Assembly (NCBI RefSeq): GCF_018860565.1
Contig: NZ_JAHKPS010000009.1
Span: 186,001 to 250,000, forward strand
DNA: 64,000 bases
Direction of reading: 5' to 3'
DNA from: Winogradskyella psychrotolerans
GTDB lineage: Bacteria > Bacteroidota > Bacteroidia > Flavobacteriales > Flavobacteriaceae
Shown: positions 1 through 64,000 of the stretch, in pieces
Layout of the letters: the number at the start of each line of letters is the position of its first letter
How positions within the stretch are numbered: the first letter of the stretch is position 1
Program-made: the position numbers and the translations under genes
Notes under the pieces: model-generated
Told to the model about the DNA's origin: nothing
What the model saw: only the letters and a program-made list of their open reading frames with translations
Database searches by the model: none

Positions 1-1092
1 TTCGTTTTTTTCTAATTTAGAAATACGCAATACATTTTCTACTTGAGCATGCATACGCTTATTTTCTTCTTTTATCATTCCTAAATAACGTTTTACCTTT
101 TCTTGGTCATTAATTATTTTAGGGTTTTTTATAGAGTCTAAAGCTAAATTGATGGTTGCAATTGGCGTTTTAAACTCATGTGTCATATTATTAATAAAGT
201 CTGTTTTTATCTGTGATATTTGTCGTTGCTTTATTAATTGATAAATCGCACTAGCATAAGCTATGATAATAATACTTGTAAATAGTATAGACAAAAATCC
301 CATCTTTAGTACAGAGGATATTAAATACTTTTTTCTATCCGGAAAATCAACCCAAAGATTATAATTACTCTCTTTATTATTGTCTAAAAACACAGGAATA
401 CCATAAGCCTTTTCTTTTTCAAAATTTTGGGTTTGCACCTTTGTTGCTAAATCATCATCATAAATAGCAAACTCAAAATTTAAATCTATGCCTTCATCCT
501 TCAGTTCTCTTTTTAAGAATGCTTCAACTTGTTTAGTCGTAACACGTTTATAAATTGGAATATCTTTTAAATACTCCTTTATAACATCTTCATACATTTG
601 CTTTTCAATAATTGGCATAGATGAAATCTCTACCAATCGTTGCATAGGTTTTATAGAAGTATTACCATCTAAACTAGAATTACTATAAACTTCTTTAACA
701 CGCTCATTAGTTAATTTACTAATGTTAAAACTGTCTGCATCAATTTCAAAGAACAACGAAGGGACTTTAAGACGCTCTTCTAAAACCGTATTACGATTTA
801 TTATAGTGAGGTCATTTAAATCATCTTCTGATGTAATAAAAAGCTGTCTTATTTTTACCGAATCTACTTTAGTGTCTTTATTTAAGTGAGGTTGAAGCTT
901 TGAAAATGCATCTCTTAACTCCATTTCTTCAATTGAATTAGACACAAAACTTAAAGCTCGTTTTACACTTAGTGTAAAATTTTTGTCCTCATTTTCTAAA
1001 CTATTATTAATAAAAAATGATTGCACAAAAATTATTCCAATGAGAGATAAACTCATTAAGACTATCAATAAGACAAATAATTTTTTACCCAT
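1..1092 (-). CDS. Sensor histidine kinase, N-terminal part (cut by window start)
   Basis: The frame is open from an ATG at 1092 down to base 1, giving 364 codons, so the C-terminus lies outside the window. There is a membrane segment at about residues 5-27, an extracytoplasmic region of about 230 residues, and a second membrane segment at about 262-282. A HisKA dimerisation helix follows, with H-box NNMTHEFKTP and phospho-acceptor His305. The HATPase_c domain should lie in the missing part. This is the layout of a membrane-bound two-component kinase. A partner regulator would be expected further downstream, outside the window. The signal cannot be told from this sequence. The start sits just after the first hydrophobic segment becomes possible, and the 69 bp to coaE hold no gene. 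Confidence 0.9.
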   Translation of the reverse strand, partial: MGKKLFVLLIVLMSLSLIGIIFVQSFFINNSLENEDKNFTLSVKRALSFVSNSIEEMELRDAFSKLQPHLNKDTKVDSVKIRQLFITSEDDLNDLTIINRNTVLEERLKVPSLFFEIDADSFNISKLTNERVKEVYSNSSLDGNTSIKPMQRLVEISSMPIIEKQMYEDVIKEYLKDIPIYKRVTTKQVEAFLKRELKDEGIDLNFEFAIYDDDLATKVQTQNFEKEKAYGIPVFLDNNKESNYNLWVDFPDRKKYLISSVLKMGFLSILFTSIIIIAYASAIYQLIKQRQISQIKTDFINNMTHEFKTPIATINLALDSIKNPKIINDQEKVKRYLGMIKEENKRMHAQVENVLRISKLEKNE

Positions 1093-1161
1093 CAGTCAAA
1101 TTTAACATTTTAACATTTAGTACAAATTAGGTTTAACCTTACATTAACAAAAGAAATTCTT

Positions 1162-1755
1162 TTATTTTTTGTTAATATCTTGAAGTATTTGCTGATGAAT
1201 TTCTAAAGCTTGCTTTTTTGCTGATTCCAAATCATTATTTGTGATTACAAAATCTGACTTTTCAATTTTCTCTTTATCAGACAATTGATTCTTAATAATT
1301 GATTTTACCTTTTCTTCTGAAGTATTATCACGTCTCATTACACGTTGTATTCGTAGATCTTCATCTGCAACTACTGTGATAATGTAATTGTATTGATTTT
1401 CAAGGTGATTTTCAAAAATAATAGCGGCTTCTTTTATAACATAATGTGAATCCTGCTTTTTTAGCCAACGTTTAAAATGCGATGCAACTTTTGGATGTAC
1501 AATCGCATTCATTTTAGAGAGTAAGGTCTTGTCGCTAAAAATTTTTGAAGATAAATACGGTCTATTTAATGTATCATCTACATAGGCAGCGTCACCAAAC
1601 AACTGAATAAGTTTTCTTTTAATAATTTTAGAACGATTCATTAAAGCTTTGGCTTCGACATCTGCAATATAAACTGGTACTCCAAACGATTGAAAACACT
1701 TTAAAACCGTTGTTTTCCCACTTCCTATTCCACCTGTTAATCCTACTACTATCAT
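1162..1755 (-). CDS. coaE: Dephospho-CoA kinase
   Basis: CoaE phosphorylates dephospho-CoA with ATP, the last step of coenzyme A synthesis, in the cytoplasm. The 197 aa length is normal for the family. The P-loop GLTGGIGSGKTT is at the N-terminus, and the substrate-binding lid region with IVHPKV and the RVMRRD segment follow. The gene starts 1 nt after the stop of the ybbR-like gene, so the pair is probably co-transcribed with the upstream glycosyltransferase. CoaBC, which acts two steps earlier in the same pathway, is encoded elsewhere in this window at 10.8-12.0 kb. Confidence 0.96.
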   Translation of the reverse strand: MIVVGLTGGIGSGKTTVLKCFQSFGVPVYIADVEAKALMNRSKIIKRKLIQLFGDAAYVDDTLNRPYLSSKIFSDKTLLSKMNAIVHPKVASHFKRWLKKQDSHYVIKEAAIIFENHLENQYNYIITVVADEDLRIQRVMRRDNTSEEKVKSIIKNQLSDKEKIEKSDFVITNNDLESAKKQALEIHQQILQDINKK

Positions 1756-1756
1756 C

Positions 1757-2719
1757 TTATAACTTTATAAAATCTATTCGTTTCTGTTTTATATTAACAT
1801 GTTTTACAGACGCTGGCTTCTTTACTATTTTAGGTACTAAATACGTTTGGTTTGCATTTAAGTCTGTATAATCACATTCTAATTTAAAATTTGAAGCTTT
1901 GATAGCGTTATAGCTTTCCAAAGCTACATAATAGGAAACACTAACTGTTTTTGGAAAATAATTAATTGTAACATCCTTGGGCTGATTGGTTATAGTAACA
2001 GGAACTTCTACAATGCCTTCTGTAAATCTAGCAACCTCTCCTGATACGGAAATTGATTTTGGAAATATTTCAATATTTTCAAAACCTGAAATATCTAAAT
2101 TTACGTTTTTTTCAATATTGTTTTTAACATTATTAAGGGTTAAATTCTCAGTATTAATGTGAGTAATTTTGTCGACCTCAGAAGTTGAACCTACAATTTT
2201 CACACTGTCTTTATCAAATTTAAGTTCCCCTTTTAAATCATAACCTACAGCATAATTAATAGTCTGTTTTAAAGTTATAGGAACCATTTTTGAAGCTCTC
2301 TTAGAAAATAAAATTAAAAGTGTATCTGGTAAAACAGAAAGTAATTTATAGGAATGACCTAATTGATCTTCTATTAAATATTTATGCTTTTGTACATCAA
2401 ACAAAAAATGATTGGATTTTACAGTCACATCTTTTTTTGCGTTTAAAACAAGTCCTTTATAGCTATTAAACATTAGCGGCACTAATGAAAAGCCTTTAGC
2501 CTCTACATACGCATTAATATAAGTAATCGAGTCATTTTCTAACAAAATTTCATCTTCAAAATCGACTAAATTTACTTTTAGTTGTATTGTCTGTTTATAA
2601 TCGTTAGATAACTTAGAAATAATTAAAAACACAAATGCAATGGCAAAGAACAGACTAAAACGCTTAACGCTTTTCTTTTTTAAATAATCTAATATGTTTA
2701 TTTTTTTCTTAGAATTCAT
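1757..2719 (-). CDS. YbbR-like domain protein, membrane anchored
   Basis: This is a 320 aa protein with one N-terminal membrane helix at about residues 20-40 after a lysine-rich cytoplasmic start. Beta-rich extracytoplasmic repeats of the YbbR type follow, with motifs such as DLKGELKFDKDSVKIVGST and VEVPVTITNQP. YbbR-like proteins in Bacteroidota often sit next to coaE, as here. Their function is not well defined; in Firmicutes a relative (CdaR) modulates a diadenylate cyclase, but no such cyclase is seen next to this gene. The ATG directly abuts the stop of the glycosyltransferase gene, so the three genes form an operon. Confidence 0.8.
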   Translation of the reverse strand: MNSKKKINILDYLKKKSVKRFSLFFAIAFVFLIISKLSNDYKQTIQLKVNLVDFEDEILLENDSITYINAYVEAKGFSLVPLMFNSYKGLVLNAKKDVTVKSNHFLFDVQKHKYLIEDQLGHSYKLLSVLPDTLLILFSKRASKMVPITLKQTINYAVGYDLKGELKFDKDSVKIVGSTSEVDKITHINTENLTLNNVKNNIEKNVNLDISGFENIEIFPKSISVSGEVARFTEGIVEVPVTITNQPKDVTINYFPKTVSVSYYVALESYNAIKASNFKLECDYTDLNANQTYLVPKIVKKPASVKHVNIKQKRIDFIKL

Positions 2720-3727
2720 TTATACTTTAAAAAAAAGTTGTGGAAATGCCTCTTCTGGGTGCTTACCCAAAACAACCAGATTAAATGTAGACTTAAAAAA
2801 ACCATAACCATAGCCTACAAACTGAATAATTATAGCAAATAAAGCCTGAAACGCTACACTGATGCTTCGAGTTAAAATTAAAGCCATTACAAAAGCTAAA
2901 GTAAAATATAAGCCATAAAGATATAATGGCAAATTTACATGTAATAATGCCAATATAATTGAAACAATTATCCCTAAACTAAATAAAGTAGGAAACCAAT
3001 ACACTACACTTTTAGACTTAGGGTGCCATTGATTAAGAATTGGTCTTACCATACCAAATTTGTAAACTTGAGTATAAAACTTAGACCAAGAGACCCGGCG
3101 TTTATGATAAACAAAAGCCGTTTCAATTAGTGTAGTTTTAAAGCCTAATTGGTGTAAACGTAATGACAAATCGGGATCCTCACCTGGATGAATTTTCCCA
3201 AAACCACCAGAAGCTAAAAATGCTTTTTTAGACAATCCCATATTAAAACTTCTTGGCTGAAAATCTTCAAGCTTTTGTTTTCCGCCTCTAATACCTCCTG
3301 TTGTTATAAACGAAGTCATAGCAAAATTAATAGCTTTTTGCAGATTCGTAAACGACGAATGCGCAGCGTCTGGCCCACCAAAGCAATCGTAATAAGATGC
3401 ATTTAAAAACGTTTCAACTTCTATTAAATAATTTGACGGCAACAAAACATCTGAATCTAAAATAATATAGTAGCTTCCTTTTGCTTTTGTCATACCAAAG
3501 TTTCTAGAATCACCTGGACCTGAATTTGGTTTAAAATAGTATGAAATATTTAGATGATTACTAAATTGCTCAACTATGTTTTCTGAAGTTTCTGTAGACC
3601 CATCTTCTACAATGACAATTTCACAACTACGATGACCTTCAAAATTTAAAAAACTCTCTAGGAGTTCTTTAATTTCATCTGGCCTATTATAAACTGGAAT
3701 AATAAAGGAAAAATCAATGTCATTCAT
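2720..3727 (-). CDS. Family 2 glycosyltransferase, membrane associated
   Basis: The protein begins with the GT-A fold strand SFIIPVYNRPDE and has the metal/nucleotide-binding motif ILDSDVLLP near residue 90. The acceptor-side motif GEDPDLSLRL comes later. Two or three hydrophobic segments lie at about residues 245-310, so the C-terminus is probably in the inner membrane. I chose the ATG at 3727. An in-frame start 30 nt upstream would add ten residues ahead of the conserved first strand with no gain. It probably transfers a sugar from a nucleotide donor to a surface glycan; donor and acceptor cannot be read from sequence. It is first in a coaE-containing operon. Confidence 0.85.
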   Translation of the reverse strand: MNDIDFSFIIPVYNRPDEIKELLESFLNFEGHRSCEIVIVEDGSTETSENIVEQFSNHLNISYYFKPNSGPGDSRNFGMTKAKGSYYIILDSDVLLPSNYLIEVETFLNASYYDCFGGPDAAHSSFTNLQKAINFAMTSFITTGGIRGGKQKLEDFQPRSFNMGLSKKAFLASGGFGKIHPGEDPDLSLRLHQLGFKTTLIETAFVYHKRRVSWSKFYTQVYKFGMVRPILNQWHPKSKSVVYWFPTLFSLGIIVSIILALLHVNLPLYLYGLYFTLAFVMALILTRSISVAFQALFAIIIQFVGYGYGFFKSTFNLVVLGKHPEEAFPQLFFKV

Positions 3728-3838
3728 AGGTAACAAAGATAAATAAACCAAGCGCAACTTTTAATAGTTACATGAGCTTTAAATGCATAGACCACCATTT
3801 AATAAAAATGACACATCGAAGTCTTGGTTATAAATAAA

Positions 3839-3863
3839 AAAAGCCGCTAAAATAGCGGCTTTT
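3839..3863 (-). terminator. Intrinsic terminator of the T9SS protein gene
   Basis: An 8-bp perfect stem, AGCCGCTA / TAGCGGCT, has a 3-nt loop and is flanked by A and T runs. On the minus strand the stem is followed by a long T tract. It lies 24 bases past the stop of the 916-aa gene and before the glycosyltransferase operon. Confidence 0.8.
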
Positions 3864-3886
3864 CTGTAATTATATGTTGATTAAAC

Positions 3887-6637
3887 TTATTGCTTAATCA
3901 CTCTTATTGTTTCTGTAACGTTTGCAATAGTTACTTTAACAAAATAAGTACCTGTTTGTAAGCTAGACATATCTAAATCACTATCTACTGAGTTAGGAGT
4001 CGCTCTTAATACTTCTTGTCCTAGCATATTATACATTGCCACTTGCTCTATGGTATTTTTAGCATTTAATGTTAATGTATTTTTAACTGGGTTTGGAAAA
4101 TAAGAGAATGCTGCTTCAGTTTCAAAATTGTTTACACTTAACGCTTCATCTGGAGACCATAAGGCTATTGTGAAATTTGGTGTAGACGTTGGGCCTGCAC
4201 TATAATAAAATACTCTTACAAAGTAAGTTTCACCTACCACAAAATCAGTACGACTAATTCTTGGGTTAGCATATGTAGAATCATAATCATCACATTCAAT
4301 TGAGACTAAACTACCACAAGCTCCACTAAATAATTCAACTACCCCATCAAAATCATCAGTTACATCAATATTAGCAGCTGTTGAAGTGGCTACAAAACTA
4401 TACCAAACATCATCATTTGCATTACTACCTGCACAAGCTGCAATACCTGAGTCGGTTGCACTAGCAATAGTTCCTGATATTTGTGTTGCAGAAGCTAAAT
4501 CAGTAATTTCATTTTCAACAGTTAATACTACTGCACCTTCGCAATCATCATTAGCTGGTGGTGGTGGTGGTGTTCCAATACAAATATCAAAAGTTGTCGT
4601 TGGATTAGCTGCTGTACCATATGAATTTACTCTTAATAAATAAGTTTCACCTACCGTTAATCCTGTTAAAGTACTGTTATCAGCGTCACTACAGTTTATG
4701 TTTGTAAGTGTCCCACAAGCTCCTGACCAAACAGAATGGTATAAATCAGTAGGCGTACCTGCTACATTTAACAAACTAATTTTATGAGAATCTGCTGTTG
4801 CCACAAAAGAAAACCATACATCATCATTTTCAGTACCAAAACATGTCGCTTCATCTTCACCTGATGCGGTAGCAAATTGAATTGTACCAGCTGTAGTTAC
4901 TGCACAATCAAAATCTGCATTAACAGTTAATGCAATTGCTCCTGCACAATCATCATTAGCTACCGGATCTACAACAAGCTCGATACTTACATTGTTAGTC
5001 CCATCCCAAGTGCCATTGAAACCTCCATAAGTATAAGCTGCGTTATTTAAACGCCATCTTGCTGCTACATAGTTTGTACCAGGTTGAGTATCCGAAGTCG
5101 TATATTCATATTCATCATCATTACCTGAATCGCTGCTATATGTAGCAACTTTCCATAGTGCGTTGTCCCACGTTGCAGGATCAGTATCTTCGTCGTTAAT
5201 TGCAATCCAACATTCAACACCTGCACCTGCACCTGCTGCATCGGTAACACCAGCTTCGTAGCCTTTAGCATATACTGTTACGGCTGTACCAGCGTTAACA
5301 GATAAAGATGTATCACTACCATTAGTACCATCAGTCACCCATTGTACATTGTTAAAATCCATAGCATCAGTAGGCGCAGCTACAATAGTTAGTTTGTAAT
5401 CCTCTACCTCACCTCTTCCAGAACCAAAGGCACAGGCATCATCATTAGGATTAGAATCATTATAATCTACCATAGTTCTAAGTCTATAGTCACCCATAGC
5501 TGTTCCACTTGGCACGGCTATTGTAGCTTCAAATGGACCATTATCATAACCTGTTGTATTGTAAACGGTTTCTGTGTCAGCATCGAATATAAAATCATTA
5601 TTCCAATCTACCCAAACAGCATAACCAGCTGTTCCACCTACAATTTCTGCAGAAAAATCAAACGCACCTCCTTCGAAGCTTTCAATTGTATTTGTATCAT
5701 AATAATCTGCGTATCCAGTGCCTGTATAACCTGTTTCACTTGTTGAAGTATCCATTAAAGCACCTGTTACAGTAAAAGAATCTGTATACGTACCAGGATC
5801 TGTAGATTCAGGAATACAATATCCTGTATAAAAATATTCAGGTCCAACCCATGCACTTACATCACCACCTGTACAATCTGCTTGTACATAATATTCATAT
5901 GCTGTATCTGCAGTTAAACCAGTTTTAGTAAATGAGTTTGCAACACCAGTATCAGTTGCAATACCAGTTGGAGCGTCTCCTGCTAATACAACTTCAACGT
6001 TATATAAAGATGCAGAACCATTTTCTACCCAAGATAAAACTGCTTGCGTTGATTCTAAGTTAGAAACTGTTAAATCAGAAGGTTGAGGACAGCTAATAGC
6101 CTGAGTAACATAAATATTATCTAAGTAAAAATAACTGTCACCTGATACCCACTCACCTCTTACTCTAAATTTAAAATCTGATCCACTTGGCAGACTAGCC
6201 GCAGGTATTACTTCAGAATATTGCGTACAAGCTGTTGTTTCTGTAACCGCAAAAGAAGAAATTAAATTCCAGTCTGTACCGTCATTTGTTGAATACTCTA
6301 CATAAATAATATAATCTACTGCATTAGTAGTATATGGTCTAGCATTCCATTCAAACTCAACTGTTGTATCTGTCTCATTAGATACACCTACGTAATTAGG
6401 AGAAGTTAAATCGCCATCGTAAGCCTCTTCAGACCAAGTGTTATAATATAAGTTATTATACACATTCCCTGTACCTTCACATAAGTAATCTGCAGTTGAA
6501 TTTGAATAATAATAAGTGTTAGTCCAATCAGCAGGAACCCCTGAATCTAATGACTCGTCAATAAATATTTGCGACTGTCCTTGCCAAGAAAAGGCAAAGC
6601 AACACAGTGCAAATAAGCAAAACGTAATTTTTTTCAT
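3887..6637 (-). CDS. Large secreted T9SS cargo protein with FN3, GEVED and PPC-like domains
   Basis: This 916 aa protein has a signal peptide (MKKITFCLFALCCFAFS, then WQGQSQ). A beta-sandwich region runs to about residue 180, followed by a fibronectin type III domain at about 183-272. A GEVED domain at about 300-418 has WVDWNNDFIFD and ends at GRGEVEDYKL. A further beta-rich segment follows. Two repeats begin ANDDC (about 560-690 and 695-830) with the DDVWYSFVAT core of pre-peptidase-like domains. The last 70 residues are a type A T9SS sorting domain: FPNPVKNTL, then MYNMLGQEV and LQTGTYFVKV. The protein is predicted to be exported by Sec, then moved across the outer membrane by T9SS and attached or released. 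There is no catalytic domain, so it is probably an adhesin or binding protein. Confidence 0.85.
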   Translation of the reverse strand: MKKITFCLFALCCFAFSWQGQSQIFIDESLDSGVPADWTNTYYYSNSTADYLCEGTGNVYNNLYYNTWSEEAYDGDLTSPNYVGVSNETDTTVEFEWNARPYTTNAVDYIIYVEYSTNDGTDWNLISSFAVTETTACTQYSEVIPAASLPSGSDFKFRVRGEWVSGDSYFYLDNIYVTQAISCPQPSDLTVSNLESTQAVLSWVENGSASLYNVEVVLAGDAPTGIATDTGVANSFTKTGLTADTAYEYYVQADCTGGDVSAWVGPEYFYTGYCIPESTDPGTYTDSFTVTGALMDTSTSETGYTGTGYADYYDTNTIESFEGGAFDFSAEIVGGTAGYAVWVDWNNDFIFDADTETVYNTTGYDNGPFEATIAVPSGTAMGDYRLRTMVDYNDSNPNDDACAFGSGRGEVEDYKLTIVAAPTDAMDFNNVQWVTDGTNGSDTSLSVNAGTAVTVYAKGYEAGVTDAAGAGAGVECWIAINDEDTDPATWDNALWKVATYSSDSGNDDEYEYTTSDTQPGTNYVAARWRLNNAAYTYGGFNGTWDGTNNVSIELVVDPVANDDCAGAIALTVNADFDCAVTTAGTIQFATASGEDEATCFGTENDDVWFSFVATADSHKISLLNVAGTPTDLYHSVWSGACGTLTNINCSDADNSTLTGLTVGETYLLRVNSYGTAANPTTTFDICIGTPPPPPANDDCEGAVVLTVENEITDLASATQISGTIASATDSGIAACAGSNANDDVWYSFVATSTAANIDVTDDFDGVVELFSGACGSLVSIECDDYDSTYANPRISRTDFVVGETYFVRVFYYSAGPTSTPNFTIALWSPDEALSVNNFETEAAFSYFPNPVKNTLTLNAKNTIEQVAMYNMLGQEVLRATPNSVDSDLDMSSLQTGTYFVKVTIANVTETIRVIKQ

Positions 6638-6825
6638 AAAATTGTATTTTAAAGTTAGTAATTCTTTAAAAATATGTTAATTATTTAGAATAACTTTTAG
6701 TTTAACTTTCAAATCGTTGAAATGTCGAAAATACCGACAAAACACATTTTGACTACATTTTAAAATAATTGACTATTTTACTTCAATAAGTCTATCAAAA
6801 TTCATGAATTTTAAAAGCCATAAAA

Positions 6826-6854
6826 AAGCCGCTATGTCATTAACATAACGGCTT
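6826..6854 (-). terminator. Intrinsic terminator after fabI
   Basis: Arms AAGCCGCTATGT and ACATAACGGCTT pair over 12 positions with one mismatch around a 5-nt loop. On the minus strand the stem is followed by a T run. It lies 28 bases beyond the fabI stop. Confidence 0.75.
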
Positions 6855-6881
6855 AAAAGCATATTGTCTATTATTTTTTTT

Positions 6882-7700
6882 TTATTGTTTATTTATAAAG
6901 GCATCCATAACGGCATCACTGACTCCCATATTACTAAAACCTCCATCATTATACAAATTCTGAAGCGTTACACGTTTAGTTAAATCACTAAATAAAGAAA
7001 CGGTATAATTAGCACAATCTAGTGCTGTTGCGTTTCCTAATGGAGACATTTTATCTGCATAAGCAATAAAACCATCAAAACCTTTAACACCCGAACCAGC
7101 TGTTGTTGGTGTTGGTGATTGCGAAATGGTATTAACGCGTACGTTTTTATCTCTACCAAAGAAATAGCCAAAGCTACGTGCAATACTTTCTAAATATGCT
7201 TTGTTATCTGCCATATCGTTATAATCAGGAAATACACGTTGTGCAGCCATATACGTTAAAGCTACAATACTTCCCCATTCATTCATAGCATCGGCTTTAT
7301 AAAGTGTTTGCATCACTTTATGAAAAGACATCGCAGACACATCTGTTCCTTTTTGTGTCCATGCATAATTTTGATCTGTATAGTGTTTTCCTTTTCTAAC
7401 ATTAATAGACATACCTATTGAATGTAAAACAAAATCAATTTTACCTCCTAAAATCTCCATAGATTGTTCTACTAAATTTTGTAAATCTGCTTCCGATGTT
7501 GCATCTGCAGGAATAATTTGAGAGCCTGTTTTTTTAGCCAATTCATCTATCTGTCCCATTCTCATAGCAACAGGCGCATTAGTTAATACAAACGTCCCAC
7601 CTTCTTCATGTACACGTTCAGCAGTTTTCCAAGCAATAGAGTTTTCGTCTAAAGCTCCAAATATGATTCCTTTTTTTCCTTTTAGTAAATTGTATGACAT
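6882..7700 (-). CDS. fabI: Enoyl-[acyl-carrier-protein] reductase (FabI type)
   Basis: FabI reduces trans-2-enoyl-ACP with NAD(P)H, the last step of each fatty-acid elongation cycle. The 272 aa length fits the family. The divergent SDR nucleotide-binding start is KKGIIFGALDENSIAW. The catalytic Tyr-x6-Lys appears as YNDMADNK, after the family-specific TYMAAQRVFPDY segment. Then comes the NTISQSPTPT loop that forms the substrate-binding flap. It stands alone between a terminator and a small lipoprotein gene, so it is probably monocistronic. Confidence 0.96.
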   Translation of the reverse strand: MSYNLLKGKKGIIFGALDENSIAWKTAERVHEEGGTFVLTNAPVAMRMGQIDELAKKTGSQIIPADATSEADLQNLVEQSMEILGGKIDFVLHSIGMSINVRKGKHYTDQNYAWTQKGTDVSAMSFHKVMQTLYKADAMNEWGSIVALTYMAAQRVFPDYNDMADNKAYLESIARSFGYFFGRDKNVRVNTISQSPTPTTAGSGVKGFDGFIAYADKMSPLGNATALDCANYTVSLFSDLTKRVTLQNLYNDGGFSNMGVSDAVMDAFINKQ

Positions 7701-7773
7701 ATGGTTATTGTTTTAGTTGTTTGTTTTTTAAAGTCTAAAAATTGCGACTGCAAGCTTATAAATTCATTTTAGG

Positions 7774-8019
7774 TTATAATTCTTCAATAATATTATTCCA
7801 TTTATCTGTCCATTGGCCGTCTTTATATATAATGGGACCAAATTTTTTATGATAATATTTATCACCATTTTGTAATACGACGCTATTATCTGGAAAAATA
7901 TAGTCAGGAACACATTCTCCATTTATAATGACATGATTAACCTCACAAGGATCATCTTTATCACAAGCAAGACACACAAGGCCTCCTGCAAATAATAGAA
8001 TTATAAAATACCGTTTCAT
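7774..8019 (-). CDS. Small putative lipoprotein
   Basis: This is an 81 aa protein I do not recognise. It has a hydrophobic signal segment (residues 4-17) followed by Cys19 and the acidic stretch CDKDDPC. The lipobox (CLAC) is imperfect, but acidic residues after the lipidated cysteine are typical of surface-exposed flavobacterial lipoproteins. The mature part has two further cysteines and a tryptophan/tyrosine-rich C-terminus. It starts 13 nt after recN and may be co-transcribed with it. Confidence 0.6.
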   Translation of the reverse strand: MKRYFIILLFAGGLVCLACDKDDPCEVNHVIINGECVPDYIFPDNSVVLQNGDKYYHKKFGPIIYKDGQWTDKWNNIIEEL

Positions 8020-8032
8020 CTTTTAAAATTAA

Positions 8033-9685
8033 TTAATTTAACAATTGCTTTGCATGTGCCATTGCTGAATCTGTAATATTTAATCCACCAAGCATCTGAG
8101 CAATCTCTACGATACGTTCGTCTTCATTTAATTTTTTAAGCTGTGTATGTGTTACTTCTTCGATATCTGTTTTAAACACTTTAAAATGTGAGTTGCCTTT
8201 GGCGGCAATTTGAGGTAAATGTGTAATTGTAAACACTTGCATCTTATTACTCATTTGCTTCATTATCTCTCCCATTTTGTTGGAAATCTCACCTGAAACA
8301 CCAGTATCAATTTCATCGAACATTATAGATGGCAACTGAATATATTCAGCCAATATAGATTTTATAGCCAACATTATACGTGACAGTTCTCCACCTGAGG
8401 CCGACTTTTTAAGTTCGTTAAAACTAGCCCCTTTATTAGCCATAAATAAAAACTGCAAGTTGTCTTTTCCATTTTTAAGAAAATGACGAGTAGCCTCTAA
8501 TTCTACTTTAAACTTTGCATTTGGCATGCCTAAATCTGAAAGTATAGCCTCTAACTTTGAAACGAAAGTTGGAATAATTTTCTTTCTTTTATTATGGATT
8601 TTTAAAGCCACCTGATTAAGCTTCTCTTCTAATTTTAAAATCTGCTCTTCTTTAAGGCGTATGGTATCGTCTAAAATTTCGGTATTGTCAATTTTAGATT
8701 TTAAATCATTTTTAATAGTGATTAATTCTTCAATTTCTGAGACCGAATGTTTTTGAAATAGATTGTTTATAATTTGAAGTTTACTACCAATTTGTTCTAA
8801 TTCTTGCGGATCTGTAGATAAATTTTCTTCTAAATTATCTAACTCAACTAAAATATCTTCGAGTTCAATTCCAACACTATCAATACGATCTTTTAAGCTT
8901 TCATATAATTTACCAAAACCAGCAATTTTAGACAATTCTTGCTTTACAGCTTTTAATTGATCTATAGCACCAAGGTCTTCGGTATTTAATATGACTTTAG
9001 AACTACTTAACTTCTCTCCTATGGTTTCCACATTATTGAGCTCTTCATATTGATTTTCTAAATCTTCAAGATCAATTTTCTCTAAATTTATTTCATTTAA
9101 CTCATTAGATAAAAACAGATTATAATCGTATTCTTTTATCAATTCAGCCTTAGAAAGCTTTAATTCTTCTAAATCTTTTTGAAGTGACTTATACGCTACT
9201 AAGCTTTTTGAAAATGTTTCCAAATTAGACTTATTTTCAGCTAAAGCATCTATAACTTTAAACTGATAATCGTCTTGGGTTAATTGTTGTGTTTGATGCT
9301 GCGAATGAATATCTATTAAGTAGCTACTCAAAGCGACTAAACTTTCTAAGGTTACAGGTGTATCATTAATAAAGGCTCTTGATTTTCCTGAAGGTAAAAT
9401 TTCGCGTCTAATAATAGTTTGCACATCATAATCTAAATCTAAAACCTTAAATAGTTCTTTTAAATCATAATTGGCGATGTCAAATACGGCTTCTATAATG
9501 CATTTTTCTTGTGCATTTTTCACCTGACTTAAATCTGCACGTTTGCCTAAAACTAAAGATAGACCACCTAATAAGATAGATTTTCCGGCACCTGTCTCTC
9601 CTGTAATGATAGTTAAACCATTATTAAATACAACATTTAACTCATCTATGAGTGCGTAATTTTTTATGTAAAGTGATGTGAGCAA
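8033..9685 (-). CDS. recN: DNA repair protein RecN
   Basis: RecN is an SMC-like ATPase that acts at double-strand breaks with RecA. The N-terminal Walker A is GETGAGKS (about residues 29-36). A long coiled coil spans about 160-370. The ABC signature ASGGELSRIMLA and Walker B MFDEIDTGVSGE lie in the C-terminal half, followed by the switch region THLPQIAAKGN. The 550 aa length is normal. The start codon is TTG, placing the protein at LTSLYIKNYALID, which matches the conserved RecN start. The 188 bp before it, up to porD, contain no gene I can support. Confidence 0.96.
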   Translation of the reverse strand: MLTSLYIKNYALIDELNVVFNNGLTIITGETGAGKSILLGGLSLVLGKRADLSQVKNAQEKCIIEAVFDIANYDLKELFKVLDLDYDVQTIIRREILPSGKSRAFINDTPVTLESLVALSSYLIDIHSQHQTQQLTQDDYQFKVIDALAENKSNLETFSKSLVAYKSLQKDLEELKLSKAELIKEYDYNLFLSNELNEINLEKIDLEDLENQYEELNNVETIGEKLSSSKVILNTEDLGAIDQLKAVKQELSKIAGFGKLYESLKDRIDSVGIELEDILVELDNLEENLSTDPQELEQIGSKLQIINNLFQKHSVSEIEELITIKNDLKSKIDNTEILDDTIRLKEEQILKLEEKLNQVALKIHNKRKKIIPTFVSKLEAILSDLGMPNAKFKVELEATRHFLKNGKDNLQFLFMANKGASFNELKKSASGGELSRIMLAIKSILAEYIQLPSIMFDEIDTGVSGEISNKMGEIMKQMSNKMQVFTITHLPQIAAKGNSHFKVFKTDIEEVTHTQLKKLNEDERIVEIAQMLGGLNITDSAMAHAKQLLN

Positions 9686-9873
9686 GACTTTATAATTTGT
9701 TATACAAATTTAAGCGTTTACTTATTCATATTTTGAAATAGGTAAAAAAATATTCGAGTTTACTATACTCTTATATGTTCTGGTAAAAATATAAAGGATT
9801 CTGAAATACTGCAATAACTTAAAACGGATGATTCTACATGAGAAATAACAGTGTAGACTATTTGAATAGCATA

Positions 9874-10761
9874 TTAATACTTAATATTTCGCCATTTTTG
9901 TGAATGCATTGGCGCTATTCGGTTTAAAATATCCATTGCTTTTGTAATGTTAACATTTGGTCCTCCAGAAAGAATATCCATAATTTCATCTGCTTTAGCA
10001 TCAAAAAACACACGCATTAGAAATGAGTTTGGTCGTATACTATGTACTTTCTGTAATTCATCTAATGCAGAAATAATTTGTGTCTTTCCGTCCTTTGCGC
10101 CTTGGTTCATAATATCTAAGCCTTCAATATGATATTTATACATTGTAGATCTCATGGCTTTATATGATGGTGATAATAAATTATCTATTAACGCAAAACG
10201 CGACTGCAAACCATCTTCTAGTTTCCAGCCTTGTCCACTTAGCTGCTGCGAATAATTTGCAATTGTTTGAGCTTGTTTAAAATAATTATCTCCTCCATTA
10301 AGCTCAAACGTATCTGCATCCATTCCTAAAATCATATACACATGAAATGATAATACTGAAATTAAGTTAGATTCAAACTGGCTCTCATTAAACACTAAAT
10401 TTTGGAATTCTAAATACTGAAAATTAAAATCTCTATCATTATAATTATAAACAGGTGAACTGTAAGTTGAATTAAAAACTGGTCGAGATGATGATACTTG
10501 AAGTGAAGCCGAAAACGAATCGTTATTATAGTCTTTAACATTAATTACCATACTACAATTAATACGCTCTTGTGCTCCAAATTTTTCTCTTGTCCATTTG
10601 GTATTATTAATGAACTCTGTGAGTTGTTTTTCTAATGTTCTGAAAACAACATTATTTTCATTTCCTGTTTGTTGAGCTATAACGCTAACCGTACAATTTA
10701 ATTCTTGAGAGAATGTTACTGTTGTACATAAAAAAGCAAATAAAAAAAGTAGGTTACGCAT
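9874..10761 (-). CDS. porD: DUF4835 family protein, probable T9SS component PorD
   Basis: This 295 aa protein has a signal peptide (MRNLLFLFAFLCTTVTFS) and the mature start QELNCTVSVIAQQ typical of the DUF4835 family. The family is restricted to Bacteroidota and is named PorD in some annotations for a role in type IX secretion; that role is known only from the family. The motif FQYLEFQNLVFNESQFESNL and the LGMDADTF segment are family hallmarks. The ATG lies inside the 3' end of coaBC (8-nt overlap), so translation is coupled within the bamD-rpoZ-coaBC-porD operon. The window also encodes T9SS cargo proteins. Confidence 0.75.
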   Translation of the reverse strand: MRNLLFLFAFLCTTVTFSQELNCTVSVIAQQTGNENNVVFRTLEKQLTEFINNTKWTREKFGAQERINCSMVINVKDYNNDSFSASLQVSSSRPVFNSTYSSPVYNYNDRDFNFQYLEFQNLVFNESQFESNLISVLSFHVYMILGMDADTFELNGGDNYFKQAQTIANYSQQLSGQGWKLEDGLQSRFALIDNLLSPSYKAMRSTMYKYHIEGLDIMNQGAKDGKTQIISALDELQKVHSIRPNSFLMRVFFDAKADEIMDILSGGPNVNITKAMDILNRIAPMHSQKWRNIKY

Positions 10762-11965
10762 GTGTTTGTTTTAATATAAGTTGCATTAAATCTTCAGCCA
10801 CTTCGGTCTTAGATTTTAATTCATTTTCAATAATACTGTTAGAAGATGTTATAAATGTAACTTTATTTGTTGACACCCCAAAACCTGCTCCTTTATCTTG
10901 TAATGAGTTTAGTACAATAAGATCTAAATTCTTAGACTTTAATTTACCTTTGGCATGTTCTAACTCATTATTTGTTTCTAAAGCAAAACCGACTAAAAAT
11001 TGGTCTTTTTTTATCTCTCCAAGAGATTTTAAAATATCTTTTGTCTTTTCTAACTCAATAGTAAACGTTGTTTCTTTCTTTTTTATTTTCTGAGTGGCAA
11101 CATTCTTTGGTCTATAGTCTGCAACAGCTGCCGAAAGAATAGCAATATCTGAAGTATTAAAATGTTTATGAACTTCAGTATACATGTCTTCTGCACTAAC
11201 TACAGGTTTTACTGTTACAAAGTTATCTGCTAATTTTTGATGTGTTGGACCAGTAACTAAAATTACCTGAGCACCTAATTTTGATGCTGCTTTTGCAATT
11301 TCAAATCCCATTTTTCCGCTAGAATGATTACCAATAAACCTAACAGGATCTATGGCTTCATAAGTAGGGCCAGCTGTTATTAAAACACGTTTTCCTCTTA
11401 AAGGTAATTGCTCTAGAATATCTTTTTCAATAAAACTAACAATGTCTTCTGGTTCTGCCATACGACCTTCTCCAACCAAACCACTAGCGAGTTCACCAGT
11501 ACCTGCAGGAATGAGTTGATTTCCGTATGATGTTAGCTTGTCAAAAGATGTTTTGGTAGAATGATGCTTATACATATCTAAATCCATAGCAGGAGCAAAA
11601 TAGACAGGGCATTTTGCAGAAAGATAAGTTGCTAATAAAATATTATCACAAACACCATTTGCCATTTTAGCCATAGTATTTGCTGTAGCAGGTGCTATAA
11701 CAAACAAATCAGCCCAAAGAGCTAAATCGACATGATTGTTCCAGACTTGGTTATTATCTTCTTCATCTGTAAAAGATGAATACACCGGATTTTTAGATAA
11801 TGTAGAAAGGGTAAGTGGAGTTACAAACTCTTTAGAAGCAGGCGTCATAACGACTTTTACGTTAGCGCCTGCTTTAATAAATAATCTGACTAAACTAGCA
11901 GATTTATATGCGGCAATACCAGCAGTAATGCCCAATAAAATATTTTTATCCTTTAGAATAGACAT
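10754..11965 (-). CDS. coaBC: Bifunctional phosphopantothenoylcysteine decarboxylase / phosphopantothenate-cysteine ligase
   Basis: CoaBC joins cysteine to 4'-phosphopantothenate and decarboxylates the product to 4'-phosphopantetheine. Residues 1-180 are the flavoprotein CoaC half, with NNHVDLALWAD carrying the catalytic His and MANGVCDNILLA carrying the reactive Cys. Residues 190-403 are the CoaB half, beginning VLITAGPTYEAIDPVRFI with the HSSGKMG nucleotide-binding segment. The 403 aa length is normal for the fused enzyme. It follows rpoZ by 13 nt and overlaps porD by 8 nt, so it sits in the middle of an operon. Confidence 0.96.
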   Translation of the reverse strand: MSILKDKNILLGITAGIAAYKSASLVRLFIKAGANVKVVMTPASKEFVTPLTLSTLSKNPVYSSFTDEEDNNQVWNNHVDLALWADLFVIAPATANTMAKMANGVCDNILLATYLSAKCPVYFAPAMDLDMYKHHSTKTSFDKLTSYGNQLIPAGTGELASGLVGEGRMAEPEDIVSFIEKDILEQLPLRGKRVLITAGPTYEAIDPVRFIGNHSSGKMGFEIAKAASKLGAQVILVTGPTHQKLADNFVTVKPVVSAEDMYTEVHKHFNTSDIAILSAAVADYRPKNVATQKIKKKETTFTIELEKTKDILKSLGEIKKDQFLVGFALETNNELEHAKGKLKSKNLDLIVLNSLQDKGAGFGVSTNKVTFITSSNSIIENELKSKTEVAEDLMQLILKQTHA

Positions 11966-11978
11966 CTAAGGTTTTTAT

Positions 11979-12305
11979 TTATGGCTGAGGGTCATCAGTA
12001 TTTCTGTGATAAATCTTATCATCTAACCACTCTTTAACAGCTAAAGAATGTGGCTTTGGTAATTTTTCATAAAACTTAGACACTTCTATTTGTTCTTTGT
12101 TTTCAAAAATTTCTTCAAGACTATCATTGTAAGTTGCAAACTCTTCTAGCTTGTCAATTAACTCACGTCTAATATCTGTATTAATTTGCTCAGCACGTCT
12201 AGAAATTACAGAAATAGCTTCATAGATATTATCTGTTGCTGCATCAATTTCGTTTCTGTCGTAAGTAATAGTACTTACAGGTGCATCTGTCTTTTTTAAA
12301 TCCAT
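11979..12305 (-). CDS. rpoZ: RNA polymerase omega subunit (Bacteroidota type)
   Basis: This 108 aa protein has the conserved omega core: DAATDNIYEAISVISRRA followed by the short ELIDKLEEFATY helix. Omega assists assembly and stability of RNA polymerase by clamping beta prime. The position between bamD and coaBC is the usual one in Bacteroidota. The acidic, charged C-terminal tail is typical of this phylum. The spacing to bamD is 11 nt and to coaBC 13 nt, which supports one transcript. Confidence 0.88.
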   Translation of the reverse strand: MDLKKTDAPVSTITYDRNEIDAATDNIYEAISVISRRAEQINTDIRRELIDKLEEFATYNDSLEEIFENKEQIEVSKFYEKLPKPHSLAVKEWLDDKIYHRNTDDPQP

Positions 12306-12316
12306 CGTTATAATGT

Positions 12317-13129
12317 TTAACTTTTAGTAGTAAACGTATTTAATTCTTGTTCTAATTCTTGTTTTTGTATCTTCGCGTCTTCCATATGTTCTGAATTTGG
12401 ATACGCTTTTTCTAATGCGTTGTAATAGGCTAAAGCGTCTTTTAAACGTTTTTCCTTCAAATAATCTACACTTAATATCGCTAATTTGTAAGCAGAATCA
12501 AATCTGTAATAAAAAACTTCGCTTCTTAAAGAAGATCCTGGAAATTCAAGCAACATATTATTAAATGATTTAATAGCCGCACCATAATCGCCACTATAAC
12601 CACCTATTAAATTGTATTGCATAGCTATTTCAAAAGCTTTTTTCTCTAATTTGAAATCTAACTCTTTAATTAATGCATTTGCTTCTGCTAAATATTTAGA
12701 ATTAGGATAAACATTTACAAATAATTGTAATTTTTCAATAGCTTCTACCGTTTCTTTCTGTTCTTTAGAATAAACAGGCGAATTGAAGTAATAGCCTTTA
12801 GCAGATAGGAAAGCAGCTTCTTCTGCTTTTTCACTCTGCGGGTAAATATCTGTAAACTTATCTAAATGATAACTTGCAATGTAATAATCTCCTAAGTGAT
12901 AAGAGCACATTGCATGCATATAGGTTAATTTTTCAGCTTGTGGTTTCCCTCTATACTTCTGAAGAATTTGTTCACATAATCTAAAAGATTTGCTCCATTT
13001 TCCAGCATCGTATAGCTCAGTTGCCATTTCAAACTTTGCGGCAGTATCTTCAGATTTTAATGTTTTCTGAAAATCACTACACGAAATAAGTAGTACACTA
13101 ACAAGTAGTATGTAAAGTCCTCTCTTCAT
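12317..13129 (-). CDS. bamD: Outer membrane assembly lipoprotein BamD
   Basis: BamD is the essential lipoprotein partner of BamA in beta-barrel insertion at the outer membrane. The start used is the ATG at 13129, which gives MKRGLYILLVSVLLISC with a clean lipobox (LISC). An in-frame start 30 nt upstream would put extra residues before the signal peptide. The mature part consists of TPR-like helical repeats, for example YDAGKWSKSFRLCEQILQKY and SEKAEEAAFLSAKGYY, as expected for the family. It is the promoter-proximal gene of the bamD-rpoZ-coaBC-porD cluster. Confidence 0.92.
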   Translation of the reverse strand: MKRGLYILLVSVLLISCSDFQKTLKSEDTAAKFEMATELYDAGKWSKSFRLCEQILQKYRGKPQAEKLTYMHAMCSYHLGDYYIASYHLDKFTDIYPQSEKAEEAAFLSAKGYYFNSPVYSKEQKETVEAIEKLQLFVNVYPNSKYLAEANALIKELDFKLEKKAFEIAMQYNLIGGYSGDYGAAIKSFNNMLLEFPGSSLRSEVFYYRFDSAYKLAILSVDYLKEKRLKDALAYYNALEKAYPNSEHMEDAKIQKQELEQELNTFTTKS

Positions 13130-13236
13130 AAATTTTAAACAGAATGCAAAAGTAAGCATTATTAACGGATTTAAAAAAAATTATTATATGCTAAAGTAAG
13201 TGATGTTATTATGCTAAAAACCTATTTATATAAAGT

Positions 13237-14121
13237 TTAACTTTTCCCTAATGACTTCAACTCTTTTTTAATCATTTCTTTGAGCTGATCTGTAGCTTCT
13301 ACAAGCGGTAAACGCACATGTGATTTTGAAATATTTAACACTTCTAAAACTGCTTTTATACCTGAAGGGTTATTTTCAGAAAATATTAACCCTGTAATAG
13401 GCATTAATTTAAAATGAATATCATAAGCTTCTTTTGCTTTACGAGCAATACCTAAGCGTATCATTTCAGAAAACTCTTTTGGCAGTGCTTGTCCTATAAC
13501 AGAGATAACACCTGAACCACCAGCTAAGGCAACACCCAATGCTAAATCGTCATCACCAGATAACACTAAAAAGTCTTTTGGTTTACTTCGTAATAATTCT
13601 AAATATTGGTGTACATTATTACCCGCTTCTTTAATAGCAACTATATTATCAAAATCTTTTGCCAATCTAAAAGTAGTTTCTGGCAACATGTTAGACGATG
13701 TTCTTCCTGGTACGTTATATAAAATTATTGGTTTTGGCGACACTTCTGCAATAGCTTTAAAATGCTGATAAACACCTTCTTGAGTTGGTTTACTATAATA
13801 AGGAGAAACCGATAGAATTCCATCAATAGCAGAAAAATCTGTAGCTTTTATTTCAGCTACAACTTCTGCTGTATTATTTCCTCCAATACCTAAAACTAAT
13901 GGTAATCTTCCATTATTTACCTTAGCTATAAATACTATTAATTGTTTTTTCTCTTCAGCGGTAACAGTTACACTTTCTCCTGTGGTTCCGCTTATCACTA
14001 AATAATCTGTACCGTTGGCAATATTGTATTCTACCAAACGCTCTAAAGCATCAAAATCAATACTTAAATCAGCGTTAAAAGGTGTGATTAATGCTACACC
14101 AGTTCCTATAAATTTGGTCAT
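13237..14121 (-). CDS. dapA: 4-hydroxy-tetrahydrodipicolinate synthase
   Basis: DapA condenses pyruvate with aspartate semialdehyde, the first committed step of lysine and diaminopimelate synthesis. The 294 aa TIM barrel has the SGTTGE loop, the catalytic Tyr in LYNVPGRTS and the Schiff-base Lys in VAIKEAGN. The dihydrodipicolinate epimerase dapF, a later enzyme in the same pathway, lies at 33 kb. The ATG overlaps the stop of the DUF6913 gene by one base, so both are translated from one message. Confidence 0.96.
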
Positions 14122-14639
14122 TATATTTTTTTTAAAATGTTTAAGTATTTTTTTAATTCTTGTTTAAAAATATTGATATCCTTTAACTCTACGTCAATTA
14201 TTAAATCATACAAACGTTCATCTTCATTAGAAATTCCTACTTTTAAATTGGCTTTTGAAGCTGCAGTTATAAGGTTTAATTGCAATACAGGATTTTTATA
14301 AAAGCAAAGCAACATATCATAAGGCTCATTAATAAAATCTTCTAAGTCGATATTTTTTATTTTTCCTTTCCACCCAAAATCTTTTGGACTAAAATGTGCG
14401 TTCCATTGGTTATACTCTAACTTATCATCCATAGTAAAGGCTACAATTTTATGCTTTGGAGACGTTAATCCCAATTCTTTAAAATAAACTCTAAACACTT
14501 CAAATTCATGAAATTCGCTAGCATTAAGTAATACTGCAATTGTCTTTATTTTATTGTTGTTTACCGTAGGTTTACGCTCTGTCAACAATTTGTTCACATA
14601 TTTTCGATTTGATTTTTCTTTAAATGCTTTTAAAATCAT
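14121..14639 (-). CDS. DUF6913-type protein linked to dapA
   Basis: This is a 172 aa cytoplasmic protein without a signal peptide. It contains [18 protein letters not shown] and the segment [20 protein letters not shown], which resemble a small alpha/beta domain. It matches what is annotated as DUF6913 in flavobacteria, where it commonly precedes dapA. No function is known. It overlaps dapA by one base, and its 5' end faces the divergent 5'-nucleotidase-half lipoprotein gene. The 71 bp between the two starts must hold both promoters. Confidence 0.7.
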
Positions 14640-14710
14640 TTATCTTTAGCCTTTGTGCAAATTTAAGAAAAGCACTCACATTTTATTACAAACTCCTTAT
14701 AAGTTATTCA

Positions 14711-15469
14711 ATGACTATTAAACATATTTTAAAACTCGGTATTCTGCTGCTCATATTTTCTTGTGCATCAACAAAAATTTCAAAGATTGAAGGTAAGCGT
14801 CTTGAAATTGACGACACGCTTAAACCTAATCTGGCCATTGAAAATTTTATTAAACCTTATCGTGAACACGTTAATAAAAATATGGATAGTGTTATTTCTT
14901 ATGCTAAAGAAACCTACACCAAAACTGATGGTGATTACAATACTGCAATTGGAAATTTAATGGCTGACGCCGTTTATACTGAAAGCAATCTTGTATTTAA
15001 TAAGAGAACAGGAAAGGACATAGATTTTGTTTTACTTAATCACGGAGGTATACGTTCTATCATTTCTAAAGGAAATATAACAATACGAACAGCATACGAA
15101 ATTATGCCTTTTGAAAATTCTGTAATCGTAACCGCTATAAAAGGCAAACAAGTTAATGAAATGATGACATATCTTTCTAAATCCAAACGCGCGCACCCTG
15201 TTTCTAATCAACTACAGTTAGTATTAGATAAAAACGGCGCTATTAGTTCTGCTACAGTTCACGGAGAACCGATAGACGAATCAAAAACCTATTATGTAGC
15301 TACTAATGACTACCTCTATAATGGCGGAGATGGCATGGTGTTTTTTAAGCCTAATGAAAACACTTATGTCTTAAATTATAAAATTAGAGATGTCTTAATT
15401 GACAATTTCAAGAAGAAAGACACATTAAACCCAAAACGCGACCAACGCTTTATACAATTAAAGGATTAA
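14711..15469 (+). CDS. 5'-nucleotidase C-terminal domain lipoprotein
   Basis: This 252 aa lipoprotein starts at the ATG at 14711 (MTIKHILKLGILLLIFSC, lipobox IFSC). A longer in-frame start would overlap the divergent gene and precede the signal peptide. The mature part is the substrate-binding half of UshA-type 5'-nucleotidases: NHGGIRSIISKG, then the adenine-stacking-type region YEIMPFENSV, and YVATNDYLYNGGDGM near the end. It lacks the metallophosphatase half, which is encoded as the next gene 89 nt downstream. It probably acts in the periplasm or on an outer-membrane surface in nucleotide salvage. Confidence 0.88.
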   Translation: MTIKHILKLGILLLIFSCASTKISKIEGKRLEIDDTLKPNLAIENFIKPYREHVNKNMDSVISYAKETYTKTDGDYNTAIGNLMADAVYTESNLVFNKRTGKDIDFVLLNHGGIRSIISKGNITIRTAYEIMPFENSVIVTAIKGKQVNEMMTYLSKSKRAHPVSNQLQLVLDKNGAISSATVHGEPIDESKTYYVATNDYLYNGGDGMVFFKPNENTYVLNYKIRDVLIDNFKKKDTLNPKRDQRFIQLKD

Positions 15470-15558
15470 GACACCAACTGCACACAAAAAGCTATCACCT
15501 TTGAAATAGGCAATAGAAAAGCGCAAGTGAATGTTAAAAACCAATAAACACAAGACAC

Positions 15559-16473
15559 GTGAAAAGAAGACAATTTATACAAAAATCTACAGCAGCAACA
15601 GCTCTAGCTAGTATTGGAGGCTTAAGCTTACAATCCTTTAGTCCTTCCAAAACAAAAAAAATAACAATACTACATACCAACGATGTGCATAGTCATATTG
15701 ACCCTTTTGGACCAGATGATGGCAGAAATGCTAATAAAGGAGGTGTTGCTAGACGTGCCACTTTAGTCGACTCTATAAGACAAGACAATCCTAACACCTT
15801 ACTATTAGATGCAGGTGATATTTTTCAAGGAACACCTTACTTTAATTACTATGGAGGCGAATTAGAATTTAAACTAATGAGCATGCTAAAATATGATTTA
15901 GCAACTATTGGTAATCATGATTTTGACAATGGCATTGACGGTCTTTATGCTCAAATTCCTCATGCAAAGTTTGATTTTGTCTCAGCCAACTACGATTTTT
16001 CAAATACAGTAATGGACACACATGTTAAACCTTATAAAATCTTTATAAAAGATGGGATTAAGATTGGCGTTTTTGGACTTGGAATTAAACTTGACGGCTT
16101 AGTCGATAAGAACATGTATAAAGAAACTGTTTATCATCATCCCATTGAAATTGCTCAAGATATGTCTCGTATTTTAAAAGAAGAACAAGGGTGTGATTTG
16201 GTGATATGTTTATCTCATATTGGCTATTACTACAAAAATGCTCCAGATAAAGTTAGCGACATTACCTTGGCAAGAGCCACAAAAGATATTGATCTTATTA
16301 TTGGAGGACATACACACACCTTTTTACCAAAACCAACCATTGAAAAAAACAGTATAGGAAAAAATGTGCTTGTCAATCAAGTTGGAGCCTATGGCTTGTA
16401 TCTCGGTAAAATTGACTTTTATTTTGAACCCGGTAAAAAAGTCTCATCTGAAGGAGCTTCAATTATAGTTTAG
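15559..16473 (+). CDS. 5'-nucleotidase metallophosphatase domain protein with Tat signal
   Basis: This 304 aa protein starts at GTG (15559). Its N-terminus KRRQFIQKS followed by a weakly hydrophobic stretch is a twin-arginine signal. The calcineurin-like fold motifs are all present: HTNDVHSHI, DAGDIFQGTPYF, GNHDFDNG, CLSHIGY and GGHTHTF. It is the catalytic half of a UshA-type nucleotidase, lacking the C-terminal substrate domain found in the preceding gene. The two probably form one activity in the cell envelope, dephosphorylating extracellular nucleotides. Tat export suggests metal loading in the cytoplasm. Confidence 0.9.
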   Translation: MKRRQFIQKSTAATALASIGGLSLQSFSPSKTKKITILHTNDVHSHIDPFGPDDGRNANKGGVARRATLVDSIRQDNPNTLLLDAGDIFQGTPYFNYYGGELEFKLMSMLKYDLATIGNHDFDNGIDGLYAQIPHAKFDFVSANYDFSNTVMDTHVKPYKIFIKDGIKIGVFGLGIKLDGLVDKNMYKETVYHHPIEIAQDMSRILKEEQGCDLVICLSHIGYYYKNAPDKVSDITLARATKDIDLIIGGHTHTFLPKPTIEKNSIGKNVLVNQVGAYGLYLGKIDFYFEPGKKVSSEGASIIV

Positions 16474-16484
16474 CACCCTAAAAA

Positions 16485-17225
16485 TCAAACCTCTACACTA
16501 TCATCTGAATATAATGGAATTGGATCAGTAACGATATGTTGAGATTGCATATAGTAAAACACAAATGCAACCACTAAGAAAAACGAATAAACATAACCTA
16601 AACTATTATCATCATCCAAAATATAGAAGTAGGCTAATTGCATAATTTCTGAAAAGACAATAAATATAGAACCTATTAAAAACAGCATTGATTTATTATT
16701 ATTCCTATACATGTAATTAATTAAAGCCATAGATAAAAGTATCATTACCACAGAGTTGTACGCAAACTCTAGCGTATACTCATAATAATTAAAAACATTT
16801 TCTGTTGTGCTTGATATTAATGATACACAAAAAACATCTAAAACAACCAATACTATTACCGGAATAGCTAATTCTGAAAAAACTGTTTTGAGATTTAATT
16901 GAAGTAACATTTTAATTATAAGAAAACCATAAGAAGCAATACTTAGAATATTAGATATGTAATACAAATAATCTGTTTGTCCTTCCTTGAGATCTGGACT
17001 ATACCAAGTAATATAACCTAATACTTGCGCAATGGTAAAAACCACTAAAAACAACAAAAACAATTTTGACTTATGTTTTGTCCATCCTATATATAGCCAT
17101 GTGAGTAATATAAACGATATAGCTCCAACAGTATCACCTTCTACTTCTAAAGCAAAACCTTGAAGTAAAACGTAGAGGCCACCTAAGAGCAATAATACTA
17201 CCTTTATAATTTTTTTTATTAACAT
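16485..17225 (-). CDS. Multi-pass membrane protein of unknown function
   Basis: This 246 aa protein is hydrophobic almost throughout, with about seven or eight predicted membrane helices and a short acidic cytoplasmic tail (YSDDSVEV). I recognise no catalytic motif. The general look is that of small YhhN-like or sensor-type membrane proteins, but I cannot assign a family. It is convergent with the nucleotidase gene 11 nt away and stands apart from ligA by about 100 nt. Confidence 0.6.
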   Translation of the reverse strand: MLIKKIIKVVLLLLGGLYVLLQGFALEVEGDTVGAISFILLTWLYIGWTKHKSKLFLLFLVVFTIAQVLGYITWYSPDLKEGQTDYLYYISNILSIASYGFLIIKMLLQLNLKTVFSELAIPVIVLVVLDVFCVSLISSTTENVFNYYEYTLEFAYNSVVMILLSMALINYMYRNNNKSMLFLIGSIFIVFSEIMQLAYFYILDDDNSLGYVYSFFLVVAFVFYYMQSQHIVTDPIPLYSDDSVEV

Positions 17226-17328
17226 TAATTAATCCCTTATTAACGGTAGCAAATATAAACAATTTTTTTACACTTTAACGTATTAAACAAGCATTTCATC
17301 GAATAAATAGCCTTTTTTATGTAAGAAT

Positions 17329-19997
<2,669 letters not shown>

Positions 19998-19998
19998 A

Positions 19999-20871
19999 TT
20001 ATCCTTTCTCACCTTTCAACATTCTATCATTCCCATTCAAATCTTTGAGCAACTCAATCGCTTCAAAATTGGCATCTATTAATAACTGCTGCGTTTCTTC
20101 CCCAAGATATTGGTTAATTTCAAAATATAAGCTCCCTTTATCTTTTAACTTTTTAATCGCAAAATTGGTAATCGCTTTGTAAAATAACAACGGATTACCA
20201 TCTTCTACAAACAGAGCCAAATGCGGTTCATTATCTAAAACGTTAGGCTTAATTTCTTCTTTTTCCAAGTTTCTTACATATGGTGGATTGGAAACAATGA
20301 TATCAAAATTAGATTCCGCTTCAAATGCTAAATGACAAGTATCATCTAAAATACTAGCCTCAATAAAATTAATGTCAACCTTATTGATTTCTGCATTTTG
20401 TTTAGCAATCTTTAACGCTTCTTTACTCACATCCAAAGCATAAACTTTGGCATTAGGCAAGTTTTTAGCAAGAGCAATCGCTATACATCCCGATCCTGTT
20501 CCAATATCTAGGATTATCACAGGTTTATCAACTACAAGCGACGTCACAGAACGAATAATTAAATCCACTAACTCTTCTGTTTCTGGTCTCGGAATCAATA
20601 CATTTTTATTCACCTTAAATGGTAATCCGAAGAATTCAGTTTCACCTAAGATATACTGAATAGGTTTTTGCTGTTTTAAATCCTCTAAAACTTTAAAAAA
20701 CGTATCCGTTTCAGGTTTAGTGATTGCTAATCCTGGCTCTAAAGTCAACTGTATTCTTGGCACATTCAAATAATGTTCTGTGCATAAATAGAAAAAACTA
20801 TCGACTTCATGCTTACCGTAAATAGCATCTAATTCAATATGAAATATATGTTGAAGTTCTTTTAAAACCAT
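19999..20871 (-). CDS. prmC: Peptide chain release factor N5-glutamine methyltransferase
   Basis: PrmC methylates the glutamine of the GGQ motif in release factors RF1 and RF2 with SAM. The 290 aa protein has the helical N-terminal domain, the linker QKPIQYILGETEFFG and LIPRPETEELV. The SAM motif is ILDIGTGSGCIAIALA, and NPPYV is the glutamine-binding active site. It is the first gene of the prmC-lipoprotein-ligA set and follows the GNAT gene by 3 nt. Confidence 0.95.
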   Translation of the reverse strand: MVLKELQHIFHIELDAIYGKHEVDSFFYLCTEHYLNVPRIQLTLEPGLAITKPETDTFFKVLEDLKQQKPIQYILGETEFFGLPFKVNKNVLIPRPETEELVDLIIRSVTSLVVDKPVIILDIGTGSGCIAIALAKNLPNAKVYALDVSKEALKIAKQNAEINKVDINFIEASILDDTCHLAFEAESNFDIIVSNPPYVRNLEKEEIKPNVLDNEPHLALFVEDGNPLLFYKAITNFAIKKLKDKGSLYFEINQYLGEETQQLLIDANFEAIELLKDLNGNDRMLKGEKG

Positions 20872-20874
20872 TAT

Positions 20875-21366
20875 TTACAAATCTTTAAGCATCCAAACGG
20901 TACACGAATAATGCCCTGTATCTCCCATTGGTTTTTCAATAGACTTAAACCCCACTTTTTTATATAATTTACTAGCATCCTCCATATATGGTAAGGTTTC
21001 TAAATAGCATTGTTCAAAACCAGATTGCTTAGCAAAATCTAAACATGTATTCATCATTTCGCTTCCTAAACCTTTGCCTCTGACTTCTTGCATAAAATAC
21101 ATCTTTTGTAATTCGCACACATTACCTTCGTAATGATCTAAAGGCGAAATTCCTGCACCTCCAATGATATCGTTACCGCGTTCAACTACAAAATACGCTT
21201 TCTTAGACTGGCTGTACGTTTCTGTCATACAATCTAAGGCTGTATCTTCATAAGCTGTACCTACTTTTGGCACTCCCATTTCTATTAAAACACTCCGAAT
21301 TGCTCTAGCAATTTTAGGATTGTCCTTGGCTTCAATTTCTCGAATAACAATAGTATCTTTACGCAC
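20875..21366 (-). CDS. GNAT family N-acetyltransferase
   Basis: This 163 aa protein starts at a GTG at 21366 (reading RKDTIVIREIEAKD). The longer open frame would run through the divergent LEA-type gene, so I reject it. The acetyl-CoA-binding motif is LQKMYFMQEVRGKGLGSEMM, followed by YLETLPYMEDASKLYKKVGF. These residues fit the GNAT fold. The substrate is unknown. It ends 3 nt before prmC, so it may be part of that operon; only 49 bp separate its start from the divergent plus-strand gene. Confidence 0.82.
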   Translation of the reverse strand: MRKDTIVIREIEAKDNPKIARAIRSVLIEMGVPKVGTAYEDTALDCMTETYSQSKKAYFVVERGNDIIGGAGISPLDHYEGNVCELQKMYFMQEVRGKGLGSEMMNTCLDFAKQSGFEQCYLETLPYMEDASKLYKKVGFKSIEKPMGDTGHYSCTVWMLKDL

Positions 21367-21415
21367 TAAATTCTCTTTTTTAGACAAAACCAAAAATACA
21401 TATAAAAACAATTTT

Positions 21416-21874
21416 ATGTTTAAAAGACTCATAATGTTTTCCTTAATTTTTACATTACTTTTCAACTGCTCTTTTACAAAAAAACCAGAGTTTGTTAGAC
21501 TAGAGGATTTTGAGGTTGTCGACTCCAATTCTAAAAACATAACGATTAGAGCGGAAGCTTTGTTTCTAAATAAAAATGATGTTGGCGGAACTTTAAAAAC
21601 AGACGATCTTAAAGTCTATATTAACGAATTAGAATTGGCATCAGTAGTTTCAGAAGAATTCGATGTCCCTAAACGAGAGAAATTTACCATTCCGTTGACT
21701 ATTAAGGTTGAAACCGATAGTTTTACAAATGACAAAAATCTCGGAAGCCTATTAGGCAGTTTAATTTTACAAAAGTTAAAAGTGCATATTAAAGGCGAAA
21801 TTAAATATAAAATTATGGGGTATTCGTCAACATACTCTATAGATGAAATCCAAGATGTAAAAATAAAATTGTAA
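21416..21874 (+). CDS. LEA type 2-like putative lipoprotein
   Basis: This 152 aa protein starts at the ATG at 21416. It has a hydrophobic signal ending in LLFNCSF, a plausible lipobox. The mature part resembles the LEA14/WHy beta sandwich: ITIRAEALFLNKNDVGGTL and FTIPLTIKVETDS, with an alternating hydrophobic pattern. Such proteins occur as small envelope lipoproteins in flavobacteria and have no defined role. The stop TAA is followed at once by the TTG start of ribD, so the two are probably co-transcribed. Confidence 0.7.
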   Translation: MFKRLIMFSLIFTLLFNCSFTKKPEFVRLEDFEVVDSNSKNITIRAEALFLNKNDVGGTLKTDDLKVYINELELASVVSEEFDVPKREKFTIPLTIKVETDSFTNDKNLGSLLGSLILQKLKVHIKGEIKYKIMGYSSTYSIDEIQDVKIKL

Positions 21875-22885
21875 TTGAAACAACACGAAATCTATATAAA
21901 ACGCTGTTTACAAATTGCTAAAAACGGATTAGGAACCACCAGACCAAACCCGATGGTTGGTGCTGTTATTGTTTATAATGACCACATCATTGGAGAAGGC
22001 TTTACAAGCGAATATGGCTGTAATCATGCAGAAGTAAACGCCATAAACTCGGTAAAAGATAAAACGCTTTTATCAAAAAGCACTATTTACGTTACGCTAG
22101 AACCTTGTAGTCATTATGGAAAAACACCTCCTTGCAGTGACTTAATTATATCGCATCATATCCCTAATGTTGTCATTGGATGTATTGATGACAACCCCGA
22201 AGTTGCAGGAAAAGGTATAGCCAAATTAAAAGCTTCTGGCTGTAATGTTACTGTTGGTGTTTTAGAAAATGAATGCAAAATTCATCACAAGCGATTTTTT
22301 ACATTTCATAACAAAAAGCGTCCTTATATTATATTGAAATGGGCCGAAACTGCCGATGGTTTTATTGCTCCTATCCAAAAAGACGAAAAAAAACCGGTAT
22401 GGATCACAAACACATACTCGCGTCAACTCGTACATAAATGGCGAGTAGAAGAACAAGCTATTTTAGTAGGAACCAATACGGTTATAGAAGACAATCCGAA
22501 TTTAACGGTTAGAGATTGGTCGGGCGAAAATCCTATTAGAGTGGTTTTGGACAAAACTTCAAAATTAAACTCAGACTACAACATTTTTAATGAAGACGCT
22601 AAAACCATAAGACTTACCAATAAAACTATTGATTTTGACAAACCGATAGCCACTCAAATTGCAAAATTGTTACATCAGCAAAGTATTAACTCTGTTATTA
22701 TTGAAGGGGGAGCAACAACACTACAAACATTTATAGATGAACACCTTTGGGATGAAGCACGTATTTTTATAGGCAATTCCGAATTTAAGAACGGTACAAA
22801 AGCACCTAAACTTAAAGGGCAAACCATTCAGGAACATCATATTTTAAAAGACCAACTAAAAATAATGAGACCACATTCGTTTTAA
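21875..22885 (+). CDS. ribD: Bifunctional diaminohydroxyphosphoribosylaminopyrimidine deaminase / reductase
   Basis: RibD performs the deamination and ring-opening reduction steps of riboflavin synthesis. The deaminase half has zinc ligands in HAEVNA and PCSHYGKTPPC, after the RPNPMVGAVIV start region. The reductase half (about residues 145-336) has ILKWAETADGFIA, NPNLTVRD and VIIEGGATTLQTF. The start is TTG directly behind the preceding stop, giving KQHEIYIKRCLQIA, which aligns with other RibD starts. No other riboflavin gene or FMN riboswitch is seen nearby. Confidence 0.95.
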   Translation: MKQHEIYIKRCLQIAKNGLGTTRPNPMVGAVIVYNDHIIGEGFTSEYGCNHAEVNAINSVKDKTLLSKSTIYVTLEPCSHYGKTPPCSDLIISHHIPNVVIGCIDDNPEVAGKGIAKLKASGCNVTVGVLENECKIHHKRFFTFHNKKRPYIILKWAETADGFIAPIQKDEKKPVWITNTYSRQLVHKWRVEEQAILVGTNTVIEDNPNLTVRDWSGENPIRVVLDKTSKLNSDYNIFNEDAKTIRLTNKTIDFDKPIATQIAKLLHQQSINSVIIEGGATTLQTFIDEHLWDEARIFIGNSEFKNGTKAPKLKGQTIQEHHILKDQLKIMRPHSF

Positions 22886-22921
22886 GACGTAACATAATCT
22901 CTATACAATATTATATACAGC

Positions 22922-23533
22922 ATGATTAAAACATTAATTTTCGATTTTGGAGATGTATTTATCAACCTTGACAAACAAGGTGCTATGAAAAATGCTTTAG
23001 ACGTCTTCAATTTAGAAACTTTTGAAAACGATATGATTAGAACCAATGAATTATACGAAGTTGGAAAAATTTCTACTTCTGAATTTATTGCGTTTTACAA
23101 AACAAAGTTTCCAAACATTACTGAAAAACAACTTATTGATGCTTGGAATTTTATAATTAAAGAGTTTCCTAAGCACCGATTAGAATTCATTAAAACATTA
23201 GCAGAACAGAACAAATACAAACTTATATTATTGAGTAATACCAATGATATGCATATTGATTTCATAAAAGAAAATGTTTCATTTTATGAAGAGTTTAAAG
23301 CTTGTTTTGATGTCTTTTACTTGTCTCAAGAGATTCATCTTAGAAAGCCTAATAAGGCTATTTTTGAATTTGTTTTAAACGAAAACAAACTCGTAGCTAA
23401 TGAATGTCTTTTTGTCGATGACACCAAAGACAATACAGATACTGCTGCCAACATGGGATTCCATATATGGAATATAGACGAAACTAAAGAAGATGTGGTA
23501 ACACTTTTTGAAACTAAAAAAGCGCTCTTTTGA
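22922..23533 (+). CDS. HAD family hydrolase (HAD-IA)
   Basis: This 203 aa enzyme has the motif I aspartate in LIFDFGDVFINLD, motif II in LILLSNTND, and a motif III/IV region LRKPNKAIFEF then CLFVDDTKDNTD. It belongs to the phosphatase-like group with a small helical cap. The substrate is unknown. Its TGA stop overlaps the TTG start of the following transporter gene (TTGA), which suggests coupled translation. Confidence 0.85.
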   Translation: MIKTLIFDFGDVFINLDKQGAMKNALDVFNLETFENDMIRTNELYEVGKISTSEFIAFYKTKFPNITEKQLIDAWNFIIKEFPKHRLEFIKTLAEQNKYKLILLSNTNDMHIDFIKENVSFYEEFKACFDVFYLSQEIHLRKPNKAIFEFVLNENKLVANECLFVDDTKDNTDTAANMGFHIWNIDETKEDVVTLFETKKALF

Positions 23534-24381
23534 TATATCTACTCATCAGTATCCTTTCTTCTACCGCTATTTTTGTAGTATTTAAACTCTTCAAAAAATA
23601 TGAAGTTAATACCCTACAAGGTATTGTTGTTAATTATTTTACAGCATTCCTCTTAGGCTTTTTACTTTATAAGGGACAAATTGTACCTTCAGAAATCATT
23701 CAAACGGATTGGTTTATCGCTGCTATCATGCTCGGATTCTTATTTATCGCCATATTTAATGTTATGGCCTTAACCGCTCAGAAAAACGGTCTCTCCGTCG
23801 CTTCTGTTGCTAGTAAAATGAGCGTTATCATCCCTGTAGTCTTTGGTATTGTGGTGTTTAAGGAAAGTGTTGGTACTCAAAAAATATTAGGGATCATATT
23901 AGCTTTGGTTGCTGTTTATTTAACCTCTGTAAAACAAAAAGGAAATGTTGTACTAACCCAATCTATATATTTACCTGTTATCTTGTTTTTAGGATCTGGA
24001 ATTATAGATACGTCAATAAATTATTTTGCTCCAGATGATAATATTCCTTTATTCTCGGCAACTATTTTTGCCATGGCAGCCCTCATTGGTGTTATCCTAT
24101 TACTCGTAAGCCTTGCTCAATCTAAAAACAAACTTAAACTAATAAGTATTCCCTTTGGTATTGCCCTTGGTCTTGTTAATTACTGTTCTATTCACTTTTT
24201 ACTTTTAGCATTAAGAGTAGAAAACACCGAAAGTTCAACCCTATTCACCATTAATCACATTGCTATTTTAGCACTCTCAACATTAATAGGACTAGTCTTA
24301 TTTAAAGAAGATATTTCCAAGAAAAACTGGATTGGTATTATTTTAGCCTTAATTTCAATAGCATTAGTCACTTTAGCATAA
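23530..24381 (+). CDS. EamA/DMT family membrane transporter
   Basis: This 283 aa protein has about ten membrane helices arranged as two EamA-like halves, each with the GIILALVAVYLTS-type terminal helix. It starts at TTG overlapping the upstream HAD stop by 4 nt. DMT proteins move small metabolites; the substrate cannot be read here. Its stop shares one base with the ATG of the YigZ gene (TAATG), so HAD, transporter and yigZ-like form a tight operon. Confidence 0.82.
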   Translation: MIYLLISILSSTAIFVVFKLFKKYEVNTLQGIVVNYFTAFLLGFLLYKGQIVPSEIIQTDWFIAAIMLGFLFIAIFNVMALTAQKNGLSVASVASKMSVIIPVVFGIVVFKESVGTQKILGIILALVAVYLTSVKQKGNVVLTQSIYLPVILFLGSGIIDTSINYFAPDDNIPLFSATIFAMAALIGVILLLVSLAQSKNKLKLISIPFGIALGLVNYCSIHFLLLALRVENTESSTLFTINHIAILALSTLIGLVLFKEDISKKNWIGIILALISIALVTLA

Positions 24382-24986
24382 TGGAAAACGATTTATACAA
24401 AACAATAACAACTCCTGCTCAAGGCGAATTATTTAAAGACAAGAATAGTAAATTCTATGGTTTTGCTTTTCCTGTTACCACAGAAGAACAAGTAAAACAA
24501 CATCTTGAAGACATAAAAAAAGAGCATTATGCCGCCAGACATTGGTGTTACGCTTACCAAATAGGAACAGAAGCTATTCAATACAGAGCTAATGACGACG
24601 GCGAACCTAACAATTCTGCAGGAATGCCAATTTACGGTCAGATACAATCTTTTGAAGTTACCAACATCCTAATTATAGTAGTAAGATATTATGGAGGTGT
24701 AAAACTTGGAGTTGGTGGTCTTATTAATGCTTACCGAACAGGTGCGCAATTAGCATTAGAAGCTTCAAAAATTGTAGAAAAAACAATTAATAAAAAATTT
24801 CAGCTCAAATTCGAATATAAAAACATGAGCAAAGTGATGCGAATTTTAAAAGAGAATGCTGTTGAAATTACAAATCAGACCTTAGAATTAAATTGTTTGT
24901 TAGAAATATCTGTCAGAAAAAGTCACAGTTCTAAACTATTTGAACTGTTCGATCAATTTTTCGGTGTAACTATCGATGAATTATAA
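24381..24986 (+). CDS. YigZ/IMPACT family protein
   Basis: This 201 aa protein has the IMPACT N-terminal domain: KFYGFAFPV, then AARHWCYAYQIG and DDGEPNNSAGMPI. The IVVRYYGGVKLGVGGL motif is diagnostic. The C-terminal region is the DUF1949-like ferredoxin-fold domain. Bacterial YigZ function is not established; the eukaryotic relative regulates the kinase GCN2. Its last six bases overlap the 3' end of the convergent thioesterase gene. Confidence 0.88.
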   Translation: MENDLYKTITTPAQGELFKDKNSKFYGFAFPVTTEEQVKQHLEDIKKEHYAARHWCYAYQIGTEAIQYRANDDGEPNNSAGMPIYGQIQSFEVTNILIIVVRYYGGVKLGVGGLINAYRTGAQLALEASKIVEKTINKKFQLKFEYKNMSKVMRILKENAVEITNQTLELNCLLEISVRKSHSSKLFELFDQFFGVTIDEL

Positions 24987-25388
24987 CGAATAATTTTGCA
25001 GTTTGTCTAAAAGATATTTTGGACATCGTGTAGGCCTATTCTTCTTCGTGTCAATAAATGCTAAAATTGTACTCCCGGTAGCCAATAAAACATCAGATTG
25101 GTTTCGCAATTCATATTCAAATTCTATGGTTGCGGTTGGCATCTTTTTAAGTGTTGTTTTTACTTTAAGCACATCATCATAACGTGCTGAATTTTTGTAA
25201 TTTATAGACAATGAAACTACTGGCAACATAATCCCATCAGCCTCCATTCCGCTATAACTAAGTCCAAACTCACGTAACCACTCGGTTCTACCTACCTCAA
25301 AATATATAGCATAGTTCCCATGGTACACAACGCCCATCTGGTCTGTCTCGCCGTAGCGTACTCTTATTTTAGTTTCATTATAATTCAT
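24981..25388 (-). CDS. Acyl-CoA thioesterase, YbgC/4HBT hot-dog family
   Basis: This 135 aa single hot-dog domain protein has the signature RYGETDQMGVVYHGNYAIYFE, which contains the catalytic Asp of the 4-hydroxybenzoyl-CoA thioesterase family. TEWLREFGLSY and the terminal beta strands follow as expected. It probably hydrolyses short or medium acyl-CoA in the cytoplasm. It converges on the yigZ-like gene with a 6-nt overlap and is divergent from dnaA. Confidence 0.88.
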   Translation of the reverse strand: MNYNETKIRVRYGETDQMGVVYHGNYAIYFEVGRTEWLREFGLSYSGMEADGIMLPVVSLSINYKNSARYDDVLKVKTTLKKMPTATIEFEYELRNQSDVLLATGSTILAFIDTKKNRPTRCPKYLLDKLQNYSL

Positions 25389-25591
25389 ATATAAATCTTA
25401 GATTAAGAAAAAATATTGTAATTTTAAAAATCGTTTTAAACATGAGGAAAAAATTCTAAATATTCAAAACTATTTAATTTTTTTATTAAGAATTTTGTTC
25501 ACATATTTGTCCTGTTGAAAACTACTAGAGAATCCTATTTTCTCTTTTTTTTTTGCTAATATAACTAACAACGAAAAATTTAACTTAACGC

Positions 25592-27019
25592 ATGGAGAAC
25601 ACAGCGCAATCTGTATGGAGTAATTGTCTTGCTTTTATAAAAGATAATATCCAACCACAAGCCTATAAGACTTGGTTTGAACCTATAGATGCAGTGAAGC
25701 TTTCTGGTAACGCATTGAGCATCCAAGTTCCTAGCAAATTTTTCTACGAATGGTTAGAAGAACATTATGTAAAAATCTTAAAGGTTTCTCTAACTAAAGA
25801 GCTAGGTGAAGATGCCAAATTGGTTTACGTTATTAAAATGGAAAACACCTATGGCAATAAACAACCTTTCACTGAAAAGATTCCAAGTTCAAATAGGTCT
25901 GCTGTAAAATCGCAAGATGTAGATGTACCTTTTAATAATAAAAGTCCTGAATTAAGAAATCCGTTTATAATTCCTGGTATTAGAAATGTAAAGATTGAAT
26001 CGCAACTTAATCCAAGTTACAGTTTTGAAAATTTCTTAGAAGGTGACTCTAACCGTTTAGCTAGAAACGCAGGTATTGCAGTCGCTAACAAACCAGGTGG
26101 CACCTCTTTTAACCCCCTATTAATTTTTGGCGGTGTTGGTTTAGGAAAAACACATTTAGCACATGCTATAGGTGTTGATATTAAAGATAAATATCCTGAA
26201 AAAACAGTTTTATATATTTCTGCTGAAAAATTCACGCAACAATACATAGATTCTGTAAAAAAGAACAATAGAAATGATTTTATTCACTTCTATCAAATTA
26301 TAGATGTTTTAATTATTGACGACGTACAATTCCTTTCCGGAAAAACAGGCACGCAAGACGTCTTCTTCCATATTTTCAATCATTTACATCAAAACGGTAA
26401 GCAAGTTATTTTAACAAGTGATAAAGCTCCCGTAGATATGCAAGATATTGAACAACGCTTATTATCGCGTTTTAAATGGGGACTTTCAGCCGAGTTACAA
26501 ACACCTGATTTTGAAACTAGAGTTTCAATTTTAAAGAATAAACTCTACAGAGATGGTGTTGAAATGCCAGAAGATATTATAGAATATGTTGCCAAACATA
26601 TTAAAACTAACGTTAGAGAACTAGAAGGTGCCATTATTTCATTAATCGCTCAGTCTTCTTTCAACAAAAAAGAAATTACAATCAATCTTGCAAAAGATAT
26701 TGTAGAGAAGTTTGTTAAGAATACTAAACGAGAAGTATCTATTGATTACATTCAGAAAGTAGTTTCCGATTATTTCCAAATGGATGTTAATACACTTCAA
26801 TCAAAAACACGTAAACGTCATATTGTACAAGCGCGTCAGTTAGCTATGTTCTTTGCTAAAAAATACACCAAAGCTTCATTAGCTAGTATTGGCTCTCAAA
26901 TAGGACAGCGTGACCACGCTACCGTACTACATGCTTGTAAAACTGTTGATAATTTATCGTCAACAGATAAGCAATTCAGAAAGTATGTTGAAGATTTATC
27001 TAAAAAATTAGCGCTTTAA
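25592..27019 (+). CDS. dnaA: Chromosomal replication initiator protein DnaA
   Basis: DnaA opens the origin and loads replication proteins. The 475 aa protein has domain I (WSNCLAFIKDNIQPQAYKTW), a variable linker at about 90-140, and the AAA+ domain with Walker A GGVGLGKTH and Walker B VLIIDDVQF. The C-terminal domain IV has the DnaA-box-binding signature GQRDHATVLHACKTV. All parts look intact. The 203-bp upstream gap and flanks show no cluster of TTATCCACA-type DnaA boxes, so I do not call an origin here. Confidence 0.97.
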   Translation: MENTAQSVWSNCLAFIKDNIQPQAYKTWFEPIDAVKLSGNALSIQVPSKFFYEWLEEHYVKILKVSLTKELGEDAKLVYVIKMENTYGNKQPFTEKIPSSNRSAVKSQDVDVPFNNKSPELRNPFIIPGIRNVKIESQLNPSYSFENFLEGDSNRLARNAGIAVANKPGGTSFNPLLIFGGVGLGKTHLAHAIGVDIKDKYPEKTVLYISAEKFTQQYIDSVKKNNRNDFIHFYQIIDVLIIDDVQFLSGKTGTQDVFFHIFNHLHQNGKQVILTSDKAPVDMQDIEQRLLSRFKWGLSAELQTPDFETRVSILKNKLYRDGVEMPEDIIEYVAKHIKTNVRELEGAIISLIAQSSFNKKEITINLAKDIVEKFVKNTKREVSIDYIQKVVSDYFQMDVNTLQSKTRKRHIVQARQLAMFFAKKYTKASLASIGSQIGQRDHATVLHACKTVDNLSSTDKQFRKYVEDLSKKLAL

Positions 27020-27031
27020 TTCGCTTTTAAT

Positions 27032-27487
27032 ATGACTAGTATCTTAATGGTATGCTTGGGGAATATTTGCCGTTCTCCATTAGCTCATGGTATTCTGCAA
27101 TCTAAACTTCCAACAGACCTTTTTTATGTTGATTCTGCAGGGACTGCTGCCTACCACATAGGAAATACTCCTGACACACGCTCTATTGCTGTTGCAAAAC
27201 AAAACGGCATAGACATTAGCACACAAAGCGCTAGACAGTTTAAAGTTTCCGACTTTGACCTGTTTGATTACATCTACGCCATGGATCAATCTAACTATAC
27301 TGATATTATTAGCTTAGCGAGAAATGATATTGATATCAAAAAAGTAAAGCTCTTTCTCAATGCTAATGCCGCTATTAAAAATAAGAATATGCCAGACCCT
27401 TATTATGGAGATAAAAGTGATTTTGAATACGTTTTTAAGCTCGCTAATGAGACTTGTGACATAATTGCAAAGACTTTAAAACACTAA
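27032..27487 (+). CDS. Low molecular weight protein-tyrosine phosphatase
   Basis: This 151 aa protein has the P-loop CLGNICRSP (CX5R) at residues 8-16 and the general acid aspartate in MPDPYYGD near the C-terminus. This is the full set of LMW-PTP catalytic residues. It probably dephosphorylates tyrosine in the cytoplasm; no tyrosine kinase or capsule gene is adjacent. It follows dnaA by 12 nt and may be co-transcribed with it. Confidence 0.92.
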   Translation: MTSILMVCLGNICRSPLAHGILQSKLPTDLFYVDSAGTAAYHIGNTPDTRSIAVAKQNGIDISTQSARQFKVSDFDLFDYIYAMDQSNYTDIISLARNDIDIKKVKLFLNANAAIKNKNMPDPYYGDKSDFEYVFKLANETCDIIAKTLKH

Positions 27488-27557
27488 TACACACAATATT
27501 GCTTATTGCAAAAGTCTTTTTTTGTAAATTAGTACCTAATCCCATTAACAAATTAAG

Positions 27558-28979
27558 ATGAAATCATTAATAGTTCTAGTTTTCTTAGTATTTACAACTA
27601 TTCCTTTTTCCAATGCTCAAGAACTAAATTTAGAACTCTTTGCTTCAAATTTAGATCGCCCTATTAGCATTAAACATGCAGGCGACAACAAACTATATGT
27701 TGTAGAACAAGATGGTTATATAAAAATAATTAATGCTGATGGTACAATTCAAAGTGCTCCATTTTTAGACATTGATAGTATTGTCATAAACACAGGAAAC
27801 GAAAGAGGTCTCTTAGGCTTAGCCTTTCATCCAGACTACACTACCAATGGTTACTTTTTTGTTAACTATATTAACAACTCAGGGAATACTGTAATTTCAA
27901 GATTTTCAAGAGACGCTACAAATCCCTTATTAGCAGATGCTTCTTCAGAGCTTATTATTCTAACTTACGACCAACCTTATAGCAATCATAATGGAGGAGA
28001 TATGGCTTTTGCTAGTGATGGTTTTTTATATATTGCTTCAGGTGATGGCGGCCTATACGATGACCCACAAAACAACTCACAAAACACATTAACCTTACTA
28101 GGTAATATTTTAAGACTAGATATTAATTCTATCACAGCAACACAAAATTATAGCATTCCATCAAGCAACCCTTTTATAGGAGATCCTGATGTTAGGGATG
28201 AAATTTTTGCTTATGGCCTAAGAAATCCATGGAAATTTTCTTTTGATCGTCAAACCAATGATTTATGGATTGCTGATGTTGGACAAAGTGGTTATGAAGA
28301 AATTAATATGGTTTCTGCAGCAGAAGCTGCAACAGGCCTTAATTACGGCTGGAGATGCTACGAAGGCAATGGCCCATACATTACAGATGATTGCTCAGAT
28401 TCAAGTGCATACACCTTTCCTATAGAAGGCTATAGCCATTCTGGTGATGGCCTTTTTAAATGTTCTATTACCGGAGGTTATAGGTACAGAGGCACCAATT
28501 ACCCTAACTTTAATGGTTTGTACTTCTTTGCTGATTATTGTAGTCAAGAAATTGGCTACTTATTTTACAATGAAACAACAGAGGCTTGGGACAAAAACCT
28601 AAGTCTATTCAATGGTAATTGGTCTACTTTTGGAGAAGATATTAACGGAGAACTTTATATTGCAGATATATCAAGTGGTAATATCTACAAACTAATTGAT
28701 ACGAGCTTAAGTATTAATGACGATATATCTTCTAATATTTCTATTTATCCTAATCCAACAAAAGGCATATTTAACATCAATTTTGGCCCAAATAACAATA
28801 CAGACATTTCAAATCAAATTACGATTTATAATTTACAAGGTAAAGAAGTAAAAGTAATTCAAAGAAATACAGAAACGATTCAAACAATAAATACATCTCA
28901 ACTCTCTATTGGTATTTATGTTTTAAAAATTAAGAATCAAAAAGGAAATCAAAGCACACATAAACTGGTTATACACTAA
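27558..28979 (+). CDS. PQQ-dependent sugar dehydrogenase-like secreted protein with T9SS signal
   Basis: This 473 aa protein has a signal peptide ending NAQ and a six-bladed glucose/sorbosone dehydrogenase propeller. Seen motifs are YVVEQDGYI, ERGLLGLAFHPDY, HNGGDMAFASDGFLYIASGD, GLRNPWKFSFD and WIADVGQ. The last 80 residues are a T9SS type A sorting domain (ISIYPNPTKGIFNI, then IGIYVLKIKN). It is predicted to oxidise sugars or aldoses outside the cell with PQQ as cofactor, though cofactor use is inferred from the family. The stop shares one base with the next ATG. A TAAATTAG element at 27524-27531 may be its -7 box. Confidence 0.85.
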   Translation: MKSLIVLVFLVFTTIPFSNAQELNLELFASNLDRPISIKHAGDNKLYVVEQDGYIKIINADGTIQSAPFLDIDSIVINTGNERGLLGLAFHPDYTTNGYFFVNYINNSGNTVISRFSRDATNPLLADASSELIILTYDQPYSNHNGGDMAFASDGFLYIASGDGGLYDDPQNNSQNTLTLLGNILRLDINSITATQNYSIPSSNPFIGDPDVRDEIFAYGLRNPWKFSFDRQTNDLWIADVGQSGYEEINMVSAAEAATGLNYGWRCYEGNGPYITDDCSDSSAYTFPIEGYSHSGDGLFKCSITGGYRYRGTNYPNFNGLYFFADYCSQEIGYLFYNETTEAWDKNLSLFNGNWSTFGEDINGELYIADISSGNIYKLIDTSLSINDDISSNISIYPNPTKGIFNINFGPNNNTDISNQITIYNLQGKEVKVIQRNTETIQTINTSQLSIGIYVLKIKNQKGNQSTHKLVIH

Positions 28980-29695
28980 TGAACAATCCCAAAGGAAAAT
29001 TATACCTTATACCTACACGACTAGGTGATAATCCGCCACTCGAAGTTTTACCCATCTCTATTAAAAAAATAATTGAGCACCTCGATTATTATATTGTTGA
29101 AAATGAAAAAACAGCTCGTCGTTTTATAAAGCGTGTCTCGCCTAGTAAATCGCAACCTTCATTAAAGCTTCAAGTATTAAATAAATACACAACTGAGGCC
29201 GAACGTAATACATATTTAAACGCATGTCTAGAAGGAAACTCTATTGGTTTGATATCTGAAGCAGGCTGTCCTGCTATTGCAGACCCAGGAGCTGACATTG
29301 TAAGTTTAGCACATCAAATGGATATAACAGTTGTTCCTCTTGTTGGACCATCTTCTATTCTACTCGCTTTAATGGGTTCTGGCATGAACGGCCAAAGTTT
29401 TACTTTTAACGGTTATTTACCCATTGACAAAAGCGAACGAAAAGCGAAATTAAAAACTTTAGAGCGTTTATCTTCAGAACACAATCAAGCTCAAATCTTT
29501 ATTGAAACTCCTTATAGAAATATGAAAATGCTTGAAGATTTAGCTAATACGCTACATCCAAATACAAGAATTTGTGTGGCATGCGATTTAACCTTACCAA
29601 CTGAGTTTATCAAAACAAAAATAGCAAAAGACTGGAAACATAATAAAGAGGATTTACATAAGAGACCAGCAATCTTTATTATTCAGAAAGACTAA
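28979..29695 (+). CDS. RsmI-like SAM-dependent methyltransferase (tetrapyrrole methylase fold)
   Basis: This 238 aa protein begins KGKLYLIPTRLGDNPP, the RsmI-type N-terminal strand, with SEAGCPAIADPGADIV and PLVGPSSILLALMGSG as the SAM site. RsmI 2'-O-methylates C1402 of 16S rRNA. Bacteroidota often carry a second shorter paralogue of this type, and this one may be it, so I leave the symbol empty. It overlaps the sugar dehydrogenase stop by one base, an odd functional pairing. Confidence 0.8.
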   Translation: MNNPKGKLYLIPTRLGDNPPLEVLPISIKKIIEHLDYYIVENEKTARRFIKRVSPSKSQPSLKLQVLNKYTTEAERNTYLNACLEGNSIGLISEAGCPAIADPGADIVSLAHQMDITVVPLVGPSSILLALMGSGMNGQSFTFNGYLPIDKSERKAKLKTLERLSSEHNQAQIFIETPYRNMKMLEDLANTLHPNTRICVACDLTLPTEFIKTKIAKDWKHNKEDLHKRPAIFIIQKD

Positions 29696-29716
29696 GAGCT
29701 TACTATTAATAAAAAA

Positions 29717-30373
29717 CTATAAGGTAACCTTAGCTTTCTTATCAGGCTTAATCATAGACGTATCATAACCCGAAAACTTTTTCATATAATACCTAACAGA
29801 AGAGCCATAAGCGTCCGAAAGATTATTACCTCCATGACTACGCAAAAACTTTTTTACATTTCCAGGACCAGCTAAATGTGCCGCTGCTAAAATTCCAGAC
29901 TCGGTTACTTTTATTCCCGAAATATGCTGCCCTTCAAAACGTTTAATGTCTTTTCTAAGCACCCACTTATTACGCTCTGCATTGGCAATAAACGCTTTTT
30001 CTTGCAATTCTGGATTGTATAAAAATTGATTTGGAGTATAAATTCCTATCAATTTTAAAGTCTCAGATCCAAACTGATATTTACCCAAATACCCTAAAGT
30101 ATTCACCGTAAAATAGTTTCCTCGAGACTCTTTAAATGCCAAAGCCTCTTTAAATCCTTCAAAAGATTTTCCTAAATGTGGAGTAAAGATGCTATGCTCA
30201 ATAAATTGGTCTTGATTAGCCATAGCTAATTCCTCAGAAATATTATAATTAAGCTCTAATCCTTCTGTAGAATATATTTCAGGATCAAGAGATGAATCAG
30301 GATATAATGCTAACGCACTAAATACACAGATTGTAAATGGTATTACAAAACTCTTAACGCTATTTTTAGTCAT
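29717..30373 (-). CDS. Lytic transglycosylase-like secreted protein
   Basis: I start this 218 aa protein at the ATG at 30373, followed by a signal segment (SVKSFVIPFTICVFSALAL). The mature part has ALAFKESRGNYFTVNTLGYLGKYQFG, which matches the catalytic-Glu (ESRG) and GxxQFG-type layout of lysozyme-like transglycosylase folds, and AAAHLAGPGNVKKFL with the helical AAH-x-GP motif. It probably cleaves peptidoglycan. The gene is convergent with the RsmI-like gene and precedes a DUF2279 gene in the same direction. Confidence 0.7.
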   Translation of the reverse strand: MTKNSVKSFVIPFTICVFSALALYPDSSLDPEIYSTEGLELNYNISEELAMANQDQFIEHSIFTPHLGKSFEGFKEALAFKESRGNYFTVNTLGYLGKYQFGSETLKLIGIYTPNQFLYNPELQEKAFIANAERNKWVLRKDIKRFEGQHISGIKVTESGILAAAHLAGPGNVKKFLRSHGGNNLSDAYGSSVRYYMKKFSGYDTSMIKPDKKAKVTL

Positions 30374-30491
30374 AACAGCTAAATTTTTACTGTAAAAAAG
30401 TTTCCCCAAACCGTCTTACAAAATTCGCGTGCAAATATACAACAATTTTACAACAACTGAAAATCAACCGATTAAGTGTAAAAAACTCACT

Positions 30492-31397
30492 TTAAAAGTA
30501 TATATAATGCCATTTTATACCTCTTTTATCATTGAGTTCTAAAGTAGGAAACGGGACTTTTATAACGTTAAAAACGTCGAAAATGGTTTTTAAAAAGTTA
30601 GAATTTGTCTTAATTCTAGTTAAATCCACATCTAAACTAAGGTAATATTGACGCGTTCTATTCTGATCTGTGAACAAAGCATCATTTGCTTCTCCTGTTA
30701 ACATACCTTCTGCCCCATACCCAAAAGCCAAATTCAACCAATCAGGAATAGTTTCTGTTTTTAAAAACGAATTAAGATTAACACTTAGCCAATAGGTTTG
30801 ACCATTATAATCTTTTAGAAACTCTTCAGAAAGTCCACTACCTAACTTACTTGGACGTTGTTTTGCAAACTTAGTTCTATGAAAGGAGTATTTTAATACT
30901 ATACGTTGTTCTGCCCAAAGTAATTCTTGTCCCATATGTAATCCGGTTCCCGCTGTATTAGCGGCCATATCGGTCCACGAAAAGCCCCATTCTTTTGAAA
31001 AACCATCCATTACTTCTATTGCTGTTAAAAACCCTAAACCTAAGGTTGCCCCATAAAGCATCCGATCTTTTTTACCAACTCCAGCCCAGTCTAAAGTATT
31101 AAATCCAAACCTTCCTAATTGATAGGATGAAAACACATGGCCCATTTTATCCATCTGTAACCACTCTCCACTATCATTTAAAGTCTTAAAATTAGAACGC
31201 GGATAATCTGCATACCACAATTGATTAAGCCCAATTAATGTCGCTGAAGCCAATGCCGTTTGTGTTATAACAACGGTATTGCGTCGTAATACATTAAGTG
31301 AATCACTAGGCTTTAAAAAAGTATTAAATTTAGATTGAGAAAAAAGCGAGTTACCTAATAATAAAAAAACTATGATATAAACATAAGCGCGCTTCAC
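30492..31397 (-). CDS. DUF2279 family envelope protein
   Basis: I place the start at a GTG at 31397, one base after the mltG stop, giving KRAYVYIIVFLLLGNSLFSQ as signal peptide. A longer start would overlap mltG by 50 nt. The mature protein has YADYPRSNF, DKMGHVFSSYQLGRFG and the EWGFSWTDMAANTAG motif of DUF2279, a YfiM-like family of predicted outer-membrane or envelope proteins. Function is unknown. The adjacency to mltG suggests an operon on the cell wall theme. Confidence 0.75.
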   Translation of the reverse strand: MKRAYVYIIVFLLLGNSLFSQSKFNTFLKPSDSLNVLRRNTVVITQTALASATLIGLNQLWYADYPRSNFKTLNDSGEWLQMDKMGHVFSSYQLGRFGFNTLDWAGVGKKDRMLYGATLGLGFLTAIEVMDGFSKEWGFSWTDMAANTAGTGLHMGQELLWAEQRIVLKYSFHRTKFAKQRPSKLGSGLSEEFLKDYNGQTYWLSVNLNSFLKTETIPDWLNLAFGYGAEGMLTGEANDALFTDQNRTRQYYLSLDVDLTRIKTNSNFLKTIFDVFNVIKVPFPTLELNDKRGIKWHYIYF

Positions 31398-31398
31398 C

Positions 31399-32442
31399 TT
31401 ATTTATTAATACCTTGAGAGGATAAATACTGATGATATGCTCTTGCATTATTGTTATGCTGCCCTAAAGTTTTAGCAAACTTATGATATCCCAAACGTTT
31501 GGCATCTGCAGCAAAATACAAATAACTATGCTTTTCCGGATTTAATACAGCTTTTATAGCTGATAAATCTGGCATAGCAATTAATCCTGGTGGTAAACCT
31601 GTATTTTTATAAGTATTATAAGGCGAAACAATATCTTTATGCACATTTAAAACACGTCTAATGATTGTATTTTTATACTGAGGCAATTGATAAGCTGCAA
31701 ATTTTAAAGTAGGATCGGCCTGTAAAGGCATACCTATTCGTAATCTATTGAGATACACTCCTGCAACTCTAGGCTGTTCATCGGCTTGTTTTGATTCTTC
31801 ATGAACAATAGACGCTAAGGTTATAACTTCATTAGGAGTTAAATTTAATTTTTTAGCTTGTGCTTTTCTGGTATCTGTCCAAAATCGGTTGTACTCCGTT
31901 AACATTCTATCTCTAAAAGTTTCTGCAGATGTATTCCAGAAAAATTCATAACTATTAGGCAAATACATACCTAAGGCTGTTGCCTTATTAAAACCATTCT
32001 CAGCTAAAAAAGTATCGTCTGACATTGCTTTTAATAACGACAAACTATCTGCTTCAATTTGTTTACTTACTCTACTTGCTAAATCTGCTAAACTATGCTG
32101 ATTATTAAACGCAATTTTAATTGGTAGGTTCTTACTTCGTATGGAATTAATAATGTCATTATTATTCATTCCCTTAGAAATAGCAAAACGACCAGCTTTA
32201 ATATTTGTACTGTATTTTTTCTGCTTTGCTAAAGCGTCAAACGTATTTATATTATCTAAAAGTGGTTCTAATTGAGAACGTACTTCAGCATATGTTGAAT
32301 TCGTAGGCACATAAATATATGCGGTTTCATTTTCAAACTTTGTGTTAGACGAAAACATCGCGCTATAAAAATAATAGGCAACTGCTCCACAAATTACTAA
32401 ACCGATAAGCGCAACAGCCCAAAGTATTTTTTTAATGTACAT
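31399..32442 (-). CDS. mltG: Endolytic transglycosylase MltG
   Basis: MltG cleaves nascent glycan strands at the inner membrane and may end their synthesis. The 347 aa protein has one N-terminal membrane helix (about residues 8-28) and a LysM-like region. The catalytic glutamate lies in LASIVHEESKQADE, and VYLNRLRIGMPLQADPT and SPYNTYKNTGLPPGLI follow. All are YceG family hallmarks. It follows the GNAT gene by 2 nt and precedes DUF2279 by 1 nt. Confidence 0.94.
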   Translation of the reverse strand: MYIKKILWAVALIGLVICGAVAYYFYSAMFSSNTKFENETAYIYVPTNSTYAEVRSQLEPLLDNINTFDALAKQKKYSTNIKAGRFAISKGMNNNDIINSIRSKNLPIKIAFNNQHSLADLASRVSKQIEADSLSLLKAMSDDTFLAENGFNKATALGMYLPNSYEFFWNTSAETFRDRMLTEYNRFWTDTRKAQAKKLNLTPNEVITLASIVHEESKQADEQPRVAGVYLNRLRIGMPLQADPTLKFAAYQLPQYKNTIIRRVLNVHKDIVSPYNTYKNTGLPPGLIAMPDLSAIKAVLNPEKHSYLYFAADAKRLGYHKFAKTLGQHNNNARAYHQYLSSQGINK

Positions 32443-32444
32443 AG

Positions 32445-32969
32445 TTAATCTTTAATTCGTTGTAATATATATTCGTTCGTGTAGGTTTCGCCATCAAAAC
32501 TCCAATCTTTTTTTAATCCTATTATTTCAAAGCCATTACCTTTAAACAACTTTAAACTGGCAGAATTACTTTCGGAAATATTAGCATAAACCTGATGCAA
32601 ATGTAATGTCTGAAAACAATAATTCACCAATAAACTTAGTGCTTCTTTACCATAACCAAGGTTTCGGTTTTTTTCATTTTGAATAAGAATGCCAATACCA
32701 GCACGTTTGTTTTTTATATCAAAATCAAACACATCTATTAAACCAATCGTTTTGTTTTTCGTATTACAAATGGCTAACCTTAGTTGCTTAGCTTCAAAGA
32801 TATCTTGCTGGGCATTTTCGAGATATTGTTTGATTAAAAATCTAGAGTACGGCGTTTGTGTATCGCTTAAATACCACAATGACGTATCGTTTTCAATGCT
32901 ATAAACAAACTCTAAATCTTCAGGTTCTAAAGCTCTTAAATAGATATGCTCTCCTTGCAAACTTACCAT
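32445..32969 (-). CDS. RimJ/RimL-type GNAT acetyltransferase
   Basis: This 174 aa protein starts VSLQGEHIYLRALEPEDLEF, the typical beginning of GNAT domains that acetylate proteins or ribosomal subunits. It contains IGILIQNEKNRNLGYGKEAL, the acetyl-CoA pyrophosphate-binding loop, and LHQVYANISESNSASLKLFK. The substrate is unknown. It overlaps dapF by 7 nt, so translation is probably coupled in the dapF-GNAT-mltG-DUF2279 operon. Confidence 0.85.
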   Translation of the reverse strand: MVSLQGEHIYLRALEPEDLEFVYSIENDTSLWYLSDTQTPYSRFLIKQYLENAQQDIFEAKQLRLAICNTKNKTIGLIDVFDFDIKNKRAGIGILIQNEKNRNLGYGKEALSLLVNYCFQTLHLHQVYANISESNSASLKLFKGNGFEIIGLKKDWSFDGETYTNEYILQRIKD

Positions 32970-33736
32970 TTTATCTCTCCTTTAAAAACTTGCTCTGCTG
33001 GTCCTACTAACCAAATATTCTTATAACCTTTATCGTTACTATTAAAAGTAACGTTAAGCTCTCCACCTTCTGTCTTTAAACTAATGTTTTCACTTTTAGT
33101 TTTACCAGATTTGTGCATTGCTAAAGCAACTGCGGTTACTCCTGTGCCACAAGATAATGTTTCATCTTCTACGCCGCGTTCGTATGTTCTAACCGCAAAA
33201 TTATCGTCTGATAATTGCTCTACAAAATTCACATTACTCCCCTCTTTGTTATAAGGCTGTCCGTATCTAATTTTTGAACCATTCGCTTTTACTTCAAAAT
33301 TGGCTAAACCTGAAACCATTTCTACATGATGCGGAGAACCTGTATCTAAAAATTGATGATTATCAAAGGATTTAATTTCAGAAACATCTTGCATTTGAAG
33401 ATAAACCATTCCATTTTCAATCTTTGCCTTGTGTAATCCGTCAATAGCGACAAATGTTGTTTCGTTCTTTATGATACCTAAAAAATTTGCAAAAGCAACA
33501 ATACATCGGCCGCCATTACCACACATAGTACTTTCATTGCCGTCTGCATTGTAATAAACCATTTTAAAATCAGTGTTATCATCATTCTCTAAAAGAATAT
33601 ATCCGTCTGCTCCTATGCCAAAACGTCGATGACATAGACGTGCTATGCGTTTGGTATCATTTTTGTTTATTGTTTGTAAACGGTTATCTACAATTACAAA
33701 ATCGTTTCCCGTGCCCTGATATTTATAAAATGTCAT
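32963..33736 (-). CDS. dapF: Diaminopimelate epimerase
   Basis: DapF interconverts LL- and meso-diaminopimelate for peptidoglycan and lysine synthesis. The protein has two catalytic cysteines, in MCGNGGRC and LSCGTGVTAVA, and begins TFYKYQGTGNDFVIVD. I chose the ATG at 33736 because it aligns with the family start; ATGs at 33742 and further upstream add only a few residues. It is the first gene of a cell-wall-related operon with mltG downstream. Confidence 0.95.
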   Translation of the reverse strand: MTFYKYQGTGNDFVIVDNRLQTINKNDTKRIARLCHRRFGIGADGYILLENDDNTDFKMVYYNADGNESTMCGNGGRCIVAFANFLGIIKNETTFVAIDGLHKAKIENGMVYLQMQDVSEIKSFDNHQFLDTGSPHHVEMVSGLANFEVKANGSKIRYGQPYNKEGSNVNFVEQLSDDNFAVRTYERGVEDETLSCGTGVTAVALAMHKSGKTKSENISLKTEGGELNVTFNSNDKGYKNIWLVGPAEQVFKGEIKW

Positions 33737-33900
33737 ATTCATAATTAAGGGCAAATATAAGAATATTAGACGTTAAAAACAGTTGTTAAACACGCGTTAA
33801 AATTGGCGTTAAAAAGTCGTTAAATTAAAAATTGAAATCAATAATTATCTAATTTTAATCGTTAGTTAAAATGAAATAGTAATATTTAAATTTAAAAAAA

Positions 33901-35307
33901 ATGAAGAAGATCCTAACATTAGTCTTTGTTTCTGCTCTTGGAGGTTTATTAACCTTAGGAGGATACAAATTTTTTATTGAAAACGAAACACAGCCATTAG
34001 CCGTTGAGCAGTCATCTGACCTTCCTGTCTTTGTACCTACAAATAATACTATAACGAGTAGTACTGCCACTGCTCCAGATTTTGTAACAGCGGTAGAAAA
34101 ATCATTAGATGCTGTTGTACACGTTAAGAATACTGCTATTATAAATGCACCTATCTCTATGCGTGATTTATTTTATGGTCGTAGCTCGCAACGTGCGCAA
34201 GTTGGTACGGGAAGTGGTGTCATAATTTCACCAACGGGTTATATTATTACAAATAACCACGTTATAAAAAATGCCAACGAAATCAGTATTACTTTAAATG
34301 ATAATAAAACTTATGATGCTGAATTGATTGGCACAGACGAATCTACTGATATTGCTTTATTAAAAATAGAAACAGAAAAAGAATTACCATTTATGGCTTT
34401 TGGAGATTCTGATAATGCCAAAATAGGAGAATGGGTGTTAGCTGTTGGAAATCCGTTTAACTTAAATTCTACAGTAACTGCAGGGATTATTAGTGCTAAA
34501 TCGAGAGATTTAACAGGCCAACATCAGCAATCGTTCATACAAACCGATGCTGCTGTAAATCCAGGAAACTCTGGAGGTGCTTTAGTTAACACCAATGGAG
34601 ATTTAATAGGAATTAACACTGCTATTTCTTCACAAACAGGCTCTTATATAGGATACTCTTTTGCCGTTCCAAGCAATATTGCTCGAAAAATAGTAAATGA
34701 TATCATGGAATATGGAAATGTACAGAACGGTATTCTTGGTGTCTCCATACTAAACAAAAATTCTCGAGAAGCTATTGAGAACAAGTTAAATGAAATTGAA
34801 GGTGTATATATAAGTGAGGTACAAGAAGACACCGGAGCCGAAAAAGCGGGCATTAAACCTGGAGATATCATAAAGAAAATTGATAATATTTACATCCATA
34901 AATTTGCAGATTTAACAGGCTATTTAAAAACCAAAAATCCTGATGACACTGTTAATGTGACATTATTAAGAGATGGAGATGAAAAAACGCTTCCAGTAAC
35001 ATTACTAAAACCAACAACAACTGTCGTTGAAAAAATAGGATTTGTAAAAAATGCCTCTAAAAAAGATTTAAAAAACTTCAACACAGATTATGGAGTGAAA
35101 ATTTCGAAATTTGCAGATGAAAACTATAAGGCTGGTTGGAATCGTGTAGGTGTTGAAGAAGGTTGTATCGTTACAAAAATTAACGGTGAAAAATTATATT
35201 CCGTTGATGATGCTCAAAAAGCATTAAGAACTAGAAATCCTAGAGAACCTCTTCAAATTGAAATCATCAATAAACAAGGAGAGAAAATCATTCATAGTTT
35301 TAGATAA
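33901..35307 (+). CDS. HtrA/DegP-type periplasmic serine protease
   Basis: This 468 aa protein has an N-terminal membrane or signal segment (LVFVSALGGLLTLGGYKFF). The trypsin-like domain has the catalytic triad: His in ITNNHVIKNAN, Asp in STDIALLKI and Ser in NPGNSGGALV. Two PDZ domains follow at about 270-370 and 390-468. It is expected to degrade or refold misfolded envelope proteins. A strong terminator follows 26 bp downstream. Confidence 0.93.
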   Translation: MKKILTLVFVSALGGLLTLGGYKFFIENETQPLAVEQSSDLPVFVPTNNTITSSTATAPDFVTAVEKSLDAVVHVKNTAIINAPISMRDLFYGRSSQRAQVGTGSGVIISPTGYIITNNHVIKNANEISITLNDNKTYDAELIGTDESTDIALLKIETEKELPFMAFGDSDNAKIGEWVLAVGNPFNLNSTVTAGIISAKSRDLTGQHQQSFIQTDAAVNPGNSGGALVNTNGDLIGINTAISSQTGSYIGYSFAVPSNIARKIVNDIMEYGNVQNGILGVSILNKNSREAIENKLNEIEGVYISEVQEDTGAEKAGIKPGDIIKKIDNIYIHKFADLTGYLKTKNPDDTVNVTLLRDGDEKTLPVTLLKPTTTVVEKIGFVKNASKKDLKNFNTDYGVKISKFADENYKAGWNRVGVEEGCIVTKINGEKLYSVDDAQKALRTRNPREPLQIEIINKQGEKIIHSFR

Positions 35308-35332
35308 AACACACCTATAAATAGACTTAATT

Positions 35333-35366
35333 AACCCTTCAAAGTAATATTCTTTGAAGGGTTTTT
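35333..35366 (+). terminator. Intrinsic terminator of the htrA-type gene
   Basis: A perfect 12-bp stem, AACCCTTCAAAG / CTTTGAAGGGTT, encloses a 7-nt loop and is followed by a T tract. It separates the protease gene from gap. Confidence 0.92.
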
Positions 35367-35383
35367 ATTTTCGTCAAAAAGCA

Positions 35384-35413
35384 TTACGAAAACGTTTGAA
35401 ATATGTATTTTTG
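35384..35413 (+). promoter_or_regulatory. Bacteroidota-type promoter for gap
   Basis: A -7 element TATTTTTG (35406-35413), matching TAnnTTTG, has TTA, a one-base variant of the TTG box, 19 nt upstream at 35384-35386. It lies 33 bp before the gap ATG and just after the terminator. Confidence 0.6.
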
Positions 35414-35445
35414 CACAAAATTTAATTTTATTAAACCAAAAACAA

Positions 35446-36894
35446 ATGGGTTTTAACGACACTTACGAAAAAGAGTTAGCATTTCAAGCAGATCGTCGCA
35501 GAGCAACGGTTGAATTTATTAAAATTGTAAGCGACTTATGGTACGACAAGTCTATTGAACTTGTGTTATTTAGAAATCAATTAATCGATAGAAATGTGAG
35601 CGAAATTTTAAACTTGCACGAATATGCAGGGGAATTTGTTCAAAAACCTATTTCTATTTTCGATTCTGTTGAAATTGCACAAGCGATTAAAACTTTAGAT
35701 CTGCCACCAGCAAAGCTAGATATAGGCAAACTAACTTACGAATTTCATTTAGAAGATCAAAAATATAGTAACGCTACTGCTTTTGTCGCTTCTAAATTAG
35801 ATAATGCTAAAGAAAATGAAGGCATAAAGCCAAAAGATGTTGTGCTTTATGGATTTGGTAGAATTGGTCGATTAGTAGCACGTGAGTTAATGACTCGTAC
35901 AGGTAAAGGTAACCAATTAAGATTAAGAGCAATTGTTACTAGAGGAGCTATAAACGAAACGGTTTTAGAAAAACGTGCATCATTATTAAGAAATGACTCT
36001 GTACATGGTGATTTTTCTGGACTAGTAAGCACCGATGTTAAAAATTCTGCCCTAATTATTAATGGTACTACTGTAAAAATCATCTCAGCTAATGCACCAG
36101 AAGATATTGATTATACAGCATACGGAATTGACAATGCTCTAATTATTGATAATACAGGAGCATTTAGAGATAAAGAAGCCTTAAGCAGACACTTAAAAGC
36201 TAAAGGTGTTGATAAAGTATTATTAACTGCACCAGGAAAAGGAATTCCTAACATAGTACATGGAGTTAATCATAAAGAGTACAATCCTGATGAAGTTAAT
36301 ATTTTCTCAGCAGCATCATGTACAACAAATGCTATTACACCAATATTAAAAGCTGTTGAAGATTCTTTTGGAGTAAAAACCGGACATTTAGAAACGATTC
36401 ACGCCTATACAAACGATCAAAACTTAGTAGATAATTTCCATAGTAAATACAGACGCGGACGTGCAGCTGCTTTAAATATGGTAATTACAGAAACTGGAGC
36501 AGGAAAAGCCGTTAGTAAAGCATTACCATCTTTAGAAGGAAAACTAACCTCTAATGCTATTAGAGTTCCTGTACCAAACGGATCATTAGCTATTCTAAGC
36601 TTAGAATTAGAAAACAAAACTTCTGTTGAAAGTATGAATTCTATCATGAAGAAGTATGCACTTGAAGGTGATTTAGTTGAACAAATTAAATACGAAATGA
36701 GTGACGAGTTAGTCTCTAGCGATATCGTTGGTAGTTCTGCTCCTTCTATATATGATAGCAAAGCTACTATCGTAAGAGCTGATGGAAAAAATGCAATACT
36801 ATATATATGGTACGATAACGAATATGGCTATAGCCACCAGGTAATTCGTTTAGCTAAATATATTTCTAAAGTAAGACGTTATGCTTATTATTAG
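35446..36894 (+). CDS. gap: Glyceraldehyde-3-phosphate dehydrogenase, long form
   Basis: This 482 aa enzyme has a normal GAPDH core from about residue 125 (VVLYGFGRIGRLVARE, Rossmann loop) with the catalytic cysteine in SAASCTTNAITP. ETIHAYTNDQNLVDN and the C-terminal WYDNEYGYSHQV are also present. The first 120 residues are an extra N-terminal domain. Long GAPDHs of this type are found in Bacteroidota and some other groups. The role of the extension is not known to me. It is flanked by terminators and so is monocistronic. Confidence 0.94.
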   Translation: MGFNDTYEKELAFQADRRRATVEFIKIVSDLWYDKSIELVLFRNQLIDRNVSEILNLHEYAGEFVQKPISIFDSVEIAQAIKTLDLPPAKLDIGKLTYEFHLEDQKYSNATAFVASKLDNAKENEGIKPKDVVLYGFGRIGRLVARELMTRTGKGNQLRLRAIVTRGAINETVLEKRASLLRNDSVHGDFSGLVSTDVKNSALIINGTTVKIISANAPEDIDYTAYGIDNALIIDNTGAFRDKEALSRHLKAKGVDKVLLTAPGKGIPNIVHGVNHKEYNPDEVNIFSAASCTTNAITPILKAVEDSFGVKTGHLETIHAYTNDQNLVDNFHSKYRRGRAAALNMVITETGAGKAVSKALPSLEGKLTSNAIRVPVPNGSLAILSLELENKTSVESMNSIMKKYALEGDLVEQIKYEMSDELVSSDIVGSSAPSIYDSKATIVRADGKNAILYIWYDNEYGYSHQVIRLAKYISKVRRYAYY

Positions 36895-36922
36895 ACTTAT
36901 TTTAAAAAATTAATAACTCATA

Positions 36923-36950
36923 AAATCTTGTCTTTTAGGCAAGATTTTTT
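36923..36950 (+). terminator. Intrinsic terminator of gap
   Basis: AAATCTTGTC pairs with GGCAAGATTT (one T-G pair) around a TTTTA loop, followed by a T run. It is 28 bases beyond the gap stop. Confidence 0.8.
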
Positions 36951-37127
36951 GTTAGTTATTAATTTGAATAATCCTCCTATATTAAACATCTAAAACAGCG
37001 TTTTTACCGTATATAAAATGCCTTACTATATTGTGAGGCTAATTGTTTAGTAATTCTTTATGAAATCTTTATAAAATTATTATCTTGGCAATCAATTAAT
37101 CTAACCAAAATTAAAATTACAACTAAG

Positions 37128-37754
37128 ATGAAATTCTTAACCAAACTTTCTGTAATTCTACTAGTTACAATGAGTTTACAATCTGTAAACGCACAAAAGA
37201 GCAATGAAGAAGCAGAAGACAAATTGTCCTTAAATAGTGGCAATATTGACAGCCAGTTTGAATATGTATTTAAAAAATCTGGTAATTTCAAAGGTACAGA
37301 TGGACAGCGTTATGAAGCTGTAAAATTTTCTTCTCTTCTTACTTTAAAAAATAATGTTCTCGATTCTTTAAAAACAACCTATTCTAAATTAGAAAGTTCT
37401 GAAAAAGTTGTTGAAAACCAAGCCAATGAAATTGAAGAACTAAAAACAAAACTTGCCAATACGCTGTCGAGCTTAGAACAAACAGACTCTGAAAAAAATA
37501 ATATGGCATTATTAGGCATGCAAACTAGTAAAACCAATTACAATGTTATCATGTGGTCTATTATTGCTGGTTTATTAGCATTTTTATTATTCTTTATCTA
37601 TAAATTTAAAGGCAGTAATTCTGCAACACGTGATGCTAAACACAAATTAGACGAAGTAGAAACAGAATTTGAAGAACATAGACGAAATGCTTTAGAACGT
37701 GAGCAAAAAGTAAGACGTCAATTACAAGACGAATTGAATAAGCAAAAGGCTTAA
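37128..37754 (+). CDS. Signal-peptide protein with coiled coil and one membrane helix
   Basis: This 208 aa protein has a signal peptide ending VNAQ. A helical region at about 75-125 (KLESSEKVVENQANEIEEL and LSSLEQTD) is predicted to be a coiled coil, and there is one membrane helix at about residues 138-160. A lysine/glutamate-rich coiled tail ends LQDELNKQKA. I recognise no enzyme motif. Proteins like this are placed upstream of trmD in flavobacteria and are sometimes mislabelled as methyltransferases. Function is unknown. Confidence 0.75.
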   Translation: MKFLTKLSVILLVTMSLQSVNAQKSNEEAEDKLSLNSGNIDSQFEYVFKKSGNFKGTDGQRYEAVKFSSLLTLKNNVLDSLKTTYSKLESSEKVVENQANEIEELKTKLANTLSSLEQTDSEKNNMALLGMQTSKTNYNVIMWSIIAGLLAFLLFFIYKFKGSNSATRDAKHKLDEVETEFEEHRRNALEREQKVRRQLQDELNKQKA

Positions 37755-37797
37755 ATTAAAGTGCTGCAAACACTTAATTAAAAATACTTAACACCAT

Positions 37798-37830
37798 AAA
37801 AATCCGTAATTTTAATTGCGGATTTTTTTT
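37798..37830 (+). terminator. Intrinsic terminator before trmD
   Basis: A hairpin with a stem around CCGTAA/TTGCGG (one G-T pair) extended by A/T pairs is followed by eight Ts. It lies about 45 bases after the coiled-coil gene. A second weaker hairpin (AGTG/CACT core) lies just after the stop. Confidence 0.78.
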
Positions 37831-37988
37831 ATCCTAAACTATAGAAACTAACCACTCTCTTTTCATTTAGGATTATCCCTATTGACTGTAATTCAATTTC
37901 TATTTAGAAACTAAAAATAGGATTAAATCCTTCTGTATCATTTTTAGAAAATCACCATTAGAAATAAAAAAAACATCGCAATTAAACA

Positions 37989-37996
37989 TACCTTTG
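37989..37996 (+). promoter_or_regulatory. -7 element upstream of trmD
   Basis: TACCTTTG matches TAnnTTTG exactly and lies 19 bp before the trmD ATG. No good TTG box is seen at the normal distance, so the promoter is called on the -7 box alone. Confidence 0.45.
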
Positions 37997-38015
37997 CAAC
38001 TTATTTGAACATATT

Positions 38016-38693
38016 ATGCGCATAGATATTATAACCGTATTACCAGAACTTTTAAAAAGTCCGTTTGAAGCCTCTATCTTAAAACGTGCCATTGAAGCCG
38101 GTTTAGTAGAAGTCCACTTTCATAATTTAAGAGATTATGCTACAGGTGGCTATAAATCTGTAGACGACACACAGTTTGGAGGAGGAGCAGGAATGGTAAT
38201 GTCCATAGCACCTATTGATAAGTGTATTTCTAAATTACAGCAAGAACGTACTTACGATGAAATTATTTATATGACACCAGATGGGGAGCAGCTTAACCAA
38301 AGTATTGCTAACCAAACCTCTTTAAAAGAAAACATTATTATTTTGTGTGGACATTATAAGGGAGTGGACCAACGCGTACGTGATAAATTTATCACTCGTG
38401 AAATATCTATTGGAGATTATGTATTGTCAGGTGGCGAATTAGGTGCAGCTGTATTATGCGATGCTGTAATCCGATTAATTCCTGGAGTTTTAGGTAATGA
38501 AACCTCTGCCCTAACCGACTCTTTTCAAGATAATTTATTAGCACCACCTATTTATACTAAGCCTAGAGAATATGATGGCATGAAAGTTCCAGAAGTATTA
38601 TTTAGCGGTAATTTCAAGGAAATTGAAAAATGGAGAGAGGAACAAGCTTATAAAAGAACTAAAGAAAGACGACCAGATTTACTTAAAGACTAA
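38016..38693 (+). CDS. trmD: tRNA (guanine-N1)-methyltransferase TrmD
   Basis: TrmD makes m1G37 in tRNAs with SAM and prevents frameshifting. The 225 aa protein has the trefoil-knot motifs [22 protein letters not shown] and [17 protein letters not shown]. It starts [12 protein letters not shown], the normal family beginning. rplS follows after a small membrane-protein gene, a common arrangement of the trmD-rplS region. Confidence 0.96.
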
Positions 38694-38704
38694 GCACATT
38701 ACCT

Positions 38705-39019
38705 ATGAATAGTTCTACAGAAATTCTCTTTTATACTGGTCAAATCATTAGTGCGTTATCAACTTTTATAATATTAATTGCTAGCATAATTCTCTTTATA
38801 AAAAAACGTACCCTAGCGACTTGGTTAATATTAATTGGTAGTGTACTAGTTATACTAACTTCTGTTACTAGTTTGGTTATCCGTGTTTTTGCGAGTGCAG
38901 AAAGTGTAGGCACCTTATTATTAACACAAGGGATTTCAATTATAATTCAAAATGTATCTTATTTAATATTTTCAGTTGGTTTAATCATTTTAGTTGTATC
39001 GGAATTTTCAAAAAAATAA
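38705..39019 (+). CDS. Small membrane protein of unknown function
   Basis: This 104 aa protein has three predicted membrane helices (about residues 10-30, 36-60 and 78-100) and almost no soluble part. No family is recognised. It lies 11 nt after trmD and is probably read from the same transcript. The next gene, rplS, has its own promoter. Confidence 0.65.
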   Translation: MNSSTEILFYTGQIISALSTFIILIASIILFIKKRTLATWLILIGSVLVILTSVTSLVIRVFASAESVGTLLLTQGISIIIQNVSYLIFSVGLIILVVSEFSKK

Positions 39020-39078
39020 ATTGTAAAATAAGCTCAGGACAACTTCTAACGGGAGACAAAAAATAAAACAACAAAGCA

Positions 39079-39108
39079 TTGTAAATAAGCAAAAAAGTAG
39101 TACTTTTG
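39079..39108 (+). promoter_or_regulatory. Bacteroidota-type promoter for rplS
   Basis: TTG at 39079-39081, a 19-nt spacer, then TACTTTTG at 39101-39108: an exact match to TTG-N19-TAnnTTTG. The start of transcription would be about 39114, leaving a leader of roughly 67 nt before rplS. This gives a local reference for the promoter style of the genome. Confidence 0.8.
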
Positions 39109-39181
39109 CAAACCAATTTAGACCAACCTCTGGCGAGAATCGTGAATGTTGCTTTAAATCAACTATTATAAATAAAATAAA

Positions 39182-39529
39182 ATGGATTTAGTAAAATTTG
39201 TACAAGACGAATTTGTAACCCGTAAAGACTTTCCAGAATTTAGTGCCGGTGATACCATCACAGTATACTACGAAATTAGAGAAGGTGAAAAAGTGCGTAC
39301 GCAGTTTTTTAGAGGTGTTGTATTACAGCGTAAAGGAAGTGGATCTTCTGAAACATTTACCATCCGTAAAATGTCAGGAACAATTGGTGTAGAGCGTATC
39401 TTCCCAATTAACTTACCTGCTTTACAAAAAGTAGAAGTTAACAAACGTGGTAAAGTACGTAGAGCTAGAATTTTCTACTTTAGAGGCCTTACTGGTAAGA
39501 AAGCAAGAATCAAAGAAGTTAGAAGATAA
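39182..39529 (+). CDS. rplS: 50S ribosomal protein L19
   Basis: This 115 aa protein has the L19 signatures FSAGDTITVYYEIREGEK, RTQFFRGVVLQRKGSGSSE and VERIFPINLPALQKVEV. L19 lies at the 30S-50S interface. It has its own strong promoter (39079-39108) and terminator (39552-39581), so it can be expressed apart from trmD. Confidence 0.97.
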   Translation: MDLVKFVQDEFVTRKDFPEFSAGDTITVYYEIREGEKVRTQFFRGVVLQRKGSGSSETFTIRKMSGTIGVERIFPINLPALQKVEVNKRGKVRRARIFYFRGLTGKKARIKEVRR

Positions 39530-39551
39530 TTCAAACTTATATATTACAATT

Positions 39552-39581
39552 AAAAGCCTTCTCTTTAAGAAGGCTTTTTTT
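39552..39581 (+). terminator. Intrinsic terminator of rplS
   Basis: A stem AAGCCTTCT / AGAAGGCTT with a 5-nt loop is followed by seven Ts. It ends the rplS transcript and separates it from the candidate RNA downstream. Confidence 0.9.
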
Positions 39582-39666
39582 GTTATTAACATTTGTTAAT
39601 AATATGAGTTCATAAACTGTTGATATCTAAAATGTTAAAACCTCATAGATATCAAAAATATTTCAC

Positions 39667-39674
39667 TAAATTTG
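39667..39674 (+). promoter_or_regulatory. Possible -7 element of a non-coding RNA
   Basis: TAAATTTG matches TAnnTTTG exactly. It lies between the rplS terminator and a hairpin-rich, protein-free stretch. No clear TTG box is present at 17-23 nt upstream, so the call is tentative. Confidence 0.4.
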
Positions 39675-39680
39675 TAAAAC

Positions 39681-40174
39681 AATTAACGACAAAACTAAGT
39701 ATGGTTTTGAATTGTGTTAATGCGTATTAAAGATTTGTTCTTTATATATTGAGGTTGTTTTTTGAGGTTGTATAGCAACTTGTGTAAAACAAGTGTTTGC
39801 AAAGCAATCAAGAAGCTTTACTAATATAACACACTATTGTAGGTTATATTAGTAAAGTGAAAAGCTCCGAAGAAGTACTGGGATCGAAAGTGAACACGAA
39901 AAGGACGAGCAATGTTTTAGTCTTAATATTTATTAAAGTTGAAGGTATTAAGAAAACATCAAGAAAAACAAGCCTAAGAAACAAAGTAATATCAGGTCAA
40001 TACATTTTGAAAGGTATGAAATGTTTCGAATTGAAACAGTAACTCTTAAACCGAAAAAGGTGATGGCATTGGTCTATCAACTGAGTTAGCAAAAACTAAA
40101 TAGGTTATGTTAGTACTGTTTCTAAGAAAGCCATGTCAGCACAGATTTCTCTGAGTGATATGGCTTTTTGTTTT
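39681..40174 (+). ncRNA. Candidate structured non-coding RNA, about 490 nt
   Basis: The 0.75 kb between rplS and the pentapeptide gene has no credible protein gene. It shows a nested hairpin ATTAAC/GTTAAT around CAAAAC/GTTTTG near 39685-39720 and two copies of TTGAGGTTG (39749, 39762). A perfect 15-bp stem (39816-39830 with 39843-39857) follows. A 14-bp stem with a 3-nt bulge joins ATGTTTT...CTTAATA to TATTAAGAAAACAT (39912-39959). TGTTTC/GAAACA lies at 40022-40038, and an elaborate terminator ends the region. A -7-like box lies just upstream. I find no tmRNA, RNase P, 6S or SRP consensus. The ends are estimates; family and role are unknown. Confidence 0.45.
40127..40174 (+). terminator. Intrinsic terminator at the end of the candidate RNA
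   Basis: AAAGCCAT pairs with ATGGCTTT; inside it TCA/TGA and CAGA/TCTG continue the helix to a TTTC tetraloop. TTTTTGTTTT follows. The upstream 350 bases have no gene on this strand, so the terminator implies an RNA transcript. Confidence 0.75.
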
Positions 40175-40283
40175 AGTAAAGTTAACAGCCTTACCTACAT
40201 TTATAGAGTCCAGACTAGAGTCTAATTTAATAACAAACCACACTAGACTGTGGCAAATACATTTCTTTTCGTATTCTTGCGAC

Positions 40284-40859
40284 ATGGATCAACCACTAAC
40301 AGAAAACCACAATTTCAAAAACAAAGATTATACCACTAGCAATCTTTTTAAAACAGAATATACAGACTGTACGTTTACCAATTGTAATTTTGAAAATTCA
40401 GACCTTTCAAACATTAGCTTTTTAGAATGTGATTTTTTAGATTGTAATTTCAGCAATGCTAATGTAATGCACACATCTTTTAATGATGTTACTTTTAAAG
40501 GCTGTAAAATCTTAGGTGTTATATTTCAAAATTGCAACCTCTTTCTACTGTCTTTCAAGTTTATAGATTGTACGCTTAATTTAAGTAGTTTTTATCAATT
40601 AAAAATCAGTAAAACCAATTTTTTAAAATGTACAATGCATCAAGTAGATTTTACAGAAGCTGAGGCCAAATATGTGGTTTTTAAAGATTGTGATTTATTA
40701 GGAGCTACCTTCTACAGAACCAACATTGAATATTCTGATTTTACTTCTGCATTTAATTTCAATATTAATCCTGCATTTAATAAAATTAAAAACGCCTCAT
40801 TTTCAAAAGAAAACATTTATGGCTTATTAGAAAGCTTTCACATCAAGATAATAGAATAA
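40284..40859 (+). CDS. Pentapeptide-repeat protein (Qnr/McbG-like)
   Basis: I start this 191 aa protein at the ATG at 40284; the longer open frame adds a segment lacking repeats. The protein is almost entirely pentapeptide repeats of A(D/N)LXX type, for example CTFTNCNFENSDLSNISFLE and CDFLDCNFSNANV, which fold into a right-handed beta helix. The C-terminal FNKIKNASFSKENIYGLLES is typical of Qnr/McbG-like proteins, some of which mimic DNA and protect gyrase. Resistance or gyrase binding is not shown here. It lies 110 bp after the candidate RNA terminator; TATTCTTG, a near match to a -7 box, lies just upstream. Confidence 0.82.
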   Translation: MDQPLTENHNFKNKDYTTSNLFKTEYTDCTFTNCNFENSDLSNISFLECDFLDCNFSNANVMHTSFNDVTFKGCKILGVIFQNCNLFLLSFKFIDCTLNLSSFYQLKISKTNFLKCTMHQVDFTEAEAKYVVFKDCDLLGATFYRTNIEYSDFTSAFNFNINPAFNKIKNASFSKENIYGLLESFHIKIIE

Positions 40860-40918
40860 ATTCAAGGTTTTAGCTATTAAATTATCAATATCACAAAATT
40901 TGATCTTGTTTAGTATAA

Positions 40919-43228
<2,310 letters not shown>

Positions 43229-43253
43229 TCACATTAGATTAATGTTATGTTAA

Positions 43254-43280
43254 AAAGCTTCTTTCGAGAAGCTTTTTTTT
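43254..43280 (+). terminator. Intrinsic terminator of icd
   Basis: A 9-bp stem AAAGCTTCT / AGAAGCTTT is closed by a TTCG tetraloop and followed by eight Ts, 25 bases after the icd stop. Confidence 0.92.
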
Positions 43281-43372
43281 ATTCATTTAATTTACTTTTA
43301 ATGTAACAACTTTAGAGGTTATTCGTTTTAATTAAAATATGTCATCAATCAAAATAACAATTAACATAAAAC

Positions 43373-45748
43373 ATGAAACTACTTCTTAGAGGGATTATAC
43401 TCTCGTTATTACTGAGTGCTTTCTCTCTTCAAGCACAAGAAAAATTTACCTTAAGTGGAAAAGTAACTGATATTCTCAGTAATGAAACCCTAATTGGTGT
43501 TAACATCATAATTCCAGAGTTACAAACCGGAAGTGTTACCAATGAATATGGCTTCTACTCTATTACATTACCTGAAGGATCCTATAGTATACAAATAAGT
43601 TATTTGGGGTTTAAAACCATTTCAGAAACAATAACATTAACCAACAATCTTACTAAAAACTATCAACTCGAAGAGGCTGCAGAAAGTTTAGACGAAGTCA
43701 TATTAACTGATGACATTGAAAGACTAAACATCAAAAAACCACAAATGAGTGTAAATTCGTTATCCATAAAAACGATTAAAAATATGCCAGTGGTTTTGGG
43801 TGAAGTTGATGTGATAAAATCGATTACGCTATTGCCAGGAGTAACTAATTCTGGTGAAGGCTCTTCTGGTTTTAATGTTAGAGGTGGCGCGGCAGACCAG
43901 AATTTGATACTTTTAGATGAAGCTACTATTTTTAATTCCTCACATCTTTTTGGTTTCTTCTCTGTTTTTAATCCTGATGCCATAAAAGATCTTAAACTAT
44001 ATAAAGGTGGAATTCCTGCAAAATATGGAGGACGTGTTTCTTCTGTTTTAGATATTTATCAAAAAGAAGGTAATAGTAAAGAATTTCATGTTAATGGTGG
44101 TATTGGTTTAATTTCTAGTAGGCTTTTAGCAGAAGGGCCTATTAAAAAAGATAAAGGTTCTTTTTTACTTGGTGGTCGTAGTAGTTACGCCCACTTATTT
44201 TTACCCCTTTTTGATATAGACAGTAAAGCGTATTTCTACGATTTAAACACAAAATTAAGTTACAATATAAACAACAATAACAATATTTACTTATCGGGTT
44301 ATTTTGGCAGAGATGTCTTTAAAATTTCTGATACTTTTGAAAACACATTTGGAAACACAGTGCTTAATTTTAGATGGAATCATTTGTTTTCTGATAAATT
44401 ATTTTCCAACCTTTCCTTAATCTATTCAGACTATTACTACGGATTAACATTAAACTTTGTAGAATTTGATTGGGAATCTGGCATTAAAAATTTCAATTTA
44501 AAATATGATTTTAAACATTATATAAGTAATGACTTTAAACTCGAGTATGGATTAAACACCATGTATTACACATTTAATCCAGGAGAAATTACCCCAACGA
44601 CTGAAACTTCCGGAATTAATCCTTATAAGCTAATTGATAAATTTGCTTTTGAAAATGCTATATATATTGATGCCGAACATAAATTAAGCGACAAACTTTC
44701 GGTAAGCTACGGAGCAAGATTAAGTATGTTTCATCGCTTAGGACAAGACGAATTAAATATTTACGAAAACAATAATCCTTTAACTTTTAATGAAGCTATT
44801 GGCATCTACCAAAAAACAGAGCCTATTGGAACTGAAACCTTTAATAAAAGTGATGTTATTGAATCGTTTGCAAATATAGAACCTCGAATTGCTGTCGCTT
44901 ATCAGCTTAACGATAACGCTTCTGTAAAAGCAAGTTACAACAGAATGAGTCAATATTTACACTTATTATCTAATACAAGCTCACCTACTCCGTTAGATAT
45001 TTGGACTCCAAGTGGCAAATATGTAAAACCTCAGCTCTTAGATCAAGTTGCTATTGGTTATTTTAAAACGTTTAAAAACAACGTATTCTCTCTAGAGGTT
45101 GAAAGCTTTTATAAAACTATTAAAAATCGCATCGATTATGTAGATGGTGCCGATTTAATAGCCAATGATGCTATTGAGCAAATCATTTTAAATGGAGAAG
45201 CAAGAGCCTATGGCTTAGAAGTCCTTTTAAGAAAAAATGAAGGTCGTTTTACAGGTTGGTTAGCTTATACACTTTCTAAATCTGAACAGAGAACTCCTGG
45301 TAAAACAGCAGCAGAAACTGGAATTAATAACGGAGAATGGTACAATACAGCTTACGATAAAACACATGATATATCTTTAACAGGAAGTTACGAACTCAAT
45401 AAAAAATGGTCTTTTAGTTCTAACTTTATATTTCAAACCGGTCAGCCTACCACCTATCCAAACGGGCAATATGAATATAACGGATTGGTTATTCCTAATT
45501 ATGAAGCGAGAAACTCAAGCAGATTACCGTCTTATCATCGCTTAGACATATCAGCTACTTACAATCCAAAACCAGAAAGTATCAAAAAATTTAAAGGCGA
45601 ATGGGTTTTTGGAGTTTATAATATCTACGGCCGTAAAAACGCAGCAAGTATCTCTTTTAGAGAAAATAGAAATACAGGTGTTAATGAAGCTGTACGATTA
45701 GCCATTTTTGGTATAGTGCCTTCCGTTTCTTATAATTTTAAATTTTAA
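43373..45748 (+). CDS. TonB-dependent receptor with carboxypeptidase-like regulatory domain
   Basis: This 791 aa outer-membrane protein has a signal peptide ending LQAQ. A carboxypeptidase D regulatory-like domain spans about residues 25-110 (SGKVTDILSNETLIGVNI). The plug follows with EVDVIKSITLLPGVTNSGEG and FNVRGGAADQNLILLDEA. A 22-strand beta barrel fills the rest, ending in an aromatic residue (VSYNFKF). It imports a substrate with energy from TonB; the ligand is unknown. The DUF4249 lipoprotein gene follows 3 nt later and is the usual partner of this receptor class. Confidence 0.92.
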   Translation: MKLLLRGIILSLLLSAFSLQAQEKFTLSGKVTDILSNETLIGVNIIIPELQTGSVTNEYGFYSITLPEGSYSIQISYLGFKTISETITLTNNLTKNYQLEEAAESLDEVILTDDIERLNIKKPQMSVNSLSIKTIKNMPVVLGEVDVIKSITLLPGVTNSGEGSSGFNVRGGAADQNLILLDEATIFNSSHLFGFFSVFNPDAIKDLKLYKGGIPAKYGGRVSSVLDIYQKEGNSKEFHVNGGIGLISSRLLAEGPIKKDKGSFLLGGRSSYAHLFLPLFDIDSKAYFYDLNTKLSYNINNNNNIYLSGYFGRDVFKISDTFENTFGNTVLNFRWNHLFSDKLFSNLSLIYSDYYYGLTLNFVEFDWESGIKNFNLKYDFKHYISNDFKLEYGLNTMYYTFNPGEITPTTETSGINPYKLIDKFAFENAIYIDAEHKLSDKLSVSYGARLSMFHRLGQDELNIYENNNPLTFNEAIGIYQKTEPIGTETFNKSDVIESFANIEPRIAVAYQLNDNASVKASYNRMSQYLHLLSNTSSPTPLDIWTPSGKYVKPQLLDQVAIGYFKTFKNNVFSLEVESFYKTIKNRIDYVDGADLIANDAIEQIILNGEARAYGLEVLLRKNEGRFTGWLAYTLSKSEQRTPGKTAAETGINNGEWYNTAYDKTHDISLTGSYELNKKWSFSSNFIFQTGQPTTYPNGQYEYNGLVIPNYEARNSSRLPSYHRLDISATYNPKPESIKKFKGEWVFGVYNIYGRKNAASISFRENRNTGVNEAVRLAIFGIVPSVSYNFKF

Positions 45749-45751
45749 ATC

Positions 45752-46567
45752 ATGAAAAAAACAATATATATACTCTTTATTTTCTCTTTGTACTTTAGTT
45801 GCGAAGATGTTATTGATGTTAATCTTAATGAAGCGGAACCAAGATTAGTTATTGAAGCTTCAATTAATTGGTTAAAGAATACACCAGGCAACGAACAAAG
45901 CATAAAACTATCACTTTCTGCACCATTTTTTGATGAATCTGTTCCACCTGCCAATGGTGCTACAATTCAAATAACAGATAATAACAATAATACCTTTAAT
46001 TTTATTGAAGAAGGCAATACCGGAATTTACAAAAACACTAATTTTATTCCTGTTATAGATGAAGACTATTATTTAACTATTACTTATAATGGTGAAGTTT
46101 ATACAGCAACAGAAACCTTGAAATCTGTAGTTCCAATAGATTATGTAGAGCAGATTAACGACGGAGGTTTTTCAGGCGAAGATATTGAGATAAAAACTTA
46201 TTTTACAGATCCTGCCAATATTGATAATTACTACTTCTTTGAATATATAAGTGATATACCAGTTATTCCAACATTAGACGTGTTAGATGACGAATTTATT
46301 GATGGTAATCAAATTTTTGCCTATTATACTGAAGAAGATTTAGAGTCTGGTGACGAAGTGATAATGCGCCATTTTGGGATTTCTGAACAGTATTATGAGT
46401 TTATGGTTATTCTTTTACAACAAGGAAGTGACCAAGGCGGAGGCCCATTTGAAACACAACCCGCAACAGTTAGAGGTAATTGTATAAATACAACTAATGC
46501 AGATAATTATCCTTTTGGTTACTTTAGATTATCTGAAGTAGAAGAGTTGATTTATATTGTAGAATAG
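45752..46567 (+). CDS. DUF4249 lipoprotein, partner of the TonB receptor
   Basis: This 271 aa protein has lipobox FSC after a short signal (KKTIYILFIFSLYFSC) and begins EDVIDVNLNEAEPRLVIEA, the DUF4249 start. A beta-rich domain holds NGATIQITDNNNNTFNF and GNTGIYKNTNFIPV. The family works as a surface lipoprotein next to TonB receptors in flavobacteria; a ligand-capture role is inferred. It is immediately downstream of the receptor and ended by a terminator. Confidence 0.85.
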   Translation: MKKTIYILFIFSLYFSCEDVIDVNLNEAEPRLVIEASINWLKNTPGNEQSIKLSLSAPFFDESVPPANGATIQITDNNNNTFNFIEEGNTGIYKNTNFIPVIDEDYYLTITYNGEVYTATETLKSVVPIDYVEQINDGGFSGEDIEIKTYFTDPANIDNYYFFEYISDIPVIPTLDVLDDEFIDGNQIFAYYTEEDLESGDEVIMRHFGISEQYYEFMVILLQQGSDQGGGPFETQPATVRGNCINTTNADNYPFGYFRLSEVEELIYIVE

Positions 46568-46625
46568 TTCAAATTATCTGCTCTATAAGTTTGAACACAA
46601 AAGATTACCCCCTATCATTAAAGAG

Positions 46626-46665
46626 AACCACAACTGCTTAAACATGTTGTGGTTTCTGTTTTTTG
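46626..46665 (+). terminator. Intrinsic terminator of the TonB receptor operon
   Basis: AACCACAAC pairs perfectly with GTTGTGGTT around an 11-nt loop, followed by TTTCTGTTTTTT. It marks the end of the plus-strand block and the left edge of the stress island. Confidence 0.82.
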
Positions 46666-46689
46666 TTGATTAAAGCTTATTATCTACAC

Positions 46690-46723
46690 ATTAAAAAATA
46701 AAAAAAACATAACCTTCGTTATG
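46690..46723 (-). terminator. Intrinsic terminator for the minus-strand helical-protein gene
   Basis: On the minus strand CATAAC pairs with GTTATG around a 4-nt loop and is followed by a run of Ts. It is about 30 bases after the stop of the gene at 46757-47206. Confidence 0.6.
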
Positions 46724-46756
46724 CTTTATTCTTAAGACAAAATGTTTTATCATCTC

Positions 46757-47206
46757 TTATTTTCTATCTAGCAGGTGTCTAGACTTATCTTCTTTCTTAA
46801 TCATTTTAATAATATTAAATAGCTGTGTCTTAAGCGACTTATATTCATTCAAGAATTCTGAAATAGCAATAATTAAATCACGATGTTCTTTAATATAAGC
46901 CTTTTCCTCTTCTAACTCATCAATGCCATCTACCATTATTTGTAACTTATTTTCATGAATTCTAACAGCCTCTATAAGCGTGTTGTTTTGCTTTTGAGAT
47001 CGGTTAATGGCATCAATAATTTCTTTACTGCTAGAAAAATTACCTAAGGCAATTAACTGAGATGTAAATTGAGTTACTAAATCTTCAAAAAAGAGATGTT
47101 CATCTTTTATAAAGTTTAATTCTGATAACCATTCTTTTGAAGCTTTATGCATTTCTTCTGCATTAAGCCATTCTACGTAACGCAAATGTGTTTGTGTGGT
47201 ATTCAT
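46757..47206 (-). CDS. Helical cytoplasmic protein of unknown function
   Basis: I start this 149 aa protein at the ATG at 47206 (NTTQTHLRYVEWLNAEEMHK). A longer frame would overlap the hsp20 stop and cross a terminator-like hairpin. It is rich in charged and leucine residues with predicted long helices, for example LQIMVDGIDELEEEKAYIK and SEFLNEYKSLKTQLF. I recognise no family. It follows hsp20 by 64 nt with a hairpin between, so it may be partly co-expressed with the small heat-shock gene. Confidence 0.65.
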   Translation of the reverse strand: MNTTQTHLRYVEWLNAEEMHKASKEWLSELNFIKDEHLFFEDLVTQFTSQLIALGNFSSSKEIIDAINRSQKQNNTLIEAVRIHENKLQIMVDGIDELEEEKAYIKEHRDLIIAISEFLNEYKSLKTQLFNIIKMIKKEDKSRHLLDRK

Positions 47207-47230
47207 TTTGATTTTTTTTAAACAACGAAA

Positions 47231-47259
47231 CAAAACGTGATCATTTAAACCACGTTTTG
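47231..47259 (-). terminator. Hairpin (terminator or attenuator) after hsp20
   Basis: A perfect 9-bp stem CAAAACGTG / CACGTTTTG has an 11-nt loop. The following T stretch on the minus strand is interrupted, so it may be a partial terminator letting some transcripts reach the next gene. Confidence 0.6.
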
Positions 47260-47270
47260 TTTTTCTGTTG

Positions 47271-47723
47271 TTATAAGACTTCAATAACTTTCTTGGCTTG
47301 CCCTTTTGCTTCTTCTTTCTTTAAAAGATTAAGTTTTAGGATACCATTTTTATACGTTGCTTTTACATCCTGATCTGTATTTACGGTTTTAGGTAAGCTT
47401 AAAGATCTCTTAAAAGAGTTGTAGTTAAACTCTTTACGAGTATAATCTTCTTTTTTCTCTTCTTTTTCTTCCTTTTTCTCACCACATACATTCAGTACAT
47501 TATCATCTATGGTGACTTCAAAGTCTTTTTTAGTAAAGCCTGGTGCTGCAAATTCAATTTCAAAATCATTGTCATGTTCTTTAACATTCATTGCTGGCAT
47601 TAATCCATCTTCATCAAAAAAATCATTATTGAAGAAATCATCATTGCTTAAAAAATTTTTTAAGCCTTCATTATTCCAAGATGGGAATAATCGGTTTCGG
47701 TTGTTAAATTTAATGAGTGACAT
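47271..47723 (-). CDS. Hsp20 / alpha-crystallin small heat-shock protein
   Basis: This 150 aa holdase has the alpha-crystallin domain at about residues 45-135: MNVKEHDNDFEIEFAAPGFT, then the EKKEEKEEKKEDYTRKEFNYNSF loop region and the NGILKLNLLKKEE strand. The N-terminus NRLFPSWNNEGLKNF is typical. It binds unfolding proteins without ATP. Its promoter carries the TGA-N6-TCA dyad at 47793-47804 and a TAATTTAG -7-like box, shared with five other promoters here. Confidence 0.93.
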   Translation of the reverse strand: MSLIKFNNRNRLFPSWNNEGLKNFLSNDDFFNNDFFDEDGLMPAMNVKEHDNDFEIEFAAPGFTKKDFEVTIDDNVLNVCGEKKEEKEEKKEDYTRKEFNYNSFKRSLSLPKTVNTDQDVKATYKNGILKLNLLKKEEAKGQAKKVIEVL

Positions 47724-47761
47724 AATTATAAATTTTATTATTAAACTTAAATTTTACAACT

Positions 47762-47804
47762 CTAAATTACTTATAATAAATCGCTTATAAAATGACAAAT
47801 GTCA
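47762..47804 (-). promoter_or_regulatory. FNR/FixK-like operator and -7 box of hsp20
   Basis: Read toward hsp20, the dyad is TGACATTTGTCA (47793-47804). The -7-like element TAATTTAG (47762-47769) begins 23 nt after the TCA. The predicted transcript start is about 47756, putting the dyad centre near -41.5, a class II activator position. Same geometry as the other five sites of the island. Confidence 0.75.
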
Positions 47805-47821
47805 GTTTTAGCCATTAACTT

Positions 47822-49195
47822 TTAAACCAACACTTTACTTACATCGGTAAGTTTAGGTATGGTGGCATTCCAATTGTATACAGCTTTTAATTTCACTCTA
47901 AAAGCGTCCAATGATGCTGGCTCTCCATGAATTAGATATACATGTTCTGGTACATTTTTAATATCACTAACCCAGTCCAATAAATCTTTCTGATCTGCAT
48001 GAGCCGATAAGCTTTCAATATTTTTTATCGTAGCTTTTACGGGATAGTATTTTCCAAAAAACCGAATTTCGTGGGCTCCTTCTTGTAGTTGTCTGCCACG
48101 AGTGCCTTCGGCCTGATAACCTACTAACAAAACAGTTGTAGATGGTTCGTCTATAAGTTGTTTTAAATAGGTTAAAACGCGTCCTCCTGTAACCATACCA
48201 CTTCCTGCAATTATGATTTTAGAGCGTTTATCGTCAATAGTTTCCCAAGTTTCTTTGTATGATTGAATAATATTAACATGATTACACATGGCAGTATAAT
48301 CTTCAGAAGATAGTTTATGCCATTTTGGAAAACGTTTAAAAACATCTAACACATTATTTCCCATAGGACTATCTACAAAAATTGGAATGTTAGGAATTCT
48401 GTTTTTTTGATATAATTTCCACAGAATAAACATTAATGTTTGTAAGCGTTCTACGGCAAAACTAGGTATTATAAGATTCCCTTTTTTATGAATTGTTTCT
48501 AAAATGATTTCGGTTAGTACATCTTCAATATTTTCTACAGGATGTAGTTTGTTACCATAAGTACTTTCAATAAACAACACATCTGCCCATTCTGGTTTTT
48601 TAGGATCGCTTAATAAATAATCATTTTTTCTTCCTATATCTCCAGAAAACACAAATCGCTTTTCGTTAATATCTAATTCTATAAACGTTGCTCCAATAAT
48701 ATGGCCGTTATACTGAAAACGGAAAGCGATATGTTCTGATAATTGCACCCATTTATCTTCAAGTTCTACCTCAAATTGTTTTATGGTATTTTCGGCATCC
48801 TTAATAGTATAAAAAGGCAAGGCAGGGCTATGTTTAGTATATTTTTCCTTATTTGCTTTATTCGCTTCTTCCTCGTGTATTTTAGCACTATCTTTTAATA
48901 TAATTTCTGCAATTGCCAAAGTTGGTGCTGTACCTTTAATCTTTCCTTTAAAACCTTGTTTTAACAAACGCGGAAGATAGCCAACATGGTCTAAGTGTCC
49001 ATGAGTTAACACCACTACATCAATAGAACTTACATCTATAGGAAGATCTTCCCAATTAAGTTCTCGCAGCGCTTTTAAACCTTGAAACATACCACAATCT
49101 ATAAGGATATTTTTTTCTGAAGTTTCAATTAAAAATTTTGACCCCGTTACAACTCCTGCTGCACCTAAAAAATTGATTTTTACAAATTTTTCCAT
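47822..49195 (-). CDS. Beta-CASP metallo-beta-lactamase fold RNase
   Basis: This 457 aa protein has the metal-binding motif THGHLDHVGYLPRL (residues 64-77), further ligands in FSGDIGRK, and the beta-CASP part with SFAVERLQTL. GSGMVTGGRVLTYL, YQAEGTRGRQL and LSAHADQKDLL follow. These match the CPSF-73/TTHA0252 branch of exo/endoribonucleases, so an RNA substrate is likely. It begins 12 nt after the ATP-cone nuclease gene, so the two are one operon under the operator at 50220. Its length and motifs look intact. Confidence 0.88.
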   Translation of the reverse strand: MEKFVKINFLGAAGVVTGSKFLIETSEKNILIDCGMFQGLKALRELNWEDLPIDVSSIDVVVLTHGHLDHVGYLPRLLKQGFKGKIKGTAPTLAIAEIILKDSAKIHEEEANKANKEKYTKHSPALPFYTIKDAENTIKQFEVELEDKWVQLSEHIAFRFQYNGHIIGATFIELDINEKRFVFSGDIGRKNDYLLSDPKKPEWADVLFIESTYGNKLHPVENIEDVLTEIILETIHKKGNLIIPSFAVERLQTLMFILWKLYQKNRIPNIPIFVDSPMGNNVLDVFKRFPKWHKLSSEDYTAMCNHVNIIQSYKETWETIDDKRSKIIIAGSGMVTGGRVLTYLKQLIDEPSTTVLLVGYQAEGTRGRQLQEGAHEIRFFGKYYPVKATIKNIESLSAHADQKDLLDWVSDIKNVPEHVYLIHGEPASLDAFRVKLKAVYNWNATIPKLTDVSKVLV

Positions 49196-49207
49196 TTTAA
49201 TATTTGA

Positions 49208-50047
49208 TTAGCCACATAAATGTGAAATTTCATCTAGAATTTTCTTTTTTCGCGTTTCAGAAACACCAAGATGATCTAAATAAAACTTATCGTTTATTAA
49301 TTCTCTACAGAGTACAACAGACCGACTTAAAAGAAACTGCTTTTCGCGTTGCGAAAGCAATGTGGATACGGTTATTGGATATAAGCCTAAACGGTCAATT
49401 CGGTCTTTTAAACCATCATTTAGAGGGTAATCCCAACTCAATAAATACAATCCACAACAATTACCATATTCTAATGCATCTTTTGTAAACCTTGTATTTG
49501 TAACGACCCAACCTTGTGTAAGCGGGTCTTCCTTTTTCCTTAGCTTTTGCCAATTATCTTTAATATCTCGGTATCTTGAATTGATATATAAAGGAATTTT
49601 AACGTTACAATTAAGACCTTGATCACCGTGAAATTTACACTCAATAATGGTGACTTCAGAATTTTTTCGCGCTATCACATCGACCTCATGTGACACACAT
49701 TTACCTTGTAAAATTTTACCAATTTCGGTCTTATAGCCAGAATATTTTAAAATAGCACTTACAAAGCGCTCAAAAGGAAAACCTGTTGGCCCTAATTCGT
49801 AAATCGCCTTCTTTAATTTATATTTTGAAGCGAAATAGCTTTTGTTTTTTTTAAGTAAGGCAAATGCTCTGTTGTATATCTCTTTGGTTGAAATACCTTG
49901 ATAGAGTTCATCACGAACTTTATCCAATACCTGATTAACAATATGTTCTTCTGCACCAGATCGCTTTAATGATGCTCGTAATTTTTCTAATGAAAATTTT
50001 ACTTTTTCACCTGAGGATTTAATAATATCTATGTCTGAAATATTCAT
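49208..50047 (-). CDS. ATP-cone / Mrr-like predicted nuclease
   Basis: This 279 aa protein has an N-terminal ATP-cone (residues 5-88: VKFSLEKLRASLKRSGA and ISTKEIYNRAFALLKK), known as a nucleotide-sensing module. A PD-(D/E)xK core follows: HEVDVIARKN with Asp123 and IIECKF with Glu136 and Lys138, plus the GWVVTNTRFTKDALEYG strand of Mrr-like enzymes. The C-terminus ETRKKKILDEISHL resembles a helix-hairpin-helix. I infer a nucleotide-gated DNA or RNA nuclease. No methylase or restriction partner is adjacent; instead it is translated ahead of a beta-CASP RNase. Confidence 0.78.
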   Translation of the reverse strand: MNISDIDIIKSSGEKVKFSLEKLRASLKRSGAEEHIVNQVLDKVRDELYQGISTKEIYNRAFALLKKNKSYFASKYKLKKAIYELGPTGFPFERFVSAILKYSGYKTEIGKILQGKCVSHEVDVIARKNSEVTIIECKFHGDQGLNCNVKIPLYINSRYRDIKDNWQKLRKKEDPLTQGWVVTNTRFTKDALEYGNCCGLYLLSWDYPLNDGLKDRIDRLGLYPITVSTLLSQREKQFLLSRSVVLCRELINDKFYLDHLGVSETRKKKILDEISHLCG

Positions 50048-50188
50048 ATTGATGTTTTAAAAACTGTCTAAACAAAATTTGTTTTAACCGCTTTACTTCC
50101 TAGTCACAAACAATTATATACTTCGCTAGAGATTAAATTTTAATGCTCATAAAAATTGGTTAAAATAACTGTGTTTAGATTTTATTTA

Positions 50189-50231
50189 TAAAGTTAAAGT
50201 GTTAACAATCTATAAACTATGATATATATCA
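50189..50231 (-). promoter_or_regulatory. FNR/FixK-like operator and -7 box of the nuclease/RNase operon
   Basis: The dyad TGATATATATCA (50220-50231, perfectly symmetric) is followed 23 nt later by TAACTTTA (50189-50196), one base from TAnnTTTG. The leader to the ATG at 50047 would be about 140 nt, longer than for the other sites. The rest of this 312-bp gap holds a terminator and nothing else I can support. Confidence 0.72.
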
Positions 50232-50250
50232 GATAGGTTTATATAAAAAA

Positions 50251-50275
50251 ACATCTAACTAAAATAGCTAGATGT
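50251..50275 (-). terminator. Intrinsic terminator of the usp operon
   Basis: ACATCTAACT and AGCTAGATGT pair over 10 positions with one mismatch around AAAAT. On the minus strand a T run follows. It is about 85 bases past the small membrane-protein gene and 20 bases before the operator of the next operon. Confidence 0.65.
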
Positions 50276-50359
50276 CTTTCTGATTAATAGCAAAAATCAT
50301 TTTTAAATATGTATAAGCACTAAATAAAAAGAATAGGTTTCTCTTTCTAATTTTTAAAC

Positions 50360-50746
50360 TTATACAAGTACAATTCCATAGACCTCATTCAGTAAAAAAA
50401 CACCAATTAAAAACAATAACGTATAAATTACTTGAACCATTTTAACATTGATGATTACCAGCCATTTAACTGTTTTCTTAGGAAACATAAATAAAGCTAA
50501 TCCTAAAAACAAAGAGGTCCAACCAATGAGTGTAATAATTAAGGTGTAATTCGGCTCCCAAATGTTATGAAATATTACATTTAGTAATCCAATGATAATA
50601 GCCATAAAAGAAAAAATGATTAGAAATTTTTCATCTTTTAAATCATTAAATATTTGTTTAATACGCTTTGGGTTAAGACTTAATATTAAAAAGAAAATGA
50701 TAAGATACCATCCCCAAAATTTTGCTAAAAAAACTGAAGTGTCCAT
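50360..50746 (-). CDS. Small membrane protein encoded with the universal stress protein
   Basis: This 128 aa protein has four predicted membrane helices (about residues 5-20, 40-60, 68-88 and 100-125) and short charged loops. I recognise no family. It starts 12 nt after the usp stop, so it is expressed under the same operator and may act in the inner membrane during the stress response. Confidence 0.65.
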   Translation of the reverse strand: MDTSVFLAKFWGWYLIIFFLILSLNPKRIKQIFNDLKDEKFLIIFSFMAIIIGLLNVIFHNIWEPNYTLIITLIGWTSLFLGLALFMFPKKTVKWLVIINVKMVQVIYTLLFLIGVFLLNEVYGIVLV

Positions 50747-50758
50747 AATTAAAGTGAT

Positions 50759-51598
50759 TTATTCGTGCAATACCAAAAACGGTATATCTGTATGATATGT
50801 TATTTTTTCAACTCTAGTATGAAATAGAATATTTTGAAAATAATTTAGATTCTTAGCTACCATAACAATCATATCTACAGCTCTACTTTCTACAAAGCAC
50901 TGTATAGCATCTTCGACTTTTTTATTAGTAAGAAAATGGAAACTTGGATTAAATTCTTCAAAATAATCATTAAGCAATTCTTTATTATTGAGTTGTTCTG
51001 GGTTTAATGATGCTGCTTTACCTTGAATATGTATAACTCTTAGATTACTCTCTAAATTTTTTAAAATATCTGTTAAAGGTTGTAGTATATTAATATCGTA
51101 CGAGAGATTAAAATCTGACGAAAATGCAATTTCCTTTAACGCTTTATATTTGGCGTATTCTGGAACGACTAAAGTGGTGCATTTTACTTTAGTAATAACA
51201 TCTCCGGTGTTACTTCCTATGATATATTCCTTAAGTCCTGATGCGCCTTTTGTACCCATAACAATCATATCTATTTTCTTTTCTTCGACATGTTTTCTTA
51301 CCGATTCTAAAAAGAAATAATTATCAATAAGTGTGTAAAAACGGTGTTTTGGATTTTCACCGTGATTTTCACTTATTTCTTTGAGTAGTTGTCTTAATTT
51401 ATCTCTTGAAGGCTTAGTATATATTTCTTCTATAACTTCTGCTGTTGGCATGTAACTGTCTTCGCCTGCAACTATAGCCTCTATTCTGTTAACATGAAGC
51501 AGGTAAAAATTACATTCCGAAGATTTAAAAAAATCTATAGCATACGAAATAGCATTGCGTGCGTTTTCAGAAAAATCCGTTGGTAATAAAATATTCAT
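50759..51598 (-). CDS. Universal stress protein with two Usp domains
   Basis: This 279 aa protein starts at the ATG at 51598; a GTG one codon upstream is also possible. Domain 1 (residues 1-150) begins NILLPTDFSENARNAISYA and ends in the ATP-binding loop VMGTKGASGLKEYIIGSNTG. Domain 2 (about 155-279) begins EIAFSSDFNLSYDINIL and lacks the clear GxxG loop, so only domain 1 is likely to bind nucleotide. It is the first gene after the strongest operator in the island, an exactly symmetric 22-bp palindrome. Confidence 0.9.
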   Translation of the reverse strand: MNILLPTDFSENARNAISYAIDFFKSSECNFYLLHVNRIEAIVAGEDSYMPTAEVIEEIYTKPSRDKLRQLLKEISENHGENPKHRFYTLIDNYFFLESVRKHVEEKKIDMIVMGTKGASGLKEYIIGSNTGDVITKVKCTTLVVPEYAKYKALKEIAFSSDFNLSYDINILQPLTDILKNLESNLRVIHIQGKAASLNPEQLNNKELLNDYFEEFNPSFHFLTNKKVEDAIQCFVESRAVDMIVMVAKNLNYFQNILFHTRVEKITYHTDIPFLVLHE

Positions 51599-51621
51599 CA
51601 CTTTAAATTTCTTAGTGTAAA

Positions 51622-51669
51622 CAAATTTAAAGCGATGTACACTTTTATAATATGATATTGGTCATATTA
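51622..51669 (-). promoter_or_regulatory. FNR/FixK-like palindrome and -7 box of usp
   Basis: A perfect 8-bp inverted repeat TAATATGA-N6-TCATATTA (51648-51669) contains the core dyad, read toward usp as TGACCAATATCA. The exact -7 element TAAATTTG (51622-51629) begins 23 nt after the TCA. The predicted start is about 51617, some 20 nt before the usp ATG, with the dyad centred near -41.5. It is the best-defined site of the six. Confidence 0.82.
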
Positions 51670-51687
51670 GATAAACACGAAAAGGGA

Positions 51688-52740
51688 TTAGTGGATGTCT
51701 TGCAATTTCTGAAGGTCTAAAACCTTTATGTTTCTACCTTCCATTTCTATGAGTCCTTGCTTTTTAAAATGAGACATGGTTCTTATCAAGGTCTCAGTAG
51801 CAATACCGGCAACACTTGCCAAATCGTTACGGGAAATTTTAATAGGATCTTCTGGTTTTGAATTTATCTTTTCTGCAAACCTTAAGATGGTTAAAGCCGT
51901 TTTTCTTTGTACAGAACTGTAAGCCATTTGTAATAATTGGTCTTTAACACCTGTAATGTCATCGGTTAATAACTGAATAACTTCTAAAGTTAGCTTGTGA
52001 TTTTTATCCAATACCTCTTTTAACTGGGCTTTAGAAACACCTACCATTTCTACATCTTTCAAAGCTATTGCTGTTTCTCTATAAGGAATATTATCTGTGA
52101 ATGACGTATAACCAAAAAGATCGTCTTCTTTATAAAGTGCTGTAGTAAGCTCCTTTCCTTTTTCATCAAATTTATAACACCTTACAATACCTTTAGTCAC
52201 TAAATAAATATAATTAGAATTATGTCCTTCTTTGTAAATGATATCATTTTTGCTGTAGTTAAAAATCTTCCCATTATCATCAAAGAAGTTTTTTAAATCA
52301 TTTAAGGTTCTTAATTCATCTTCATTGGTATCACTAGTGTTATTAGCAGATTCTCGTTCATCCTTCAATATAGCAGCTTTTGCAATTCTACTCTCTATAG
52401 CACTTAAAATTTCATCTTCAGAAAAAGGTTTTGTAATATAATCATCGGCTCCTAAATTCATGCCTTTTCTTACATCTCCACGTTCGGTCTTAGCAGATAA
52501 AAATATAAATGGAATAAACTTGGTGCTATCCTGTTTTGATAGGCCTTCTAATACAGCATATCCATCGAGAATAGGCATCATTATATCACATATTATAATA
52601 TCTGGAGTTTGATTTCTTGCGACTTCTAGGCCTATTTGTCCGTTGGCAGCAGTAATTACCTCATAGTTAGAAAGCTCTAATAATTCTGCTGTATTTTCTC
52701 TTAATACGGTATCGTCTTCTATTAATAATACTGTTTTCAT
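51688..52740 (-). CDS. Response regulator with CRP/FNR-type DNA-binding output
   Basis: This 350 aa protein has a receiver domain (residues 1-120; acidic pocket EDD, phospho-acceptor Asp52 in IICDIMMP, Lys104 in YITKPFS). A linker follows, then a cNMP-binding fold (about 150-270: EGHNSNYIYLVTKGIVRCY and LFGYTSF). The Crp-type HTH (about 302-335) has GIATETLIRTMSHFKKQGLI. Glu316 and Arg320 align with the TGA-contacting residues of CRP and FNR. It shares an ATGA overlap with the kinase gene. I infer that phosphorylation lets it activate the TGA-N6-TCA promoters of this island. The cNMP pocket may not bind a ligand. Confidence 0.9.
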   Translation of the reverse strand: MKTVLLIEDDTVLRENTAELLELSNYEVITAANGQIGLEVARNQTPDIIICDIMMPILDGYAVLEGLSKQDSTKFIPFIFLSAKTERGDVRKGMNLGADDYITKPFSEDEILSAIESRIAKAAILKDERESANNTSDTNEDELRTLNDLKNFFDDNGKIFNYSKNDIIYKEGHNSNYIYLVTKGIVRCYKFDEKGKELTTALYKEDDLFGYTSFTDNIPYRETAIALKDVEMVGVSKAQLKEVLDKNHKLTLEVIQLLTDDITGVKDQLLQMAYSSVQRKTALTILRFAEKINSKPEDPIKISRNDLASVAGIATETLIRTMSHFKKQGLIEMEGRNIKVLDLQKLQDIH

Positions 52741-54242
52741 TCTTGTGCTTTATTGGGAAGTTTTATGGTAAACGTTGAGCCTTTGTGTTCTTCGCTTTCA
52801 AATGCGATACTACCATTTAAGTTTTCTAAATGGTCTTTTACAATATTTAATCCAATACCTGTGCCTTGCATGAGTAATGCATTTTCTGCTCTAAAGTAGC
52901 GATTGAATATATTTTTTTGATCTTTCTCAGGAATACCAATACCATTATCCGTTACTTTAAAAATGGTAGTCGTTTCATTTTGAGAAATATTGATATCAAT
53001 AATGGTATTTTCAGAGGAATACTTAATAGCGTTATAAATTAAATTAGATAGAGATAGTTCTAAGATTTTTTCATCCTGATATAAAGAAATATCATCTATA
53101 TTTTCTGGATAGTTAATTTTCTGACCATCTTTTAATAACATATTGGCATTATAAATGACCTCATTTAAGACTTTACTCAATTTAAACGTGGTAAATTTAT
53201 AATTAACTTTACCTTTTTCTAGTTTTTCTACAGAAAGAAAATCGTTTAAAATGGTATTGAGATATTGAACTTTATCTGTAATAGTATTAATGTGTTTTTC
53301 TCGTTTTTCTTGCTGCTCAGTTAATTTATATTTTTTTAATAACATCGTAGAAGTTAAAATACCACTTAAAGGTGTTTTAAATTCATGTGATACCATGGAT
53401 AAAAATTTTGTTTTTAATTCATTTAATTCTTTTTCTGCAGCTAAAGCCATTTTAAGTTCTTCTGTACGTACGGCAACTGTTTTTTCTAAATTTTTAGTAT
53501 AATTTTTTTGTTCAGTTATATCCAAAATAATAGCCAAAAACACATCTTTATCTCCTAATTTTGAGCGCTGCAAATGTACATTTACAGGATATGTACTTCC
53601 TGACTTTCGTTTATGAACCGTTTCAAATTCAATCTTTTCGACTTTGGTATTATTAAGTAAATCTAATTTTTCTCTAAACTCCGATTCTTTAAATTCTGGT
53701 TTTATATCAAGAGGTGTCATATTGGTTAGTTCGTCTAAACTATAACCAATGTTTTTCTGTGCCCCATAATTAACGTTTATAAATTTTAAGTCTTGAGTGC
53801 TAAATACATAAATTTCATTTAGTGATTCCTGGAAAATACTTGCCAAATGGTTTCGTTCTTGCTCCATGTACTTACGCTCACTAATATCTATCACCAAAGC
53901 CATAACATAGTCTTTTCCGTATATGGTAAACGGGTTTAGTCCTGCTTCTACAGGAAAAACACTTCCATCTTTTCGAGCGCCAAAAAGATCGCGTCCATGC
54001 CCCATTTGCCTGCGCTCTTTATGCTTCATAAAACCATTAAAATGAGCTCCATGACCAGCATGATAATTTTGAGGGATTAAAACGTTTAAGGGCTGTTTTA
54101 TGAGTTCCCCTTTAGCATAACCAAACATTTGGTTTGCAGAATCATTAGTTTCAACTATATTTTGATGTTCATCAACCACTATAACCCCTTCGGAAACAGC
54201 GTCTAAAAGCACTCTAGATATATCTTGATCTTGTTGAAACAT
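52737..54242 (-). CDS. PAS-PAS sensor histidine kinase, FixL-like
   Basis: I start this 501 aa protein at the ATG at 54242; an in-frame TTG three codons up is less likely. PAS1 (about residues 10-125) resembles the FixL heme domain: LIPQNYHAGHGAHFNGF places His64 where FixL has its heme-ligating His, and MGHGRDLFGARKDG places Arg84 where FixL has the oxygen-contacting Arg. PAS2 spans about 130-250. The HisKA H-box is VSHEFKTPLSG (His286), followed by N-box NLIYNAIKYS and G-boxes DNGIGI and GTGIGL. There is no membrane segment, so it is a cytoplasmic sensor. Heme and oxygen sensing are inferred from alignment by eye. Confidence 0.88.
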   Translation of the reverse strand: MFQQDQDISRVLLDAVSEGVIVVDEHQNIVETNDSANQMFGYAKGELIKQPLNVLIPQNYHAGHGAHFNGFMKHKERRQMGHGRDLFGARKDGSVFPVEAGLNPFTIYGKDYVMALVIDISERKYMEQERNHLASIFQESLNEIYVFSTQDLKFINVNYGAQKNIGYSLDELTNMTPLDIKPEFKESEFREKLDLLNNTKVEKIEFETVHKRKSGSTYPVNVHLQRSKLGDKDVFLAIILDITEQKNYTKNLEKTVAVRTEELKMALAAEKELNELKTKFLSMVSHEFKTPLSGILTSTMLLKKYKLTEQQEKREKHINTITDKVQYLNTILNDFLSVEKLEKGKVNYKFTTFKLSKVLNEVIYNANMLLKDGQKINYPENIDDISLYQDEKILELSLSNLIYNAIKYSSENTIIDINISQNETTTIFKVTDNGIGIPEKDQKNIFNRYFRAENALLMQGTGIGLNIVKDHLENLNGSIAFESEEHKGSTFTIKLPNKAQE

Positions 54243-54282
54243 ATACTTCAAATATTAGGTTGATAAAGCATCTAAAGATAAC

Positions 54283-54325
54283 TGATTTATATCATTCTTT
54301 AAAACGAATACTAGCTCTAAATTTG
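54283..54325 (+). promoter_or_regulatory. FNR/FixK-like operator and -7 box of the TerB-like gene
   Basis: The dyad TGATTTATATCA (54283-54294) is followed 23 nt later by an exact -7 box TAAATTTG (54318-54325). The predicted start is about 54330, 19 nt before the ATG. The site lies in the 106-bp gap divergent from the kinase gene. On the kinase side no -7 box is found at the same spacing, so it probably serves the plus strand only. Confidence 0.78.
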
Positions 54326-54348
54326 ATTTATTCTAAAAACCTTAAAAC

Positions 54349-54759
54349 ATGGCAACTAAAAAGAAAATGACATTAGCATTTTATCAAAACCTTGGTAAAC
54401 TGTTTTATGCCATTGCAGCATCAGATGGCAATGTAAGACCTATAGAATTTGATAAATTAAAGAACCTTGTAAAAAAACAGTGGTTAGATATTGATGAGCT
54501 TGAAGATACTTTTGGTACAGATGCCGCTTACCAAATAGAAATTGTTTTTGACTGGTTAAATGAAAAAGAAGAACTCAACGCAGAAGCCTGTTTCAAAGAC
54601 TTTATCGCTTACAAAAAGAGCCAAAATCATCTTTTTACTCCAGACATTAGACGTTTAACGTTAAAAACAGCATCTACTATTGCTTATGCCTTTTCTGGCA
54701 TAAACAAGTCAGAATTAGCACTGTTAGCAAAACTAGATATAGAATTAAAAATACCTTAA
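54349..54759 (+). CDS. TerB-like helical protein
   Basis: This 136 aa protein is all-helical, with LGKLFYAIAASDGNVRPIEFDKLKNLV, the Asp-Gly-containing helix-loop typical of TerB/DjlA-like domains. The C-terminal helix is TLKTASTIAYAFSGINKSELALLAK. TerB-like domains appear in stress and envelope-linked modules, with metal-binding or scaffold roles. Function here is unknown. It has its own FNR-like promoter and precedes the ABC exporter genes by 68 nt without a visible terminator. Confidence 0.72.
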   Translation: MATKKKMTLAFYQNLGKLFYAIAASDGNVRPIEFDKLKNLVKKQWLDIDELEDTFGTDAAYQIEIVFDWLNEKEELNAEACFKDFIAYKKSQNHLFTPDIRRLTLKTASTIAYAFSGINKSELALLAKLDIELKIP

Positions 54760-54827
54760 AACGGCGCCATTACTACGACCAATTAAAATGAACATAGCAA
54801 ATAACAAGCTATACTAGCCTATTAGAC

Positions 54828-55910
54828 ATGAAAGTATATTTTTTTATCAGTGTTCTATTACTCTCGTTATCTTGTTCAGAAAAACAAGATAAAACCTTAC
54901 CTACCGAACAATCATTGTCCGAATCTGTTTATGCTTCCGCTACAATTCAACCAGATAGTCTCTATAATGTGTACGCTGTGGTTTCTGGAATTTTAGATGA
55001 CGTTTTAGTAAAAGAAGGAGACGTAGTAACTAAAGGTTCTCCCTTATTTCAAATCATAAATAGTACACCTAAACTAAATAGTGAAAATGCGAGGTTTGCC
55101 TTAGAACTCGCCAAAGAAAACTACAATGGTAGTGCCGCTATTTTGAGTAGTATAAACGATGAAATTGAGGCGGCTAAGCTTAAATTTAAAAATGATTCTG
55201 TGAATTATTTTAGACAAAAAAAGCTATGGGAACAGCATATAGGTTCTAAGCTGCAATACGACACTAAAAAGCTTAATTATGAACTAGCTGCAAATCAATT
55301 AAAGCTTCTAAAAAACAAATACGACAGAACTAAAAACGAACTACAAACAGCAGTAAACCAAGCTCAAAACAACTTTAATACAGCAGCCATTGCTACAAAT
55401 GACTTTATGGTTACAAGTAAAATAAACGGCAAAGTTTACGCGCTACTAAAAGAACCTGGTGAGATTGTAACAAGCATGGAACCACTAGCTGCAATTGGAA
55501 GTGCTAATCGTTTTGTAATTAATCTGTTAGTAGATGAAGTAGATATTGTTAGAATAAACAAATCTCAAGACGTATTACTTGTTTTAGAAGCTTATGCAAA
55601 TACCGTTTTTAAAGCTCAAATTTCTAAAATTTACCCAAAAAAAGATGAACGAAATCAAACTTTTACGGTTGAAGCCATATTTATAAATCCCCCAGAAGTT
55701 TTGTATCCTGGTCTTTCTGGTGAAGCTAATATTATCATTGCTAAAAAAGAAAACGTATTAACCATTCCTAAAGCTTATTTAATAGATCATAACAAAGTAA
55801 AAACAGACGAAGGTATCGTAACTGTAAAAACAGGTGTACAAAATATGGATGCTATAGAAATACTTTCAGGCCTCACTAAAGACACCTATATCTACAAACC
55901 AACAGAATGA
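54828..55910 (+). CDS. HlyD/RND-type periplasmic adaptor lipoprotein
   Basis: This 360 aa protein has lipobox LSC (FFISVLLLSLSC). The biotinyl-lipoyl-like halves are VVSGILDDVLVKEGDVVTKG and SKINGKVYALLKEPGEIV, separated by a long coiled-coil hairpin at about 80-185. Beta-barrel and membrane-proximal regions follow. It is the membrane-fusion part of an exporter, lying between the inner membrane and an outer channel not encoded here. Its stop overlaps the permease start by 4 nt. Confidence 0.85.
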   Translation: MKVYFFISVLLLSLSCSEKQDKTLPTEQSLSESVYASATIQPDSLYNVYAVVSGILDDVLVKEGDVVTKGSPLFQIINSTPKLNSENARFALELAKENYNGSAAILSSINDEIEAAKLKFKNDSVNYFRQKKLWEQHIGSKLQYDTKKLNYELAANQLKLLKNKYDRTKNELQTAVNQAQNNFNTAAIATNDFMVTSKINGKVYALLKEPGEIVTSMEPLAAIGSANRFVINLLVDEVDIVRINKSQDVLLVLEAYANTVFKAQISKIYPKKDERNQTFTVEAIFINPPEVLYPGLSGEANIIIAKKENVLTIPKAYLIDHNKVKTDEGIVTVKTGVQNMDAIEILSGLTKDTYIYKPTE

Positions 55911-57169
55911 CCAATTTGAATATTATATTAAGTATTGCAAAAACGCATTTGCTCACAAAACTGAAACAAACATCTATTGCTGCATTAGGTGTTACTTTTG
56001 GTATTGGCTCTTATATTACTTTAGTCTGTTTTATGACAGGTTTAAATACCATGTTAGACGATTTAATTCTAAATCAAACACCACATATTCATATTTACAA
56101 CGAAATTGAACCAACCGAAAACCAACCCATTTCATTATATGATGATTTTAAAAATATTTTTAACGTTGTTCATTCCATCAAACCCAAATTAAGTCAGAAA
56201 AAAATACATAACGCCTTACCTATTATCAATTATTTAGAAAACGATGATAAGGTATTAGGTGCGCTTCCGCAGGTAAAAGCACAAATTTTCTATATCGCAG
56301 GCTCGATAGAGCTTAGTGGAAATCTCACAGGCATTAACCCAATAGAAGAAGCCAAATATTTTAATATAGGTGATTATATTGTAGAAGGTTCTGCTGAAGC
56401 CTTGCAAAACACTGATAATGGGATTTTATTAGGTATTGGCATTGCAAAAAAAATGGCCTTAAAAGTTGGTGATCGTATTCAGGTAAGTCCAATAAACGGA
56501 GGTATATTCCATTTAAAGATTGTAGGATTTTATCAAAGTGGTGTTGCCGATTTAGATGCTATTCAAAGTTTTACTACTATTAAAACAGTACAACGCATTT
56601 TAGGAGAAGCTAATAACTATATCACAGACATTAATGTAAAACTAAATGACATAGAAACAGCGATACCATTAGCAAAAAAAATAGAACAACAATTTCAGCT
56701 TAAAGCTATTGATATAAAAACGGCAAATGCACAGTTTGAAACCGGAACCACGATTAGAAATTTAATTACATACGCGGTATCTATAACGCTTTTAATCGTT
56801 GCTGGATTTGGCATCTACAACATTTTAAATATGCTTATTTATGAAAAGATGAATGACATTGCTATTCTTAAAGCTATAGGGTTTTCAGGGAAGGATGTTC
56901 AATTTATATTTATGAGTCAAGCCATGATTATTGGTTTTGTTGGAGGTGTTTTGGGTTTAATTATTGGTTTTGGATTAACGAGTCTTATCGATACAATTCC
57001 CTTTAAAACTGAAGCCTTACCAACGGTAGATACATATCCTATAAATAAAGATCCGTTGTACTTTATCATTGGGTTTTCGTTTGCAATGGTTTCCACTTTT
57101 CTTGCAGGCTATTTGCCATCTAAGAAAGCAAAAAAAATAGATCCAGTAAAAATTATAAGAGGACAGTAA
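55907..57169 (+). CDS. ABC transporter permease, FtsX/MacB type
   Basis: This 420 aa protein has one N-terminal membrane helix (about residues 22-48), a large periplasmic domain, and three C-terminal helices (about 288-310, 335-360 and 385-405). The FtsX core is ILNMLIYEKMNDIAILKAIGFSG and the ending is YLPSKKAKKIDPVKIIRG. It belongs to the type VII/MacB-LolC-DevC exporter class. It is translated with the adaptor (ATGA overlap) and the ATPase (1-nt gap). The substrate is unknown. Confidence 0.88.
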   Translation: MTNLNIILSIAKTHLLTKLKQTSIAALGVTFGIGSYITLVCFMTGLNTMLDDLILNQTPHIHIYNEIEPTENQPISLYDDFKNIFNVVHSIKPKLSQKKIHNALPIINYLENDDKVLGALPQVKAQIFYIAGSIELSGNLTGINPIEEAKYFNIGDYIVEGSAEALQNTDNGILLGIGIAKKMALKVGDRIQVSPINGGIFHLKIVGFYQSGVADLDAIQSFTTIKTVQRILGEANNYITDINVKLNDIETAIPLAKKIEQQFQLKAIDIKTANAQFETGTTIRNLITYAVSITLLIVAGFGIYNILNMLIYEKMNDIAILKAIGFSGKDVQFIFMSQAMIIGFVGGVLGLIIGFGLTSLIDTIPFKTEALPTVDTYPINKDPLYFIIGFSFAMVSTFLAGYLPSKKAKKIDPVKIIRGQ

Positions 57170-57170
57170 T

Positions 57171-57845
57171 ATGAGTATTGTTTTAGAAGCTAAACATATC
57201 AATAAATATTTTAAAAAACCTGTGAAGTTTCACGTGTTAAAGGATATTAGTTTTCAAATTAAAAAAGGGGAATTTGCATCCATCATGGGAAAATCGGGCT
57301 GTGGAAAATCGACATTACTTTACATTCTATCTACCATGGATACCGATTATGAAGGCGAACTGTATCTCAAAAACAAACTTATAACAGGTCAAGATAGTAC
57401 GCATTTATCCTATTTACGTAACAAGCATATTGGTTTTGTCTTTCAGTTTCATTATTTACTTTCAGAGTTTTCAGTATTAGAAAACGTAATGTTGCCTGCC
57501 AAGAAATTAGCAGAAAAATCGCTTCAAGAAATTGAGCACAATGCCATGCAAAAGCTTAAAATCTTAAATATTGAGCATTTAGCTCATAAAAAAGCTTCTC
57601 GCGTTTCTGGTGGCGAAAAACAACGTGTAGCTATAGCACGTGCGCTTATAAACGATCCTGCTATAATTATGGGAGATGAACCTACAGGAAATTTAGACAG
57701 CCATAATGCCGAAAATGTGTTTAACATTTTTAAACAATTGAGTGTTAAGCAAGGTTTATCACTTTTAATAGTAACACATGATGAAGATTTTGCAAATAAA
57801 ACCGATAGAATTATTCAAATGGGAGATGGAAAAATACTCCCTTAG
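57171..57845 (+). CDS. ABC transporter ATP-binding protein, MacB/LolD type
   Basis: This 224 aa ATPase has Walker A GKSGCGKST, Q-loop FVFQFHYLLSEFSV, signature VSGGEKQRVAIARAL, Walker B IIMGDEPTGNLD and the H-loop VTHDEDFA. It powers the adaptor-permease pair just upstream. Gene order adaptor, permease, ATPase matches DevBCA-type exporters. The next gene has its own operator, so this ends the unit. Confidence 0.92.
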   Translation: MSIVLEAKHINKYFKKPVKFHVLKDISFQIKKGEFASIMGKSGCGKSTLLYILSTMDTDYEGELYLKNKLITGQDSTHLSYLRNKHIGFVFQFHYLLSEFSVLENVMLPAKKLAEKSLQEIEHNAMQKLKILNIEHLAHKKASRVSGGEKQRVAIARALINDPAIIMGDEPTGNLDSHNAENVFNIFKQLSVKQGLSLLIVTHDEDFANKTDRIIQMGDGKILP

Positions 57846-57861
57846 CTTCACCTCTTATTTA

Positions 57862-57904
57862 TGATATAAATCATTTGTAATAAGCGTATTTGTAACTAAC
57901 TTTA
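57862..57904 (+). promoter_or_regulatory. FNR/FixK-like operator and -7 box of the cbpA operon
   Basis: The dyad TGATATAAATCA (57862-57873) is followed 23 nt later by TAACTTTA (57897-57904), the same -7-like box as in the nuclease operon. The predicted start is about 57909, roughly 19 nt before the first gene. Confidence 0.76.
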
Positions 57905-57927
57905 TAATCAAGTTTTAATCAAATGCT

Positions 57928-58140
57928 ATGAAAACAATTCAAGACATAGAAAACCAAATCATCACTTTAACAACAAGTATTGAGGTAAATTATCCTGAAT
58001 TATATGCGACCTTGGATGAAAACCCAATGACTATTCCTACTAAAATTCATCCCGATATGACTATTAAGATTATGGAAGATTATCTCGAAAGTTTAAAACA
58101 AATATTAAAACAATACAGTAAAACTCATAATAAACAGTAA
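57928..58140 (+). CDS. Short helical protein before cbpA
   Basis: This 70 aa protein is charged and helical ([17 protein letters not shown] and [18 protein letters not shown]). I recognise no family. It begins directly behind the operator and its stop shares one base with the ATG of the J-domain gene, which strongly suggests real translation. It may be a small partner of the chaperone system. Confidence 0.65.
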
Positions 58141-59024
58141 TGGCATTTATAGATTATTATAAAATACTTGGTATTTCAAAGAGTGCCACAGAAAACGATA
58201 TTAAAAAAGCTTATCGTAAGTTGGCACGTAAATACCATCCAGACCTCAATCCAAATGATAAGGATGCTGAGCAAAAATTTAAGGAGATTAACGAAGCTAA
58301 CGAAGTATTAAGCAATGCTGAAAATCGTAAAAAATACGATGAATATGGAGAACATTGGCAACATGCAGAAGAATACGAAAAAGCGAAACAGCAAGAGCAG
58401 TATCAACGAAGCTCACAAAGCACTCAAGGAGGTTATTCTGAAGAAGATTTCTCAGATTTTTTTGGTAACATGTTTGGTGGTAGAGCTTCTGGAAGCGGCG
58501 GAAGACAAGTAAAATTTAGAGGTCAAGATTTTAATGCGCAACTACAACTAGACCTAAAAGATGTTTACACCACACACAAACGCACATTAACCGTAAATAA
58601 CAAAAACATAAGAATTACCATTCCTGCTGGTGTAGAAAATGGACAAGTCATTAAAATAAAAGGACATGGCGGAAAAGGCATGAATGGTGGTCCAAATGGC
58701 GATTTGTATATTGAGTTTTCTGTGGTTAATAATTCCCCATTTAGAAGGGATGGAAACAACCTATATATTGCTGTAGATTTAGACTTATACAAAGCCCTTT
58801 TAGGTGGCGAAATTATGGTAAACACCTTTGATGGTAAAGTAAAACTTAAGGTAAAACCAGAAACCCAAAACGGCACTAAAGTAAAGTTAAAAGGCAAAGG
58901 GTTTCCTAAATACAAAAAAGAAGGTCAATATGGAGATTTGTATGTTACTTACAACTTAAAGTTACCTGAAAATCTTTCAGCAAAAGAAAAAGAACTTTTT
59001 ACAGAACTCTCAAAATTGCGATAA
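58140..59024 (+). CDS. cbpA: CbpA-type DnaJ co-chaperone
   Basis: This 294 aa protein has a J domain (residues 4-70) with the HPD motif in KYHPDLNP (His33-Asp35). A Gly/Phe-rich linker ([18 protein letters not shown]) follows, then two C-terminal substrate-binding barrels ([19 protein letters not shown] and [17 protein letters not shown]). There is no zinc-finger repeat, so it is CbpA-like, not DnaJ. It stimulates DnaK. It is co-transcribed with cbpM 1 nt downstream, as in Escherichia coli. Confidence 0.92.
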
Positions 59025-59025
59025 T

Positions 59026-59322
59026 ATGGACACAACACAACTTATATCAATACAACAGTTTTGCACGCATTACAATGTGCCTATAAAGTTTATTAATGCT
59101 TTACAAGAATACGAATTAATAGAAATCACTATTACGGACAATCAAGATTATTTACAGACAAATCAGCTTAATGCTATTGAAAAAATGATGCGAATGCATT
59201 ATGATTTAGACATTAATTTTGAAGGGATTGATGCCATTTATAATTTACTAAAACAAGTAGAACAACTACAAGAAGAAATACGTGTTTTAAAGAACAAATT
59301 GAGCGTTTATGAAGGTTTTTAA
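59026..59322 (+). CDS. cbpM: CbpM-like chaperone modulator
   Basis: This 98 aa protein has a MerR-like N-terminal helix-turn-helix (LISIQQFCTHYNVPIKFINAL) and a C-terminal coiled coil (LLKQVEQLQEEIRVLKNKL). CbpM proteins bind the J domain of CbpA and block it. Its placement just behind cbpA supports the call. Confidence 0.82.
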   Translation: MDTTQLISIQQFCTHYNVPIKFINALQEYELIEITITDNQDYLQTNQLNAIEKMMRMHYDLDINFEGIDAIYNLLKQVEQLQEEIRVLKNKLSVYEGF

Positions 59323-59331
59323 TCCTCTACT

Positions 59332-60255
59332 ATGACGTCTATAGAATACATAAAAGAATGGTTAAACGCCAATCCATTTAGTTGGAATGTGATTAGGTTC
59401 ATTGCCATTTTAATAGTTATTTTATTGGCCATTCAGCTAATAAGACGTTATTTAAAAAAGCGTATTTCTAATACCTCGATTCGCTATAAATCCCAAAAAG
59501 GCATAGAAATTTTAGGCTATGTGCTGTTAATCTTTTTAGCCATCACTTATTTTTCTGGATCTATAAAAGATTTTACAATCATCATAGGCTTATTTACAGC
59601 GGGTTTAGCATTTACATTACAAGAATTAATTTTAAGTATAGCGGGTTCTATTTATATCTTTTTAGTAAAAGTTTATAAACCAGGAGATCGAATTGAAATC
59701 AATGGTATTAAAGGAGATGTTATTGATGTAGATAGCATTTATACCACCATGATGGAGATAGGCCAATGGGTTGAAAGTGACAATTATAGTGGGCGAATTG
59801 TAAAACTGAGTAATGCCTTCGTTTTTAAAGGACCAATCTATAACTATTCGCAAGATTTTCCTTTTATCTGGGATCAATTCAACTTGCCAATTCGTTATGG
59901 TTCTGATATGGAACTTGCCAAAACTATTGTACTTAAAATTGCTTCAGAAACCCTTTCAGAATACACCAAAGCATCTAAATTCCAATGGGAAGCGGTAGTC
60001 AATAAATATTATATTGAAGATGCCGAAGTTGGACCAACACTCGCTATTAGACTTACTGATAATTGGGTAGAATTTAATTTAAGATATATTGTAGATTACA
60101 AAAAAAGACGATTGACAAGACACCTACTTCACGATAATATTCGTAAAGCTTTTGAAACAACCAACGGCAAGGTCGTATTAGCATCAACGACCATAGAACT
60201 TATTAAAATTCCTGAACAAAAGGTACAATCAGAAGAAGCTAAAAAGACACAATAG
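59332..60255 (+). CDS. MscS-family mechanosensitive channel
   Basis: This 307 aa protein has N-terminal membrane helices (about residues 18-38 and 58-77) and the pore helix region TIIIGLFTAGLAFTLQELILSIAGS. The cytoplasmic MscS beta domain follows with YKPGDRIEINGIKGDVIDVD and KLSNAFVFKGPIYNYS. It opens on membrane tension to release osmolytes. It lies 9 nt after cbpM and is probably in the same stress operon. The motif set is complete and the length is normal for short MscS types. Confidence 0.88.
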   Translation: MTSIEYIKEWLNANPFSWNVIRFIAILIVILLAIQLIRRYLKKRISNTSIRYKSQKGIEILGYVLLIFLAITYFSGSIKDFTIIIGLFTAGLAFTLQELILSIAGSIYIFLVKVYKPGDRIEINGIKGDVIDVDSIYTTMMEIGQWVESDNYSGRIVKLSNAFVFKGPIYNYSQDFPFIWDQFNLPIRYGSDMELAKTIVLKIASETLSEYTKASKFQWEAVVNKYYIEDAEVGPTLAIRLTDNWVEFNLRYIVDYKKRRLTRHLLHDNIRKAFETTNGKVVLASTTIELIKIPEQKVQSEEAKKTQ

Positions 60256-60373
60256 CAAATAACGGTCATTTCTGTTTGTAAGCCACGACACTTCTAACAA
60301 TTTGATTTTTAAACAAGTACATAATATAATTTAGTACTTTTAATAATTTTGAATTAAGATTATTTCATTCTCA

Positions 60374-62341
60374 ATGGCAAATAAAGAACAAGAAGCACAC
60401 TCTCATCATCAAATTTTAGGTAAAAAGACAGAGCTCTATTTTGCCTTTTTGTGCGGCATTTTTCTAAGCATAGGTTTTTTCATTGAAAAATTAACAGGTT
60501 TAGCAGATTGGATGTCTTTATTAAGCTACATAATTTCCTACTTTTTGGGAGGTTTCTTTATCTCTATTGAAGCATCTAAAAAAATTCCTAAAGGCGAATT
60601 TGATATTGATTTTTTAATGATTGCTGCAGCTGTTGGTGCGGCCTATATTGGTAGTTGGGCAGAAGGCGCATTGCTTTTATTTCTATTTAGCTTGGGCCAC
60701 GCTTTAGAGCATTACGCCATGAATAAAGCTAAAAAATCAATTGAAGCTTTAGGCCATCTTTCTCCCAAAACAGCACTGGTTAAAAAAAACGGGCAACTTA
60801 AAGAAGTTGCAATAGAAGCTTTAAAAATTAATGATGTTATTGTAGTAAAACCTAATACTAAAATTGCTGCTGATGGTGTTATTATAAATGGTAGTACAAG
60901 CATTAATCAGGCACCAATAACAGGAGAAAGCATACCTGTAGACAAAACCTTTATTAAAAACACTACAAATTTACCAGAGTTTAAAGATATTAACAAAACT
61001 CATGTCGTCTTTGCAGGCACCATTAATGGAGATAGCAGCATTGAGATTTTAGTACTCAAACTAACAAAAGACTCCACAGTATCACGATTGGTAAAAATGG
61101 TAAGCGAAGTTGAAGCTCAAAAATCACCAACCCAAAGGCTCACCAAAAAATTCGAAAAATGGTATGTACCCATTGTTATTATCGTTGTATTTCTATTGTG
61201 TTTTGCATTCTTGGTTATAGACGAAAGTTTTGATACTAGTTTATATAGAGCTATAACAGTATTAGTTGCTGCCAGCCCTTGCGCCTTAGCAATTTCTACA
61301 CCAAGTGCTGTTTTAAGTGGTATTGCAAGAGCAGCACAAAAAGGAGTACTTATTAAAGGTGGAAAAGCCTTAGAAGATTTAGGCGAAATCACAACGATAG
61401 CTTTTGATAAAACCGGTACACTCACAGAAGGAAAACCTAAACTTACAAATCTAATTCCGTTAAAGAATATTGATGAAAAAACCTTGGCTAAGCTGGTGTT
61501 TGAAGTCGAAAGTTTAAGCAATCATCCACTAGCAAAAGCCATAGCAAATGATTTAAAGCTAAAATACACTATTGATTTCGATAATAAAGCCTCAAATATT
61601 AACGCCATTCAAGGAAAAGGTATTCAAGCAAATTATGAGAGCAAAAAAGCATTCATCGGAAATGTAAAACTGATGGAAGACTCAGACATAAAAGTGACTG
61701 ATTCTATCCACTCTAAAATGGATCAGCTTTTACAAAATGGACACACCGTAATGCTAGTGGCTTTTAATAATGAAATTGTTGGACTAATTAGTGTTATGGA
61801 TTTACCTCGAAAAACGGCTACCTCTACTCTATTACGTTTAAAAGAAATTGGCATTAAACACATGATTATGCTCACAGGTGACCATCAAAATGTTGGAGAT
61901 GCCATTGCCAAACAAATTGGACTCACGGAAGCCAAAGGGAACTTACTACCAGAAGATAAAGTTTCAGCTATAAAACAATTAATCAAACGCGACAAAAAAA
62001 TAGCCATGGTTGGAGATGGTGTTAATGACGCACCTGCAATGGCATTGAGCACCGTTAGTATTGCCATGGGAGCCGCAGGAAGTGATGTTGCTTTAGAAAC
62101 AGCCGATGTCGCTTTAATGTCAGATAAAATTGAAAATTTACCTTTTGTTATTGGTTTGAGTAGAGCGTCTAAACGTATTATAAAACAGAACATTTTTATA
62201 AGTCTTGGTGTTGTAATACTGCTGGTTCCTGTAACCATTTTAGGGTTAACAAATATAGGTGTAGCTGTTGCTTTTCATGAAGGCTCAACCATTGTAGTGG
62301 TTTTAAATGCTTTACGACTGCTTCGCTACAAAGTGAATTAA
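60374..62341 (+). CDS. P1B-4 type heavy-metal transporting ATPase
   Basis: This 655 aa ATPase has the transmembrane metal motif SPC (residues 301-303), not CPC, and HEGST at about 635 in the last helix; together these define the P1B-4 subgroup linked to Co, Fe or Zn export. Phosphorylation Asp345 is in DKTGTLT, the HP motif is SNHPLAKAI, and the hinge is MVGDGVNDAP. There is no N-terminal CxxC metal domain, only a short His-rich start (EAHSHHQ). The gene lies 118 bp after mscS and has TAATTTTG upstream but no dyad of the island type. Confidence 0.9.
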   Translation: MANKEQEAHSHHQILGKKTELYFAFLCGIFLSIGFFIEKLTGLADWMSLLSYIISYFLGGFFISIEASKKIPKGEFDIDFLMIAAAVGAAYIGSWAEGALLLFLFSLGHALEHYAMNKAKKSIEALGHLSPKTALVKKNGQLKEVAIEALKINDVIVVKPNTKIAADGVIINGSTSINQAPITGESIPVDKTFIKNTTNLPEFKDINKTHVVFAGTINGDSSIEILVLKLTKDSTVSRLVKMVSEVEAQKSPTQRLTKKFEKWYVPIVIIVVFLLCFAFLVIDESFDTSLYRAITVLVAASPCALAISTPSAVLSGIARAAQKGVLIKGGKALEDLGEITTIAFDKTGTLTEGKPKLTNLIPLKNIDEKTLAKLVFEVESLSNHPLAKAIANDLKLKYTIDFDNKASNINAIQGKGIQANYESKKAFIGNVKLMEDSDIKVTDSIHSKMDQLLQNGHTVMLVAFNNEIVGLISVMDLPRKTATSTLLRLKEIGIKHMIMLTGDHQNVGDAIAKQIGLTEAKGNLLPEDKVSAIKQLIKRDKKIAMVGDGVNDAPAMALSTVSIAMGAAGSDVALETADVALMSDKIENLPFVIGLSRASKRIIKQNIFISLGVVILLVPVTILGLTNIGVAVAFHEGSTIVVVLNALRLLRYKVN

Positions 62342-62414
62342 TTGCTGTTTTATAAAAATTACAATTAACCTTTAAATAAAGAAAGAGATCAACTCATTTG
62401 ATTTTTAGTAGAAC

Positions 62415-62457
62415 TGACCAATATCATAGTCTAAAGCAAACATTCTGAATAAATTAG
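62415..62457 (+). promoter_or_regulatory. FNR/FixK-like operator and -7 box of the DUF3298 lipoprotein gene
   Basis: The dyad TGACCAATATCA (62415-62426) is identical to the usp dyad, and the identity extends over 14 nt (to TGACCAATATCATA). TAAATTAG (62450-62457), one base from TAnnTTTG, begins 23 nt after the TCA. The leader to the ATG is about 90 nt. Confidence 0.75.
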
Positions 62458-62553
62458 CTTAATCACAAAAATCCGGATAAATTTCCCTGTTGGTTTCTAA
62501 ATAAAAACAGATGAGATTACAGGTCAATTAAAACGCAACCAATTTGTAAAACC

Positions 62554-63438
62554 ATGACTATAAAATATTTATATATAGCGCTATTATTTCTAATCGTTTC
62601 AGCTTGTAAAAATGAAAAGCGAAAAGAAAGCAACATTGATCATAATCTTATAGAAGATACAAATCCAATAGTGAACGATACTATAAAAATAAAGGACTTA
62701 GATATTAAATCCTTAGATAAATCTATTACTATTGAATTAAAGCAAAAACAATTCATTGAAAAAAAAGACGAAAGTGAAGAGCTAGAAAAATTAATTATTG
62801 ATAAAAAATATCTCGTCGATAAAAAAGATTACACCATCAATTTTAAATACCCATTGCTAAACGAATCTTATAAACCCACGAACAGTAATTTCAATGAATT
62901 TATTAATGATTATTACATTAATATCACCCAAACAGAATCGGATATCTTAGAGAATAAATTATTATGCGATAGTATTACAGCAAAAACTTTTAGGGAAGAA
63001 CGCTTTATAGATTACAAAATTTATAATGTAAATGACCAACTTGTAAGCGTATTGTTTTACAAAGAGAATTTTTATAACGGAGCAATGCATCCTAGCTTTT
63101 CTTTTGATTGTTTTAATTTTGACTTAAACAGAGGAACTTTTATGACTTATGAAGACTTTTTTAATCAAGGGTCAGAAGAAGAATTAGTAAGTATTATAAA
63201 TGAAAGTATAAACAGTCAAATTGGTAAAGGAGAAATGTATTACGACTGTTGGGAAGTTTCTTCGGATGATTTTTTTACAAGTAAAAATAACTTTGTACTC
63301 AATGATACCTATATAGAATTTTATTTTGATGATTGTGTCATCTGCCCATCCTATACTGGTACGTATTCCATAGAACTTCCTTTAACAGATTTGCTATCGG
63401 TTTTAAAAAAATACGAATCTAATCCGTTAGTCTTTTAA
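62554..63438 (+). CDS. DUF3298/RsiV-like lipoprotein
   Basis: This 294 aa protein has lipobox VSAC after a short signal. A charged, low-complexity linker runs to about residue 85, and then a DUF3298-like domain follows: INFKYPLLNE, FYNGAMHPSFSFDCFNFDLNRG and FYFDDCVICPSYTGTYSIELPL. RsiV proteins are lysozyme-binding anti-sigma factors in Firmicutes, but this one has no membrane helix or sigma-binding part, so it is more likely a cell-envelope binding protein. It has its own FNR-like promoter. Confidence 0.78.
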   Translation: MTIKYLYIALLFLIVSACKNEKRKESNIDHNLIEDTNPIVNDTIKIKDLDIKSLDKSITIELKQKQFIEKKDESEELEKLIIDKKYLVDKKDYTINFKYPLLNESYKPTNSNFNEFINDYYINITQTESDILENKLLCDSITAKTFREERFIDYKIYNVNDQLVSVLFYKENFYNGAMHPSFSFDCFNFDLNRGTFMTYEDFFNQGSEEELVSIINESINSQIGKGEMYYDCWEVSSDDFFTSKNNFVLNDTYIEFYFDDCVICPSYTGTYSIELPLTDLLSVLKKYESNPLVF

Positions 63439-63515
63439 TTTATACGTTATAGAATTATGCTCTACTAAAAACGGTATTTGGAAGCCAAAACAATTATAGC
63501 TATTATAATATACAA

Positions 63516-64000
63516 TCATTCTTTCGTTTTAACTTCTTTTTTCTCTTGTCGCTCTAATTTTCTAAAATAACCACGAGTTAAAAAGTTGTGTTTTAAGGCT
63601 TCCATATTTTGATTGAACTTATCAGTGCCTTCGTTTATATTTTTAAGCGTAGATTTTAAGCTATTAACCAACGAGGTATCCTTTACCATATAATTATAAG
63701 CTCCATTACTAGAATTAAAATCACTTACAACGGCATTGGCATTGTTTAACAGCGTCTCAATTTCTGCACTTGATATCTCAAGATTAGTTACAACTGTTTT
63801 CAATTTTCCAGCTGAAATAGAATCATTCAACAACATTCCTAAAATGGTATTATCTTCTGTTTTTACCGAAGAAACAATACTATTTAGCTCTGCAATAGTA
63901 TGAGAAGCGCCACGACTTGCTATTTTTAAATTATGAATAGACTGTTTTAAATCTTGTGCCATAACGGTATCATTGATAAGCACACCTATGGTGCCTTTTC
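63516..64000 (-). CDS. MCE/MlaD-like protein, C-terminal part (cut by window end)
   Basis: The frame is open to the right edge, so only the last 161 or so residues are visible. Repeated helical segments (LINDTVMAQDLKQSIHNLKI, then MLLNDSISAGKLKTVVTNLE) are the coiled-coil tail seen in MlaD/MCE proteins of Bacteroidota. The C-terminus is lysine/glutamate-rich. The MCE domain and membrane anchor should lie outside the window. Such proteins carry lipids between inner and outer membranes with an Mla-type ABC transporter. No island-type operator is seen near its visible end. Confidence 0.72.
   Translation of the reverse strand, partial: KGTIGVLINDTVMAQDLKQSIHNLKIASRGASHTIAELNSIVSSVKTEDNTILGMLLNDSISAGKLKTVVTNLEISSAEIETLLNNANAVVSDFNSSNGAYNYMVKDTSLVNSLKSTLKNINEGTDKFNQNMEALKHNFLTRGYFRKLERQEKKEVKTKE

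Follow-up and report, generated by a model that had tools for sequence, protein, structure and literature searches.

A Crp-type dyad at a fixed distance from the -7 box marks respiration, denitrification and stress genes in Winogradskyella psychrotolerans: probably a low-oxygen switch worked by a receiver-Crp regulator, perhaps with a second regulator

What do six promoters of one gene island have in common, which protein reads the common element, and in response to which signal? The locus that raises these questions lies in a 64,000-nucleotide stretch of Winogradskyella psychrotolerans DNA, referred to as the window in its whole length. The first-pass annotation had proposed that six TGAY-N4-RTCA dyads, each placed exactly 23 nt before a -7 box, form one regulon with class II activation by the Crp-type response regulator (REC-Crp) encoded among them (Table 1). 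Dyad, strand and distance hold at all six promoters; the boxes, exact TAnnTTTG at two and one-base variants at four, place them with the promoters of the Bacteroidota primary sigma factor. The dyads are flanked by C or A at -1 and by T at +13. One of the six genes is called terB-like on a poor match (TerB E = 0.01, under the Pfam cut-off). A called ORF at 46757-47284 overlaps the end of hsp20.

Table 1. Genes, dyads and -7 boxes of the island (window positions).
Feature	Position	Strand	Remarks
hsp20, small heat-shock protein	47271..47723	-	HSP20 PF00011 E=5.5e-22
-7 box TAATTTAG	47762..47769	-	23 nt past dyad, hsp20
Dyad TGACATTTGTCA	47793..47804	-	5' of hsp20
Metallo-beta-lactamase/beta-CASP RNase-like protein	47822..49195	-	PF10996, PF07521, PF00753
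ATP-cone + Mrr-type nuclease	49208..50047	-	PF03477, PF04471
-7 box TAACTTTA	50189..50196	-	23 nt past dyad, nuclease/beta-CASP operon
Dyad TGATATATATCA	50220..50231	-	5' of nuclease/beta-CASP operon
Universal stress protein (usp)	50759..51601	-	PF00582 E=2.3e-24
-7 box TAAATTTG	51622..51629	-	23 nt past dyad, usp
Dyad TGACCAATATCA	51653..51664	-	5' of usp
REC-Crp response regulator, candidate activator	51688..52740	-	Receiver 4-116, cNMP-binding fold 161-247, Crp-type HTH 284-349
FixL-like sensor kinase, PAS-PAS-HisKA-HATPase	52737..54251	-	4-nt overlap with REC-Crp start
Dyad TGATTTATATCA	54283..54294	+	5' of terB-like gene
-7 box TAAATTTG	54318..54325	+	23 nt past dyad, terB-like gene
TerB-like protein	54349..54759	+	PF05099 weak, E=0.01
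Dyad TGATATAAATCA	57862..57873	+	5' of cbpA operon
-7 box TAACTTTA	57897..57904	+	23 nt past dyad, cbpA operon
70-aa protein, first gene of cbpA operon	57928..58140	+	Pfam: no match at E<=1
DnaJ/CbpA-type co-chaperone	58140..59024	+	PF00226, PF01556
CbpM-like chaperone modulator	59026..59322	+	NF007617 E=2e-7, below cut-off
Dyad TGACCAATATCA	62415..62426	+	5' of DUF3298 gene
-7 box TAAATTAG	62450..62457	+	23 nt past dyad, DUF3298 gene
DUF3298 protein	62554..63438	+	PF11738 E=6.4e-6

Within the window, TGAYNNNNRTCA occurs 10 times, where shuffles predict 4.07 (a count of 10 came up in 3 of the 100). Six of these matches are non-coding and are exactly the six promoter dyads; the remaining four (20333, 33354, 46300 and 54163) lie within coding sequence. 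By the ORF calling of this analysis, on which both totals rest, the non-coding DNA holds 6 dyads in 1,391 nt between 46 and 64 kb versus none in 3,655 nt of the first 46 kb (Fisher p = 4e-4), where the first-pass annotation had likewise seen none. At the TAnnTT density of the whole window (0.0117 per position), the chance of finding TAnnTT at one offset in six of six cases is 2.6e-12 (1.6e-10 once 60 offsets are allowed for), odds that are somewhat overstated because AT-rich gaps are probably denser in this element.

The element is a dyad, AA(C/A)TGAY-N4-RTCAT, whose core ends exactly 23 nt before TAnnTTT(G/A), mostly 5' of genes, both here and across the Flavobacteriaceae. Across the whole genome, dyad-N23-TAnnTT has 33 matches versus 3 for the reversed pattern, and the refined motif (A/C)TGAY-N4-RTCAT-N22-TAnnTT has 23 versus 0. 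The regulon extends past the island, as the 33 matches are spread over several contigs. In a search of the same genome with 19 spacers allowed, 15 of 30 matches fall at spacer 23 (binomial p = 5e-12), and the reversed control yields 7 versus these 30. Dyad and spacing recur in related flavobacteria: in the loci of 80 relatives, TAnnTTTG lies behind a dyad in 155 cases at spacer 23, no other spacer between 0 and 59 having more than 9, and the sequence logo of their sites shows the TTT(G/A) end of the box. At least one site is present in 79 of the 80 loci around the REC-Crp gene; one relative (L068) has REC-Crp and zero sites across its 21 kb. A gene with usp as its best match is preceded by a site in 69/80 loci, and one with the terB-like gene as its best match in 50/80. 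Where an ORF lies within 400 nt, the start codon is 25-34 nt from the box start in 236 of 394 sites. Of the 196 family genomes, 142 carry six or more sites. One site (L115:6531), close downstream of which no ORF reaches 60 aa, precedes a 58-aa ORF missed by gene calling; the motif is therefore a possible finder of short genes.

A TGA-N6-TCA core is a feature of Crp-family sites, among which the flanking base code is TTGA for FNR and GTGA for CRP. The description of the dyad as FNR/FixK-like fits this core but not the flanks. Of 462 sites in relatives, 6% have T at -1, and 96% have T in place of A at +13, which argues against the classical FNR/FixK box TTGAT-N4-ATCAA; that candidate was rejected. 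With one flanking base fixed, TGAY-N4-RTCAT plus the box is found 3,078 times in family genomes (control, 236), and the FNR-type TTGAY-N4-RTCAA plus the same box, with two flanking bases fixed, 196 times in 199 genomes (control, 84). The fixed 23-nt spacing implies class II Crp-type geometry, with the predicted dyad centre near -41.5, and one regulon of this predicted geometry, as first proposed, is strongly supported genome-wide and family-wide by spacing, enrichment and co-occurrence. TAnnTTTG is the ordinary -7 element of the Bacteroidota primary sigma factor (PMC7366714), and the promoters described here have it in common with the primary-sigma promoters; their -33 region, however, is occupied by the 3' side of the dyad and its T-rich flank.

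Two proteins are candidates for binding these sites. REC-Crp belongs to the Crp/Fnr superfamily (PF00027 E=4e-18 and PF13545 E=6.5e-14, both over the cut-off) and is a response regulator, with Asp52 and Lys104 each in 80/80 relatives; the recognition-helix residues E316/I319/R320 are likewise found in 80/80. It is neither a four-cysteine FNR protein, having two cysteines in all, nor a FixJ, since its receiver is joined to a Crp-type output instead of a LuxR/NarL-type HTH. A single-sequence structure model of it was unusable (pLDDT 42.8). Psychroserpens burtonensis and Olleya namhaensis also have REC-Crp. The second candidate is an FNR-like protein whose gene adjoins cbb3 genes in this genome. 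Its Cys4, 7, 53 and 106 are invariant in all 18 proteins extracted (of 20; two were not extracted by the filter), with a spacing unlike that of E. coli FNR. Both proteins have the key recognition-helix residues E-x-x-I-R, and, judged by eye, only these two of the genome's four Crp-family proteins have the helix glutamate.

The first PAS domain of the adjacent kinase has FixL (1d06, E=2.6e-14) as its best PDB match and lies closest to the haem domains of FixL and DosP. The haem PAS of FixL has a proximal His and a distal Arg, and the window kinase has both, aligned to 1d06 without gaps. In related kinases, the haem-type His67 is found in 71/77 and the Arg in 55/77; the His was not seen in 6 and the Arg in 22 (one gap in each). 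Histidines of this kind are also found in PAS domains that are not known haem binders. For these two reasons, we infer that oxygen sensing by the FixL-like kinase is the weakest step of the explanation given below.

Sites follow both regulators across genomes. Presence was scored by cut-offs set at gaps in the E-value lists (below 1e-60 for REC-Crp, below 1e-55 for the FNR-like protein) in 196 of 199 family genomes; G373, G289 and G266 were dropped for ambiguous FNR-like scores, G437, whose match covers residues 1-244 only, was scored as having REC-Crp, and genomes not among the listed FNR-like matches were scored as lacking that gene. Where both regulators are present (49 genomes), the mean number of sites is 29.9; it is 18.9 with REC-Crp only (37), 11.6 with the FNR-like protein only (67) and 3.0 with neither (43), control patterns giving 1.0-1.3. 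Fewer than 6 sites are found in 13/67 FNR-like-only and 1/37 REC-Crp-only genomes. Three genomes with neither regulator are rich in sites: G294 (30 sites, 82% complete), G391 (29, 73%) and G382 (13, 99%). Outside the family, genomes with REC-Crp average 10.9 sites versus 5.4 without it (119 each; control 1.9 in both), so that even the latter stand above the control. This set of 238 is 247 genomes minus G000, G057 and G155 (the latter two fragment matches) and six other family members. Either regulator alone accompanies the sites, and with neither they mostly vanish. REC-Crp, earlier named the likely activator, is accordingly a sufficient but not the sole candidate; that it alone explains the sites was dropped, because FNR-like-only genomes also carry them.

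Elsewhere in the genome, sites precede the cbb3 oxidase genes (cco operon), hemN with usp, nirK, the nosZ operon, whose nitrous-oxide reductase is of the Sec-dependent type (clade II), and other usp genes. Genes with no obvious low-oxygen role, for 3-hydroxyacyl-CoA dehydrogenase, DHBP synthase and peroxiredoxin, are also preceded by sites. The cco, hemN, nirK and nos genes are typical targets of FNR and Anr. Genes of this type are also FixK/FnrN targets in Alphaproteobacteria, as outlined in PMC4999443.

Four other explanations bear on this picture. Chance palindromes in AT-rich intergenic DNA might be suspected, since at 32% GC a bare TGA-N6-TCA turns up often (the window has 29, or about one per 2.2 kb, not far from the first estimate of one per 3 kb), but the spacer histogram, the reversed-pattern controls and the recurrence across genera leave this with a negligible probability, and it is regarded as refuted. 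Very improbable, too, is that the dyad is part of an alternative sigma factor promoter. Such a promoter would likewise give rigid spacing to the -7 box; against it, the palindrome has the Crp-family core and is distributed among genomes in step with two Crp-family genes. For B. thetaiotaomicron, a second promoter motif that is nearly palindromic has been described (PMC7366714), but the -7 box here is the ordinary primary-sigma one of the same source.

The remaining two keep the regulon and change its activator or its signal. That the FNR-like protein is the main activator, with REC-Crp minor, competing or differently used and in the island by chance, is unlikely. The shared helix residues, the nature of the targets and the presence of at least 6 sites in 54/67 FNR-like-only genomes speak for it. 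However, 36/37 REC-Crp-only genomes have six or more sites (versus 4/43 with neither regulator), and the mean of this group is the higher one (p = 2e-5, uncorrected for kinship; as the genomes of the profile are related, its p-values overstate their independence); moreover, nearly all REC-Crp loci have a site, whereas only 3/80 contain the FNR-like gene. Somewhat unlikely is a general survival programme with the same binding but a redox, nitric-oxide or stationary-phase signal, a reading that differs solely in the signal and is compatible with the others. Usp, Hsp20, CbpA, the TerB-like protein and a short HPF-like protein resemble products of general survival genes, and the PAS Arg is incomplete among the kinases; yet the same site stands at the cbb3 oxidase, oxygen-independent hemN, nirK and nosZ genes, targets that underlie the low-oxygen reading, and the PAS domain is nearest to those of haem sensors.

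We therefore consider it likely, from sequence comparison, that the six promoters are part of a Crp-family regulon of low-oxygen genes that spans the genome and is controlled by REC-Crp and its kinase with the FNR-like protein as second input. On a drop in oxygen, the kinase would phosphorylate and thereby activate REC-Crp; a Crp-type dimer would then bind the dyad and contact RNA polymerase carrying the primary sigma factor. The FNR-like protein probably binds these sites too, which would make oxygen a direct input as well. The regulon would turn on cbb3-based high-affinity respiration, haem synthesis that needs no oxygen (hemN), denitrification (nirK/nos) and the stress or dormancy functions of Usp, Hsp20 and CbpA.

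A literature search found no description of the motif or of a REC-Crp regulon in flavobacteria, nor a described regulator of their nitrous-oxide reductase. Should the low-oxygen reading hold, the low-oxygen regulon can be predicted in many flavobacteria from a 42-nt pattern that gives few false matches, and in W. psychrotolerans it takes in nitrous-oxide reductase, which removes a greenhouse gas; two named regulators and exact sites would be at hand, and FixL-like/FNR redundancy would have a second group beside rhizobia.

Known systems share parts of the proposed design. The class II promoters of E. coli FNR and Pseudomonas Anr have the TGA-N6-TCA core, a dyad near -41.5 (the position predicted here) and, as targets, low-oxygen genes and universal stress proteins. 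However, their sigma factor differs from that of the flavobacterial promoters, FNR sites are flanked by T (-1) and A (+13) where C or A and T stand here, and the FNR recognition helix reads E-x-x-S-R rather than E-x-x-I-R. The mycobacterial DosR dormancy regulon likewise joins a haem-sensor kinase (here a putative one), a response regulator and Usp and alpha-crystallin (Hsp20) targets, but DosR, unlike REC-Crp, is of the NarL type, and its site is unrelated. Similar in logic is FixLJ-FixK/FnrN of Alphaproteobacteria (rhizobia), which, as outlined in PMC4999443, has a FixL-like PAS kinase that feeds a Crp-family activator by two-component input, alongside it an FNR-type protein with cysteines whose sites are identical or nearly so, and cco, hemN, nir and nos targets. 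In contrast to that system, a single protein here unites receiver and Crp module, which leaves out the transcription step from FixJ to fixK; the dyad reads (C/A)TGAY-N4-RTCAT instead of TTGANCNNGATCAA, and the promoter is of the Bacteroidota TAnnTTTG type. Tentatively, and with nearly even expectations, the flavobacterial system can be read as the Bacteroidota's own oxygen network of this type: FixJ and FixK would be united in one phosphorylated Crp-type protein, a parallel four-cysteine FNR-like protein would share its sites, and the E-x-x-I-R helix would set a third flanking-base code, (C/A)TGA, read by both. Class-wide, this network would govern cbb3 respiration, the reduction of N2O and dormancy genes.

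The first-pass annotation described six promoters at 46-64 kb of the window (upstream of hsp20, a nuclease/beta-CASP operon, usp, a terB-like gene, the cbpA operon and a DUF3298 gene), each carrying a dyad, TGAY-N4-RTCA, and a -7 element, TAnnTTTG or a variant (the box). All six dyads and boxes (together, sites) were verified in the sequence, pointing toward the gene with 23-nt spacing. The dyad is indeed absent from the non-coding DNA of 1-46 kb (0 in 3,655 nt, by our own ORF calls) but occurs six times in 1,391 nt at 46-64 kb (Fisher p = 4e-4); the remaining four of the window's ten dyad matches lie within called ORFs. The single regulon proposed there, and the class II geometry that the fixed spacing implies, were strongly supported. 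The reading was incomplete in naming one activator, REC-Crp (a receiver fused to a Crp-type module, encoded in this island), and in its island-only extent, as the motif reaches far beyond the window.

Across the 3.9-Mb genome that holds the window (G000), a scan of the kind that the first-pass annotation had named as a refuting test, with TGAYNNNNRTCA-N23-TANNTT, gave 33 matches, compared with 3 for the backward-read pattern. When the spacer was left free (14-32 nt) with a stricter box, TANNTTTG, there were 30 matches vs 7 in the reversed control, and spacer 23 held 15 of the 30 (p = 5e-12). Inclusion of flanking bases, (A/C)TGAYNNNNRTCAT-N22-TANNTT, gave 23 matches vs 0. Four of the 33 fall within a called ORF; one (L124) looks as if its start codon had been miscalled, so that about three are likely to be false, in agreement with the control's prediction. 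Start codons are called 25-34 nt downstream of the box start at 16 of the 33 sites.

The dyad and box recur in related flavobacteria. Of at least 583 loci with a REC-Crp gene, we scanned the 80 best (1.587 Mb), whose record titles name Flavobacteriaceae, Flavobacteriales or member genera, and found at least one site in 79, L068 being the sole locus with none. At spacer 23 the dyad is followed by TAnnTTTG 155 times; no other spacer from 0 to 59 exceeds 9. The looser TAnnTT occurs 462 times at spacer 23, 71 times at spacer 0, where the peak is the T-rich flank itself, and at most 30 times elsewhere. The reversed dyad gives zero at spacer 23. The TAnnTTTG histogram has minor shoulders at spacers 24-25 (9 and 6) and 33 (6); the last, about one helical turn past 23, might reflect class I-like sites. 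The first gene after a site best matches the window's usp in 69 loci, terB-like in 50 and hsp20 in 19; in 16 it encodes a 68-aa protein that we read as HPF-like, a possible ribosome hibernation factor. Among the 462 sites, 394 have an ORF no more than 400 nt away, with the start codon 25-34 nt past the box start in 236 of these; 68 have none, and 39 lie mostly within a called gene. The six-promoter observation is confirmed and much extended.

Coordinates of the regulators and of individual sites
Feature	Coordinates	Observation
REC-Crp gene	window:51688-52740 (-)	
FixL-like kinase gene	window:52737-54251 (-)	
terB-like site	in the gap window:54252-54348	site 32 nt upstream of the kinase's called start, opposite strand
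Shared dyad	L116:3138-3149 (G000:C30:252138-252149)	serves divergent patatin-like and MlaE permease promoters, each box 23 nt off
58-aa ORF	L115:6531-6778 (G000:C5), site included	perfect site, then the ORF 36 nt past box start

Outside the window, sites precede a ccoS-ccoNO-(ccoQ)-ccoP-(ccoG) run (bracketed names are our reading), hemN with a usp gene, additional usp genes, a copper nitrite reductase (NirK), and a run of a 161-aa ORF, fasciclin, nosZ and nosD, as well as genes for two patatin-like proteins, an MlaE permease, a CBS protein, a TolC-type protein and a TonB protein. NosZ (Sec-dependent type), NosD, CcoN/CcoO, HemN and NirK passed NCBIfam cut-offs; CcoP scored under its cut-off, and the 161-aa ORF had no NCBIfam match at 1e-10. 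Targets without an obvious low-oxygen link are a 3-hydroxyacyl-CoA dehydrogenase, DHBP synthase, a peroxiredoxin and a pyridine-nucleotide oxidoreductase. Judged by FNR/Anr regulon content, the set as a whole fits what would be expected in a low-oxygen regulon. The FixK/FnrN target list in PMC4999443 served as a second yardstick. By coordinates, divergent pairs like that at L116 occur in other family genomes (G305, G398, G361). The 58-aa ORF has a hydrophobic stretch by eye and no Pfam family above cut-off; sites may aid the finding of such short genes.

Four Crp-type HTH proteins are encoded in the genome. By eye, the glutamate expected to recognise TGA is present only in REC-Crp and in an FNR-like protein whose gene adjoins a presumed ccoI. 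Among 199 family genomes, less three with an ambiguous FNR-like score, those with both regulators (n = 49) average 29.9 sites (reversed control 1.3), those with REC-Crp only (n = 37) 18.9 (1.1), FNR-like only (n = 67) 11.6 (1.3) and neither (n = 43) 3.0 (1.0), with at least six sites in 48, 36, 54 and 4 genomes, respectively; as the compared genomes are non-independent, p-values are a guide only. Two of the last four are incomplete assemblies (G294, 82%; G391, 73%), and G431 has 6 sites vs 2 in the control. G382 (99% complete, 13 sites vs 2) stands apart; the motif may be used there by a different member of the Crp family. Beyond the family, the average is 10.9 sites in the 119 genomes that have REC-Crp and 5.4 in the 119 that lack it (control 1.9 for both), so something else maintains sites in the latter. 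Site counts are highest where both regulators are present, either alone seems enough, and REC-Crp is a sufficient, non-exclusive candidate activator. Given the proximity of the terB-like site to the kinase start, a protein bound to it could repress the operon that encodes the kinase and REC-Crp.

The kinase and the FNR-like protein are candidate oxygen sensors. The kinase gene runs 4 nt into the start of the REC-Crp gene; in 77 of the 80 relatives an ORF of 150 aa or more ends no further than 120 nt from that start, and every one of the 77 has the HisKA histidine. FixL (1d06) is the best solved-structure match to the first PAS domain (E = 2.6e-14), and in the gapless alignment His67 coincides with the haem histidine of FixL and Arg87 with its distal arginine (conserved in 71 and 55 of 77). 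The four FNR-like cysteines, invariant in all 18 relatives extracted of 20 fetched, would suit an iron-sulphur oxygen sensor.

The logo of the 462 sites reads AA(C/A)TGAYATATRTCAT(T/A)TT...TAnnTTT(G/A), in which TGA, TCA, Y, R and the box TA and TT are imposed by the search pattern. The E. coli FNR box is TTGA...TCAA; the E. coli CRP box has GTGA. FNR/FixK boxes carry T at -1 and A at +13, whereas T occupies -1 in just 6% of the 462 sites and +13 in 96%. In the 199 family genomes, canonical TTGAY-N4-RTCAA with identical spacing occurs 196 times vs 84 in the control, and TGAY-N4-RTCAT with the box 3,078 times vs 236; the patterns differ in stringency by one fixed base and are therefore more fairly compared through their ratios to control (2.3 and 13). 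G279 has the most canonical matches, 7 vs 0, with spacing unchanged. In the REC-Crp helix, no relative departs from E316, I319 and R320 (80/80); the matching E. coli FNR residues are E, S and R, and the altered flanking base is, we infer, due to I319.

REC-Crp was rejected as an FNR, having two cysteines only and a site unlike the FNR box, and as a FixJ because its output domain differs. A Flavobacteriales CRP/FNR homolog is treated as MalR-like in the excerpted text of PMC8510549, which holds no description of the dyad and box motif. In Alphaproteobacteria, according to excerpts of PMC4999443, FixL-FixJ drives fixK, and FixK sites, with the consensus TTGA...TCAA, are very similar to those of the iron-sulphur protein FnrN. 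The proposed flavobacterial layout shares the logic of FixLJ-FixK/FnrN but joins receiver and Crp module in a single protein, which does away with the FixJ step of the cascade.
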